Positions 1-64,000 of a stretch of DNA of 64,000 nt are shown here, one piece after another. A model generated the notes under the pieces. That model did not search any database and had not been told where the DNA came from. It saw only the letters and a program-made list of their open reading frames with translations. The translations under genes were made by a program, and so were the position numbers. This DNA comes from Aspergillus flavus (taxonomy: Eukaryota > Ascomycota > Eurotiomycetes > Eurotiales > Aspergillaceae). Location of the stretch: contig NC_092403.1 of assembly GCF_009017415.1 (NCBI RefSeq), positions 434,001 to 498,000 on the forward strand, written 5' to 3'. Each line of letters begins with the position of its first letter. The first letter of the stretch is position 1.

Positions 1-796
1 TGCGGTCGAACACCTTCTTGATTCCGACGTATCCGTCGCGAGCCAAGAGAGCACCGAAGAGTCCGTTGCGAGCGGCGAACGCGTGCTGTACACGCTTCAC
101 CATTCCTTCGTACTGTGCTGCCATCAGCCCGCCCGCCTGTGTGCAGGCGATCCCGACCGCTGACTCGGTGTCATCTGGGCTGAGGCCCAAGAGCTTCGAG
201 GACGCAGCTGCCGCTGCCGGAGAACCGAAGACCGGACCTGAGTGCCATCCCCGCGAAAGCAGATCTGCACCGTACATGGCGGATCCGACTCGTGGTCCCG
301 TTTCGAATCCCACCACTAGGGCAACGAGGAAATCGAGTCCCGAGACCACGCTCTTCCGGTGTCCCTTGGACTGCACTTCGGCTGCGGCGAATAATGCAGG
401 CAAGAGGACACTGGCGGAGTGGAGCGGTGCGGCACTGTGGTAATCATCTAGCTCTACGGCTTGGATGAATGAACCGTTGAGAATGGCCGCTGCTTGGGGG
501 CCGTATCGCTAGTTGCCGTTAGTCAATCATTCATTGGGTGGATATTGGATAGTTAATACCCGGTTGTATCCTATGACACTACAATATCCTTCGGGTTCAT
601 AGTCATCGATGGCCTTGGCTGCTTGCTCGGACCACGGGACGTGAGATCCGACCAAGCCACAGGCGATGCCGTCGAGCAGCAAATGTTTGGCTCGTTGAAG
701 GACATCTGCAGGGATGTCTGAGGGCTTGAGCTCTGTCACCCAGTTGCAGAGCTCTGCAGTGACGTTTCCTTCTGGCGTGGAGTCTGTGACGGTCAT
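1..796 (-). CDS. CadA-like (alkyl-)cis-aconitate decarboxylase, MmgE/PrpD family, 3' part missing at window edge
   Basis: Belongs to the MmgE/PrpD family and resembles fungal cis-aconitate decarboxylase CadA more than 2-methylcitrate dehydratase. I see the N-terminal stretch ending LLLDGIACGLVG, the motif ELDDYHSAAPLHSAS, and MVKRVQHAFAARNG, all features of CadA. The likely role is decarboxylating an alkyl cis-aconitate to an alkylitaconate. The start is the ATG at 796, because the preceding in-frame ATG at 841 adds a stretch unlike the family. One intron fits, 559-509 (51 bases), in phase 0. Exon 2 runs out of the window, so about 248 of some 490 residues are visible. It is divergent from the lactonase at 1144, sharing a 347-base promoter. 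No lesion is visible. Family assignment is sure; CadA versus dehydratase is an inference from motif similarity. Confidence 0.85.
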
Positions 797-1143
797 TGTG
801 TAATGATTGCGATGCTGAAGACAGGGAATATGGACTTTCACTCTCTCATTGGGTCTTAGAGGTCTTATTCATAAATAGAAAAATGCGGATGTATGACCCC
901 GAGACGATTTCTGGAAATTCCTCCACGCGGGTCCTCGGGGGCGTACGCCTCCCCTTCGCGGACCGGCGTCCGAGTCGCGCGAAGCATAGCAATTTCTGAA
1001 GCCGAGCAAGGCGAGATTGTATGTAGAATGGAGGCGTTACCGCCCGAAGGTCAGAGAACGAAGGTAGTTAAAAGAAGTAATCTTCACCAGAGAGACAGGA
1101 GACATTGTGACAGAATCACACATCCTATGGAACAGATTCAAAG
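797..1143. promoter_or_regulatory. Divergent promoter between decarboxylase and lactonase 1
   Basis: This 347-base gap separates two divergent starts and must carry both promoters. It holds a GC-rich patch with a 10-base palindrome GGCGTACGCC at 940-949 and an inverted repeat CCCCGAG (897-903) / CTCGGGG (935-941). These could be sites for a zinc-cluster regulator or just a local GC-rich patch. I see no clear TATA box. Confidence 0.45.
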
Positions 1144-2549
1144 ATGCTTTCCTACACTAGCCACTGTCTGCAGGCACTGCTCGGGGTCGCCTCCCTACCC
1201 TACCGGCAATACCAGGCGTACTCCAGCCCTCAAGCACCCCTCCAAGTACCCCAAGTACCCCAAGCCGGACCCCCAATCACCACACTGGTCTCGTCATGCG
1301 CGGGGTTCAGCTACCCGGAGGTTGCCTGTATTGATCGCTACGGATCCCTCCTGCAAGGCGAGTTCGAGCGCAAAGTACGCAACGTGCTTGGCGACGCCGA
1401 CACCTACATCTCCACCAACGCGCCGTCAGAACCAACCTTCTCCGATCTGCAGAATGCCGATTTCCTCGTATGGAACCAATCGGCGGCAAAGGCCATCCTG
1501 GGTCCCAACCCGCACGTCGATTTCATGTTCAGCATCGAGGACTGCTCCCACGAGGCTCCCGTGTACGTCCCCACTACTAACGAACTGTACTTCTCCCGCT
1601 TACAGCAGGGATTCCTCCCTCAACTGGTGATTAACTTGAACAATGACCCTCCTACTTTGGAAGAGAAGCTAGCCCAGCCACCTATTTACGCCGCCACGGG
1701 AGCGCGATTCCGTGATGGCCTCCTCTACCTCGCCACGATAGGCGGAAACGAGTCTCTTGCCGGCTACACGTTTCGTCCAGGTCTGTATACGTTGGACCCT
1801 ATTACGGGAAAAACTCAAGCTCTTCTGAACAACTACTACGGGTATTATTTCAATGCAGTGGACGATCTTGACATCGATCATGAAGGTCAGATCTGGTTCA
1901 CGGACAATGGTAACACTGCCTTCCTCCTCCCTACCCTCCCTACTCCACTACCTACCCCCCTATCAAACAGTCCAGCTAAACAACCAATTCCCAAAACTCG
2001 AAAGATTACGGCCGTCCCTGCCAAGTAAACACCTACGCCCCCCAAATCAACGCCGCCACCTACCGCTTCAACCCCAAAACCGGGCTCGTAACCATGGTCG
2101 ACGACACCCTCCTCGAACCCAACGGACTCACCTTCTCCCCGGACAACAAAACCGTCTATCTAACCGACACAGGCGCCGGCTCCGCAATCATCGACCCCAA
2201 CATCTACCCAGCACCGCACATCGCCTACAACTCCACGCGCAAAGGCCGCACCATCTACGCGTACGACGTGGCGCCGTCCCGCAAGGCATTGCTGAATAAA
2301 CGCCCCGTGTACTTGTCCATGGAGTATGCGCCAGATGGAATCAAGACTTCCCGGGAAGGGTATTTGGTGTCGGCGACGGGGAAGGGGGTGGTTGTTTTGA
2401 CGGATGAGGGGGAGCCGTTGGTGAGGGTGCAGACTAATTTCACGGTGATTAATATTGCGTTTGCCGGGGCGGAGAGGGATGAGCTTTGGGCTATTGGGAA
2501 GGGGGGTGTGGCGAGGATCAGGTGGGGGTTGAGGGGGTCTTATGCTTGA
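1144..2549 (+). CDS. SMP-30/gluconolactonase-like lactonase 1
   Basis: A six-bladed beta-propeller lactonase of the SMP-30/gluconolactonase/LRE family, hydrolysing or forming a lactone. Motifs seen: HEAPVYVP, DIDHEGQIWFTDND, EPNGLTFSPDNKTVYLTDTGAG and YAPDGIKTSREGYL, which supply the usual metal-binding Glu/Asn/Asp positions. One intron, 1910-2004, rejoins the frame exactly (GAT-TAC-GGC across the junction), giving 436 residues. The N-terminus is only weakly hydrophobic and is followed by a short QVPQVPQ repeat, so a signal peptide is doubtful, unlike its paralogue at 8252-9661. It is transcribed away from the decarboxylase gene. In known alkylitaconate lactone clusters such lactonases act late, on the bicyclic lactone. 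The substrate here is inferred from the neighbours. Confidence 0.88.
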
Positions 2550-3682
2550 TTCCTGTCTTGGGTTTGATGACTTACTTTTGGTGGTTTGGTTAATTTGGGT
2601 TCATGATGTTCATGTCGGGTTTCATTTGTGTCAAGGGTGAGATTTAGAGTCGTTTACAATCAGCGAAAGAGATCAAAGAAAATAAAGAGATCTCCATTAT
2701 CCCTGAACAAGAGGCTGCGCTTATTTTTGTAGACAGTGGACGAATACTCTAATTTAGGGCTGGTCTGACCCTAAACCCCGCGCCGTGGTGCCGCGTACAG
2801 GCACTGTTTCTATCCGATATATCAGATCGTTTCAACTAGATTGGGCACTGGGCGGAGTCAGCCCCGCCGGAGATGAGTGGATGCTTGGACTTACGGCTAG
2901 ATAAGATCCACCGATGCCGTGGCGGGGCGGAGCCTCGGAGAAGATATGATGCTTTGCATACGGCTGAATTATGGGTTCCGAGTGCTGGGGCAGAGTTGGC
3001 CCGTCGGAGATGGTGGGATGCTTTGATTTACTCCTGACCTGTGTTCTCCGAGTTAGGGCTTACGTGGATAATGCACGGGGCTCTGGCCTGATGCTGCTTA
3101 TGTAGTGTAGGTTATGTACACGATGGCATTTAACAATGTTATTCTAGGTTGCAGCTATGTTTTCTTTGGAGAATTTTATGCTGAATCCGGTTCTGCTGCA
3201 GGGACTTTGCAGAGAAGTATAAAAAGTTGCGCGCATAGAACATTCTTAACGTTGACAATGGCCGTTCACGGTTGCCGTCCATAGATGAGCACAGCACGCA
3301 GATAGCCTGATCTTTATAAAGCAGTGTGAGAAACTCTCTCTTAATTCATTTATTGATCCCCCTTTGGCGCTTATATGATAAGAATGCCCACTCACTATAT
3401 GCCTTTGCATACCAGGTGCATTCCTATCCAGAGCACCTCCAGGCACATAATTTGCTAGCGAACGCTTCTAAACCTGGGGTGTTTGTTACTACACAATTGG
3501 TATGCTGCGAGATCTCCCGCTAAGAGAAGGAATCTGGCTTATTAGGGCTCTTACTACTAGAATGTGATCACCACATGCATTTCTTATCGGACAACAGCCT
3601 TCTGGCAGCCATGATCAAGACGGGAGCCTGAGGCAGTCCATTCAAGCCCAGAAAAAGTAAGAATCTGATACTGGGTCTCTTG
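2550..3682. other. Intergenic, 1.1 kb, with degenerate tandem repeats
   Basis: No convincing gene. It contains the downstream sequence of lactonase 1, three degenerate repeats around 2849-3025 (listed separately), and unremarkable AT-richer sequence up to the end of the ankyrin gene. Confidence 0.6.
2849..3025. repeat. Three degenerate repeats of about 65-72 bases
   Basis: Three copies begin near 2851, 2921 and 2986. Each has a GC-rich head (GGCGGAG or GCAGAG), then CGGAGA, then GATGCTT about 10 bases on; copies 1 and 2 continue with TACGGCT. Copies are clearly related but diverged. This may be an old tandem duplication or the remnant of a small mobile element; the CGGAG words could also bind a zinc-cluster factor. 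Confidence 0.5.
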
Positions 3683-5668
3683 TCAGTTAGAAAGTGCAGC
3701 CACAATATCCTGCTTCAACTTGGCCTTTTTGGCAAACTCCTTCACATTTTTCCCGTTTTTGTTTCGGATAGAAAAGTCCACGTTCTGTGTTCCAACAAGC
3801 AACTGTACAATGGACAGATCCCCGCCTTGTGCGGCGTAGAAGATAGCAGTTCTGCCTTCAGCATCCCGCAAGTTGAGGTCAATATCTCGATGATTCAGTA
3901 ACCTTTCCACAATTGGCCTGTCATTCACAGCAATTGCGTACATAAGCGGAGTTCGGTCGGAGGGGTCCTGAAAATTGACGTTGACTTGCGGACTGCGTAG
4001 CAGAGCATCTACAAGTGGAGCATTGTGGCTTTTCGCGGCCCAAGAAAGGGGGCACCTCGTATCTCCGGCATGAAATAACCGCCTTTTATTCTGCTGCTCC
4101 AGGCGAATCAATTCCATTTGATAGGAGTAGAGGTGCGGATTAGATGGATTGGGGCTCGCAGAAGGTAAAGCGGATCTAAGAGAGATCTTTTGCGCCGCAC
4201 TAGATGGGTCATCGAAGAATGCGTGTGGGATTATTTCCGGCTCTGGTCGCCCCGGGCCATTAGGATGCGGATCTGACCCGTTTGGATCAGCGTTGGAAAA
4301 AAGAAGATTTTCGAAGCCTGGGCTCTTCCATAATCCACAGTGAATAGCGTTCCACAAAGCGACACGGGCAAACCCTTGGCCAGCCCATTCTTGTATGATG
4401 CAGTGGTTAGTAGACGCCGCTGGGAATCCTACCAGTGTTTCTTCTGTCACTTCCTTTGGGGGCGCCTCGGACAATGGATAGAAAAATTGCTGGATGAAAG
4501 AGAAGTTGCATGCGTGGAGACATTTCAGAATGGCCTGGTTCCAGATTTTCTTTTCTACCAAGAATTCTGTGACGCTAGTGAAAAGTCCTAGAGCGTCCTG
4601 ATCTTGATAACGTTTGAAGTATTGACAGAGTAAGACCCAAAAGGCTGGTGGTGGTTTCTTTGAAGAGACCCCATCGCAGTTCAAGACCCACGTCAGACCA
4701 TCAACCTCGTTAGCTCTGATCAGAAGGGGTAGTATAAGAGTTCCTGCTGCGCCACGAACGAGATCAATTACTTGCTTCACAAGGCCGTCGTCGCCGAATC
4801 GAAGCACATTCTGGAATGCACCTTGCAAACGAATCTCCCGACTATCAATAAACAGCCGATTGGGGACAGCCTTGTAAGCCAATCGGCGTGCAATGACACG
4901 GCCTCTTTCTGTTGAGATAGACAGAGGGCTGGCTAGCAGGTGGAGAAAAGCGGGCCAGTTATACTTGCCACAAATAGTCAAGTCGATGTTTGGGTGGTCG
5001 ATCAGAGTTGCGAGGATCTCCAGGTTACCCTTCTCAGCGGCCGCCGTCAAAGGTGTCTCAAACTGCCCATTGATCATGATCTTGCAGTTCACGTCGGGCA
5101 TGGATTCCCCAAGCAGAAACTCTACCAGTCGAAGCCCTGCATTGCGGCCTGCCTTCGTGGCGAGAAGAAGAGCGTAGTCAAAAATACGCGATGCAAAGGC
5201 AGCTTCTGCCCACGTCGCACGAACAGAAATCGCTCCCATTGCTGAAAAACTGTGGATTCTCTCTCGGGGGAGCCATCTTCTATGAGGGATTCAGTGCCAC
5301 TGACTTCAGAGTCCTGGTATTCAAACGCGCCCGTCTCTATCAAGAAATCAGCGATTTCATGAAAGCCCAGTGAGATGGCAGTTTTTTAAAGAACGATGTT
5401 CCCTTTCTGCATTGCAGTGCGGCCACAGCAGTGCGACAATATCCGCGTACCCCCCTCCAACAGCGACTTCGAGGAGGCTAGAATTTTGCGGCCCCCTGCC
5501 AGCTCCTAGACTCATAAGAAATCTGCAGGCTTCTGGCTGGCCACTCTGCACAGCGAACCAGAGAGGCGTCTTCCCGTCTTCATTGGGACCGTCGACATCA
5601 CAGCCTTGCTCAACGGCAAATTTTATCGCGTCGATGCGGCCTTGGCTTGCTGCTTCATAAATATCCAT
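3683..5668 (-). pseudogene. Ankyrin-repeat protein gene, frameshifted
   Basis: The N-terminal part, from the ATG at 5668, has ankyrin units (DGKTPLWFAVQSGQPEACRF). The long C-terminal part (from 5239) has more (DRTPLMYAIAVNDRPIVERLL, EGRTAIFYAAQGGDLSIVQLL) and ends at 3683. The two halves are in different frames. The first break is in a run of six A on the coding strand at 5382-5387: with five, the reading continues as KTAISLGFHEIADFL, a proper ankyrin unit. A second shift near 5240 is needed, or a poor intron there. Intact, the protein would have about 650 residues. Ankyrin proteins bind other proteins; no enzymatic domain is visible. It sits inside the metabolite cluster but has no obvious role in it. 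A sequencing error in the A run is possible. Confidence 0.6.
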
Positions 5669-6800
5669 CGTTCTGGATCCACTTATTGTTTGATGTGAGA
5701 TCTGACGGAAAGAGGAATCAAGAAATCATAGCAATTGAACAACGTGGGTATGTATCACCAACTCGGTGCGGGCGCTTAGGAAGAACGATGTGGTTGGGCG
5801 AGAAAGAAAGGGGGATCCACTTCGGGGGCGGGGCTGGAATAGCCCTTGCGCCCAATTTAGGAGATCTTTTAGCCATGTACTTCGTACTTTTGTCTGTGTC
5901 TCTCTAGTTTTCGGACCCGTCGTCAAATCGACAGTGGCTGGAAATGTTTGTTGATTGATTGATTGTATGATCGACATTCGAGGCCGTGCAGTATGCTCAC
6001 CGCTTTGTTGACCGCCTCCGACTCTCTTATCAGTCATGTGAAAAGTGGATCGGATCAACCCAGCTCCGTGGACAACCCGAGGTTCAACCTCCGCGTTCTC
6101 TGTCGCTTAGTAAAACCTGACTAAGATTTTCTTTGTCTCTTAATAACTTCTTTATATCAACAGGTTTGGGTTTGATATATTATATATAGATTCTGTGCAT
6201 CATTCCTTACTGAATCCAAATAAGAAAAGGACAGAAAGCTCAGCGTTTACTCTTCGTTGAGGAAACCATTCATGTATCTGAGTTCCGCGGAGTGATATAT
6301 ATATTCTCTGGCAATGGATATGCCAAGGCATGCAATCTAGAGACTCCCCCCCTGTACTGCAGTAAAAGGACTGGGATAAACAATCAATGACCATACACCA
6401 CGTGTGCTATGTTAAGCGGATATCAGATAGGAATCGGGAAATCATCGTGGAAAGCCACACTTTTAATTTTGTTGAGCAGCATGAATGATGACGTTGTTCC
6501 TCTACAATCTGCTGGCAATTGATAACGGACAGCAAAGCGGTCGACAAAGCGGTGGCTAGTTCAACAGCGGTCAATTAGGCGGTAGAGATACTGCTGGAAT
6601 TGAAGTTATGGTGGAGTGACGGCATGCTGGTAGTGCTTAAGTTATGCATGTTTTAAACTTTATCGTGAACTTATATCCAGTACATTTACATGGAGTAATA
6701 ATTGCTTCATATTGCGATAGAAATCTTAGAATTCATGATGAAATATTCTTCAATGTACAACAATATCTAGAACCCATTCTCAAAACCCAAGAAAAACCGA
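5669..6800. other. Intergenic, 1.1 kb
   Basis: I see no gene I can support. It lies between the start of the ankyrin gene and the 3' end of the cupin gene and has short AT-rich stretches such as the TATATAT run near 6175-6190. Confidence 0.5.
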
Positions 6801-7340
6801 TCAGTGCTTAACCTCGCCCAACGACTCGCCCAACTCCTGGCCATTGACGATGACCGGCTTGGCATCCAGGGCAATATACAAGGCGCGCGCAAACTGAGTC
6901 TTGCTGGGGTTGCGCCAGCAGTGGTTGGTACCTCTCTGCACGGCAACATCACCCCTCTTCATCAATCGCTTCTCGCCGCCTTCCACCTCCAGCTCCAGCT
7001 CGCCCTCAATGACCACTCCGAAGTCCACGGTCACAGTGCGATGCCACATGGGCTCACAGCCTGGGTGGTAGTCGACGTAGCGCACGACGGCACCGCCGGG
7101 GATCATGAAGGGAGGGTGATTGACGAGGTGGTCCTTGTATTGGTTCAAGTCGGCATCGTGGCTGAGGGGAGCGGGAAAGGACCCGAGGGTGTAGGCGAGG
7201 AAGAAATCGACGCCAATGTTGGTGCGCTCCCATTCGATTGGCTCGGGGATTTTGGTCTCGAAGGTGGGGGTTCCGTCTTCCTTGTGGGTCGTGATGAAGC
7301 GGTGGACTTGGGGGAAGTCTTTCTCAGGAAGGGAGCCCAT
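6801..7340 (-). CDS. Cupin-domain protein
   Basis: Intronless, 179 residues, one cupin barrel. The core is near residues 90-150: HRTVTVDFGVVIEGELELEV followed by RGDVAVQRGTNHCWRN. This is the fungal small-cupin pattern in which one His of the usual metal set in motif 1 is replaced, while motif 2 keeps GxxHxW. The N-terminus has no targeting signal, so the protein is probably cytosolic. It lies between the two lactonases and may share regulation with them. Similar cupins in fungal clusters are proposed to act as isomerases, dehydratases or decarboxylases, but I cannot assign a reaction. Length and motifs are normal and there is no sign of damage. Confidence 0.85.
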   Translation of the reverse strand: MGSLPEKDFPQVHRFITTHKEDGTPTFETKIPEPIEWERTNIGVDFFLAYTLGSFPAPLSHDADLNQYKDHLVNHPPFMIPGGAVVRYVDYHPGCEPMWHRTVTVDFGVVIEGELELEVEGGEKRLMKRGDVAVQRGTNHCWRNPSKTQFARALYIALDAKPVIVNGQELGESLGEVKH

Positions 7341-8251
7341 TTTGAAGGTTGATTGCTGATGGAGGACTTGAGTAATTGAGGAATTGATTGTCTGATTGAG
7401 TGATTGATTCTGAGTGAGTTGGAATCAAGACCTCCATGATTGGGATGTTATTTATGTGATCCGTGGTTTGGATGATGTCGGGCATCGGAGGACGATGGTT
7501 CGGAAGCTTGTGGTCTTCTCGGTCTCGTTGCAACCGCAGGCGGAGGTCGGCGCCCGAGCCCCGCAGCTCTTATGCAAGCATGACAATCCATGGGTGAGTA
7601 ATCGAGGACTATTGCTCATGTAATTCGTATTAGCTGAGAAACTTCTTTGTCTTTTTTTATCACTTTGTTATGTTACTATCATTATGTTATTGTCCTCAGT
7701 TGAAGTCCTACTCGATGATGGTATGCTTCCTCTATTGCTGATGCTTTCTTAGGGTTAGGGTTCCCGCCCCACGTATATCGACTGCTCTCCGTAAGCACTT
7801 TACTTTTCTTGTCTCTAAAGTAATCTTCCCACATTTCTTTCGGAAAATCCTTCCTTATCGCTGTGACAGAAATGACCTCCGATTGACTGATCTTGATACC
7901 TCTACACGAGGATAAACCCCCTGCCAAGAAAACACAAGAACTACGGAGTAATGTTGTCGCAAAGTTACTCTAGTGCTTATGTTTGGAAAAAGTCAAAGAA
8001 GAAAGCCGGCGACGGTAGAATTGGATCTCTATGGAAAAACACCTTCACTAAAGAATACCCACCTCAGTGGGGAATGGATCACAAGTAGTGTGACAAAATC
8101 TAAAAATATTTAAGAAGAAAGAAAAAGAAGAAGAAAAAAAAATAACAAAAGAAATGAAGACTGAAGGATGGGAGAAAGCGGGAAAGAAAGAAGGAAGAAA
8201 GAAGGAAGAAAGAAGGAAGAAAGGAGAGAAAGGCAATCACAAATCCAACTC
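7341..8251. other. Intergenic, 0.9 kb, promoter of the cupin gene and a purine tract
   Basis: Holds the upstream region of the cupin gene and the convergent 3' side of lactonase 2. A short open frame at 7682-7927 on the minus strand has no recognisable features. The only clear structure is the purine-rich tract listed at 8098-8240. Confidence 0.5.
8098..8240. repeat. Purine-rich low-complexity tract (GAA/GGAA repeats)
   Basis: About 140 bases almost purely A and G on the plus strand, including tandem GAAGAAA and GGAAGAAA units near 8185-8232. Such tracts are common microsatellites and may affect the 3' end of lactonase 2 transcripts, which stops at 8252. Confidence 0.75.
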
Positions 8252-9661
8252 TTACTCTAGAGCAGGACCAGTCAAGTTCAGTCTAGCTCGCGCAACAGCG
8301 CCGTGCCCAACAATCCACAGCTCATCCAAGTTCTTACCACCAAAGACCATGTTCACGGCGGTGAAGTTAGTCTGGATGCTTAGCAATGGTGTGCCGGTGG
8401 TATCAAGGATGTCAACACCCTTGCCCGCCCCGGTAATCACATATCCATTGCTAGCCACCTTAAGACCATCAGGAACGAAGTCCTTCGCTGTGTAGATCGG
8501 TCGGCGGTTCTTGAGATACGATCCATCCTCGCTCACGTCGAAAGCGTAGACTGTGCGACGGTTGGTGGAGTTGTACTGGAGCGATGGCACCTCGCTCAAT
8601 GGCACTCTCGGGTCAATCATGGGGACACCGGCATCAGTGTCTGTGAGGTAGAGGGTTTTGTAGTCGGGAGAGAAAGCAACACCATTGGGACAATGCAGGG
8701 TGTCATCCACAATATTCACTGCTCCAGTTTCTGGGTCGTAACGGTAAACCGATGCCTGGACCTGAGGGGCGACTGTCGAGGTACCGTGGTTGCGGGCGAG
8801 GACTATAGCTGCATCAGTATGGACTAAGGTGAGATCCCGGGTCCAGGAACTTACAAGGATCACTAAACCAGATGCGACCGTGTTGGTCAATATCCATGTC
8901 GTTGGCCTGTGTTGAAAAGTTAGTCCGTGAGCCACTAGGCGTGGATCCACCAATGTGCAGAAATGCGACAAAGGGGACCCGCCTCGCGTATGGGCAGTGG
9001 GCATGCTTACCTGGTTAAAGTACCATCCAAAATAGTTGTTGACCTCAATGGTGGATTTCCGGGTTTTGGGATCCACCGAGTAGATTCCTGGGTGATAAGG
9101 ACCCCCTTCCAGGGTGGAATTGCCACCTCCAGCGGAGAAATAGATCTTTCCATTCCTATAGCGGGCCCCGGATGGAGCGTAGAGAGGTGGGTCGGTCAGA
9201 ACCTCTGAGATGGTAGGGGAATCACCATCCAGACTGATGACCTGCTGGTGTAGCTCTCCTTTACCCAGTTCAGAGAACCACAGCTCGTTGGTGTCCGGGA
9301 CATATACGGGCGCCTCGTGTCCGCCAGTTGAGATAGTAAACACAATATCATACGCCGGGTCGGATCCTAGGATTTCGCTACCACGCTGTTGATCCCAGAC
9401 TAGGAATGTGGCCTTCCCAACCTGCTGGAACGAGTCGTCATTGGCCACTTCGGTCGATGAGTAAGTGTCCACGTTACTGATGTCGACGCTGGCCTTGCGG
9501 TAGAAGTCAAGGGGCATTTTCGACGCATAACGGTACATGCAGGCGACACGTGGGAAGCTGTAGCCAGTGCAGGCTTGAACCAGGGGGGTGGAATTGTTCC
9601 CGGCAGATGCTAGCGGGGCTATGCATAGCGCCAGGGAGACCAATCGCAGAGATAAATACAT
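8252..9661 (-). CDS. SMP-30/gluconolactonase-like lactonase 2, secreted
   Basis: A paralogue of lactonase 1 with the same order of motifs: HEAPVYVPDTNELWFSELG, DMDIDQHGRIWFSDP, CPNGVAFSPDYKTLYLTDTDAG, FVPDGLKVASNGYV. The ATG at 9661 is chosen over the one at 9721 because it opens a clean signal peptide (MYLSLRLVSLALCIAPLASA). Introns fit at 9010-8907 and at 8854 to either 8809 or 8803; both acceptors keep the frame, giving 419 or 417 residues. The protein should be secreted or enter the secretory path, where it would form or hydrolyse a lactone, presumably the cluster product. It is divergent from the dioxygenase gene at 10467 across a promoter with striking repeats. Confidence 0.88.
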   Translation of the reverse strand: MYLSLRLVSLALCIAPLASAGNNSTPLVQACTGYSFPRVACMYRYASKMPLDFYRKASVDISNVDTYSSTEVANDDSFQQVGKATFLVWDQQRGSEILGSDPAYDIVFTISTGGHEAPVYVPDTNELWFSELGKGELHQQVISLDGDSPTISEVLTDPPLYAPSGARYRNGKIYFSAGGGNSTLEGGPYHPGIYSVDPKTRKSTIEVNNYFGWYFNQVSMPTAHTRGGSPLSHFCTLVDPRLVAHGLTFQHRPTTWILTNTVASGLVILVSSWTRDLTLVHTDAAIVLARNHGTSTVAPQVQASVYRYDPETGAVNIVDDTLHCPNGVAFSPDYKTLYLTDTDAGVPMIDPRVPLSEVPSLQYNSTNRRTVYAFDVSEDGSYLKNRRPIYTAKDFVPDGLKVASNGYVITGAGKGVDILDTTGTPLLSIQTNFTAVNMVFGGKNLDELWIVGHGAVARARLNLTGPALE

Positions 9662-9985
9662 GGTGGGATTTTGCTGACGATTTATAGAGATGTAAAACGA
9701 GTGACTTGATGTTGATGCCACCCAAATGAGACGAGAAATTACCCTCTACTTATACTTCGTCTTCTATCTACTGAATGACAGACTCAGGTCCAGCTGAAGA
9801 AGAACACTGCCTTCTAATCTCCTGTTGGGGGCCGAATCCTTCATCATCTTACGTTCGAGATGAGATACATCGAGGCTCGAGCACTATGTTAGACTTCCGC
9901 CAATGCATCAACCACATGGCACATCCCGGCCAGACCACGTTGTGCCAGGAACTAAACAAGGGTGGCCTGAAATGCAGAAATCCTG

Positions 9986-10005
9986 CAGAATCCTGCAGGA
10001 TTCTG
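9986..10005. promoter_or_regulatory. 20-base perfect palindrome
   Basis: CAGAATCCTGCAGGATTCTG equals its own reverse complement. A further half copy (AATCCTGCAG) overlaps its left side at 9979-9988. Placement in a divergent promoter suggests a dimeric regulator site. Confidence 0.6.
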
Positions 10006-10048
10006 TGACACAACTCAAACTAGGCTGACGATTAGCGATGCATGGGGC

Positions 10049-10102
10049 CGGAGAAAATAGGTTGTTCGGAGAAAGTATGTCGTTCGGAGCAGATACGCCG
10101 CT
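10049..10102. repeat. Three tandem 18-base repeats starting CGGAG
   Basis: The copies are 10049-10066, 10067-10084 and 10085-10102: CGGAGAAAATAGGTTGTT, CGGAGAAAGTATGTCGTT and CGGAGCAGATACGCCGCT. The period is exactly 18 bases and every copy starts with CGGAG. The CGG triplet is the core of most zinc-cluster factor sites, so this is a good candidate for a cluster-specific regulatory array. Confidence 0.6.
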
Positions 10103-10466
10103 CGTATCCGCGCGTCGCTCGCCGAGACCCCGACTATGGACCTCCGCCCTACGCAGGTCCACCATGCTCGTTGAACGTACGCAAGGACACAGAATCCGCG
10201 TATGGCACACTTCGAAGTATGGACATTGCGCAAAGAGAGGTGCTGACATGCAGGCATACAGACATGCTCCGACAGCAGCTTCATGGGACCGCCGTCGGAT
10301 GAGATGGACAATATGGCATGATTTCACGTTGAGATGAAGACATAAATAGCCTCGTAGTTTCTGTGAATTTGCTCTCATCATCATCACGACAAGGATACGA
10401 GAACAGCAACCAGAAAAGCAACCATCTCAAACTCAATTCTAACCAACTATCTTCAATCTTCACAAG

Positions 10467-11709
10467 ATGCACTCCACCAAGGTCACCTACCCCGAGCCTA
10501 TGCAGCTCAGCGGTATTCTCGATCAATACGAGTCCTTCCAGGTCACTCCCTGCATTGGTACTGAATTCCCCAAGGCGAACTTGGCCGAATGGCTCTCCTC
10601 GCCCAATGCCGATGCTCTCTTGCGCGACCTGGCCATTACGAGTAAGTATCATCTTGACCCACAACAAGAAAAGCCACACAGCAACTAACTGATCACACTA
10701 GTTGCGCAACGGGGAGTTGTTTTCTTCCGTGCCCAGACTGACCTGGACGGAGAACTCCAGAAGGAGCTCACCCACCGCTTGGGTGTGCAATCTGGCAAGC
10801 CAGCTGGCCACCGTCTGAGCAAGCACCCCCTCCACCTTATCCGTAAGGATGACCCAGAAATGGGCGTCCTCGACCCCGGCCGCCAGCAGAAGCTGCACGG
10901 TGTCGAGAACACCCAGAAGCGTCAGCGCGCCGTCCTGGAGTACCACAGCGATGGCTCCTATGAAGTCTGCCCCCCTGACTTTACCATGCTCCGCATGACC
11001 GAGATCCCCCCCACCGGTACGCTAACCACTATCAATCTACTGCACCCCACATACTGACGAATCCAGGTGGCGACACCCTCTGGGCTTCCGGATACGAGCT
11101 CTATGACCGTCTCTCAACCCCCTACCAGAAATTCTTCGAGTCTCTTACCGCCCAGCACGAGGTTCCCTCCCTGCGCAAGCTGGCTGAAACCGAACCCGGC
11201 ATCTACGATGGCCCTCGTGGTGCTCCCGCCAACACCGACATGCAGTTCAAGCAGTCTCACGTACGTAGCCTACCCCCAATCACAGTCTCTGTTCCCATCT
11301 AATCCTCTACAGCCCATGGTCCGCACCCACCCCGTAACAGGCTGGAAGACCCTCTTCGCAGGCGGTCTTCACTGCCGCCGCGTCAACGACGTTACCGATT
11401 TCGAGAGCGAACAGCTCCTGAGCAAGATCATCTCTCTCGTCGGCGACAACCACGACCTCCAAGTCCGCTTCCGCTGGAACAACCCCGGCGATGTTGGTGA
11501 GTACAACCTCCAAATCCAAACCATGCCTAACACCCTGTCTAACCTCAATAGCTATCTGGGACAACCGTTGCGTCCTGCACTGCCCTACCCAGGACCACTA
11601 TGGCCTCGGAGGCCGCATGGGATATCGCACCATGGGTATTGCTGAGAAGCCTTACTTGGACCCTAACAGCCCTTCTCGCCAGGAGGCTTTGGCAGCTGCC
11701 GCTAAGTGA
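10467..11709 (+). CDS. TauD/TfdA-family 2-oxoglutarate/Fe(II) dioxygenase
   Basis: Oxidises an unreactive carbon using 2-oxoglutarate and Fe(II); here the likely substrate is the alkylitaconate or its lactone precursor. The proximal iron ligands are His140 and Asp142 in EYHSDGSYE, and the distal His is His299 in DNRCVLHCP; a later Arg (GYRTMG) is placed to bind 2-oxoglutarate. Four introns fit exactly (10642-10701, 11017-11066, 11261-11312, 11497-11551) and give 341 residues, normal for the family. No targeting signal, so cytosolic. It follows a promoter shared with lactonase 2. The family is certain, the substrate inferred. Confidence 0.92.
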
Positions 11710-12748
11710 TTGCGGGTTGCGAATGCCTGATTTGAGATTTCTCTATGTTGTGCACTTGTTTGTCTTGCCTCACGGTGATTTAGAATGATTTGTTTGTTTT
11801 GTTAGTTGATTGGCCTGATGAATGTTGCGATATGTTGATTTTCATAGACTTTGCATAGAATGAGAACAAGTGCTTTTTGTTATATGATTTTCTTTGTATA
11901 GATAATATTTCTGCTGCACGTAGGTGGTAGGAAGTTGTAGAATTGTCTTCCAGTTAGTTCACTTCCCTTACTCCGAGCTTTCGTTGCTAGTATTTTACAG
12001 GTCTGACAGGCAGAGAAGCAAGGATACCTAATTCAATAGTTATAGCGGATGAATAACACAGCCAGTAGTTCAGAGGACACTTCAATACGCCTGGTAGCGT
12101 TATTTATCTCTATAGCTTGAGTCTATCATATGAGGATGTAACACTACTTCCCGTTGACTGGCAGGTAAATTAACAAATAATCTGAATGAATATCCCCCTT
12201 TTACAACGACAAGATAAAGTACTCAATGCAAGGCCTAAGCAGATAATGAGTTAGATGAGGCAAATATCCTATCTCTTCCAGCATGGCGTAGGAGTGGTGT
12301 GTTTTTCACCGTTGATAAGTACGTGTGTGGACACTAAATGGACGAAATCGACTCAAACGAAAATACCGAGGAGGTATATGAAGTCCCTTAGACAGCGAAA
12401 GCGATCCAAATAATCTTAGAATGGAATGAACCGATTCAAGAAACAACTAGGCGATATTTCAAGTAACTTATTTAGGGAGACGGTGCACTTCCGCTGCGCT
12501 GAGTATGTTGTTCATGGACGATTTAGGAGAGCAGTTATATATTTTTAAGCGTCTAGAAAAGGCGTGACAAGCATCAATGAACAAAAACAACAATGGCATG
12601 ATCTATATAAAGTCTGGTTTTTCGCAAAGATCATTGCAACCAGAAAAGAAAACACAGCATACGCACGTTCGACCCCCAACTCAATCCTTCACCAATACTT
12701 TGTCCCTCACCATCATCTATCATGAACATAGCCTCAATCATGAACTAC
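11710..12748. other. Intergenic, 1.0 kb
   Basis: Lies between the convergent 3' ends of the dioxygenase and transporter genes. I see no gene, no repeat and no structured RNA. Confidence 0.55.
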
Positions 12749-14341
12749 CTACATCTCCTCAAGAATCCCACTCCGTTTCCTCAAAACAGCCCCATAGCGC
12801 CACAGCAGGACCGGAACCAGCCCACCCATCACCAAAGCCCAAAGCGCCAGCAAGGAACTGCCCCATCCATACCCAAGAGTTCTATAGATCAAAGGAGCCA
12901 AAATCGGTAAAACAAAGCCGAGCAGCGACCGCAGAATCGTCAGGGCACCCATCGCTGACGCAGCATACACCGCATAGCAGTCCAGCACATAGGCCTGAAT
13001 ACATTGGTAACTCATTATCAGGCCCAGGGCATAGATGCTGATTCCGATGTTGGGCATGATCCAGTGGCTGTGGGTCTGGGCGGACCAGCCGTAGATTAGT
13101 AGGCCGGTAGGAACGAGCAGGGCGGCTGGGAGCATGAGGATTGTTCGAAGCTCGGGAGTTCCTTTGGCGGGGTCTTTGGAGGTGTAGTGGATGTAGATCT
13201 GGGATTGTTAGATATTTGGATAGGGTTAGGAAAGGGGATGAGGAAGGGTACCCGGTCGTTGAGGGAGCCTGTGATTTGGCTGCCGAGGATGAAGCCACCG
13301 GCGATGGAGATGTAGTTTAATGCTGCGCGGGATGGGGTTTGGTTGTAGATATCTGTCCAGACGGACTCGAATGTGGTGATGGAGAGGTGGTTTAGGCCAA
13401 ACAGATAGCCCATGAAGAGGGATAGGACTTGTATGATGGGCTGGGTTCCGAGGAAGGTGAAGGGTCGGCGGAGATCCTGTCTGAATACATCTGCTAGACT
13501 CTTATGATGGTGCTGTACAGAGCCCGGCAGCTGACCTTTGCGGACGGCAGCAGCTTGTTTGCGTTGGATGAGGACTGGCCGGAAGGTCTCGCGAAGTGTA
13601 CAAAGACCGACCACCCATGTGATGAGGATGTAAAGCGAGCACCAGGCGAATATTGCCCGCCATGATGTGTGGGACACGATGTATGCACCTGTGATGGGTG
13701 CGATGGCCGGACCAAGCAGGGGCCCTAGAGTGTAAAGGGAGATGGAGAGGCCTCGCTCTTCTGGAGCCCATAGGTCACCGATTATACCTGCGCCGATCTA
13801 TTTCCTTCGTCAGCGATGGTTAATGTACGACTGAATATTACTCACAGAGAGTGGAGCGCTACCAACGGCGCCCGTGATAAACCGAAGAATGAGCAATTCG
13901 TAGTCACTACGAGCGAACGCGCATAGGGCATTAAAGACAAGAAACAAGCCATGCCCGGTATTCAACAACGAGATGCGCCCGTAGACTTCGGACAAAGGAC
14001 CGACCACCAGCGGTGCAAAGCTCCAGCCGAGGACATAAACAGAAACGAAGGCTTGCAGCATTCCTGGGTCGGTAACATTCAAGTCTGTGGCTATTTGCGG
14101 CATGGCAGGCACGATGATTGCTGCGATGACTGGACTGATCAGTCCGTAAACTGAAATCACGGCAATACATAGCCAGCGGTAGGAAACCTTCCAATTGCGA
14201 GGCTCTTCCCACTCTTCTAGCTCTTCTAGAGAAGGAGAAGGGTCCTTGGGGCATTAGCTTTAGACACGGCCAGAAGCTGAGCGACAAACTTACATCGGAC
14301 TGGGAAAGCAGTCTCGTTCTTTCGTTTACTTCTTCGGCCAT
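12749..14341 (-). CDS. MFS transporter, DHA1 drug:H+ antiporter type
   Basis: A twelve-helix major facilitator of the fungal multidrug DHA1 group. The first helix follows a hydrophilic N-terminus (MAEEVNERTRLLSQSD). Signature features are GPLSEVYGRISLL after helix 2, the antiporter motif C-like GPLLGPAIAPITGAYI in helix 5, and RETFRPVL at the central loop. Three introns fit at 14293-14245, 13845-13798 and 13251-13199, giving 480 residues. The first intron ends in AAG rather than the preferred CAG or TAG, so that acceptor is less sure. In this cluster it most likely exports the acidic or lactone product across the plasma membrane. Confidence 0.9.
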
Positions 14342-14924
14342 GATGCTCTATAGGCAGAAATTGTGCAATTGTCTTTAGGTTCCGAGGAAACGTTCTTGGC
14401 TATATAGACACGCCTAAACAGCTATGAACGTGGAATGAGGGGAACAGCATAAATATACGACATCTCGAAAGTACGACAAAACATATCTGTATACCCCGGT
14501 TCTAGAACTCGGAGTAGAACGACCGACGTGAAATGGCGTTGCTGCCGATCGCCGAGAGAATGTCAGCGCTAGACCCGAGTACGAGGAGACGAAGCACGGT
14601 AGATATGCAGGTGGACCCTTCGGAAGACATTGGAAAGTTTCTAATTTCGGATCCAACAATACTGGCTATCCACAATTCTCCGGATAGACCAATCTTTTCC
14701 GAATATGGCTTATGTTTGACGTTGGGGCACACCAAGCAAAAAATCTTTAACTTCAACTACTCGTCTTACTGCTGAAGTGCCCTCTTGGAATAAAAGAAGA
14801 GAAAAAGAAAAAGAGGAACGAAATTTGGAATATACATAAATCACAGTAAAGCTCGGTCGTCTAAGTTGCTGTCAAACAGGACACAGGGAAATTACTAAAA
14901 AGCCTCCAAAGAAACTTCGCAGAA
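14342..14924. other. Intergenic, 0.6 kb, promoter of the transporter gene
   Basis: Upstream of the transporter and downstream of the citrate synthase gene, both on the minus strand. I see no gene and no clear repeat. Confidence 0.5.
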
Positions 14925-16436
14925 TCACTCATCCATGGACTTGTTCAGGTCACCGGTATAGATCTGACCCGGCCGCCAGATTCGAGGAGGATTGCCTATA
15001 TTCGTGTCAGGACAGATGCTTCTAGAGGAATTTAGGGTAGATTCTGGCATACCCATGGCCTCTCTCCAGTGGGCCATAAACCCTTGTGTGCGGGAGAGAA
15101 TCGACAGAGGCAGGATGAATTCGGGCGGGAACCCACTATAGCACAGGGTTAATACCACTATAATCCAGAAATCACGGGAAAAGGAACATACAGAGCCTTG
15201 TAGACAAACGCAGCGAACAAATCCGCGTTGGGGCGGAGATTCCTGGACGTGAAGTACTCATCTTCTGAGGCAACACGGTCGACCTCGAATGCAACTTTCA
15301 ACAAGGGGTCCTTCTCCACTTCCTCGGACAGTTCATTGAGGATCTCACGGATGAAGACAAATCGAGGATCTGTCACACGATAGACTCGGTGGCCGTAACC
15401 ATACAGACGTTCCTTTCCTGCCTTGACGCGGGCGATCTTGGCAGGTACATTGGAGATGGAGCCGATGCTCTCAATGTTCTTGTAAGCGACTTCAATGGCT
15501 CCACCATGGAGAGGACCATACAATGCCGAGATGGCGGAGACCATGCAGGAGATAACATCCGGTAGGGCAGATGCGGTTTGAAGAAGGGCCGCAGTGGAGC
15601 AGGTCATTTCATGATCGGCAATGAGGACCCAGAGTCGCTCAATGGCATTCACGTATCGCGGGTTTGGCAGGCCAGTAGCTGCCTCAACATGACCAGTCAT
15701 GAGTAGGAAGTTCTCAATGTACGATAGCCCCGCGCGGGGTGGAGTGAAGTCACGTCCGATGTGATGGCAGTATGCCGCGGCTGTCAACATGGACATGTTT
15801 GCCATGACCCGAATGATCTGTTGATCGGCTAGCTCGGGATTGTTCAGATAGATGGTCTTTCCCACATGAGCCGGGATCGCATTCATATCACTGGACTGGA
15901 GCGCTGATAGACCGGCGATTACCATTCCCATAAGGGAACCATCTCGTCTGCTGCTGGTCAGCAAGAAGCACCCGTAGGAGGGTCAGTTTTGGGAAGACGT
16001 ACGGAAAGGATTTGATCACATTGAAGACAAAATCCTGAGGGACAGGAACCTGGTCGAGGCGTTGCTGAAGGGTTTCGGCCTCGGCGGTGGAGGGCCAGTG
16101 ACCCCAGATCAGGAGATGCGCGGTATCGATAAACGTCTTGCGTCCGACAATGTCATTGATGGAGTACCCACGGTACTGGATAGTGCCCTTGAGCCCATCA
16201 ATATAGGTGATCTTACTGTGACTGACGGCAGTGTTGGAGTAGCCTGGGTCGTAAACCCGCAGCCCATTCTCCGTTTGGTTGGCAGGGTAAGCTTTGTCTT
16301 CTGGCGCGGTCACTTTTTTGAAATCGCTGGCATTGATGGCATTGTTCACAATGGGAATCGAGTAATAAGATCCAGTACGGTCATCAATAATGTGTAGGGA
16401 TTCCCGCTTGGGAGAGGCTTCTTGGGTCACAGTCAT
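14925..16436 (-). CDS. Citrate synthase family enzyme, probable alkylcitrate synthase
   Basis: Condenses an acyl-CoA with oxaloacetate. Catalytic residues are in place: His292 in GPLHGG, His331 in YGYGHRVY and Asp387 in RPNADLF. Two introns fit (16002-15948 and 15191-15136), giving 466 residues. The protein starts MTVTQEASPKRE with no mitochondrial presequence, unlike the housekeeping citrate and methylcitrate synthases, so it is probably cytosolic or peroxisomal, where FAS products are available. It is divergent from the FAS alpha gene with a 676-base shared promoter. Dedicated citrate synthases next to FAS genes make alkylcitrates in known fungal clusters; that context, not the sequence alone, supports the substrate call. 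Confidence 0.93.
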
Positions 16437-17112
16437 GATGGGCGATGGATGCTAAGGGTGAGAGGCAATGAGGATGTAATCTGGAGTCTATTTGTCGAGG
16501 ACTGATGGTTTCAACCTGCCATATTTATGTCATCAGAGTAAACAATCGCATAGCCATGAATCGGATCAATATTGCTTCCGACTTCTGCATGAAAGCAATA
16601 CGGATCTAGATTGATTCCGGGTGAGAATGGACCTTGGATGTGGATTTCGGCCAACGGCGGCCGATGAGCGATCCAACTTCCTCCGGGGGGGTTTTAGGGC
16701 CCGCTGTACGATAGTCAACCCTAACACCGTTATCTCGGGTTGGAGGCGGCTCCAGAGTATGTGGATTTTGGATTGGTCATGATTCACCCTATCCCGTGTA
16801 CCGGGGATCATGATTCTACCATACGCAGGCTCGCTATCGCTATCTCGTTACTACGGGAGCGCTGTACATGTGGCAATATAAGCCCGATGCATCCGAGAGA
16901 TGTTGCAAGAAGCCTGAAGATAACGTTATTCTTAGTGTCACCTTTAGATTGTGAAGAAAGTCTATTTATGTTCATGCCCCCTACCTATAATATAATCAAT
17001 TGTGCCTTGCGATACCCACGACCACAGCCACGACAATAGCTGGAACGACGGCAGGAAAACGACCACAACAATAGCCACGCCAGCCAGAGACTCTACTGAT
17101 TCTATAGCAACA
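16437..17112. promoter_or_regulatory. Divergent promoter between citrate synthase and FAS alpha
   Basis: This 676-base region must control two enzymes that work in sequence. It contains an inverted repeat TCGGCC-6-GGCCGA at 16647-16664, listed separately, and a short A/C-rich stretch just before the FAS start. Confidence 0.6.
16647..16664. promoter_or_regulatory. Inverted repeat with CGG half sites
   Basis: TCGGCC and GGCCGA are separated by six bases (AACGGC). Paired CGG triplets are the usual form of fungal zinc-cluster factor sites. The position, about 210 bases upstream of the citrate synthase start, suits an activator site. Confidence 0.45.
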
Positions 17113-20100
17113 ATGGTTCAACGCAAAGAGCCACCGTCAGAGCAGCTTAGAGCCTACACATTGCTCATTGAGCTCTTGTCGTACGTTGCAAACCCCATGA
17201 AACGTGTGAGATGCTAACGCAGTTTAGGTATCAATTTGCCTTTCCCGTCCGATGGTGAGACTTCCTCGTTACCAACATAACAGAAAAGGGCTAATTAGGA
17301 ATGCCAGGATTGAAACACAAAATGATCTAATCCAGCGAAATAATACTATCCAGCGCTTCGTTGAAGTGGGACCATCCAATGTCCTGGCGAACATGGCGAA
17401 GAAGACAGCCAAGGGCCAATACGCTGAAGAGGATCTGGTGCGCTGCGTAGACCGTCAGTACCTATCGCACGCCGACGACGCCCAGCACATCTACTACCAG
17501 TATGATGAAGAGGCACCGGTGGAAAGCGCTGATAATGAACCGGCCCAACCGGCCGCCTCGTCCACCCCTGCTGCTCCGGCACCAGTGGCTGCGCCACCGG
17601 TGGTAGTTCAAACAGCGCCCCAGCCAGCTGCCCAGGCAGCTGTCGCTGTACCCGATGTCGACTTGAGTGCAATCGACGTTGTCATCTCCATAGTCGCTCA
17701 GAAGATCCGCAAAGCATTTGACGAGGTACCCGCAGCGAAGTCTATCCGCGATTTATCCGCAGGTACGTTCCGTCTCGATAGCTGCTCATTGTGTGTTCAT
17801 TCTAACTCGGACAGGCAAATCCACATTACAGAATGAGCTAATCGGACAGCTGGACGCTGAGTTTCGCGGTCTGCCAGAAGGAAGTGAAGATCTCGCGCTA
17901 GAAGCACTGGCCTCCCACTTCACAAACTTCTCTGGACAACCTGGTAAGGTGATGGGCGGACATATCGATCGCCTCGTGGCCGCCCGTATGCCTGCAGGTT
18001 TCAACCAAGCCAAGATCAGAGACTATCTCTCCTCACACTGGGGACTAGGCCCCAATCGGCAGACCACCGTTCTGTGCGATGCGGTAACAATGGAACCGGC
18101 TGCTCGCCTCGCAGATGCCGGTCAGGCAACGCAGTTCCTAGATTCAGTGGTGAGCCGATACGGCGGAAAGGCAGGCATAGCTCTACAGAAGAGAGCGGAG
18201 GGTGGAGCGTCACAGACATCCGCTGTGGCCCAGGTCGACTTGGCTAGTCTTGAAACCCTCAAGAAGGAACAAAATGAGTACTTACACAAACAGTTCCAGC
18301 TTCTCGCCAAGCATCTAGATTTGGATGGCGTGGCGCAACCCAGTCAAACCCAGGTGCAAGGGGAGGATACTGACAGGCTGGCTGAATGGGACGCCGAATT
18401 CGATGAAGAGTTTCTCACGGGTATGCGGACGATCTTCGACCCGCGGAAGGCTCGTCGTTATGATTCATGGTGGAATACGGCCCGAGAGGACCTCATGGCC
18501 TTGTTGCACGACATCCGTCCTGCTGCCGAGGACAAGGCCTCGCAGCGATACCAGAGCCTTGTCAATCGGTGGTCACCAGAATTGGAGCAGATGCTGGAAC
18601 ACAGTGCTCAGGATGACACGACGAAGGAGAAGGCTCAGATGCTGCTTGACGATGTTCGTGCTTCGGGAGTAGCCAACGGGCCAGTCTTTCGTTATACTCA
18701 GCCTGCTATGGCGCCTGAGACGAAAGTCGATGCGAACGGGCGCATCCAGTACTCTGAGGTGCCTCGTCGTCAGCTCCACGGTGAGAACAAAGCTTCCACC
18801 CTGAACTACGCGCAGGTAGTTGCAGCTCGACACCGCGACGTGCCCTATGCGCACCTCCGCAGCCGAGCCGGTGTGGATTGGAAGTATGACGACCAGCTCA
18901 CGGACATGTTTTTGAATATCCTATCTACCGGAGCCTCTACCGGACTGTCATTTACCGGCAGAAGAGTACTGGTGACCGGTGCTGGAGTCGGTTCGATTGG
19001 AGCAGACATCGTGGCCGGGTTGCTGGCCGGTGGAGCGCACGTTATCGTCACCACCAGTCGTCAGCCTTCAGATGTCGCTGCATCCTTCCGCCAGCTCTAT
19101 GCGAAGGTCGGAGCTCCTGGATCAGAATTGATTGTGCTGCCATTCAACCAAGCCAGCAAGCGTGATTGCGAGGAATTAATCAACCACATCTACGACGAGC
19201 AGTCGGGTTATGGTTGGGACCTCGACTTTATCATCCCCTTCGCTGCCATCTCCGAGATCGGACGGCAGATTGACAAAATCGACTCCAAGTCGGAATTGGC
19301 GCACCGTGCCATGCTGGTTAATCTGCTCCGCTTGTTGGGATTCATCAAACAGCAGAAGGAAAAACGGGGTTTTGATTGTCGGCCCACAGGTGTCTTGCTC
19401 CCCTTGTCTCCAAACCATGGTAACTTCGGTGGAGACGGCTTGTATTCTGAGTCCAAGCTGGGGCTGGAGACCCTGTTCAATCGCTTCCATTCTGAGGGCT
19501 GGTCTGACTTCCTTTGCATTATCGGTGCCGTGATCGGCTGGACCCGCGGCACGGGTCTGATGAGTGCCAACAATATCGTCGCCCAGGGTATGGAAGACTC
19601 ATTGGATATACTGACATTTTCTGCCCCCGAGATGGCTTTCAATATTCTGTCTCTCCTGTCAGGCGACATCCTCGAAGTGGCGGACGATGAACCCATTTAT
19701 GCGGATTTGAGTGGAGGCCTTCAAGGTGTCAGTGACCTCAAGGACAAGATTTCGGCTATTCGCAAGAAGATCGTCTCGGACAGCCGGATCCGCCAGGCGC
19801 TGGTCGCCGAGAATCTACACGAGCAAAAGGTTCTCCGAGGCACGAAGCCTGCTGAGGGTAATGTTCAACCTCCTCTTAAACGCCGCTCCAACATTGAGCC
19901 GGCCTTCCCACCTCTTTCAGATTACAACTCGGTGACAGCTGGCCTCCAGTCCTTGCAGGGAATGGTGGACCTGTCTCGCACGGTGGTGGTGGTAGGTTAC
20001 TCGGAGCTGGGCCCTTGGGGCTCTTCGCGTACACGCTGGGAGATGGAGCATGAGGGCCGCTTGTCTCTGGAAGGTTATACCGAACTGGCATGGATGATGG

Positions 20101-22646
20101 GCCTTATTAAGCACTTTGACGGTGATCTTAAAGGCAAACCATACACCGGCTGGGTTGATTCCAAGACCAAAGAAGCGGTGGACGAGGCGGATATTGAGGA
20201 GAAATATGGGCAGCATATCTTGGGCCATGCTGGCATTCGGGTGATAGAGCCCGAGCTGTCGGAGGGATATGACCCTTCCCAGAAAGAGATCATGCACGAA
20301 GTGGTTATCGATGAGGACCTCCCTCCCTTTGAAGCTCCCCAGGGTGTCGCCCAGGCATTTAAGCTGCGACATGGTGATAAGGTCATCTTGACGCCTATTG
20401 AAGGTTCAGAATCTGTCAAGGTTGTCGTCAAGAGTGGAGCTGTCTTCATGGTGCCTAAAGCTATGGCATTCAATCGGTTTGTCGCCGGTCAGCTCCCGTC
20501 CGGGTGGGATCCAACTCGTTACGGTATTCCTGAGGACATTGTCGCTCAGGTGGATCCTATGACTGTCTATGTTCTATGCTGTGTATCTGAGGCTATGTAT
20601 AGTGCTGGACTAGAGGATCCATTTGAGCTGTACCGCCACATCCACGTATCTGAATTGGCTAACTGCGTCGGCACTGGTGCCGGAGGCTTGTTGGCTATGC
20701 GTGGCGTGTATCGGGACAGATATCTTGATCGACCTGTGCAAAGCGACATTCTCCAGGAGTCTTTCCTCAACGCCATGAACGCCTGGACGAATATGCTTTT
20801 AATGGGGGCTGCGGGTCCTATCAAGTCGCCCTCAGGCACATGTGCGACCTCGGTAGAGTCTATGGATATAGCCTGTGAAGCAATCCAGACACTTAAGGCC
20901 AAGGTTGCTATCGTTGGTGGCTCCGATGACTTCCAGGAAGAGATGTCCTATGAGTTCGGTAACATGAAGGCCACTGCCAACGCAGAGGACGAGTTGGAGA
21001 AGGGATATCTTCCTTCAGAAATGTCCCGACCTACAGCATCCTCTCGCAGTGGCTTCGTCGAGTCCGCTGGCTGTGGTATCCAACTGGTCATGAGCGCCGA
21101 GCTAGCCCTTCAGATGGGCCTTCCCATCTACGGAATAGTCGCTTACTCCCAAATGGCAGGCGATAAGGTCGGCCGGTCTGTGCCTGCACCAGGCCAGGGT
21201 GTACTCACGGCCGCCCGGGAAAGCATTGATGCGGCGCAATCACCCTTACTGGATGTGCAATACCGCAAGGCACGATTGGACGAAGCTGTCTCTGAGATCA
21301 AGAGATGGCGACACACAGAGTCACAGAAGCTCATCGCGTCCACGACCTCTAAGGAGTTCAAAGATCTCGATGCGCACCTGCAACACATCAACAACATCGC
21401 CGCGACCCGCATCCGGGATGCTCAGTGGACATGGAATAATAACATCCGTCATATAGATCCCACTATTGCTCCCATGCGCGCCGCCCTGGCAACGTGGGGG
21501 TTGAGTGTCGACGACATTCAAGTGGCGTCCTTCCACGGCACGTCAACCAAGGCCAATGACAAGAATGAAAGCAACGTTATCAACCAGCAAATGACTCACC
21601 TGTCGCGCACGGTTGGCAACCCACTTCTCGTCATATGCCAGAAATCCCTGACAGGCCACCCGAAGGGTGCAGCCGGAGCGTGGATGTTCAATGGCTGTCT
21701 CCAGGCTCTCCAAACCGGAATTGTACCCGGCAACAGGAATGCAGATAATGTCGACGTGGCGCTCCAGCAGTTCAAACATCTGGTTTACCCATCACAGACG
21801 ATCCATACATCAGGTATCAAGGCATTCATGTTGACATCGTTCGGCTTCGGACAGAAGGGTGGCCTCGTTGTTGGTATCGCCCCTCGCTATCTCTTCTCCA
21901 CTATTACGGCCAATAAGTTTGAAGATTACCGCGAGCGGGTGCTTCAACGCCAGCAAAAGATTATTCCCGTGTTCCAAAGGCGTATGGCACAGGGCCGTCT
22001 TTTCCAGATCAAAGATCAGTCGGCTTGGACAAGTCATCAAGAAAAGGACGTCTTTCTCAATCCCCAGGCCCGTGTCGCTCAGAAGTCTACTGGCGAATAC
22101 AGCTTTCCAACGACGGTTGCGCCAGTTGCATCATCACTGCCCGCGAGAACTGTTTCCGACGACAAGCAGCTCTTCGCTAGATCTTCTGATCAATGGCTGC
22201 GCGACAGCATAAGTAAGGAGCAGGGAAATGTGTCCGTTGGTGTAGACATTGAGTCTATCTCCAGTGTCAATATCGAGGATGAAATATTCCTGGAACGCAA
22301 CTTCACGCCAGGGGAGCTCAAATACTGTCAAGGTAGCCCAGATAAGCAAGCAAGCCTTTCAGGGCGCTGGGCGGCCAAGGAAGCGATCTTCAAGAGTCTA
22401 CAGATACCGTCTGAAGGTGCAGGCGCTGCGATGCGGGATATTGAGATCGTCAGCAATGGTGCTCAGCCACCAACCGTTCTGGTAAGACCGAGCCCACTGG
22501 TCCTCTCGTTATAGCTGACCATTGCTTAGCTTCACAATCGGGCCAAATCGGCTGCCGATGCCCAAAAGGTGGAAGAGGTCCAGGTTAGTATCACGCACTC
22601 CCCAGAGAGTGCCATGGCTATTGCTTTAGCACGACGTCGTTTATAG
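17113..22646 (+). CDS. Fatty acid synthase subunit alpha, dedicated to the cluster
   Basis: Fungal type I FAS alpha chain. Domain order: N-terminal part of the malonyl/palmitoyl transferase (YQFAFPVRWIETQ, VEVGPSNVLANM), Ala/Pro-rich linker, ACP with phosphopantetheine Ser186 in AGKSTLQNE, ketoreductase (TGAGVGSIGADIVAGLLAGG), ketosynthase with Cys1193 (SGTCATSVES), His1424 (HGTSTKAND) and His1465 (GHPKGAAGAW), and a C-terminal phosphopantetheinyl transferase (GVDIESISSVN, RWAAKEAIFKSL). Introns at 17181-17227, 17255-17307, 17763-17814 and 22482-22529 restore the known family sequence and give 1,777 residues, somewhat shorter than the usual 1,850-1,890. It needs a beta subunit, absent here. 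All active-site residues remain, so the gene looks functional, making short acyl chains to feed the citrate synthase. Confidence 0.95.
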
Positions 22647-22944
22647 AAGCGGTCTTGTTTTATTGTACGCTTTCAGAATGTTTATGCGGAGTTTACTGTT
22701 TATATATAGATTGTGATACATGAATAGAGCTTGTTACCTGTCCAAGTCTCTTTAAGGGAAGGTTAATAGTTGCGAGGGCCAACCCTAGATCTCCAAGGTA
22801 AACTACCAAACAGTAGCCTTGGTCTATGTGCCAAAGCGCGGTATAGGAATCATCTCTATTTAACCAGTATATACGCTCCTAGTGGTATGCTACGAATGCC
22901 CCTCATCTCGTTTAATTAGACTTCCAAATCCATTCAATATCATC

Positions 22945-24168
22945 TCACATGTGCCTGTTGGCTCGTAGATCACCAGATCGCGCAGGCGCTTCAAACCTCT
23001 CGGGGCGAGCAGCTCGTCCGCACAAGCGTCCGAGCTTTCCACTGGACTCTGGCAAAGTCACCTCTTGGTAGGTGCATGTTTTGAGATACTTGCCGACCCA
23101 CAGACCACCGGTGTATCGAGCTGTTGTCCGAGTAGGGAGGATATGGTTTGTTCCAATTACCTTAAAATAGTCAGTAGACCTACCCCTATCTGGTTTGTTT
23201 CTCCATTCTGATCACCTACCTTGTCACCGTATGAAACGCATGTGCTCTACCCAAGAAATAGCGCCCCATAATTGGACATCTTGTCCAACGCATCTCTCGG
23301 ATTCTGAGTAAACACCTGAACCTGTTCACTAGCATAATGATCACCCAGCTCCCAAAGCTCCTCCAGAGTATCCACAATAATGACCTCCCCAAACGCATCC
23401 CACGATACCTTCGCCACATCTGGGGTTGACAGATCCGTCGCAGAGAGCAGCTTATTGACAATCTCAATCGTCTCCCTCCCAACCTTGGGACATGTCGTAA
23501 TCAACACAGCGGGTGTATCCGGCCCATGCCCAGCCTGAGAGATCAAGTCCATAGCCACCGTGAACGGATCGGCCGTCTCATCCGCCAGGACGAGGACCTC
23601 GGTGGGACCAGCAAAAAGGTCAATGCCAACTTCACCAAACAGCTGCCGCTTACCCTCAGCCACGAATCGGTTTCCCGTGCCAGCCAGAAAATCGACTTTG
23701 CGGATTGTCTCGGTACCCACGGCTATGGCAGCTACTGCTGGTACGCTTCCTAGAAGCTAAATCTCGTCGGCTCCCGCCAGGTGCATGGCTGCAATCGTGC
23801 TATGTGGGATCTCGCCGTTTATCGGGGGTGTGCAGCCGATGACGTGCTTGACGCCAGCGACTTTGGACGTGAGGATCGTCATGTGTGCTGATGCGAGGAG
23901 TGGGTAACGGCCGCCTGGGATGTACGTATAACCTCGCTATGCCATTAGCCACCGTATCATGAGCATAAAGATGACTGCGGGATATCTTATGTAGAAAACA
24001 GGATAGTAGCATACGCCCCAACGGTATTAATGGGTACATTCCTCTGTCCAAGATGCACTCCAGGCTGAACCACAATTTCGAAATCCTTCAACGAGTTCTT
24101 CTGCGCTTCTGCGAAGGTTCGCACGTTTCTCTGGACCTCTTTGATGTCGGCGATGGTTTGCTCGGGAC
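22945..24168 (-). pseudogene. Histidinol dehydrogenase-like (HpsN-type) gene, broken
   Basis: The fragments read as an NAD-dependent alcohol dehydrogenase of the histidinol dehydrogenase family: QPGVHLGQRNVPINTVGAY, IPGGRYPLLASAHM, GTPGNRF-like GTGNRFVAEGK, DLFAGPTEVLVLAD, DLISQAGHGPDTPA, GTNHILPT. The absence of a fused histidine pathway suggests a catabolic member. Lesions: an in-frame TAG near 23758 between ADEI and LLGSVPAV, a second TAG near 23250 between LFLG and STCVSYGDK, no in-frame splice between 24010 and 23935, and a stop just before the first visible ATG at 24172, so the N-terminus is missing. The rest of the reading is well preserved, pointing to recent loss. Confidence 0.8.
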
Positions 24169-24871
24169 ACATAGAAATTCAATTGATCGTGATAGTATCT
24201 ACGCCCATGCTCTATTCTTGGCAATTATATCCATACACGGAGCTACAAGGGTATATCGAACTTCGTTGCGAGATGATCTTCAGTTCGTATCGCTCCAAAG
24301 GCCGAGGGGTATCCGAGTAGAAACTACAGATCAGACAAGTGGGCCGAGTGAGGTAGCATTCGGCTCGATTCCCAGGCTTGGAATCTGTAATACGACCCCG
24401 TCTGTGGGGCAACTTACCGCGACAAATGACCCTTGTAGTAATGCATGTTCGGCGAGTAGGCCGATGTCTTGGGGCCTTTGGTTCAGGGGCTTTTGCCTAT
24501 TGACTGGGCGCATTTCATTCTTGTTTTGCACTCTGAAGGGCAGTAGCCGATACTAGTCTCGGGCTGTCGCTTGCATAGTACGAGAGGATGTTCTTGGTGT
24601 TGTTAGTTTCTACTCTGTATACGAGGGCTCTTTGCATGGATGTAGAATAGAAACTTGAACTGTAGCCTGAAGCCTGCAACGAGAACCTATTTGCGTTGTG
24701 TAGTATCATAGCTGCATTAGATCTTGTTACCCTAACACAATGTGAATTTCATAGAGAACAGTTCTAAGTATATAGCGCTATTCGGCTATTTACCTCAAAT
24801 ATACATGCTCACACCGATGGAGAGGACGAACAACCGCTCTATTGCAGACCGTCTTAGCTAGATAAAGTCCA
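24169..24871. other. Intergenic, 0.7 kb
   Basis: May contain the lost 5' end of the dehydrogenase pseudogene, but I cannot read it in any frame. No repeat or other gene is seen. Confidence 0.45.
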
Positions 24872-26879
24872 TCAACTCTTATTCCTCATCGCGCTGGTCC
24901 ACTCCGCATGCTCCACAGCTCCATTTGACAAAGCCCTCTTATCCACAGCAGCAGCAGCCCTCTCAATCTCTTCCTCTTCCCTCTGAAGATACTTCTGTGG
25001 ACGCCGTCGGCAGATAGCATCAGGATCTTTGGTGACTATCAACGCCGGATTAGACCGATAATACTCATCCATATCCTCAAGGCTTCGGTTCGCTACACAT
25101 AACCATCAGCAAATACATCTTCCCACAACGAGAAGCCAGACAAACCTGTTTCAGGATAAAGGAAGTAAAGAATCGGTAGAAACGCAGCATTAGTGACCGT
25201 CCAGACGATCCAGAATTTCCAGTCTATATTCTTGATTCCGATGGGTGTTATTTCCACGACGACGAAATTTGTTATCCTTTCCATCCCGAGTTAGTAGTAT
25301 ACTGGGGAATACGGAGTGAGAAACAAACCAATCAGTGGCAGTCGCAACAGCCGCTCCCTTGGTCCTCATGGGAAGGGAATTGATCTCTGTGGGATATAGC
25401 CAAGGTACACCGAGCATACCGATGCCAAATGCGCCGTAGTAGAGGAAGAAGAATGCAACTGATGCAGAGGCAAACTTTTCGCCGTTGTCACTTATACGAG
25501 AGAACCGAAGTAGGATGGTAATGATGAGGAAACAGAGGAACTGGCCGAAAGTAGAGAGGAGCATCAAGCCTCGGCGACCCATTCTCTCGACTAGGAGGAC
25601 TGCGAGGCCGGAGAATACAAGGTAGGATAGGGCGTTACATGCAGCTAGCAGACGGGCCATTGTATCGGAAAGCCCGACGGACTGGGTTCAATCATGCGTT
25701 AGATTGTTGTACAAAGTGGATCGGATGAAATGGGAGAGTTACTCACATCCATAAGCACCGTTGGCAGATAATATGACATGATATTGATTCCACCGAATTG
25801 CTGCATGAATTGACTGCCGGCACCGAGGAGAAGTCTGCGTAGGGTCTTGCTGTCATTCCCCTTTTTCTGACAGAGGTCTCGCCACCGCATGGAATTCTCG
25901 CGTTCGTATCGCACGCTAAACTCGATCTCGTTCCGTTGCGCGATGACGAAGGGGTCATCGATGGGTTTTGCCTCGAGGCAGCTGAGTACTACTGTGGCTT
26001 CTTCTTGTCTCCCGTGGGCTATGAGCCATCTGCATGTCATTAGCAGGTTTAGTAATGAGAAAGAAGCTCAAACTGCCTACCGAGGGGACTCAGGAAGCCA
26101 TGGTGTAGTGGACCACAGAATAATCAAGAAGAAGAATTGGAATGCTAGCGGGAAGCGCCAAGCGATGGAACCACCGACGAAGGAGAGACCATAATTGATC
26201 CAATTGACGAGGCAGAAGCCGAAGATATTCATCATCATCTCAAAGATGACCAGTTTACCACGCCATTTCAGCTGTGATGTCTCGGTTTGCCAGATAGGTG
26301 CAGTCGCAGTGTTAATTCCATTGCCGATACTATCGTTGAACATATCATCAATGCAACGGAACCAAGACAAGTTAATAGAGTAGTTAACGCTGTTCACTCA
26401 CCCCAGAATAATGCGGCCTACAAACATCTGTGCCAAACTGAAAGAGGCAGCCTGCAATACAGCACCGATAGCCATAATCGTAGTTCCTAGCAGGATCGCC
26501 TTTTTCCGTCCTAGTTGCTCTCCGATTGTGAAGGCAACGATTGCACCGAAGAAACAGCCGACATCGTATATCGCTGTAACAGTGGAAAGCGTCTTGGTTT
26601 TCTCCGGACCGACCAGGTCATGGACTTCCAGAAAGTCTCGTGTGATAACCACGCCACCTGCGGTGTGTTAGAAAGATCCATGATTTATTCTAGGTAGTCT
26701 CACTGAAGACACCCTGGTCGTAACCGAACAAGGACATATCTGTTGCGCAGGCAACCTAATGAATTGTCAGCCCATCGTGATCGACGAAGGTGCTAAAATT
26801 GCCATACCGTAACCCAGAATGTGAGCCATCCTCCAGTCAAGCCAAAATAAGGCTTTTTTTCCCTGGTTAACACGGTCAT
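24872..26879 (-). CDS. MFS sugar/organic-acid transporter, sugar porter family
   Basis: A sugar-porter type major facilitator. Motifs: MSLFGYDQGVFSG in helix 1, GRKKAILLGTTIMAIGA after helix 2, VGRIILGIGNGINTATAPIWQTE, the PESPRWLIAHGR loop, QFGGINIMSYYLP in helix 7, LLVERMGRRGLML, and NRSLEDMDEYY after helix 12. At least seven short introns split the gene; reading across them gives a continuous transporter of roughly 530 residues from the ATG at 26879. It ends with a charged cytosolic tail. It is divergent from the cupin gene at 27645. No lesion is visible, although its neighbour is dead. The substrate cannot be told from sequence; context suggests a carbon source handled by this island. Confidence 0.85.
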
Positions 26880-27644
26880 ATTTGAAATCGAATCTCCAGC
26901 GGGTCAATTATGATCAATCTGCCCTGGCGTGCTGGAACCAACGAACCACGTGAAACCGCGCATTTTTCGGGACCCATCGCATCTTATATAAGGTGGGATT
27001 GACATCCCAATTCCCAAAAAGAACGGGATGGAAGATCCACTCAACTACTTGTATAGTACATCGGCCGTTTGCGGACGTGGGGGAAATGTGGGGAGAATCT
27101 GGGGTAAAGAGGGGGTTACATAACCCTAAGCAAATAGGCCGGAGTTGGTAAATATTGCACGAGGTCGGAGAAAGTCCGGGAGGCAGGAATGGAGGAAGTA
27201 CGGAAATCAAGGCGACTTTTCCCTCTCGCTTCGATTACCATCCGAGCGTCTTTCCCCAAATGGTTCACCAGCCGAATGTGGGTCACTGAGCATGGTAATT
27301 GCCAATAGCATTCCTTGTTTTCTTTGACAGTAATGTCGTCTATCAATGTCTGGGATAGTAGATCCCAGTTCAGTTGGGTTGCCAGCTAGGGTATGTCTGC
27401 TGACCATGCAGTGCCAGGAATCCCGGGTCCCTTAATGGTCGACTACGGTATGTCATGTAATGCAAGGGTGCCTTGATGTGTTGTCCAGAGCGCCATCATG
27501 TCAAATCTGGAAATCTGTTACCGAGAGACAGGTCTAGACTTCAAGGACCTACTGTGAGGGTGAACATAAATAAGAAAGAGACCTCGTTCGAACAGTGTTC
27601 AATACTCCAAACTCATTATATAGTTGAAAACAAATTGCTACACC
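26880..27644. promoter_or_regulatory. Divergent promoter of transporter and cupin dioxygenase
   Basis: A 765-base region between two divergent starts. It would serve both genes and the broken regulator nearby may once have bound it. I see no obvious palindrome or repeat. Confidence 0.4.
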
Positions 27645-28280
27645 ATGACCGCCGAATCATCTAATCTCGACCACACCCTCCCTTCCCGTCCGACGCCGTC
27701 GAAAAGTGCTGCTGTAGCCAACAATGAAGAGTCCAAATTGACCGCTCTCGAGAAGGCCGAGCTTGCCCTCGCAGACAAATACAGTTCGCCAGACGTTTAC
27801 ATCGACGGAGAAAAAGATACCTGCTGGCATCCGTGGCTTAATAATCTCGAGCTGAAGCCTTTGCGTTTCGAGTCCCGCACAGGTACATTCGTCGTCGTCT
27901 TACGCAGCTTGGAAGATACATGGTTGGGCAAGCACCGACATCGAGGCTCTGTCACTGCCGTTACCTTGAAGGGAGAATGGAACTACAAAGAGTACGTAGG
28001 GATCTCTGTTTATATACTCTGAAGGTGGACTGTGCTGACAGGCATCAGGTATGATTGGGTAGCCAAACCAGGAGACTACGTTGTGGAAAACCCGGGAACA
28101 ATTCATACACTCCACATGTCCAAGGGAGCGGAGGTGGTTTTCACAATCACCGGTAGTTTGGAATATTTCCATGATGATGATACCCTGAAGAACACGATGG
28201 ATATCTTCAGTTACGCTCATCTGTACTATGAGCATTGTAAAAAGCAGGGAATCAAGCCGAATGATGGGCTTTGGTACTAG
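27645..28280 (+). CDS. ChrR-like cupin, 2,4'-dihydroxyacetophenone dioxygenase-like
   Basis: A small metal-dependent cupin resembling 2,4'-dihydroxyacetophenone dioxygenases and acetylacetone-cleaving enzymes. Metal ligand candidates are the two His in LGKHRHRGSV and the later Glu/His in DYVVENPGTIHTLH. One intron, 27992-28048, keeps the frame (GAG-TAT-GAT across the junction), giving 192 residues. The ATG at 27645 follows AT-rich leader sequence. Cytosolic. It faces the transporter, which suggests carbon-carbon cleavage of an imported compound. Reaction uncertain; family call moderate to good. Confidence 0.8.
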
Positions 28281-28763
28281 GGAGAGTCAGACCAGTGTTT
28301 AGTTTCCTCTAATTATCTGTTTTGGAATGGCATTGTCTCAGTTCACAAATTGGCGAGTGAGCTAAAACATTAATTGAGTGTGTATTCACTACTGATGCTT
28401 GACCATCAGGCATTTATAGATCTCCCGTCTGCCTGAGTTAGTCTGCGCCCAACCCTCTAAGCTTCGATATCAAGCTTCACAAGAGGACCATAATAAACGT
28501 ATCTTTTATAACAAAATAAGAATATCAAAAAATGCCACTAACACCAGCAAAGAGATTACCCCGCATGCAGCAATGGCCAAAACACTCGGAAAAGGTCCCA
28601 CCTCGGCACGATTACCGATCAAGAAATACTCTCCGTATCCCCACAGGATTGATTCCCGTCTACGATATAATGCTCCTCGCCTGGGCATTTCAGCCATCAT
28701 AGCGATAATGCGTACTTGGACTGGTAAGTGCATGAACTATAACATCAGATCTCCAGGCTTTGA
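28281..28763. other. Intergenic, 0.5 kb
   Basis: Between the cupin and the broken regulator. Short open frames on both strands overlap each other here; neither has recognisable features. Confidence 0.45.
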
Positions 28764-30976
28764 CATGGTTGTGACATACGGTGGTAGGTCAACAGGATCC
28801 GAGAGGAGATCGCCTGAGCTAAAGAAAGCACCGCCAGCTTAACATGCCGATCACGCAAGGTAAAATGTGACGAGAGGAAACCGCTTTGCCGAAACTGCGA
28901 ACGATCTCGGGTTGAGTGTATTCCCAGTGATTTGGTCTCATTTAGACACTGGCAACATCCGTCACTTAGCAAGCATGGATACTTCGGCATTTGGGAACCG
29001 AGCCAGACCTGGGTGGAGGTTAGGATCTCGGCGTTGGATGTGACAGGCTGTATGAATACTAAGGTATTATTATATGTATCTGACGAATGCTGACACTAAT
29101 TAATTGGGTGTAGATGAGTTTGTAGATGAGACCGACACGATAGCAGATGAGTACGAAATTATTAACGATAAGCCGATGGTACAAAGTCCGGACCATCATG
29201 GTGAGCTATGTCGGAACGGAGTCCGCAATACAACAACCCCTGATGGAGATGGTGCTTTTCATGTAATGGATCAGGCAGGTACAGCACCGTTATTATCCCG
29301 TTCAACTTACTCTGAGGCTAGAGGGGATGCCCTAGAACATTCAACACCCACAAAGGCTGAGCAGGCATCTTGGCATAATGATACCTCTTCTGTGCAATGT
29401 CGAGCACAGTCCGATAGGACCAACGATGGTGAAATGACCCTACACACCGCTACAAGTAGATCTAGCAGCTCTACTGCTAACATAGGGGTCACAGCAACTA
29501 AAGGAGCACAGGTTCTGTCGTCAATGAGGAGCCATGCTTTAGTCCCTCAACTGAGCTACAATATATCATCACCCCTGTCGCAGAGCTCACAGAGATACTG
29601 GAGCCAAGATAGCCCTTTCACTCCGATATCCCTCTCAGCAACCCAAGAGAAGTCAATACCGCCAGCCCCTCTAAGCTCACAGGAAGAAGCATGGCTTCTG
29701 CGTCAGTTTAGCGCCGAAGTAGGTACCTGGATGGACCTCTCAGATCTGTCAGAAACTTCTCAAAAAGAATCTGTCGCTTGGCAATGCAAGACCCGTTGCT
29801 CAAAGCAGCAAGTATCGCATGCGCTGCGAAGCAACAATTCTTAATCGGACAACTACCAGACGGCAGGGACATTGCACGAAGAAATTACAATACGGCAATT
29901 TCTCTTCTGATAGATAGGCTTGGGAATAATGATGAGCCACTCGTCAGCTACGGATTTGCAGCCACTGTCATTTGCTCTTGTTATGCAATGTTAGATGCAC
30001 CGGCATCAGACTGGCAGAGACACCTCGATGGGGTATTCTCTTTCAGCAAAGTGCGCAGAGTAAACGGATCCTCTGGTGGAATGGAGCAGGCTAGCTTTTG
30101 GTCTATCGCGCGGCAAGAAGTCGTTTGCTCCATTATGCATCGCTCAGAGTTGAGGCTAGACCCCGATTTATGGGCAATTGATTTGGAGCATATTGGCCAG
30201 GAAGGGAGTGAGGACTTGGTTAACAATCAGTGGGTGTTTTTTTGTGAGCCTTTCCTTTTATCAGCATTGTTGATGCTGACCCATAAAGGGTTCTGACAAT
30301 TCTCGCAAAAGTGGTAAACTTCATGGCGTGCTCACACACCACTTCTCCCAGTGACGGGCTCGATCAATGGTACAAGCTGCGTGACCTTCTAGAGCACTGG
30401 AATCGCTCAGTGAAGGACAGAAGCTTCATGGACCCAGTCTCGGTATACAAGACGATAAGCCCTTTACAACGATATGGTTTGCGAGAAGTGTTTGCGGTAA
30501 GGTATTCCATAAACCAGAAGATGCAGCTCTTGATATCTTACAGCTTCCTCGTGGCAGATGTTTCACCTTGCCCAGATCCTACTCTTTACATCCTGCCCTA
30601 CGCAAGACTGTAGCTGTCTTGTCGCTTTCAGGAGAATAGAGGTTAGCATGTCCAATAACAACCTCGCAAACGAAGCTCAGCCATCGGTAGGGAAAACTAC
30701 TATACTACGCTAGACAAATATGTGGGATAGCACAAAGCAAGCCATACGGAAGTTGTCGAGTAAACTCGGTACAGCCGATTTACTACGGTGTGTGTTATTG
30801 GCTCCTCTGTGTCTGTCCAGAGTACCTGACGTTTCTCAATTATAGCTGGATGTTGTTTTAGCAACAATGATGAACGGGAAGCGGCTATTATGCTTCTTGA
30901 GGATATCGAAAATGACCTCGGCTGGGCAGCCAAGTATCGCGCCTGGGATCTACGAAAGCTGTGTACAGACATTTAG
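28764..30976 (+). pseudogene. Zn(II)2Cys6 transcription factor, frameshifted
   Basis: The zinc cluster is at 28842-28925: CRSRKVKCDERK then CRNCERSRVEC, with all six Cys. A clean intron, 29051-29113, leads into a Ser/Thr-rich linker. The fungal regulator middle domain follows (AMQDPLLKAASIACAAKQ, RREV-type WSIARQEVVCS). An intron at about 30499-30557 leads to FAMFHLAQILLFTSC, and the C-terminus reads QICGIAQSKPYG, an intron near 30790-30845, then DEREAAIMLLEDIENDLGW, ending at 30976. Frame breaks are needed near 28835, near 29750 (WMDLSD to RNFSKRICRLA) and near 30700 (PSVGK to LLYYARQICG). It probably once controlled the adjacent transporter and cupin. Sequencing error could explain one break, hardly three. 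Confidence 0.78.
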
Positions 30977-31299
30977 ATACTCCCAAGCCAGGTGTACGTG
31001 TCACTAGGAGCATTAGCGACGCTGCGAGCTTTGTCGCTTGGCGAGAGCTTTTCATGGAAAATTGCTAAGAACAATTATTAAGATAAACGTATCAATTCCC
31101 AAGCGATTAGTTTTCACCAATCGGCGACTGGGGTGTAGCTCACAGCTTAAATTCCCGAAAGGGTCTGAAATGGCAATGGATAATCATCAAGTACAAATAA
31201 AATCACGAGCTTGATAGAAATCCAAAAGATGCGCAAATACAGTGGTATCCAACATAAGAAATTAGTTAAAGACCTCCCAGACGTTTTCATGGGATCAAT
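30977..31299. other. Intergenic, 0.3 kb
   Basis: Convergent gap between the broken regulator and the reductase gene. Nothing recognisable. Confidence 0.5.
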
Positions 31300-32390
31300 C
31301 TAGTTCGCACGCATGACCCGCTCTAGTCGGCACCGCAAGAAATGCTGGAACCACAGCGGATAACCGCGAAGACGCTGGGCGATAGTACCGGAGGTACCAG
31401 GTAAAAGGACATTACCGCTCTCGCCAGTCAAAACTTGATCAACAATGCCTTCTGCGACTGTCTCGGGGTCTAGAAGAGGAGCTAAAAAGGTATCCTTTGG
31501 GGATAGCTTGCTAATCAAGGTAGTGCGCGTGAAGCCCTGGGTAACTAGTACGGTACGGACGCGTGGAGCCTGGTAGCGCGTAACCAACTCGGCAGCCAGA
31601 CCCTCGTGGAAAGCGATAGCAGCGGCCTTGGAAGCCGAGTAGTCGACCATGCTGGGAGTGACGGTGTAGCCGGACTGGGAGGCGACGGTCACCACCATGC
31701 CGTGGTTGCTTGCGATCATGTCCGGCAGGAATTCCTGTGCCAGCCAATAGTGCGAGAGAGTGTTCACATCAAACAAGCGTCGAGTGATGGCCTCCGTGGT
31801 GCCGAGGATGGTCTTGCCGGTCAGGATACCCGCATTGTTGATTAGGATGGTTGGTTTGCCGAACGAGGCCCGAATCTTGCTGGCCACCTCGGCGATGTTC
31901 TCTGGGGAAGTAATATCGCATTCGTAGTAGCGCACACTGCTTGGCAGTGAATCTTCCGGGGCCGCGATGTCCAGGATGGCGACCTTGATGCCGCGATCGC
32001 CGAACAGCTGCGCAACCCGCCGTCCAATCCCGCCGCTGCCACCGGTGAGAACCACGACTTCACGGTTCCAGTCATAGTGGTCCTTCAGGCCATTATTAAT
32101 GGAACGACGGTCCAGCCATGCCCCGAGCCGACTAAAAACCGCCAACGAGGCTAGCACTTTGAGGGCCTTGAGCACCTCCGGGCGTGACTCGAGAATTTCG
32201 CGGCCTTTGACAGTATACTGGGCTAGTGCTAGCAAGGGTATCATCTTCCAGGGGCTGAGTAGGGTGCGGTGGATCAAGTTGCCGACCACGTCGACCGTGA
32301 ACCCTGGCTTTTGTCAGCACAATCATAGCAAAACGGAGTGGTGGTCAGCGCACCTTCTCTCGAGGGCCATCTCTTCCCCTGTGGTGCCAT
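31300..32390 (-). CDS. Short-chain dehydrogenase/reductase, retinol-dehydrogenase-like
   Basis: An NAD(P)-dependent SDR like the fungal relatives of RDH10/DHRS3. The cofactor loop TGGSGGIG is near residues 99-106, NNAGIL follows, and the catalytic Tyr/Lys are in YSASK. The hydrophobic N-terminal stretch before the Rossmann fold suggests membrane or lipid-droplet attachment. A short first exon (32390-32354) and an intron (32353-32304) supply the start MAPQGKRWPSREGFTVD, which fits the family; without it there is only a GTG. Total 346 residues. It likely oxidises or reduces a lipophilic alcohol or ketone. Its neighbours do not define a substrate. Confidence 0.88.
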
Positions 32391-33289
32391 TCTGCCGGGA
32401 TTATTCCAGTCTGTCCAACTTCTACCAGAGGTGGAGAATATGTAATGGAATAGGCCAAAATGCAACAGAAGAAGAGACGGGGGCCATATCTGACCAGATA
32501 TGACAGATGATCTGCAAAGCCAAGATGAACCAAAAATGCGGGGCAACCGAGGTCCCCCCATAAAATGCATTTGATCTTGCATTCAAATTTATACAGTGCG
32601 ATGATCAAGAATGCATAAACATAATACATCCTTGCAGGTAAACATGTCTATCCCACTGTTGCATAAGAGCTGACTTAATCTAGTGTGGTACTATATTAGC
32701 TTGCCTTCGTAACCTACTACTTTATAATACATAGTTCTTCTACAAAACTTAGCTAGTTTTTTCACAAGCAGTTAAGATGTCTAAGGACCCTTTGGACTCT
32801 TAAGACTGATGTTATGTATTATTCTTCTGACCGTGTGATCGGATGAAGGTCCGGTATAAGCGGAGCTCTCGCAGGTTGACGCACTGGCAGAAATGCTTTC
32901 CTAACGCTCTGTAACATTTCCAGGAATGCCACTACATAGTGAGTGCTAGTCAAAGTTCCTTAAGATGATATGGAACTCACCTAGTCGATATTCAAGCTGG
33001 TTCTATCGCGCGAGGCTATTATGGCCCGAATATTTAGGGTTCAACACCAACATCCCTACGCTCACGTGGAGAGGATAACCCTACAGGGTCATAAGGGTTG
33101 GAAGCAGATGGCAAATGGGATGCAGGCACACCCACGAACCTAGGCCAGCGTATCTTCTTTGGAGCAGTCGAACAATGGGCTGTATCCACATTGAGAAAGT
33201 TGCCTTCAGGTAGGCATCAAATCAGACCTCACCTACAAATGTTAGTTCTCTGCCTGCTTTCTCCATCACGGAGAGGATTCCCGTGAATT
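32391..33289. other. Intergenic, 0.9 kb
   Basis: Upstream of the reductase. I see AT-rich sequence and no gene. Confidence 0.5.
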
Positions 33290-33806
33290 GTGGCTTCAAC
33301 ATTAGTTGCTTTTCAAGGACGTTTCCTTTTTATACCTCTTCGTCTCCGGTTAGTCGGAGTGTTTTCTATCTACGCACTACCCTGCTTCTTACCCGCTGTG
33401 ACCAGCTCCCTCGGCTCCTTAAGTTCTACTTCTGCCGGCGTCGTGGCCTGCTTCGATGCGTGCATGGCGATCGATCCTCTGACATCGGGGGTTGTCTTTG
33501 ATAGAATTGGAAGTATACGTACATTACTGGTAACTATGACTCTGAATGGCATCTCAATATTCCCTTTATGGTCCTTTGTCTCTAAACTTGCCATCCTAAT
33601 CGGATTCTCTCCTCAACGTGCTCACTAACAGCACCTTCTTCGTAGTGCTATACACTACCATGGGTAAGGGTATAATGAAAAGTTATATGTATGTTCCATT
33701 CTCTAGAGGTATTGCTGCATTTCTACTACGCGATACATCACAGTTGGAGTATCGTACATTGATATGGGAGAAGCTCTCATCTCCCTCATGTGAAATGGTC
33801 TTTCCT
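33290..33806 (+). pseudogene. Monocarboxylate-transporter-like MFS relic
   Basis: A fragment reading VFSIYALPCFLPAVTSSLGS, then DPLTSGVVFDRIGSIRTLL and GISIFPLW resembles the second half of a fungal monocarboxylate-type transporter (GRxxxGxxxDRxG loop between helices). It has no start, is cut by a stop at about 33628, and continues only weakly in another frame to about 33806. Most of the gene is missing. Confidence 0.45.
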
Positions 33807-33874
33807 TAATACTTTATAGTACGTTATCCACTTATGAAAACGTTACTGTGCACACGAAATGAATTGTTTCGGCC

Positions 33875-35448
33875 TCATCGACTATCCTTCGCCCCCAAAG
33901 ACTTCAATTCCTCCTCAATTGTGGGCCATGCCTCTTTCCGCAAGGCACACATCAGCCACCAATTTCCAGACGCATCCTTCCCCACGATCTGGGCTAAATT
34001 GCGCAATGAAAGACCTGTCGTCAGTGACACGGTATTGAGGTACGATGGCCTTCCGCGGTTATTTGTGCAGTCACTACCTCGGCCTTTCTTGACGACAGCA
34101 GCCGAGAAGTCCACCTCAAAGAACCTAGCTCTATGCCAGTTAGTGCAGCCGAGTAAGAGGCCGTTCGGTGCAGCATATAACGGCGAATGACCGGTCTTTG
34201 TCAATTCAGACTTATATAGCGCATAGAAAGCCTCGACCTGAGGTTTTGTACGCACTTGAACGAGGCTATGGCGGATCTGGGATGCAAGAAAACCAAGTGG
34301 TTGGTTGAGGATCTGCTGGGGGCGGAGGAATGTTAACGATGTCTGGACCGCGTTAGCGACGAGGGCACTGTTCTGTGATGCGGATTCCGGAAGTGCTGCC
34401 GCACGAATATCAAAGACGTTCATGAGTGTTATCGTGCGACTGCGGAATGGGTTCAGCGCCCTCGTTTGAGCTCGTGTCCACCATGCGAAAAGTACATCAC
34501 TTTCGCTGACGAAGGGGGCATTTTCTTCCTTATTTTGGTGTCTTAACTCTTTCAGTGATTCGGTCCGCATTTGTTCCACAAAGCGTCCCGGAATACACAT
34601 TATGCGTTGCTCTTCGCGTCGGTACCAGAAAAGCTCGAAGAAGTACCAGAAGGCGAAACTCAGTAACCCAAAGCCTTTCAGCATGAACTTATAATTAACA
34701 TAAGTTTCCCCTGCGATATGCTGGCCAAGCTGCTGTAATGGGGTCTCGCCAATTCCCTGAAACTCCGGGACATCTTCCTCGCGTCCGTTCAGGACGGCAG
34801 TCCACGCCTTGAAGAAGCCAGCCAGACCCATGGCATCTGTGAGCGTGTGCATCCATGTAACTGTCACCAGCGTCGCATCATCGAACAATACCACGTGAAT
34901 GGCAAATTGCGGTCTGTCTGAATAAAGCCAGTCTTCGATCTGTCGTGGGCTTTGGGGTCCTATGCATAGAGGCACGAGATCCATTGGGCAGCCAACTACC
35001 GTGGGTTGCGAGCTAGCTCGAGGGAATTTGGCGCCCAGAGCATGATCACTAATGCCCATGGAGTATTTGGACACTGTGAAATCCGTTGCAGGCCGCTTTG
35101 GACTATACTCAGCTGGTATATGGTACTCCAATTTGCCGTTATCCTAGAAAATGTCAGCCACAAGTTACACACCAGCCACACTAACATTTACGCCACAGAG
35201 GCATTGTCCACTTCTTTACATACATTCAATCGTAGACGCGCGCCTAGTCTCCGCCAGCCATCCAGCTCCAACAGTCGCTCCAGCGAGAGACGCAGTGCCT
35301 CTATGTCAAGTACATCATCGAACCGACAAGTGTGATGTAGGCATATCGCGCGCGCGTGTGGTTGATCATCCGCGAACGACAGTGGTACAACCGTGTCCGT
35401 GGGCACCCTTTCGGGACGAGATGGCTTGCTTTTACTGAGGAAACCCAT
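33875..35448 (-). CDS. BAHD-type acyltransferase
   Basis: Transfers an acyl group from CoA to an alcohol or amine. The catalytic HxxxD motif is HTLTD in VTWMHTLTDAMGLAGFF near residue 175, followed by the long second domain; VDFSAAVVKKGRG occupies the place of the structural DFGWG motif and is degenerate. One intron (35223-35144) keeps the frame, giving 497 residues, normal for fungal members. The start at 35448 opens MGFLSKSKPSRPERV. It is cytosolic, with a hydrophobic patch (SFAFWYFFELFWY) that may touch membrane. The gene is flanked by an SDR and a UstYa-like gene, so it could belong to a small tailoring group. Confidence 0.82.
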
Positions 35449-36303
35449 TTATCCGTACCCTCTATATTTCAATGCTGTTCTGCTGTGTGATGATAGTAGG
35501 GCCTGGGGAAAGAAGGGTCAACTGAAATTAGATTTTGAGACGACACCCTTGATTGCATATTTGGCATTTGTTGTCTCCCGTATCTATATACGTCTTGCCT
35601 TTTTGGGAAATGCATGTGGGTTCTATCGCCATAAGACAGGATAGACTATTGTCTGTATGTAGATCGCCTGAAGTTGTCTTGTAGATCAGATGTTTTATCA
35701 CGGCTATGGCTGTGTTGTAATTCGAGATTTTCACTTTTGTGTCATAATTTGGTCATTCTTTCCACACGAAACATTGTCGTGATATACTTTCCAGGAGGGG
35801 TTCCTGAACATTGTCGGTAACCGCTTACTAGACAGATCCGAATGATTTTGAGCGAGCTAGTTAATTATGTTTTAACTTGTCAGGTGGCATGAACGGGTGG
35901 GAGTCCGAGCGTCATTACACTAACAAGCTCTTACAAAGATTATCGAAGTTCCACAAACGTCTTCAAACTAGGAAGCACCTAAGAAATAAAGAAATGATGG
36001 CAAAGTCCAGCGGGTAGAGACATGTTCAACGCTGATACTCAAAGGGTACCTGGGTAGCCAAGTTGAATATTTGCATTCAATCGGAAGTCCGAAGAACTAT
36101 CATTGATTCATAGGGAATGAAATCCGCTAAAAGACCAGAAGTGAGAGAAAAACAGATAGAAAGAAGAAGAATAACATCAGAGAAAGTGAGACGGGGACAA
36201 CAAGAGCCGTATTGTAAATCTGTGATATCCATTGTGTGTTTGCCTTCTGCTTCCCTTTTAATACCCACAACAGTTCCTTTCCAAGGGTCACCATCTCCGC
36301 ACA
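35449..36303. other. Intergenic, 0.9 kb
   Basis: Upstream of the acyltransferase and downstream of the UstYa-like gene. I see no gene. Confidence 0.5.
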
Positions 36304-37050
36304 CTAACTACACGACATGAAGCAGTGCGTTTGGCCCTGGGTACCCAGCTCATCCAGCGCAGGATCTGGTCTCCGCAGCCAATTTGCCAACATGTTGGTA
36401 CAATGATCGGTATGCTCTAGGTCGGCTAGCATCGTGTCCAGGCGATCCCCACGCATGTGAAGATCATGGGCCCGCCTTAGGAGATACAGACAATGAACCA
36501 GGTGCTCCCGGTTCGAAGTCCAATAAAATCCATTGACGTTGCGACCGACTTCATCATAGTCCTTCATCTGACGGGTCATTTCCTTATCGTAGTAATATAT
36601 AAACGGCTCGCCATTATTGAACTCCGTAAACTCCTTCACATAGTCGTGCGGACACTCCTGGTGCAGCCAGCAGGCCGAAAGTGGGTCATACGTGCAACCG
36701 AGCGCTTCAGCCTCGTCGGTGGAATTGCCACAAGAGAGCCTGGTCCGAGGCGCTGTGGGAAGACACTGTCGCTGGCCACTATGGTGGGAGCCGGAGTAGA
36801 CTGACGAGTGTTCCCAGCTTAGGGCTTGCCGAACAGGTTGGAGAGTGATTGCGGCAATCAATGCAATTACTAGCAGCAGCAAGATCAGGAGGAGCCCAGT
36901 GATGGTGATCGTGGCCAGGTTGCGCTTCAGGTATTGCTGCACGGACCGGCGTCGTGGCCGCACTGTCAATGTAGTGTCGCTATCGCCAGAATCCTCCACA
37001 TGGTCTGCCTTCGGGACAGGTTCGTAGTTGCGTAGGTAAATCTTCTCCAT
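36304..37050 (-). CDS. UstYa/DUF3328-like membrane protein with two HxxHC motifs
   Basis: Intronless, 248 residues. A basic N-terminus is followed by one membrane helix (residues about 48-70, ATITITGLLLILLLLVIALI) and then a lumenal domain with CGNSTDEAEALGCTYDPLSACW and the paired motifs HLVHC and HTDHC about 30 residues apart. Paired HxxHC is the hallmark of UstYa-type oxidases that crosslink or hydroxylate ribosomal peptides and other metabolites. The CGNS..EA..GC.YD part belongs to a distinct fungal subfamily of unknown function. No precursor-peptide gene is recognisable nearby. Function as an oxidase is an inference from the motif pair. Confidence 0.7.
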   Translation of the reverse strand: MEKIYLRNYEPVPKADHVEDSGDSDTTLTVRPRRRSVQQYLKRNLATITITGLLLILLLLVIALIAAITLQPVRQALSWEHSSVYSGSHHSGQRQCLPTAPRTRLSCGNSTDEAEALGCTYDPLSACWLHQECPHDYVKEFTEFNNGEPFIYYYDKEMTRQMKDYDEVGRNVNGFYWTSNREHLVHCLYLLRRAHDLHMRGDRLDTMLADLEHTDHCTNMLANWLRRPDPALDELGTQGQTHCFMSCS

Positions 37051-37830
37051 TTCGATATAGAAATGGTCGATCGTGGTGAAAGAGAGCTGACTCTCTCGTA
37101 AGTGCGGGAAAAGACAAGGAATAGCCTCACTCGCTATTCAAGAAGAGGGCAGTGAGTCTACTACATATTTTACATTTGTAGGCATCATCTTCGTTCACTT
37201 GTTTGGCTAGACGGTGTGACAAAGCAGCGTACGCTTGGGCAGACCGGATTGAGATATCAATAAAGCGAGGGATTAGATTCCATTGTGTCAATAATTTTAG
37301 TTGGTATGTGGCGTGCATGGACCAGGGTCCTTCATGGATTGACCCCGAGACAACAATGAAAATGTCGACGAATTGTGGGAACCGCATGCTCACGGTCCAG
37401 TTATGATCACTACTAGTACTGATTAATAATAGATTGTAGAAATCTACTACCGAGCAGTATATTATAAGGCCCTACTTGGCCACTACTATACAATATAGAT
37501 ATAAGAACTCACGATTGTAAGTGCGTGGCAGCCGTGGCTTAATGTAAAACGCCAAGCTTTCGGTAAAAAATGGTCGGGCAGAAGAATGATACCTTTGAAT
37601 CCCAGACCGATTTGTCCTTCACGGCCCTAATGGCACACATCCTTGCTACGTCACGACACCGGCGAGATGTAGCGTCTCAGCCTCGAAGGATGGGTCATAC
37701 AAACGCTTGTTTCAAGCTGATACCGCTCATTCACTAGTAGCACAACTGGTTCTAGCTGTGGAGTACACCCACACAAGAGGGGTTGTTCATGGAGGTTGGT
37801 GGCCTCCTTTCCGCAAGCTAGTAGTATTAC
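37051..37830. other. Intergenic, 0.8 kb
   Basis: Holds the upstream region of the UstYa-like gene. The missing N-lobe of the kinase relic that follows cannot be read here. Confidence 0.5.
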
Positions 37831-37842
37831 GCTAATGACACC

Positions 37843-38612
37843 ATTACTTGTCTGAAGACCTTCATCTTGGCAATGCTCTGCTGCGTCTTCCAGCAGCCCT
37901 TGACAGGCTCTCCATCAAAGAGCTGTATCACAGATACGGCATGCCTACTACGGAACCTGTCGTTCGTCTTGATAGTAGACCATTGCAGCCGAATGTTCCA
38001 TCCACTGCCATCCTTCCCATGTGGCTTGGGAAACCTTGCGAAGAGCTTTCGGCTTCAGAAGTTCAGCTCTTACTAACAGATTTCGGAGAGGCATATTCTC
38101 CTTCAACAGAGAATCGGTGTGAAATTCGCACGCCCTTGGCATTCGCGCCGCCTGAGGCCCGCTTTGAGCCAGAGCGAAGCCTGTCCTTCTCGTCCGATAT
38201 TGGACAGTTGCATGTGTTATATGGATAATTCTTGGACAACGCCCATTGTTTGAGGACAATCTAGCTACACAGGATGGTATCACAGCTGAACAGGTTGATG
38301 TCCTGGGAAAGTTACCTTTAGAATGATGGGAGAAATGGAACGAAAAACACGAGTATTTTAGCGAAGAGGGTGAACCGAATCAGGATCGAGACATAAGGTC
38401 CTGGGATAATCGGTTTGACGCACATATTCAGCTTCCACGACAAAAGGCTGGTATCACCGAATTTGACCTGGAGGAGAAGATTGCTGTAATCGATATGCTG
38501 CAAGTCCATGCTTTCAAACCTGAAGCGCGACCGACCGCACAGGATGTATTACAGTTTAGTTGGATGGTGAATTGGGCGCTCCCAGAATATGAGAAGATGT
38601 GCCTTGTAAGTA
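37843..38612 (+). pseudogene. SRPK-like protein kinase relic
   Basis: Starts abruptly at the catalytic loop (EDLHLGN) and keeps LLLTDFGEAY, the activation-segment end FAPPEARFEPE and LSFSSDI. The frame then shifts near 38200 to continue WTVACVIWIILGQRPLFEDN. An in-frame TGA at 38324-38326 interrupts PLE-WEKW where the family has Trp-Trp, a G-to-A change. The C-lobe end (KPEARPTAQDVLQFSWM) is still readable to 38612. The N-lobe with the ATP-binding lysine is absent. This is a dead copy of a kinase family that is abundant in Aspergillus genomes. Confidence 0.8.
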
Positions 38613-39521
38613 ACGCATCCAACAGATAGTATACTTTGGGGGCAGACAGCTTTAAACCTGAGATAATATTCAATTACAATGTTAGAAGTAGTGTTGACCA
38701 AGCCCAACCCCAATGCCCGGTCGGCGGTGTAAGGCGTATATTATTAATCCGAATTGGATTGGGAAGGAAATGCGAGTTCAACGGGAAAATGCTTTGCAGA
38801 TCCCTCATCAGGGTCGGAGGCTGAAGTGGGAGTCACACAATTCAGCCTCGCTGCCAAGAATGGGTCAACCTTTGTTGTCATCTGATTGGAAGTACTAAAG
38901 TTGAACTAGGGTTAAGGGTGGGAAGGTCCTTTAGAAGATCTTCATTACGTTGGGGGCGGGGGCTGTGTTATTTCCAGAATTCTTTCTCGACGTGCTCTCT
39001 CCCTTTATGCCACAGGCTGGTAACTGGCTGGAACATTCCTGATTGCAACGATAGTACGGAGTACACATGGCCGTTCTATACGCCACAATTCTTTCTCGCG
39101 AGGCTGTTGCCCCGACCAGTCCTGGAATAGTCCAAAGTGCTTGAGAAAAGCTCTATGTGGTGCAGCGGTAAGCACGCAAGGGGAGAATTGATACCCTCCT
39201 TTCTCTTCTTGACGGGGCCTGTGTCAACCATAAGGGGTAGCAAATCCTGAATATTATACTAACTCCAGTGTACTTTGAGGAAGGAGGAACAATATACCGG
39301 ACACAACCAGGTGATTCCTTGCCCTCGCGGATCAGGCAGCAGAGATTGCTGCGATTGTTCGCTAGACTGGTGGGAGGCCCTTAATTCAACTCTCATTAGC
39401 TTCAACTCGCCTAGTTCAACCACCACCGCCAACGTGACAAGAAAAGGCTGACGACGCATAATCATTTAAGATCACTGTCGGAGTAGGAGCTGGAGTCCCT
39501 TCGGCCCTCCAAGAAATAACA
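38613..39521. other. Intergenic, 0.9 kb
   Basis: No supported gene. Short open frames are present but have no recognisable content. Confidence 0.5.
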
Positions 39522-41444
39522 ATGCCAGAAGTTGGTTTTATGTGGGGAAGACGTCATGCAAGAGCGAAGGGTGGTTCGGGGATATCCCAACAGATTGAAA
39601 CACAAACATCAACCGATCCGCACACCGGCAATATGGCACCTCCCTCTTCAGAACCCGCTTCGGACAAGGTCCAACGTGGCCTCACCAAACCGACCAAGGC
39701 TGAGAAAGGAAAAATGGGACATGGCTGGAAGGAGTCTTGGAAGTGGGAAGCTGCAGCTGCTACTCTAAGTGTTATTGGTCTTGGCCTCTTGATAGGCTTT
39801 CTCTTCAGGATTAACGGCACTCCATACGCGGATTGGCAACATACGGCTTCACCTAATACAGTTTTATCTATTATTGTCACTATTTCTAAAGCCGCGCTCC
39901 TTGTCCCGGTATCAGGATGTCTCAGCCAGCTCAAATGGAATCGGTATCGCAATTCCGTACCACTGTATGATATGCAAGCCATTGACCAGGCGAGTCGTGG
40001 GCCCTGGGGCGCGTTGGAACTTCTCTGGATAGGCCTCCCACAACTCAGAATGGATGCTTTGACTCTAGCCGCTGCATTCATGACGGTGCTGGCAGTTGCG
40101 ATAGATCCATTCGCGCAGCAGATATTGGCATTCCCCTCACATACAGTTCAGGGATTCAACGAGACTGCATCGATTCAAGCTGCGCATAAATATGTGTATC
40201 AGCAGAAACTGTACAACAACGAAGTTTCTGGCTCCCTCGCACCATCGATGCTGAGTTCTATTCTCAGTGGCTTAGCACAAACGAACAGTCCTCTTGCGCC
40301 ACAGTGCAGCTCGGGGAATTGTAGATTCCCGAGGTTTACCACGCTTGGAATTTGCAGCCATTGCGAGGATATCACTAGCAAAGTGAATCAAACGTGTCAT
40401 AAATCGGAATTTATCCAATCTCTTGGAGAGCCTACGATACAACCCCAGGAGGGTCCCCATACGAGTTGCAGATACAAGCTTTCAAATGGATTAGAAATAT
40501 CTACGGACGCGAGTGGCTCCGAAAATAACAAGACCTCTACCCAAACCCTTGACCAAGTCCCTAACCTCGTCACGTTGAATCAGTGGGGCACCTATCCACA
40601 AAACAGCACCTCGATGACTGGCATTGAAAAGCCAATATTCTCTTTCGTTGCGGTAAACCAGTCCATTCAGATCTGGTATATGCCAGAAAACATAACTCTG
40701 TCTCCACCGAAGCCTTCATTCACCGATTGCGTGTTTTATTACTGCGAAAGGGAATACTCACCCACTCATTACTTGGCTAATGATCGTGCAAGCCACTCTG
40801 TCGATGTGTCTGATACACAACCACTCCTTCCTAGTGATGATTCCACCCTAGATGGATCGGATTATGTTTATATTCTCCAGCCGCCGAATGGCAAAGCTGC
40901 ATTATCTGGCGCATCGACTTATAAAGTCGATGCATATACCTTTCTGTCTATCCCAAATGTGATGACGAAGCTCTTTAACACAACAACAGGCAGCGGCGCC
41001 TACTGGGACGACTTCGAGAACGAATCGACAGGGTTGAATCTGGGGCCAATTCTACGTGAAGCTGATTTGAGGCAATTGTTACAATCAGTGTCTGCTAGTA
41101 TGACAGATACTATGAGGGCTAACCCCGAAACCATAAATGTTCCAGGACAGGCATTTCGAGTTGAGACTTTTATCCATGTCCGGTGGCCATGGATCATCCT
41201 TCTGGTATGTGCCGTTTTAGGATCCCTCGCCTTGCTTTTGGGGACTGCAACTGTGAGCAAACGGCAGCATGCGAAACTTTGGAAGGCTTCGATTATCCCA
41301 TTGATGACCAGTCGATTGGATCTTCTGCATGAGAATGAAATTGCTGGTCTTGACAACATGGAAGACATACATCGTATGTCCAAGAAAGCTAATGTTAGGA
41401 TGGACTGGGATGGAGGGCAGTTGGTGTTCACTGAGAAACAATAA
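39522..41444 (+). CDS. DUF3176 family membrane protein
   Basis: Intronless, 640 residues. The N-terminal half is the DUF3176 domain: WKWEAAAATLSVIGLGLLIG, then NTVLSIIVTISKAALLVPVSG and LKWNRYRNSVPLYDMQAID followed by ASRGPWGALELL. Two membrane helices lie there (about residues 75-95 and 110-130), one more near residues 185-200, and one near the C-terminus (about 555-575, WIILLVCAVLGSLALLLG). Between them is a large extracellular loop with many Asn-linked glycosylation sites and cysteines (CSSGNCRFP, CSHCEDI). The family is common in filamentous ascomycetes and its function is unknown. The gene is intact. Confidence 0.88.
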   Translation: MPEVGFMWGRRHARAKGGSGISQQIETQTSTDPHTGNMAPPSSEPASDKVQRGLTKPTKAEKGKMGHGWKESWKWEAAAATLSVIGLGLLIGFLFRINGTPYADWQHTASPNTVLSIIVTISKAALLVPVSGCLSQLKWNRYRNSVPLYDMQAIDQASRGPWGALELLWIGLPQLRMDALTLAAAFMTVLAVAIDPFAQQILAFPSHTVQGFNETASIQAAHKYVYQQKLYNNEVSGSLAPSMLSSILSGLAQTNSPLAPQCSSGNCRFPRFTTLGICSHCEDITSKVNQTCHKSEFIQSLGEPTIQPQEGPHTSCRYKLSNGLEISTDASGSENNKTSTQTLDQVPNLVTLNQWGTYPQNSTSMTGIEKPIFSFVAVNQSIQIWYMPENITLSPPKPSFTDCVFYYCEREYSPTHYLANDRASHSVDVSDTQPLLPSDDSTLDGSDYVYILQPPNGKAALSGASTYKVDAYTFLSIPNVMTKLFNTTTGSGAYWDDFENESTGLNLGPILREADLRQLLQSVSASMTDTMRANPETINVPGQAFRVETFIHVRWPWIILLVCAVLGSLALLLGTATVSKRQHAKLWKASIIPLMTSRLDLLHENEIAGLDNMEDIHRMSKKANVRMDWDGGQLVFTEKQ

Positions 41445-42152
41445 CGCATTCTTAGAGCCAGAATATATCTTTTTACAGCTGGATATCTTGTCGTTAGCCC
41501 CTAGGCCTGACAGGCCAACCTGTGGCTCTGGTGAAGCACTTCTTTCTGAGCTGGAGGACAGCTCTTATGGAGTTGATGGAAAGCTAGCAATCAAAACGTA
41601 GGATTCCGAAGCATAGCAAATACATAGAAGCCTCGACCAGCACCGTCACGTGTTGTTTACATATCATGCCCTGTCGGAAACGCCCTGGTTGCACACCTGG
41701 GCGGGGACTAGGTAACCAAGTTACAGGCCAGTAAACATAGGCAGTCAATGGCATAAAATGCGTAGTCAGAGACTCACTAAACCGATGAAGTCAGCCAAGT
41801 ACCTGTCACTTTACGGACGGAAGATAGCTTTCGTTCATTTAAGACTCCTACCTGGCTATATTCACTGCTGTGCAGATGGGGAATCAATCGTTGTAACGAG
41901 AGATTTTATGGAGTGAATTAGCGACTGATATGGAATTACCTTTTTTAGTCACTGTATTATCGGTTAGTGATATCAGCAAGACCATTTTCCACGTATTACG
42001 AAAGCTGTGACTCAATATACTTCACTCCATTCAACGTAGCTTCCGAATCGACCCCCCTTCCAGCACCCTCCAAAGGAGGTTGATTTTCACCATCCAAACA
42101 TCCTACTGCAGCAAGTCTGAAAGATCTAGACCAATCCCTGACGCGATTTATC
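41445..42152. other. Intergenic, 0.7 kb
   Basis: I see nothing that reads as a gene between the membrane protein and the peptidase relic. Confidence 0.5.
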
Positions 42153-43546
42153 ATGTTCCGCAGACTGACTGGGAGAGAGAAAGTTGACGGGAGTATCCTA
42201 AGCAAATTAAAGGAATTAACCCAATTTTCTCAAGCAGATTTGAAAATTATTATTCAAGGCCTTCATAAAACCGATCCTGCTCAATATATCATTGACAAAG
42301 GATACGGTCACACCTTTGAAAAGGCCAGGAACGAGTATGATGCGAGACAACTGATGTGGAAGCATGGAGTGGACCGTCAGGACGCTAAGGGCGCACTAGA
42401 AAGTCCAATGCTGATATCAACAAGGCGGACCAGGCTTGCAAAGAGCTTGCGGATGCAGCAATGAAAAATCTCCAGATTCCTTTTGTTATTCCTACAAGGC
42501 ACACACGTAGTGCTCCGAGCGTGACCAAAAATACTCGGGTAGTCGCTGTGCTCGGAGCGGATGAAGGGCTCAATGATCCGAATGCCGCAAGCCCATCACT
42601 GGGGGATGGGTGGATGGTGTCCAATTTTTATCTCTGGCTCATCGTTCTAGATGGAGTGGGAAAGAGCCAGCAATGGATCATTGGCATGGACCCTGCGTAT
42701 CTACTGGATAAATATGGGCGGGAGGACGAAATGACAATGGAGGACATAGAGGGTAATGGAACAGTCCTGAAACCGGTCCAAACAAAATGTGCCGCAGGGT
42801 TCATTCATGGAGATCCCTTCGAGGAACGCAAAGTTGTTCTCGATGACTACCTGCTTCCAAGAATCCGTGATCGAGTCACCATTGGGCCGAAAGGGTCCGC
42901 GCTTCGTGACTTCTTTCTGAATCAGTTGGAAGAAACAGTCAAAGATGCTGCTCAATGTGGGGACAAGAGTTCTGCTAATGATATTTCATATGGGGACTAC
43001 GACACGGACGGTGGGCTCCTCGTTGGTGTTTCTCCGTTTGATAACGAGGAGGATATCAAAGATGCGGTCATTCGCCCTCAATACATCGTCTCCATTCTTG
43101 CTCAGCACCCTGGTGTAAAACTGACCATTTTATATGACCTCATGCTACTCTGGCCACTGGGTCGAGACTGTTGAATTTCAGGGGCGAGATCTCTAAACCG
43201 TCGTTTTGGCAGCCGCGAATCGCAACGAAGAATCTTTCGGATTTGTGTTCTCTCACACAGCGACACGTCGGGGGCCTGTTTACGGCGGCAACCATCACAG
43301 AGTTGTGCAAAGAACCCATAGGCCTTCCACAGGATGCCAGCGAGGACACACCTCCCCGAGTATCGTAGGCTGACAACGGAGATTACCGCTGAAATGAACC
43401 GATTGTGTCTTCCAGCGAACATCACTGCATTCTATGGATCCTCTCCAGTATTTAGTGATCGGGAATCACAGGAGAGGTTCTGGCGGAGAACCGGCTACAA
43501 TCTGCATGACTATCTTTACTACACGTCAACCAAACCAATTCGTTGA
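42153..43546 (+). pseudogene. Caspase-like (clan CD) peptidase relic
   Basis: Resembles a widespread but unnamed fungal family with a caspase-like fold. Readable pieces are GVGKSQQWIIGMDPAYLLDKYG, GFIHGDPFEERKVVLDDYLLP, then NDISYGDYDTDGGLLVG where relatives have a HGD motif, and in the next frame TSCYSGHWVETVEFQGRDL, the catalytic-cysteine motif. The end reads PEYRRLTTEITAEMNRLCLPANI and FWRRTGYNLHDY. Frames change near 42400, 43137 and between 43195 and 43340, and the His position reads Tyr. So both catalytic positions are damaged. The family call rests on motif memory and needs a search. Confidence 0.55.
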
Positions 43547-43736
43547 AATGTGACTCCTTGAACGTTGACCATGGTACCTCGTATCTAAGTATCCATAACC
43601 ATATATCGAGTTGCTCCACTGTATTTTGCCCAGGTAATGGATTCATCGAGACAATTCTAGTTGCTACCATGGTGGTCTTGGTATTGATATTGGGATAAGT
43701 ACGATGCAAAGAAGAGACAGTCCTAGGAAATAGTCT

Positions 43737-44667
43737 CTAGCTGAAATAGAAGTTAAGCGCCATGTCCTTCCGGATCTTCTCACCTGCCTCGATAATCTCC
43801 TCAGCCTCGTGGCGAACACTCCTCCATTTCTCCCTTAGCAATGAATACACATGGTTCAGATTGGATATGTCCAGCTTGACAGTGTCTTTCTCTCCCTCAG
43901 CGGCTGTCTGCGTTACACTGAACTGTAACTGCCGGATATCTGGAGAGGTCCTTAGTATAGCCTGATGCGTAGTATTTCATATCGGATAAACGTACCTGGT
44001 TTGAAAACTTTCTGATCAACATCATAATAGTAATAGACGTATGTGAACAGATATCTATTGTCAGCGTCAGGCTGAGACGCGATTAGGTCGGTTATAATGT
44101 TCAGGATGACTGAAAACTGGGCAGGCAGCGACTCCTGGCCATAGAAGTCTTTAAGCACATCCCGAATCTTTCCATTGACTTCGGCCACTTTTACGTCCGC
44201 TGAGAACGGCCCACTGTGGCTGTCGGCATTTTTAACGAGCCTGCAGAAGTGCGTGCTGGTCAGTGAACTGGCCTCGAAATGTCCATTAGACACGATGTTT
44301 TGAGCCCTTACCACGTTGTTTCACTGACCTCCCTAAGATGATCAACCACCTTGGCTCGATAGTTGGTTCGTTTCACACGAGAAGCGGTAGCATCGTCACT
44401 GGGAAGTGATCCGTCCGCAATCCTGTGGCGGACTTGAACTTCCGTCTGACCCAGCTCCCATGCATTCCAAGACTGGATCTCGTCTTGTAAAGCTTCAAGG
44501 TCGGGCTTTCTGTCGTCTGGAAGGAAAGGAATAAGGTAAAAGAAAAGGAGGTTTGGCGTTCCGTAGTCATTTGTGACGTTTACACCCGTATCTTTGAGGA
44601 TGTTTACATGTTGGTTGTTTGACACAAGGGAAAGATCAACGGTAGGCAGATGATTGTATGCAGACAT
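43737..44667 (-). CDS. Unknown protein, 267 residues, three exons
   Basis: I do not recognise the family. Introns at 44311-44241 and 43995-43940 have good GT..AG ends and keep the frame. The protein starts MSAYNHLPTVDLSLVSNN with no signal peptide. It has a hydrophobic patch (TPNLLFFYLIPFLP), an amphipathic middle (YRAKVVDHLREVSETTW), an aromatic run (FTYVYYYYDVD) and a helical charged C-terminus (LLREKWRSVRHEAEEIIEAG). A related, 5'-truncated copy lies head to head at 44941-45684. The layout resembles soluble alpha/beta proteins, but no catalytic motif stands out. Confidence 0.65.
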
Positions 44668-44940
44668 TGTGGAGGTTTGTCTGAAAGTCCAATTCTATGT
44701 CATAGTATACAGTACAACTCATAGGGTTAAATAGTCTAATCCGAGGCTTCTCGCCATGGAAATCCTATAGAGTGAGGCATTTCTTGTTCCAATGATCGAA
44801 GTCAGGCTGACGTGTTCTACCTTCACCTTCTTCTCATTGCGTGGGATGTTTCTAAAGCTTAGTGGCTCGCTATACGGAGTCCAGCTAAGCCCTTAGCTCT
44901 TGCGGTCTGCAGTAACATGGCTGTTTCTTGAAATATTCCC

Positions 44941-45684
44941 GGTCCTGCAAAGCAGGTGCATGGTACTGTTTGGGACTGTACACTATGCGGAGGTGATTCG
45001 AGTCCGCAGTCAGGGTTGAAACGCTCCGACTACCGTAATAAGGTGGTCGACACCATCCTTACAGAAGGTTGTTCCTGGTAAGCCAACAATCACTCATCAC
45101 AGACTCTTACGACTTTGATTAACTTCGCGTCTTTGCAATAGGGTTATGCACAATAATGACGTGTATTCCGAGAACAATATTAACACTTCAAAATCCGAGT
45201 TTCACCTCAGCATGATCTCGGACATGCTTGTCGGCCTTCTTGACGGCATTACTGGCATATCGAAGACCATCGAAGATGTTTTTAGCGGTCTTGCCAATCT
45301 CATCTTCGAGAACAAGAACCAGGTGCAGTCTCGTACTGTCTGGTCGCTGTTCCACGTGTTTCTCTATGATAAAACCACAGACGACGTTAGGACATGTGGG
45401 TGTCCAGCCTCTCCCCTATATTCCACTTGACTAAGGGACGATGTTGCTAATGCTCTAATGCAGACTTCCGGATTATCAACTACTCGGTCACTGCCGAGAT
45501 GGTTGAGTATGTTTCCAACAAGACGACCCATCAAGAGGTTAAAATGGGATTCAACTTCAACATGACCGATCTTAGTCTGAATGAAAACCAGTGGGACAGA
45601 GTCAAGGACGATGTTCAAAAGTTCATTGATGATATCTCTGCGAACCAGGTCGAAAACCCGATTGACGGTGAAATCAGTGTTTAA
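44941..45684 (+). pseudogene. 5'-truncated paralogue of the gene at 43737-44667
   Basis: The reading begins around 44941 without an ATG, after a TGA, with the segment GLKRSDYRNKVVDTILTEGCSW, which matches VKRTNYRAKVVDHLREVSETTW of the neighbour. An intron at about 45081-45143 sits at the same codon (Trp) as in the neighbour. It continues with NNDVYSENN and FHVFLYDKTTDDVRT, a second intron (45400-45464), then YFRIINYSVTAEMV and a charged helical C-terminus ending at 45684. The first 80 or so residues of the family are missing, so it is probably non-functional unless an upstream exon escaped me. Confidence 0.55.
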
Positions 45685-46299
45685 GGCCGTTTGGCCATGA
45701 GGGTTCTTTTGAACTTCTCTAGATATATGTTAGTCCCCTCCCGGTATTTGGGATATCTGACTGTTGTGGAAGCTTTCTTTCCACTTTTGTTCTTTATCTG
45801 TGTCGGAGCAATAAAAGTCGAGATTCAAGAAATCCCTATGGCTGAGTCAGTTACCGAGCGTAATATTTCAGGTTGCACCGCATGTCGGGCAACTTAGATT
45901 AAAGGAGGCCCTTTGTTCTACTTAGACCCATATCCGACAAAGGACTTCTCACATAAGCCATACTGCTGGGAGATGTGGATTCTTCCCGGTCCCGGCCAGT
46001 GCGATATTTCCATATATTATAAATATGACGCCCTGCGGGCTCCGCGACGGGCACGTACCGCTGGGAAGCAGCAAGCATTTCACTCTGGGCTAATGTACTG
46101 GGTATTTGTCATACGGTAGATAGAGCTTTGGTCCCAGCCGGGCGCATATGCTTTCAAGCTAAGGGACCATGGGTAACAGTCTCCCATTCCCAGTGAAGGT
46201 GGATCCGCTATAAAGCAATTGCTCGCCTGGGGAGCTGTCGCTTCTTGTAAACTTCTAGCCGGTTTGCTAGATCCAGTATCTCGAGGAAAACATTCCACC
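45685..46299. other. Intergenic, 0.6 kb
   Basis: Upstream of the phosphatase-like gene. Open frames here carry no recognisable feature. Confidence 0.45.
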
Positions 46300-47586
46300 A
46301 TGTCCATGACACGCCATTGCACGCCCGGCATGGCCCTTTACTTTGTTCTTGTTGCTATATGCCTTTTTCAAATTCAGGCAGCCGTGGCTGAGCCCCGGAC
46401 TGATAAGCCAGCGTTTCTGAGCTTGAGTTCCACAAGTTCGTTTACCTCTCGGTATAACCCATGGACCCATGAAGGCAATACCAACTAATCGTCTAACTTG
46501 TAGAATTACACGAGGAGTATAAGGACTTAGCCACGGGCAAACCGCTTGCGAGTAACCCGTACGAATTCAATGACGAAATATATTATGACGGCGAGTTCAA
46601 ATCCCAAGAGGTGTTTGAGAAAGAATACCCTTTTGATGTTCGAAAGGACGGTGTAAATGATAGAGACAATGAATACAATGGTGGGCATCCCTACTACAGC
46701 GCCTCTACGCTCCCGGGTATAGGAAGCGGCAGCAATAAAAATTTGCCTTATATTGCTTGCCAGGTAAGTGACCATTAATTTTGTCATTACCCCCTAACTA
46801 ATAATCACGAAGTCGCCGATGAAATTTGGCCGCAGTCACAAGTTCATGTACTGGGAAATAGTATGGAAGGAGGCTATGAAATCGAAACATGGCGATATCA
46901 TCCTGGTAGATTTGGTGAATTACGAACAAGCCAAGGGTCTTACCAGCGAGACACAAGCGAATGTTATACCGTCTTCCACGAAGAAGAGCTTGAGCTTTTC
47001 GCCGCCGACCGTCATGAACACAGAGAAGATAATTCCGCCGTATAAGGGAATATATTCCGTGCATTACAAAGCTAGCAATGGCAAATGGGCACATAGCGAT
47101 ATTGAGTATCGCCAGCTCAGTCTTGAATACCATGACGACTCAAAGACGGGCTCTGGAAATGGCCCACACAACGTTCATTACTTTCACCTCAGCTCTTGGC
47201 AGAACCGTCAAGCCGTGGATCCGGAGAAGCTACAATTCCTCATCAACGAGGTAGACAAGAAATTTACAGGCCAAACCATCATCGTGAACTGTGAATTTGG
47301 AGGGGGCCGTACAGGTGTTTTTATTGAAGCACGAGAGATGTATCGGGCGACGGTGAAAGCGAAGAGTACTAAATGGTTCTTCTCGTCGAGCGATGATCCA
47401 ATTCAGGAATATACGAAGGAGCTGCGCAAAAAGCGATCTAACATGATCGACTCTTTTCCACAGTATGAGTTCTTACATACCTGGGCAGCAAGGATGTGGG
47501 CCATGACGGCCAGAGACAATATAAACGCCAAACCTGGCCCTGCTGGTAATCCGTCAGGCCAGGGTCGTCACCCGCCAAAACCATGA
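46300..47586 (+). CDS. Secreted protein tyrosine phosphatase-like protein
   Basis: A PTP-fold protein behind a signal peptide (MSMTRHCTPGMALYFVLVAI, cleavage probably after QAAVA). Seen in PTP order: SNPYEFND (substrate loop position), YIACQSPM (family YIATQGP), FMYWEIVWKEAM (family FW.MVWE), and the P-loop VNCEFGGGRTG with Cys292 and Arg298 in the CX5R arrangement. The usual His before the Cys is Asn, and the WPD loop reads SSWQNRQ, lacking the general-acid Asp. Introns at 46436-46503 and 46764-46812 keep the frame; total 389 residues. The first donor (GTTCGT) is weak. It may bind phosphotyrosine or be a slow phosphatase, acting outside the cell or in the secretory path. Confidence 0.75.
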
Positions 47587-48119
47587 AGATATGCGCGGCT
47601 TTGTTGCCTATAATCGGTATCGAAAATGTCGATGGAACTGTGGGGTGGCGTTCTCAAACCCTGTGCAATGAACCTCGATCGGTTGAATAGCTATATGTTA
47701 GCGAGAAGAATATCGGTTAAATTAGGGCTGCTTGGAGGTGAGCGACTTCACGGGGAAAGCGTATCAGTCTACATTGGACTTGGAATGTCAGTACTTGGCC
47801 ACCGTCTAGGAGAAAATAAGGTGCTCCCTCCTAATATAAGATGGACTTACTGAGCGAGTACGTGTAGATTGAACGGGCTTTGGTGGTCATGGTAAAATAT
47901 GTAATACTATCCTCTTGTGATACACGGGATAGGACTGGTTGGATCCCACTAATTAGAAATCTCAGAATGAACTTAGGAAGAAGGGAAAAGCTCGTCTTAG
48001 CTTCACCCAAGAGGGCTACTAGTCACCAGCACTGCGTAGAAGTGCGAGCTTGTTGCTGGTGCGCCATGATAGCCGGGGACCACAACTACCACAACGCCAC
48101 TCAGGGTTCAGTGTTGCCA
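47587..48119. other. Intergenic, 0.5 kb
   Basis: No gene that I can support between the phosphatase-like and the small coiled-coil gene. Confidence 0.5.
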
Positions 48120-48458
48120 CTAAACCTGGTGGATGTTAGAGGCTCTGCTCTGAGAAGCGGAATAGTACACTGAACCAGCCCGTGAGCCAGCGTGAGTGCG
48201 TCCGCCCTCGATCAATACGCCTCTGTTGATGTTTTGCTCCTCAACTGCTTGTGCCAATCGCTCAACTTGACGGGCGAGTACCTGGACCGCGTCACAGCAT
48301 TGGCAATGTTGACTTTGAGGAGCTGGGTCTGCAGCTGCAGAGGCCCTCCCGGTGAATTTACGAATCCCTGTTCTCCAGAGGTACACGAGTAGGGGCGATG
48401 TAGCCGATACCCATGTACCGATGGTGCCTAAAATGGCATTGATATCCGCTTCGGTCAT
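48120..48458 (-). CDS. Small hypothetical protein with one hydrophobic helix and a coiled coil
   Basis: 112 residues from the ATG at 48458. A hydrophobic stretch (INAILGTIGTWVSATSPLLVYLW) is followed by a basic segment, a CQCC motif and a likely coiled coil (VQVLARQVERLAQAVEEQN). The C-terminus is Ser/Ala/Gly rich. I do not recognise the family. The start could also be the ATG at 48491. No introns needed. It could be membrane-anchored. Confidence 0.5.
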   Translation of the reverse strand: MTEADINAILGTIGTWVSATSPLLVYLWRTGIRKFTGRASAAADPAPQSQHCQCCDAVQVLARQVERLAQAVEEQNINRGVLIEGGRTHAGSRAGSVYYSASQSRASNIHQV

Positions 48459-48876
48459 TATTGCGCCTGGTTTCAAGAAGAAAGAAGACAAAGATAGCCG
48501 AGGATGAGAAGAGAAAAGAGGAAGAGCATCCTGAAAATGAACTACAGGAATAAGAGAGAACGAGCACTCCAGCGTTCCTTCCTTTTCCCAAGCACAGTTC
48601 CGCGTCTGTTGCTTTTACGTTGGTTCCCGGACAGGAAGGAAGCTCTGGGGGGAGCCTTTGCCATATCAAATCGTAGCAGGGGAGCATGACGGGCGGCAAA
48701 GAGATGAGGTGGAAGAGCAGTATCATTTAAGTACAAAGAAGCAAGAAGCCTCTCTCTGGCATTGTATCCTTAATCCACTGGGCACAACACTTGCTCATCC
48801 AGAATTGTCGAAGTGATATGAATAAGGGTGTTTCACAAGCGAGACGGCGAAATGCTATCCCTTACAACGCCGCGAA
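48459..48876. other. Intergenic, 0.4 kb
   Basis: Purine-rich on the plus strand near 48475-48535, otherwise nothing recognisable. Confidence 0.5.
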
Positions 48877-50037
48877 TCAATTTTTGCAAATATGACAGAT
48901 TGGCTTTTCTGGCCGAGGATAAAGCCATGGTAGTCGTTTGTTGGCCTGCAAAATCCAGCAACCGTTGTACCACCAATCCGTCTGTCTCACGTATCCCCTA
49001 TCCTCCAAGAGTGACCTATTCCGACCAGTCAGATCATCGAGTGGGAACACAGTATCTCGTTCGAATTGTGAGCGGACATCACTATTAAATGTGGTCATCT
49101 CCTGCTTCCGGAGAGACAGTGAGCCTATAAGATGTCTTGTCCAGCGAACATCTGTCGGATCAAGGCCAGGTCCCAAATCGAGCCATTTGGTTACGATCAG
49201 GGAAATGCCTGCAGTGCCACAGGTAGTAGCATCGATTTCGTAGTCTAGTCCGCAAGTAACGCAACGATATGTGTCTAAGGCTGGTCGGCGTCCAGGTGAA
49301 GACTTTATGGCAGCATCCCAAGCGGCACGGACAATCTGTAAAATATGGTGATCGCCCATCGAGATGTGCGCACAGATCCACTTTCCCTCCACCAGTTTTG
49401 AGGGTAATTCTTTTGCCAGTATCCAAGTTTGAGTGCGAAGGCAGAGGCTCGATGCTCGAACAACTTGCACGTCGAATGATACTAATGTGGTAATGGAATT
49501 CTGTAACAGCTGGACCTCAACATAAGCCAACGAATCTGTCGATATACCGTGCTCAGGACCACAATGATGCCTCTTCATGGCTAGTTGTAGATGTATGTGT
49601 TCAAATCGATACAGTGAGCTCCAGGGTATGCTAAATGGAATCGACCACGGGTTAAAAAGACCCTTATGCTTGGCCAGGCATCTTCTAGGCCAAAATGCTG
49701 GACCTGGGGGTGGAATATACTTCCGGCGATGCAAAACTGAGCATACGTGACAATGAATGTGTTCCGGTAGATCTTGGCTCAGCCTTGTGAGAAGGGTGGC
49801 TCGGAATTCATTCTCTAATGCCAGCTGAAAACCATTTCCTAGGACACTTAGCAGTCGATTATTGCAGAGGGCCAAGCATACCCGGTCGCACGAAGTAAGA
49901 TTGTTAGCGATCATGTATACCAGTTCCGTTGGCAGGTGATCAAGGTTTGGGCCCCTGTAGCTTGGCGTCTCGATCTGTATAGGCCGAGGATGCCAGTACG
50001 ATGACAACCAAGTCAGAATATCTCTAACGATACCCAT
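48877..50037 (-). CDS. F-box protein
   Basis: Intronless, 386 residues from the ATG at 50037; the earlier ATG at 50067 adds ten residues without support. The F-box is near residues 33-60 (LDHLPTELVYMIANNLTSCDRVCLALCNN). The rest is the variable fungal C-terminal region with Cys pairs (CHVCSVLHRRKYIPP, YRCVTCGLDYEID) that may bind zinc. It would link a target to the SCF ubiquitin ligase. F-box genes like this are expanded in filamentous fungi and no target can be inferred. Confidence 0.85.
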   Translation of the reverse strand: MGIVRDILTWLSSYWHPRPIQIETPSYRGPNLDHLPTELVYMIANNLTSCDRVCLALCNNRLLSVLGNGFQLALENEFRATLLTRLSQDLPEHIHCHVCSVLHRRKYIPPPGPAFWPRRCLAKHKGLFNPWSIPFSIPWSSLYRFEHIHLQLAMKRHHCGPEHGISTDSLAYVEVQLLQNSITTLVSFDVQVVRASSLCLRTQTWILAKELPSKLVEGKWICAHISMGDHHILQIVRAAWDAAIKSSPGRRPALDTYRCVTCGLDYEIDATTCGTAGISLIVTKWLDLGPGLDPTDVRWTRHLIGSLSLRKQEMTTFNSDVRSQFERDTVFPLDDLTGRNRSLLEDRGYVRQTDWWYNGCWILQANKRLPWLYPRPEKPICHICKN

Positions 50038-50776
50038 CTTGTTGAAACCCCTGCAGCTAACGGACAATAGCGAGAAAGAACATGATCCTAAACGCGTGCG
50101 GAAGTTATCTACTACACAATATACACGTCATCATCGTTCAGCTACCGTAGGACATGAAGTCAAATTGCTATCATGCATGACGTAGACTTAGGCCAGAAAG
50201 GCTGAGGGCTCATGAACGACTAGTACTTCAAACCTGATGTCCGATCATTAACGAGATTAGGGATGACGAGTCTCAAACACAGAGGGGTGAATAATCTGAG
50301 GAATTCAAGTTTGGGGCTGTTAGTCTGCTGAATCTCAGGTGCCATATCTGTATTGGAAAGCCATTGTAGGAGCAAGAGAACACTCTAACCTTCCATGATT
50401 TGTTCCCTTCAAACAGTCCGTGCTCAAGCTCCACCTCCCGTTTTTGCCGTATAAATAAGCAAGGTTTGCGTTGCCCCAAAACTTTCCGTTTGCCCCATTC
50501 TATGGTGGCCCATTATATAGGGCACTTACCCACCAATCACTACCACATGTCTAGTTATGGTAACCTTATTGAGGTTTTGACCGGCGCCCAGATAGGTCTG
50601 ATGGAGGGAGGATTGTTCCTGATTGAGTAAAGGGCAAGGGCGTAGGAGGCCTGACTAGTTTACCTTACTAAATGTCCTAGGACCACCCACTATCGCTCAC
50701 CAAATATATAGTCTAAGTGAGCCCCTGGTGCTATCGAGTTAATACTACGCACACTTTCACTTGCATTTAGACCTGG
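50038..50776. other. Intergenic, 0.7 kb
   Basis: Divergent promoter of the F-box and the cyanovirin-like gene. No gene seen. Confidence 0.5.
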
Positions 50777-51596
50777 ATGACTCTGTGCCTTTTCCTTTTA
50801 AGCCCAGTAGGGATGTATTGGACTCTAGTTGTTATGTCCTCATACCTATCAGCTCTAGTAGCTGGTGGATTACCCATGGTTAATTCACCACCAAAGCCTG
50901 CTAAAGCTGTGGTACCTGCTTCAACCGTCGATCCAAAGGCTGAAACAGCGAAGTTCCATCATTATTGTGAGGACCTTGTCATGTTGAATCCTCCTAATTG
51001 GGAAGCATCTACTGCATACCCAGAGCCACAGCCCAGTTCACGGCCCGGTTCACCACAGCGAAACCGGCCAGCGGCACCAGGTCCCGGCGGTCGTGTACGT
51101 CGCGCGGATGGACCACCCCCGGTATTTCTAATGGGACGCTGCAGAATGCCAAACAGCAGAGAACGCCTTGTATCACTCAACCTAAACAAATGCATTGGTT
51201 GGGATGATACCCGGAAAGCTTTCACTGCAGAATATGAGTATGTATCGCTACTCCACCTGTCATAGCCACGGTAGCTGTTCTTCCCACCACGTTATATCTA
51301 ATGGCTAATAATCCCAGCACACATGGAATTGCCAGAGGTCATTGCGGGGACTGCGGGTACAGAGAATACTTTAATTCCGCTTCTGAATTTTCACTGGGTT
51401 GCAAGTGTAGCTCGAATGCACGGGACCGCACGCGGTGGGAGGTCAAGGAATTTACCCAGCGTGAGTATCCGATATACATTAAGCCATGAACTGGCTAATT
51501 GGCCTTCTAGCTGGCGTGATAGTATTTGATGAGAAGACAGGTCACATGGGCTGTCATGGATATTTTGGAAGTCTCCTGGGGCCCGAGACAGACTAG
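50777..51596 (+). CDS. Secreted cyanovirin-N-like (CVNH) protein
   Basis: Three exons (introns 51238-51335 and 51461-51510) give 223 residues. The N-terminus is hydrophobic and looks like a signal peptide (LFLLSPVGMYWTLVVMSSYL), followed by a Pro-rich linker. The C-terminal part has VSLNLNKCIGWDD, GHCGDCGYREYF, FSLGCKCSSN and PGVIVFDEKTGHMGCHG, which fits the fungal CVNH fold with paired Cys. CVNH proteins bind high-mannose glycans. The family call is moderate: the strongest element is the LNLNxCI segment. The start could be the later ATG at 50813. Confidence 0.6.
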
Positions 51597-52741
51597 GTTG
51601 CTTCTCTACTGTTATGAAAGGCGAAGGTTTAGTCAATGTTATCATGTCTTCGGGGTAGAGCAACTGAAGACTATGGCAGCGTTCAATTCCTTGGAAAATG
51701 TTACTAGAGCAGGGCGATTTGGTGCGTATGTTGGAAAGCGTATCCAAACAGACCTGCTCTTATCCTTCTCCGGTTGAACATTTTTCACTTCTGAATTTGT
51801 ATAATAGATTAGTTCAGCTGACGCTGTGGAAAGTATAGATACTTCCCTTCATTATCAAAATCATATTGCCTCCATTCCCCTACATTAAGCCTGTTCTATT
51901 CTTGATGCGATGTATCGGTGGCTCATTGTGAGTCTACCTATACTGGGCATTGCTGGTGCTCGACAAATATGGTTGACGCATACTACAGTTAAAACTGCAT
52001 AACACAGCTACGCCATGGTTATCCCAGAGAGTATTCATATAGATCTTATATGGATAATATGTGCCGTAAAACCACCTCATTACTAGTTAGACTGTGCCAT
52101 AGCTGCCCCATCACCCGTCATGATTACCGTCTTTCGAGCCCGAAAGAGATGGCAAGCTCTTTTGGAATCTACAACAAACTCTGTATAGATCAACACAAGT
52201 CATCTATGGACCCTAAGATTACCAACTGCTTTATGGGCACCTTCCATCACAGATGACGAAGCAGGCAAAAGTTTGCGGTTCTACTACATGTATCACCGCA
52301 TGTGCGAGTCCTCAAAAATAAGTGGTTAAAACATCATTCAATAAGTTGCTATCTTACCTTACTCAGTACTATGAATATTACTCTGCAAGAGTCTGGTTGG
52401 TTTGTATCCGATGTCCGTTTCCTCGTCTGTTCAACCGGCGCTTGTGATTAATAAATGGACGGGCTCTGACAGGCTGACAACATAAACTAAATCCAATCCC
52501 TGCTCACCTAGTGGTCCAGCGTAGCTCGTCGCTCTTCGTTCCGGTTCATTTTGATTTCTATTGATCGTTTTTCTCCGTGGTTACCCCACTGCTATCCCGA
52601 TCCCTGCCTATGGATCAGTTCTTTTTCTCCGGGTGCGAGCCGTTGAACTTTGCCCACCCACATCTCCTTCTCTCTTTCGTTCTCCCATTCTCAATTGTCT
52701 TTTAGACTCAATTCAATTCTCGTGCTCTGTATACAGCCGTC
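51597..52741. other. Intergenic, 1.1 kb
   Basis: Upstream region of the P450 gene, pyrimidine-rich just before its start (52550-52740). I see no gene. Confidence 0.5.
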
Positions 52742-54514
52742 ATGGTGATAGCTGTTTCTGATCTTGTTGGCTCGTATGGGGCCCGAGTGGCCCTGGTGTT
52801 GGCCCTGGTGATTGTCCTGCGATTCTTGCAGGAGATGTTGAAAGTACGCCTGCTCTTCTACCGTCTTCGCAAGCAGGGACTAGTATGTTATGGTCCATGG
52901 ACATCCATTATTCCACAAGACGCTATTAGTTGCTGATACCGACACACGCAGCCGATGCCGAAATGGAATTTCGCAGCAGGTAATCTGCAGATGCTCCCCG
53001 ATCTAATGAAGCGGCATCCCAAAGGATCGCAACAGTCAGAGGCTTTTACACTGTTGTCCTACGAGTTCGCCAGCTCTGACAATTGCTTCTACATTGACGT
53101 CTGGCCCTTCACGAAGCCGCTATTAGTGGTAAATTCCCCGGATCTGGCAGTCCAGGTGTGTCAAACATATGCACTACCCAAGCCGCCCGTCCTGGCGAAG
53201 TTCTTTAATCCCTTCGCAGGAGGGCCCAACATCTTTACGACAAACGGGCCTGAATGGAAGCGCAACCGGGGGCTTTTCAACCCTGCGTTCAGTGCCAGTA
53301 ATATTCTCCAGCATACTCCGCATATTGTTGAGGAAGCAGAAGAGTATGTGGAAATTCTCCGCGAGCATGCGCGTAAGGGCGATACTTTTACATTGGATAA
53401 GATGACCTGTGATTATGTCCTAGATATTATCGGACGCGTGGCCATGTAAGTGCCTTCCGTAGCTAAAGACCTGAAGACGAAGACTCACACGACGAGCCAT
53501 AGGAAAGCACGCCTTCACTCCCAGCGCGGACGTAACCCCGTGGCGGCGGCATTGAGAAGTCAAGTCGAGTGGCATTGTCAAGACGAACAGATGAACCCCT
53601 TCATCCGATGGAATCCCATGCGACCTATTATGCAGTGGTGCAACGGACGAACGATGAACCAATACATTGGGGCCGAATTGGACAAACGATACGAGGCCTG
53701 GACGCAGAACAAGCCATCGACCAGGGCCAATTCAATCATTGACATTGTGCTCGCTGAGTATATGAGTACACGGCCGGTAAGGGCAGCACTGGATCCCGAG
53801 TTCAAATCCTGGGCGACTATTCAACTCCGAACCTTTCTCTTCGCTGGCCACGACTCAACCGCGGCCACGATTGTATACAGTATTTATCTTTTATCGAAGC
53901 ATCCCGAGATCCTTTCCAAGGTTCGCACCGAGCATGACGAGGTGTTTGGGTCAGATATTTCCGCTGCAGCTGGCATACTCAAGCAGCACCCGGAGCTAAT
54001 TAACCGGCTCCCATATACTCTAGCGGTTATAAAGGAGACCCTCCGTCTATTTCCAGCCGCCTCCGCGTTGCGAGAAGGCCAGCCTGGTGTCTACCTGCAG
54101 GATAAAAATGGCACGAAGTACCCGACCGAGGGATTGTGTATCTGGATCATCCATGGGGGCATTCAACGTAACCCTAATTACTGGCCGGACCCACATGCTT
54201 TCAAACCAGAGCGTTGGCTGGTTGGACCAGATCATCCCTTATATCCTCCCAAAGGCGCTTGGCGTCCTTTCGAGCAGGGCCTTCGGGATTGCATCGGCCA
54301 AGCGCTGGCCCTACTGGATGTCAAGATCACGCTGGTGCTAACTCTGCGCGAGTTCGACTTCCAGGACCAGTACGCGCATTGGGACCGCCTGCACCCCCGG
54401 TCCGGGCCGAAGACTGTCTTTGGCGAACGTGCCTACCAGATTCCACAGGGTGGGTCGCATCCTGTTGACGGGCTTCCGTGCCGGGTCAGCTTGCGGAACC
54501 AGATAACGAAATAA
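52742..54514 (+). CDS. Cytochrome P450 monooxygenase
   Basis: Membrane-anchored P450 with an N-terminal helix (GARVALVLALVIVLRFL). Introns at 52883-52951 and 53446-53502 keep the frame and give 548 residues. Motifs: I-helix FAGHDSTAATI, K-helix KETLRLFP, PERW (FKPERWL) and the haem loop FEQGLRDCIG with Cys475. It resembles fungal P450s of secondary metabolism such as the sterigmatocystin group. It would hydroxylate or epoxidise a lipophilic substrate at the ER with a cytochrome P450 reductase. Neighbours (hydrolase, MFS exporter) would suit a small pathway. Confidence 0.93.
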
Positions 54515-55287
54515 GCAAGACGAAGGAGACCCATTGTGCACTAGCAAAGTTCTGGATCGGCATCGGACATGGTTGCAAGCGTCAAATGTGTATGGCAAGT
54601 AATACATGTGTGTACATAAGAGGTGAAAAATTAGAAATAGAGTCGGAGATAATGCTATCCTAGCCTAGAGCGACAGGCCAAGCCACGTTACGCTTTGTCG
54701 GACCCACCCTAAGTGACACACTAAATAGTCAAAGCTCCGCAATCATATGCTATTATAAAAGAATCATTGGCAAGCAAATGCTAGCTCTGCGGGTCACAAA
54801 TGGTGGTTCTAATTTCCCAACGACGGAGTACTTCGTAGCATCACCCACGCACATGTGTGAGCCTGGTACGGCTGGTCATGTTGGTTGGTTCAAGCGGTAC
54901 TTTCTAACCCATATAATGAGCTCTGAAAGTGGAGACCGGGCCTTTTGCCCCGTGCAGCCAACTAAGCAGTGCAGAGAGCCCAAGCCCAACCACCGTAGTC
55001 TAGGCTACTCTTCTCTTGCTGCTGTGTTTTTCATTCTCTGGGTCAATACAAAGCTTCGTCATGTACGCCAACCTGGATTACGGTTGCAATAAAAGCGGGT
55101 GTAGTCCAGTATTCCGCTGTCACCAAGGTAAGAGGTGCAGCATACTTGACTTACTTAGGATTCTTATATGGCCAAAGTCACATTGGATTTTCTCTGCTCA
55201 AACGCCTTGATGAAACATTCTTTGCTATGAGGGTCAATGTATCCGGCAAGATATATCACACTAGGAATAAAGCACAGCTTAACCTCG
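54515..55287. other. Intergenic, 0.8 kb
   Basis: Convergent gap between the P450 and the ankyrin gene. Nothing recognisable. Confidence 0.5.
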
Positions 55288-56949
55288 TTATACCCGACGG
55301 CCTCTGCCCTTTCCACTCGATAGTTGTACTCTGAAATCCTCAGATTTCTGCCACTTGGCCCTCGTCTCCAGGAACAATTGCCGCGGCGTCTTGCCAGCTG
55401 TATTTGACTGGTCCATCAAATCAGTGTGTCCAGCCTCCTGTAAAATCCGAATCATTTCATCCTGCGCTCTTATCCGCTCAGCCAATGGAACAATACCGTT
55501 GCCTTGGCTCTTTCGGGGCCAGATGAACCCAGACATTGCACAATGCAGCGGCGTATTTCCTAATGCATCTTTAGTGTTAACATTAGCTCCAATGTTGACC
55601 AGGTGCTGCACCCCCTTGACCTCTTGCAAATTCCTCGCCATTACGTGGAGGGCAGTGTTCCCTTCGTTATCGGCGTGGTGCACGTCGGCGCCATGCATTA
55701 TCAGGAGGTCTAGCAGAGCAGGATCAATGGGACAACTGGATATAGACGTGAACGCTAATATGTGTAATACAGTCTGTTCCTTATTATCTTTCAACCTAGC
55801 ATCTGCCCCGCTTTCGCATAAGAACCTAATCACAGTCTCACCCTGACTGGTATCACCTGTATGGGTTCCAACTGCATAATGCAGGGCTGTCCTTCCCCTA
55901 TGGTCACGAACATTGATCGTACTCAAATAATTGGCCAATAGAAGCTTGAACGTATCGATAATCCGGGGAGTGATTTGATCTTCAGGGAGTAAATTCTCAG
56001 TAGACTCGGGAGTACCTTTGGCAGCCCAGTGGAGTGGCAAACGTCCTTCGCTATCACAGCAGGATACCATCGATGTAAATCCCTCACTACCTAGGTGATC
56101 AAAGAGCGCTCGGATGCCCGCTGTATTCCAAAACCCGCTAGCGACATGAAGCTTAGTGACATTCCGAACAACGTCCCTTGCTCCAAGCATTTCGAAGTAC
56201 TCTTTCCTTTCATGTATATCGGCCCCTGCCTCAATGAGCCGTTTTACTAATGTATAGCTAGCTCTCGAGATTGCCCGACCGAGAACAGTGTCGACTGGCT
56301 CTGGCATCAAGTTGAACTTCTCCCTGCCCGCGACCTGATCCCGGGTATAACGAGCGGGGGCACCCCTATCTAGCAACAGATGGATCAATTCCTCTCCACG
56401 AGCAATACGCTGATCTATCCAACCGCGAGTTGCATGATCAATTCCAGAGGCATCACAACCCAACTGAGCCAGAGAACCTGCAGCGGCCAGCAAGGCCGTC
56501 TCACCCCAATCATCCTTCGCATGCACGGACCCAAGAGGGGGTTCTCTGTCCAACAGAAAGCGCACCATCTCAATATGGGCGTGACGGCACGCCACATTCA
56601 AAATCAGAAAGCCTCGTTCATTGGGCCGCGCCAAATATGTGCCTTCTAAAGGCAGGATATCGGCATTTCGGTAATGATGTTCAACGAGCACGCGCAGGGC
56701 ATTAAGGCTCCCACTCTCTGCAGCGGTAAAGAAAGGGTCGCAAAAGGTCCCCATGCTAGGGGCGATAGCAGCCCTAGGTTCTTTTGCGAGGTATCGCGTT
56801 AATGTGGCCACGTCGTCGCGCTCGATGATTGCGCATAGTAGTCCATCGTAGTCGGTCTCGTAGAGAATAGAACCGTCTATGTCGAAAAACGGGTCGTTGT
56901 CTTCTGTCCATCTGTCGGAGGAGCAATGGTGGAACTCGCTGTAGGCCAT
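55288..56949 (-). CDS. Ankyrin-repeat protein
   Basis: Intronless, 553 residues from the ATG at 56949 (MAYSEFHHCSSD); the upstream ATG at 57051 would add 34 residues including a hydrophobic start that looks like leader sequence. Ankyrin repeats are clear throughout, for example DDWGETALLAAAGSLAQLG, DHRGRTALHYAVGTHTGD, DNEGNTALHVMARNLQEV and DALGNTPLHCAMSGF. The protein is probably a cytosolic or nuclear binding scaffold. It is unrelated in detail to the broken ankyrin gene at 3683-5668. Confidence 0.88.
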   Translation of the reverse strand: MAYSEFHHCSSDRWTEDNDPFFDIDGSILYETDYDGLLCAIIERDDVATLTRYLAKEPRAAIAPSMGTFCDPFFTAAESGSLNALRVLVEHHYRNADILPLEGTYLARPNERGFLILNVACRHAHIEMVRFLLDREPPLGSVHAKDDWGETALLAAAGSLAQLGCDASGIDHATRGWIDQRIARGEELIHLLLDRGAPARYTRDQVAGREKFNLMPEPVDTVLGRAISRASYTLVKRLIEAGADIHERKEYFEMLGARDVVRNVTKLHVASGFWNTAGIRALFDHLGSEGFTSMVSCCDSEGRLPLHWAAKGTPESTENLLPEDQITPRIIDTFKLLLANYLSTINVRDHRGRTALHYAVGTHTGDTSQGETVIRFLCESGADARLKDNKEQTVLHILAFTSISSCPIDPALLDLLIMHGADVHHADNEGNTALHVMARNLQEVKGVQHLVNIGANVNTKDALGNTPLHCAMSGFIWPRKSQGNGIVPLAERIRAQDEMIRILQEAGHTDLMDQSNTAGKTPRQLFLETRAKWQKSEDFRVQLSSGKGRGRRV

Positions 56950-57986
56950 TTGTGTCTTGAACAATGACAATTGCGGCTTGGGGTGGAGATTTGTTGGCGA
57001 TGAAAAGAAGGACAGGGAGGTAACAGAAATAAATGAGATGACGCTCAGCACCGCCCCACTTAGTATTCTTCTAGTGAGTCTGTCGATGTTACCTCATTTC
57101 CTATGTTACTAACATTTTATACTAGTACGATTCATAGGACTTGAATAGCTATAGGTGCCTATGCCAAGCTTTGAAAATCATACATTCGTTTCTCCAGTCT
57201 TCGATTTGTTAAACGCAACGATCTAACTTCGTTATAACGAGACGTGCTGCTTGGTAAAAACACAATGTCACCAGCCTACATAAGCCCTTTTCACTAATGG
57301 GAACACTCACAGCCAAACGTGACTTTCGTATTCATTGCTGAATTCATAATCAGCATAGCCTTCAGTCGGCATCGGTAAGTAGAACGTGTCCCGATTGGCG
57401 GCCAGGGTGCCGGCGTTTAGGATCACAATGATATGGGGTCAAATCCAAGCCACGTCGAATCCTCAAGATATATATGAATTCAAGATATAATGGCGGCCGA
57501 AAGTAATCATGATACCTTTGCCTCGGAAGTTTTTGTCCAAGGTAGCTTTCGTTGATGCGGGTATGTGAGTATTACAGGGCTTGAATTCTCCCAGGCTTCA
57601 ACAAAGGCATTGATCCTGCCCTTACCTTCACCGTCGAATTACCACAAACGCGCGTTTTGATGAGATGAATGGAAACGCTCTACAAACTTCTGACGACCAG
57701 AAAGAATTCCATATGAATTTTCACACTGCGGAATATGAATTCCATCATATAATAATAGCCTGGTTGACATGACTCCTATTACCTAGGTCAATCAAGGTGC
57801 TTCATGATAGTAGAGCATTGTTTTTGTGTTAGGGTTTGCCCACTCGGGGTGGCTTTCTCGGAACCGATCAACTCCAATCTCTATCAGGCCAATTTTCACT
57901 GTGCCATAAACCAATCATCCATACCACGATCGTCATCCTGGAGCGTTCACTGTAGCTCCATAGTCATATTCTGATTTTCGTTCAAT
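56950..57986. other. Intergenic, 1.0 kb
   Basis: Divergent promoter region of the ankyrin and hydrolase genes. No gene or clear repeat. Confidence 0.5.
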
Positions 57987-59007
57987 ATGCCTTTGGCAGA
58001 TGTGATTCAAAGTTTTATCGCGCAGTTTGGAAACCATTGGGGCCCTCCTGTGAATGCAGCTTGTGAAGAATACTTCGAGTCATGCCATGCAGCGCTGCCA
58101 GAGCCTCTAGATCCAGTTTACGCCTCTCAGAAGAATGTCAAGTACGGAGAGCATGAACGACATCGATTGGACGTAAGTAAGTAAGAACAGACCAAATTGC
58201 GAGAGATTAACCCTGGTAGATATACTGGCCACAAAGCATAGCAAAGACAGAAAGACTGCCCGTTGTCGTGTATTTCCACGGGGGAGCTTTCAAAGTGGGT
58301 GACAATGAGATTACCCCACATTTACACGCGAATATCGGTATCTCCTACTATCTTAATTCTCTCGGAACAATTCTGACAACTTAGGAAAATTCTTCGCGTC
58401 CAACAATATGATCGGAATCCTGGGCACGTACCGTTTACTACCCGAGGCTCGGTTTCCTGACGGAATGGACGATGTCACTTCCGCGCTACGATGGATCAAG
58501 GCTAATATTCATGAATATGGAGGGAATGTAAATGGCGTCTTTGCCATTGGTCAAAGCGCTGGTGGGGGACATCTGGCCATGGCGTTATTTTCCGGCCGAT
58601 TACAACAGCAGAACGCGATGCCCACAGGGGTGATGCTCCAAAGTGCGGCTCTTCTCTATGATCTGTCGCAGGAACAACGCCGGACGAGTATGATTGCTTA
58701 CTATGCTACGCACGACTTGGACCGGATTTTGGCACAATCTGCCTTAGGGTTGTTCAATGAGCTGGTCACTGCTGAGACCATGATGCCGGCGTTATTCGTG
58801 ACAGTCGCAGAATTTGACTTTCAAGAGTGTCTGCAAGGGAACCAGAAATTCGTGCGGGCCTTTTCGAAACGGATGAAATATCTTCCAACCTATCAAGTTC
58901 TGCCAGGACATAACCATGTTAGCTATTGTTTGTCCATTGGGTTACAGGGGGATGAAGTTGGCCCGAGGATCGTGGAGTGGGTCAGAGACTGCTTGTGTAC
59001 AGAGTAA
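57987..59007 (+). CDS. Alpha/beta hydrolase, carboxylesterase/HSL-like
   Basis: Three exons (introns 58173-58219 and 58338-58384) give 308 residues. The oxyanion motif is HGGAF in VVVYFHGGAFKVGDNE, the nucleophile is Ser159 in GQSAGGGHLAMA, and the acid and base are likely the Asp of VAEFDFQE and the His of LPGHNHVSY. Before these is RLLPEARFPDGMDD, the conserved YRL-P-FPA-like strand of carboxylesterases. No signal peptide. Cleaves or forms a carboxylic ester; a role with the adjacent P450 is only a guess from position. Confidence 0.88.
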
Positions 59008-59792
59008 CTTGCCTAAATATTTCATCAGGTATAATTTCAAATTGAGTTCATAGTTTATTCCCACTATGGACAGGATATATCAGAGTTTATAAAGAATCTA
59101 CTCGTTGTCAGGCCCTGCTGCTGGCTGAGTGTTTTTGACTATTTGAGTGAAAACAAACTCTCCAAGCTTCCTTCACGCATCCATTCCCGGTAAGAAGCTT
59201 CTTAAAGACACGGCTCCATTACAAGTGCCACTATATATCTTATAACATTCTGGAATTATCCCGAGTCTAACTTGCCAGATGAGCACTAGCTAGCTAGTGA
59301 CAGGTTAGACGCCAGACTATTAGGTAATATGTCCGTAAATCCGTGTTGCATTGTATCAGGCCCAAGATGCTCATGTGAAATGCCATAATATGCGCTCAAA
59401 GATGGTTTGACTGTTTTTCTGCAGCATCATCTGCTCTAAGTCCGCTTAATAATCGGGGGCGTTTCATAGTGTGTGAGTTGCTCATTGGATAGCCTGAGGT
59501 CCGATAACGGAAGCTGCCGAATAACGCCTTCATACTAGGGCTTTTCTCTAGTGTTCTTGCTAGAACCATGTAATTCAGTCCAAGGTATGCAATTGTAGTC
59601 CGTATTCGTCCCCCGGGTCTAATATTCGTGATGTAAAAGTGACTAATTTTCTCATCTGTGGTAAGTAGAGCAGGGGTCGTGCAATATTGTGCATTATCCT
59701 CACGCTCATATATATACTTGAACAGAGAGAATACATTTTCATAAGTAGCGTCTCATCTTGTTTTCTACTATTTGCCTTCTCCCCTCCCAACT
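59008..59792. other. Intergenic, 0.8 kb
   Basis: Promoter side of the MFS gene. A short palindromic CTAGCTAGCTAG stretch lies near 59287-59297. No gene seen. Confidence 0.5.
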
Positions 59793-61588
59793 ATGCAGGC
59801 ATATCTCCAATACCGCTCAATTAGGAATGATGTTCGCAGACAACTCGATGATCTTCCCGACCGCGCTCGTGCCAGCCTCCGTGATGGGATGTTTCGGCCT
59901 GAAGTCACCGATGGTCTCGATCCAAGCAGTTCCCAAACATCCTCGTCGCTGTACTCACCACGGCAGGAACCAGTATCCCATGGATTGTCCTCCCCATTGC
60001 CAGGTGTTGAGCTGTTAGAGAAAACTGATGATCATGAAAACCACTGCGAAGTCTTCCTCGTGGGCTGGGACCATGATGAAGATCCCATGAACCCTCGCAA
60101 TTTCACTGTCACTACACGTGTTATGGCAACGCTCATCGTATCTGCCTTGGCTTTCGTGGTCAGTGCCGCGTCATCCATTGAGTCTGCTGTCCTACGACAA
60201 AACAGTGCCGCCTACAATGTCAGCGAGGTTGTCGCGTCTCTAGCCACAGGCATTTTTCTTCTTGGCTTTGCAGCGGGATCCTTAGTGTCCGGGCCTCTAT
60301 CAGAGATTCTTGGCCGAAATATTGTCTATACTGGCTCTACGTCTCTGTTTATGGTTTTTGTTATGGCATCTGGCCTAGCACCTAATATTGGAGCCCAGCT
60401 TGCCTTCCGGTTCTTGGCGGGTGTATTCGGCTGTCCACCACTCACTTGTGCAGGTGGGACCGTCGCTGATCTATGGGACCCCCTTGAAAAGACACTGATA
60501 TTCCCACTGTATGCCATTCTTTCGTTCGGAGGCGCTGTTCTCAGTCCAGTAATTGCGTCCTATTTGGGCCAGGGAACACTCTCGTGGCGCTGGACCAATT
60601 GGATAGTCCTAATTATGGCTGGTTTGGTTTTAGGTCTGGTCGTTCTTTTCCAACCTGAGACTTACAGTCCTCTTCTTCTCAAGTGGAAAGCACATCATCT
60701 ACGGCAGCTGACTGGAGACCCGCGCTATCAATCCAAGTTGGACCTTGACCGCACATCTCTTCTGTCCCGCATTGTTACAGCTTGTGGTCGACAATTCTCC
60801 CTGGCTATGTATGAGCCGATCATTCTTTTACTTGCCTTGTATATGACGATCCTGTACATTGTTCTTTTCACCTTTTTTGACGGATACACACACATCTTCA
60901 GCGATGTGCACGATCTATCGCAAGGACTGACAAATATAACTTGGGTAGCGATGTACGTGGGCATCATGCTCGCAGGGTTGATTGTGCCGGGAATGTACTC
61001 AAGCATGAAGAACGCTCTGAAAGAGGAGATCCCATCTAGGGATGGCAATGGCAACGACAACGGCGCCTCCTCAAACGGACAATCCCAACCGACAAAGTCC
61101 CCCTCACTTAATCCAGAGAACAGGCTCTGGTATGCCATGATAGGCGCCCCGGCAATTCCAATCAGTCTGTTCTGGATGGGCTGGACAGACTATGTAAGTC
61201 ATTGAGCTGTCAGGCGCCAACCCTCCCACTCGATCCATTTAACGCCACTAACACGAACGATGTTCTTTAGAAAAATATATCTGTTTGGTCTCCTATCGTT
61301 GGATCGTCTCTGTTCGGCTTCGGTAGCATCTGTATGTTTATCTCCAGTTACATGTACGTGATCGACGCGTACGAGATCTATGCTGCCTCGGCATTAGGTT
61401 TCATGACTGTCACCCGCTACTGCGCTGCGGGCGGTATGACTGTTGCCGGGGTTCCATTTTATAATAATGTCGGGGTGCAATGGACTTTGACGATCTTGGG
61501 TATCATTAGTGCTGTGATGGTGCCGGTACCCTATATATTCTGGAAGTTTGGGAAGGTCATTCGTGGATGGAGTCGGTATGCTGTTTGA
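59793..61588 (+). CDS. MFS transporter, DHA1 polyamine/drug antiporter type
   Basis: A hydrophilic N-terminal tail of about 110 residues ends in DEDPMNPRNF, typical of Tpo1-like DHA1 transporters. Then come twelve helices with SGPLSEILGRNIVY after helix 2, LSFGGAVLSPVIASYLG in helix 5, and FQPETYSPLLLKWKA at the central loop. One intron, 61194-61270, keeps the frame; total 572 residues. The ATG at 59793 is the first in frame. It probably exports drugs, polyamines or a local metabolite at the plasma membrane. Confidence 0.92.
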
Positions 61589-62153
61589 GTCATCATTTCA
61601 TCCGTTTAATGCAAGTGTTAAAGAGATGGTGCTGTGCTCTGGCAGTTCTGAAGGGGCTGAGAACCTCCACTCTATGAATCAAGATGAGGAAGGTCTGGGT
61701 TGACAATAAGGAAAGATAGAACTGGACCGTTTGTAAAAGTGTGGAGAAGCTCAGTATGAAGTTCAGCCTTCCTTATAGACATTTACAATACTGCCCAATA
61801 ACTATATCTGTTCGTATTCCAGTATGAAATCTTTTCCCAAGGCCATGGAAAGGAGCATTGCCCACATTGATACTTGAACCAGCTGTAGGAAATGAGAGGT
61901 CCACCATTAACCGAGATCACCACGATACATGACACAGACCATAGTAAAGGAAATAGTATATATAAAATGATCACACATTAAGCTAATTAAATGCTATGCT
62001 GAAAAACTCGACATGAAAGATCATACATGATTCAAGGAAAGACAATCATCACCGCTTCACCATAGATAATAGTACAGGCCACAAAGTCCCCAGTACCAAG
62101 ACGCCTCTCGAATCCTTCATGCAGCAATGTATTTCGCGCCAAGGCCACACCGA
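61589..62153. other. Intergenic, 0.6 kb
   Basis: Convergent gap; nothing recognisable. Confidence 0.5.
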
Positions 62154-62653
62154 TCAGACCTTAACCTCCATAACACCATTGTAGCTGCAACGCTTAAGGA
62201 CACCTTCCTGGGGGTTTTCCTTGCACTCCCACTTGCTGCCAGGGGCATCTTCGCTGAACGACGCCTGGCCTATCTCCTCGATTGAGTCAGAAACCCGCTC
62301 GATCTCGATGGTGAACTTGTCGAAGTCTTTGACTCCGCCCAAAAGCCGGATGTAGTAGTTGTTGTTCGCGCAACGAGCATTCGAAGGGGGGGTTGAGTTG
62401 GTGGACCTTTGTATAAGGAGTTAGTATAAGTAGGTCTTGGGTCAAGTGTATGCACTCACCACTTAACAGCGCAGTCAGTTGGAGTATCCTCAGGGTAGTT
62501 GGGGTCGGTGAGAGAAAACTGAATGTTAGAATCGCCGAGCTTGGAGGATTTCGCTGTCAGTCCAGTGAGTTTTAGGGATTCGCTTCGGACGTTGAAGGGG
62601 CTTGCCAGTGCAGTGCTGGCTGCCATAAGGAGAGAGATGGCAGTGAACTTCAG
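62154..62653 (-). CDS. Small secreted protein with four Cys (AA1-like candidate), start codon altered
   Basis: Two exons (intron 62459-62407) encode about 148 residues with a signal peptide KFTAISLLMAASTALASP. Four Cys (TDCAVKW, ARCANNN, WECKENP, KRCSYNG) suggest two disulfides, and the order fits Alt a 1-like secreted proteins or similar effectors. The codon where ATG should stand, just before AAG-TTC-ACT, is CTG at 62653-62651. The next in-frame ATG (62626) would remove most of the signal peptide, and the upstream ATG (62851) gives an unlikely leader. Either initiation is at CUG, a 5' exon escaped me, or the gene is newly inactivated. Confidence 0.6.
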
Positions 62654-63337
62654 TATGAGGGAGTGAATTGAGAGGTTGTATCTAGGTTGGATATAAGGAG
62701 ATGTAGAGAGTGTGGCTTTGAATTGCTTCGGATGCGTTGGGGTCTTTGGTTTGCTAGATGGGATATCGTATCTCTGCTGGAAAAAAACAACCGTATATAC
62801 CTCTGATGACTTTGGTAGCTTATAGGCCTGAAGCACCTTTTGATATTCCATAAATAGACAATGTCAACAAAAGCCTGAGATACCTCATTAAGGCCAGCCA
62901 ATATAGTTCGTATCCAGAAACAGCTCATGCCAAGAGATGGCTGAGTAGGGCTGTATGTGCTCAATAGGGTATCTTTTTGGCCGATCATGCTACTTTAGGG
63001 CGACTTAATGTATGATAATCAACTGTTCGGCATGTCAGAGGGTGATTGCATATTGATTGTTTGGTTATTGGCATAATTCTCATTTTCCAGGGGCAAAGAA
63101 TATAGAGTTGTTCAAAGGTGGAGGTCTACAGGTATTTTAGAAGATGTTAAGTGTTAACTGTAGTTATAAACTCCTATAAATAAACTATGCTACCGAAATG
63201 AGGCGATAATCGGACTCGCGTTCAGCCACTTTTTGCATGATACTATCAACGTTGCTTTATCCTTCGGCACACCAGTCCGTATCCTTTGGGCCTTGGCCTT
63301 TGGTTCATAAGATCAAATCCAGTTAATGATGTATGAA
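62654..63337. other. Intergenic, 0.7 kb
   Basis: Upstream of the small secreted gene and downstream of the edge gene. Nothing recognisable. Confidence 0.45.
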
Positions 63338-64000
63338 TCAAGTGGGAACATCTGCCTGGTCCACCATTTCAAGCACCGTGAAACGAATGCGACCTTCATT
63401 CGGAACACTGTATGGCAATGCTCCAATCGACTTCGCATCGTCCACGCCCTCACCTGGGTTTTGACCCCGCAGCGACAATGCGATAATACCTTTTTGCCTG
63501 CCATCCGGACCGTACACCAACAGACAACATTTGTCCCCATTGCGCATGGGTCCCTCTCGCTCTTGGTCGCGGAACTCGAAAAGTGTCGCCTCGTGCTTGG
63601 GTCCAGCTGCCAAAACCGTTATCTCTTTCCCATTTTGGTTGAAGAGAATGGCGCGAAGCCATAGGCCCCTTTTGCGGTTGAAGATCTGGTACCTCACTCC
63701 ATAGTGTAGCTATTTGTCTGCATCAGTACATATTTCTATATAGTTCTTCTAGGAAACGCACGGCTGGAGCTTGATTCAAGAGGGTTTCGACCTCGATGTC
63801 ATATACAGTATCGGTGCTGTTGTCTTCAAATGCCAATCCAGGGTGGCCACTATCGTAGAGTTCCTGGATCGCGTAGGGGATTTGATAATCTAATCAAATT
63901 AACTGTGAACCTCTCCTTGTTCCGGGTTGTACTTACTGGCCCACTGGCCTGATTGTAAACCTTTTATGGCCGCAAAGGGGTCCTTTGTAAGTTCGTTGGT
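63338..64000 (-). CDS. Unknown gene, cut by the right edge
   Basis: Three exons read in one frame: 64000-63937, 63889-63762 and 63709-63338, with introns 63936-63890 (GTAAGT..TAG) and 63761-63710. The visible protein includes TNELTKDPFAAIKGLQSGQW, YQIPYAIQELYDSGHPGLAF, GLWLRAILFNQNGKEITVLA and VPNEGRIRFTVLEMVDQADV. I do not recognise the family. It looks soluble, and the C-terminal part may be a small beta-rich domain. The second donor (GTGCGT) is acceptable but less sure. The 5' end lies beyond the window. Confidence 0.5.

What the first reader, a model, noticed from the sequence alone, without database searches (positions are those of the whole stretch)
1..22646. Alkylitaconate-type lactone cluster, with FAS beta and dehydratase absent from view
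FAS alpha, a citrate synthase without presequence, a CadA-like decarboxylase, a TauD dioxygenase, two SMP-30 lactonases, a cupin and an MFS exporter lie together. This gene set is established for fungal alkylcitrate-derived lactones (sporothriolide, canadensolide, avenaciolide, hexylitaconate). The order, the cupin and the missing beta subunit differ from a complete cluster, so the product may be new or the remaining genes lie left of position 1 or unlinked.
Basis: partly seen in the sequence, partly recalled or inferred. Interest (0 to 1): 0.75.

Follow-up and report, generated by a model that had tools for sequence, protein, structure and literature searches.

The report
Known oryzine (alkylcitrate lactone) gene cluster
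This stretch is the right-hand part of the already published oryzine gene cluster of the Aspergillus oryzae/flavus group, in which a dedicated fatty acid synthase and a citrate-synthase relative are thought to build small lactones; the genes that seemed missing lie just left of the window edge.

Summary
The window is G000:C8:434001-498000 of a 37.7-Mb genome, A. oryzae/flavus-like by inference. Nothing expected is missing: a 2-methylcitrate dehydratase (C8:414.4-416.1 kb), FAS beta (416.3-422.7 kb) and a Zn2Cys6 regulator (427.1-429.6 kb) lie within 20 kb left of position 1. Domains and order fit the published oryzine cluster of A. oryzae, about 47 kb (Wasil 2018): 16 of 17 tabled genes matched by domain and place. 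Kuhnert 2021 already says the sporothriolide cluster is 'highly similar' and shares 'the same set of genes'; Palys 2020 describes the A. oryzae/A. flavus locus. Likely route, inferred: C8 acyl-CoA plus oxaloacetate, alkylcitrate, dehydration, decarboxylation to a hexylitaconate, chain hydroxylation, lactone. Small additions: the cupin (StrC-like fold; the word 'cupin' is absent from the 2018 text) and its recurrence beside the lactonases. Already known; low interest.

The parts
1..868 (-). oryM, cis-aconitate-decarboxylase-like (MmgE/PrpD); continues left to about C8:433300 (700 bases left of position 1)
   Evidence: solved-structure matches
1144..2549 (+). oryL, SMP-30/gluconolactonase-like; exons 1144-1909 and 2005-2549
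   Evidence: model agrees with P0132
3683..5725 (-). oryK, ankyrin-repeat protein, role unknown
6801..7340 (-). cupin (179 aa), SpoI relative, StrC-like fold; either the unassigned oryJ or a gene that Table 1 of Wasil 2018 leaves out
8252..9661 (-). oryH, SMP-30/gluconolactonase-like, SpoH relative; exons 9661-9011, 8906-8855, 8802-8252
10467..11709 (+). oryG, TauD-type alpha-ketoglutarate dioxygenase; five exons, 341 aa, H-x-D and distal His/Arg present by eye
12749..14253 (-). oryF, MFS exporter (limits approximate)
14925..16436 (-). oryE, citrate-synthase-like alkylcitrate synthase (limits approximate, spliced model not made)
17228..22514 (+). oryfasA, FAS alpha: ACP, helical domain, KR, KS, PPT (5' limits approximate)
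22963..24181 (-). oryD, stand-alone histidinol-dehydrogenase-like gene; cluster membership uncertain
25190..26067 (-). oryC, sugar-transporter-like; two exon-sized pieces; cluster membership uncertain

Best explanation
This is the oryzine (ory) biosynthetic cluster of an A. oryzae/flavus-type fungus; the window holds its right-hand part. Mechanism: a dedicated two-subunit FAS (OryfasA/B) makes a C8 acyl chain, which, as CoA thioester, is joined to oxaloacetate by the alkylcitrate synthase OryE; OryR dehydrates the alkylcitrate; OryM decarboxylates the alkylaconitate to a hexylitaconate; the dioxygenase OryG hydroxylates the chain; lactone closure, with OryH and/or OryL acting to close or reopen it, gives the alpha-methylene lactone acids oryzine A and B, exported by an MFS pump. 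Shown here: genes, domains, order, part of the active-site motifs, co-location. In print for relatives: the sporothriolide route (decanoyl-CoA, alkylcitrate synthase, dehydration, decarboxylation, hydroxylation, lactonisation) and the decarboxylase step in A. niger (hadA). Inferred: every step for this locus; in what I read, no gene of this cluster had been tested.
For: 16 of the 17 rows of Wasil 2018 Table 1 have a counterpart here by domain and place; oryJ has no domain to match. The table's order (its accession numbers run down from oryfasA to oryR) is the order here; Figure 3 was not seen. Size about 47 kb in both. Genome counts agree with that paper: 5 FAS beta; 5 FAS alpha by my reading (4 of them confirmed, the C3 one not examined); 5 citrate synthase loci, one of them weak (E 4e-7, part of the domain). 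Dehydratase and decarboxylase told apart. OryG: of the rows covering at least 85% of it, 6 of the 120 listed are 67-97% identical (including Hypomontagnella submonticulosa) and the rest 56% or less. Cupin 65% to SpoI; OryH 51-53% to an H. submonticulosa protein and to 'SpoH' of Seiridium. [quoted passage not shown]
Against: The link of oryzines to this cluster is by genome inspection in the 2018 paper, not by knockout. I compared with the published table by domain and order, not letter for letter with A. oryzae RIB40; the species here is inferred. Chain-length residues of the FAS do not match the substitutions engineered in yeast for C6-C8, so C8 is not predicted from sequence. No expression data. 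The A. oryzae in-cluster regulator is only 28% identical to akcR of A. niger.
Confidence: 0.93

Rival explanations
1. The cluster makes a different alkylcitrate lactone in this strain (for example a canadensolide- or avenaciolide-type bis-lactone), because the dioxygenase and lactonases set the ring pattern.
For: Kuhnert 2021 attributes the oryzine/sporothriolide difference to dioxygenase and lactonases; OryG is 76% identical to an H. submonticulosa enzyme. A section Flavi survey scores (-)-canadensolide in 6 of 28 species (which species was not read off).
Against: Locus fits the oryzine cluster in order and content; Wasil reports >99.5% similarity between the A. oryzae and A. flavus loci.
Confidence: 0.15
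2. One or both SMP-30 proteins are not lactone-forming enzymes but lactone-opening, self-protecting hydrolases, and ring closure is spontaneous or due to OryG or the cupin.
For: SMP-30 relatives are mostly known as hydrolases (family knowledge); OryH has a signal-peptide-like start (by eye, no predictor run), so it may act in the secretory path or outside; I recall, from no call, that the sporothriolide paper describes an in-vitro hydrolase linked to self-resistance. In A. niger a dienelactone hydrolase is proposed to open rings in the related pathway.
Against: OryH and OryL are only 47% identical to each other, and in two other fungi one relative of each type sits on the same contig, which fits two distinct roles as well as one; the sporothriolide paper was not available.
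Confidence: 0.4
3. The cluster is decaying and silent; it makes nothing.
For: The oryQ (P450) frame matches only profile positions 312-414 of 462 (one frame scanned, further exons not sought); the 2018 paper also calls oryQ truncated.
Against: OryG, OryH, OryL and the cupin have open models; the FAS alpha, FAS beta, OryE, OryM and OryR reading frames are long; 12 OryH rows from Aspergillus species are 91-98% identical, two of them over part of the length.
Confidence: 0.05

Closest known systems
Oryzine (ory) cluster, Aspergillus oryzae RIB40 (Wasil et al. 2018, PMC6162547; abstract, sections 2.5, 3 to 3.4, 4 and tables/legends read)
   Same: Domain content, tabled order, size, P450 fragment, counts of FAS and citrate synthase paralogues
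   Different: No difference found, but not compared letter for letter. The words 'cupin' and 'oryI' do not occur in its text, and the table has 17 rows for the 18 genes stated; the cupin is either its unassigned oryJ or the untabled gene
Sporothriolide (spo) cluster, Hypomontagnella (Tian et al. 2020, not held; seen through passages of PMC8403587 and PMC10565555)
   Same: FAS, alkylcitrate synthase, dehydratase, decarboxylase, dioxygenase, lactonases; protein named SpoI 65% identical to the cupin; SpoH-type lactonases 51-53% identical to OryH
   Different: C10 starter and furofurandione product instead of C8 and a monolactone acid
Alkylcitric acid (akc) cluster, A. niger (Palys et al. 2020, PMC7338620; abstract and passages)
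   Same: FAS alpha and beta, citrate synthase, 2-methylcitrate dehydratase, regulator; the paper itself pairs it with the A. oryzae/A. flavus locus
   Different: Contiguous five-gene core; decarboxylase hadA unlinked; a dienelactone hydrolase instead; the words cupin, lactonase and dioxygenase do not occur in its text; regulator only 28% identical
StrC-type cupins (8x0u/8x0v; the str and rus clusters are named in PMC11915489, passages)
   Different: That family is described beside HR-PKSs for alkyl salicylaldehydes; that 8x0u is the str-cluster cupin is inferred from its name; the substrate here must differ

Membership tests
Oryzine cluster | FAS alpha and beta subunits in one locus with a citrate synthase | tested here: met
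   C8:454.5, 418.6 and 449.2-450.2 kb
Oryzine cluster | 2-methylcitrate dehydratase next to FAS beta, aconitate decarboxylase in the middle | tested here: met
Oryzine cluster | TauD dioxygenase, two lactonases, MFS pumps, Zn2Cys6 regulator, acyl-CoA ligase, P450 fragment in the published order | tested here: met
Oryzine cluster | Sequence identity to A. oryzae RIB40 genes | tested here: inconclusive
   One A. oryzae row (P0227) 96% over 48% of OryG; A. flavus rows 97-98% for OryH; no letter-for-letter comparison with RIB40
Oryzine cluster | Produces oryzine A/B | not testable with these tools
   needs LC-MS
Maleidride clusters (dimeric anhydrides) | HR-PKS as chain maker | tested here: not met
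   FAS instead; the only ketoacyl-synthase match on C8 between 306 and 855 kb is the FAS alpha of this cluster (that search scores the best candidates only)
Maleidride clusters (dimeric anhydrides) | KSI-like dimerising cyclase and PEBP-like protein | tested here: inconclusive
   None among the 30 reading frames scanned by Pfam; short multi-exon genes could be missed
StrC-type cupin | Same fold and sequence family | tested here: met
StrC-type cupin | Same reaction | not tested
   no assay; the StrC reaction itself was not found in the papers I saw

The most novel reading that the evidence does not exclude
A cupin of the StrC fold and two SMP-30 lactonase subfamilies travel as one module in FAS-based alkylcitrate lactone clusters, and the cupin carries out an unrecognised step, for instance moving the double bond or steering which acid closes the ring, so that module and dioxygenase together decide delta-lactone against furofurandione. 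The word 'cupin' occurs in none of seven alkylcitrate or maleidride papers whose held texts I searched for it; the sporothriolide paper itself was not held.
Probability: 0.3. Interest if true: 0.4.

Novelty: already known. Interest (0 to 1): 0.15.

Why it matters
It removes a false lead: the window edge cut a known cluster in two. What remains open is modest but testable: what the recurring cupin does, whether the lactonases close or open the ring, and whether the histidinol-dehydrogenase-like gene belongs to the pathway at all.

Tried and rejected
Rejected: FAS beta or dehydratase unlinked or lost. Rejected: the edge gene as the dehydratase. Rejected: cupin as a distinguishing oddity. Led nowhere: FAS chain-length reading. 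In 4 of the 5 FAS pairs (the C3 pair, which I take to be the aflatoxin one, was left out) I compared the positions equivalent to yeast KS 1251 and 1279, AT 306 and MPT 1834 (mutations in PMC5353594, passages): at KS 1251 this cluster has Ala, the second C8 pair Gly, C5 Ile, C7 Leu; at AT 306 Met, Leu, Ile, Ile; Phe and Arg are kept at the other two. The small KS residue is not what was engineered, so no chain length follows. The yeast KS numbering is by motif, partly recalled: a plain offset gave a number two higher, so it is approximate. Splice models with extra introns were dropped; one search gave no models; the OryH query lacked 10 residues later restored. NCBIfam added nothing to the naming (no match for the cupin and P0132; none over the curated cut-off for P0102, P0222 and the OryE frame; of the 25 rows shown for FAS alpha only the phosphopantetheine-transferase domain passes). 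Paper searches for 'alkylcitrate synthase' with 'cupin' (0 papers), for SpoI with cupin and lactone terms (27 papers with at least 3 of 4 terms, 10 listed, none of those with SpoI) and for sporothriolide self-resistance (192 papers with at least 2 of 3 terms, 8 listed, none of those with sporothriolide) found nothing of use. The 2018 paper was read by section; every other paper cited was seen as passages or abstract only.

Full report
What is there. The window is G000:C8:434001-498000 of a 37.7-Mb genome in 8 contigs. Spliced models were made for OryG (10467-11709, five exons, 341 aa), OryH (9661-8252, three exons) and OryL (1144-2549, two exons); the last two were corrected against relatives. 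The cupin is a single exon, 6801-7340. OryE, OryF, FAS alpha, OryC and OryD were left as unspliced frames.

Searches of the whole genome find five FAS beta loci, one at C8:418558, five MmgE/PrpD loci, among them C8:415030 and the window-edge gene, and five citrate synthase loci, one of them weak. Reading 30 kb leftwards gives, from left to right: 2-methylcitrate dehydratase, FAS beta, a P450 fragment, acyl-CoA ligase, Zn2Cys6 regulator, MFS pump, and then the decarboxylase that crosses the window edge. The dehydratase frame matches solved 2-methylcitrate dehydratases at E 1.5e-110, while the edge gene matches cis-aconitate decarboxylases at E 1.6e-21 and no 2-methylcitrate dehydratase among its 10 matches. 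The two paralogues are thus told apart.

Identity. The order R-fasB-Q-P-O-N-M-L-K-(J)-H-G-F-E-fasA-D-C is the tabled order of the oryzine cluster in Wasil et al. 2018 (PMC6162547; sections read; figures not held): about 47 kb, 18 genes stated, 17 tabled. Of the 17 rows, 16 find a counterpart here by domain and place; oryJ has no domain to match. That paper's counts, four further FAS pairs and five citrate synthases, agree with the counts here (four of the five FAS alpha were examined). It reports a >99.5% similar locus in A. flavus. Palys et al. 2020 (abstract and passages) describe the A. oryzae/A. flavus locus as an alkylcitrate cluster with an in-cluster decarboxylase. Kuhnert et al. 2021 (passages) state that the sporothriolide cluster is highly similar to it and shares the same set of genes. 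The species here is inferred: OryH relatives in A. flavus are 97-98% identical. I did not compare with RIB40 letter for letter.

How it works. The sporothriolide route, as summarised in PMC10565555 (passage), runs decanoyl-CoA, alkylcitrate, dehydration, decarboxylation, hydroxylation, lactonisation. Applied here with a C8 chain it gives the C11 oryzines described in 2018. The route preferred in 2018 used OryM for decarboxylation with dehydration and the histidinol-dehydrogenase-like OryD for enoyl reduction. The dedicated dehydratase OryR makes a separate dehydration more likely (inference), and histidinol dehydrogenase relatives are known to me as alcohol oxidisers rather than enoyl reductases (family knowledge), so the OryD assignment is doubtful. 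None of these steps has been tested for this locus in what I read.

The lactonases and co-location. Of the 29 non-self cupin rows at 56% identity or more over at least 97% of the query (P0002-P0030), 6 share species and contig length with a row of the OryH or OryG search. In Parahypoxylon ruwenzoriense the locus tags of lactonase, cupin, lactonase are consecutive (009955, 009956, 009957); there and in Nemania FL0031 one lactonase is nearer OryL (62%) and the other nearer OryH (52-53%). These lists show cluster representatives, the best 120 of 159 (lactonase) and of 5087 (dioxygenase) hits, so absences mean nothing, and shared contig length is indirect evidence of co-location.

Verdict. Novelty: already known. 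Interest 0.15.

Noticed in passing
window 22963-24181 (-) and L039 (C1:460249-462721): The genome has two stand-alone histidinol-dehydrogenase-like loci besides the one in a large frame on C2. The C1 copy sits about 0.5 kb from the gene most like this cluster's cupin (49% identical), beside SDR, FAD monooxygenase-like and Zn2Cys6-like frames (by eye); a cupin and a HisD-like gene near each other twice may be meaningful.
   Followed up: partly
L032:279-719 (-), C8:424279-424719: P450 frame matching only profile positions 312-414 of 462 beside the acyl-CoA ligase gene: probably the truncated oryQ of the published A. oryzae cluster; further exons were not sought.
   Followed up: partly
C8:278738-279337 and C8:285745-286794: A second FAS alpha/beta pair about 130 kb left of this cluster, with Gly at the KS gate position where the C5 pair (taken as housekeeping) has Ile.
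   Followed up: partly
window 31303-35143 and 52937-61202: Further reading frames that look by eye like an SDR (31303-32313), an acyltransferase (33878-35143), a P450 in two frames (52937-54511) and an MFS pump (59745-61202), outside the oryzine cluster; not scanned (frames).
   Followed up: no
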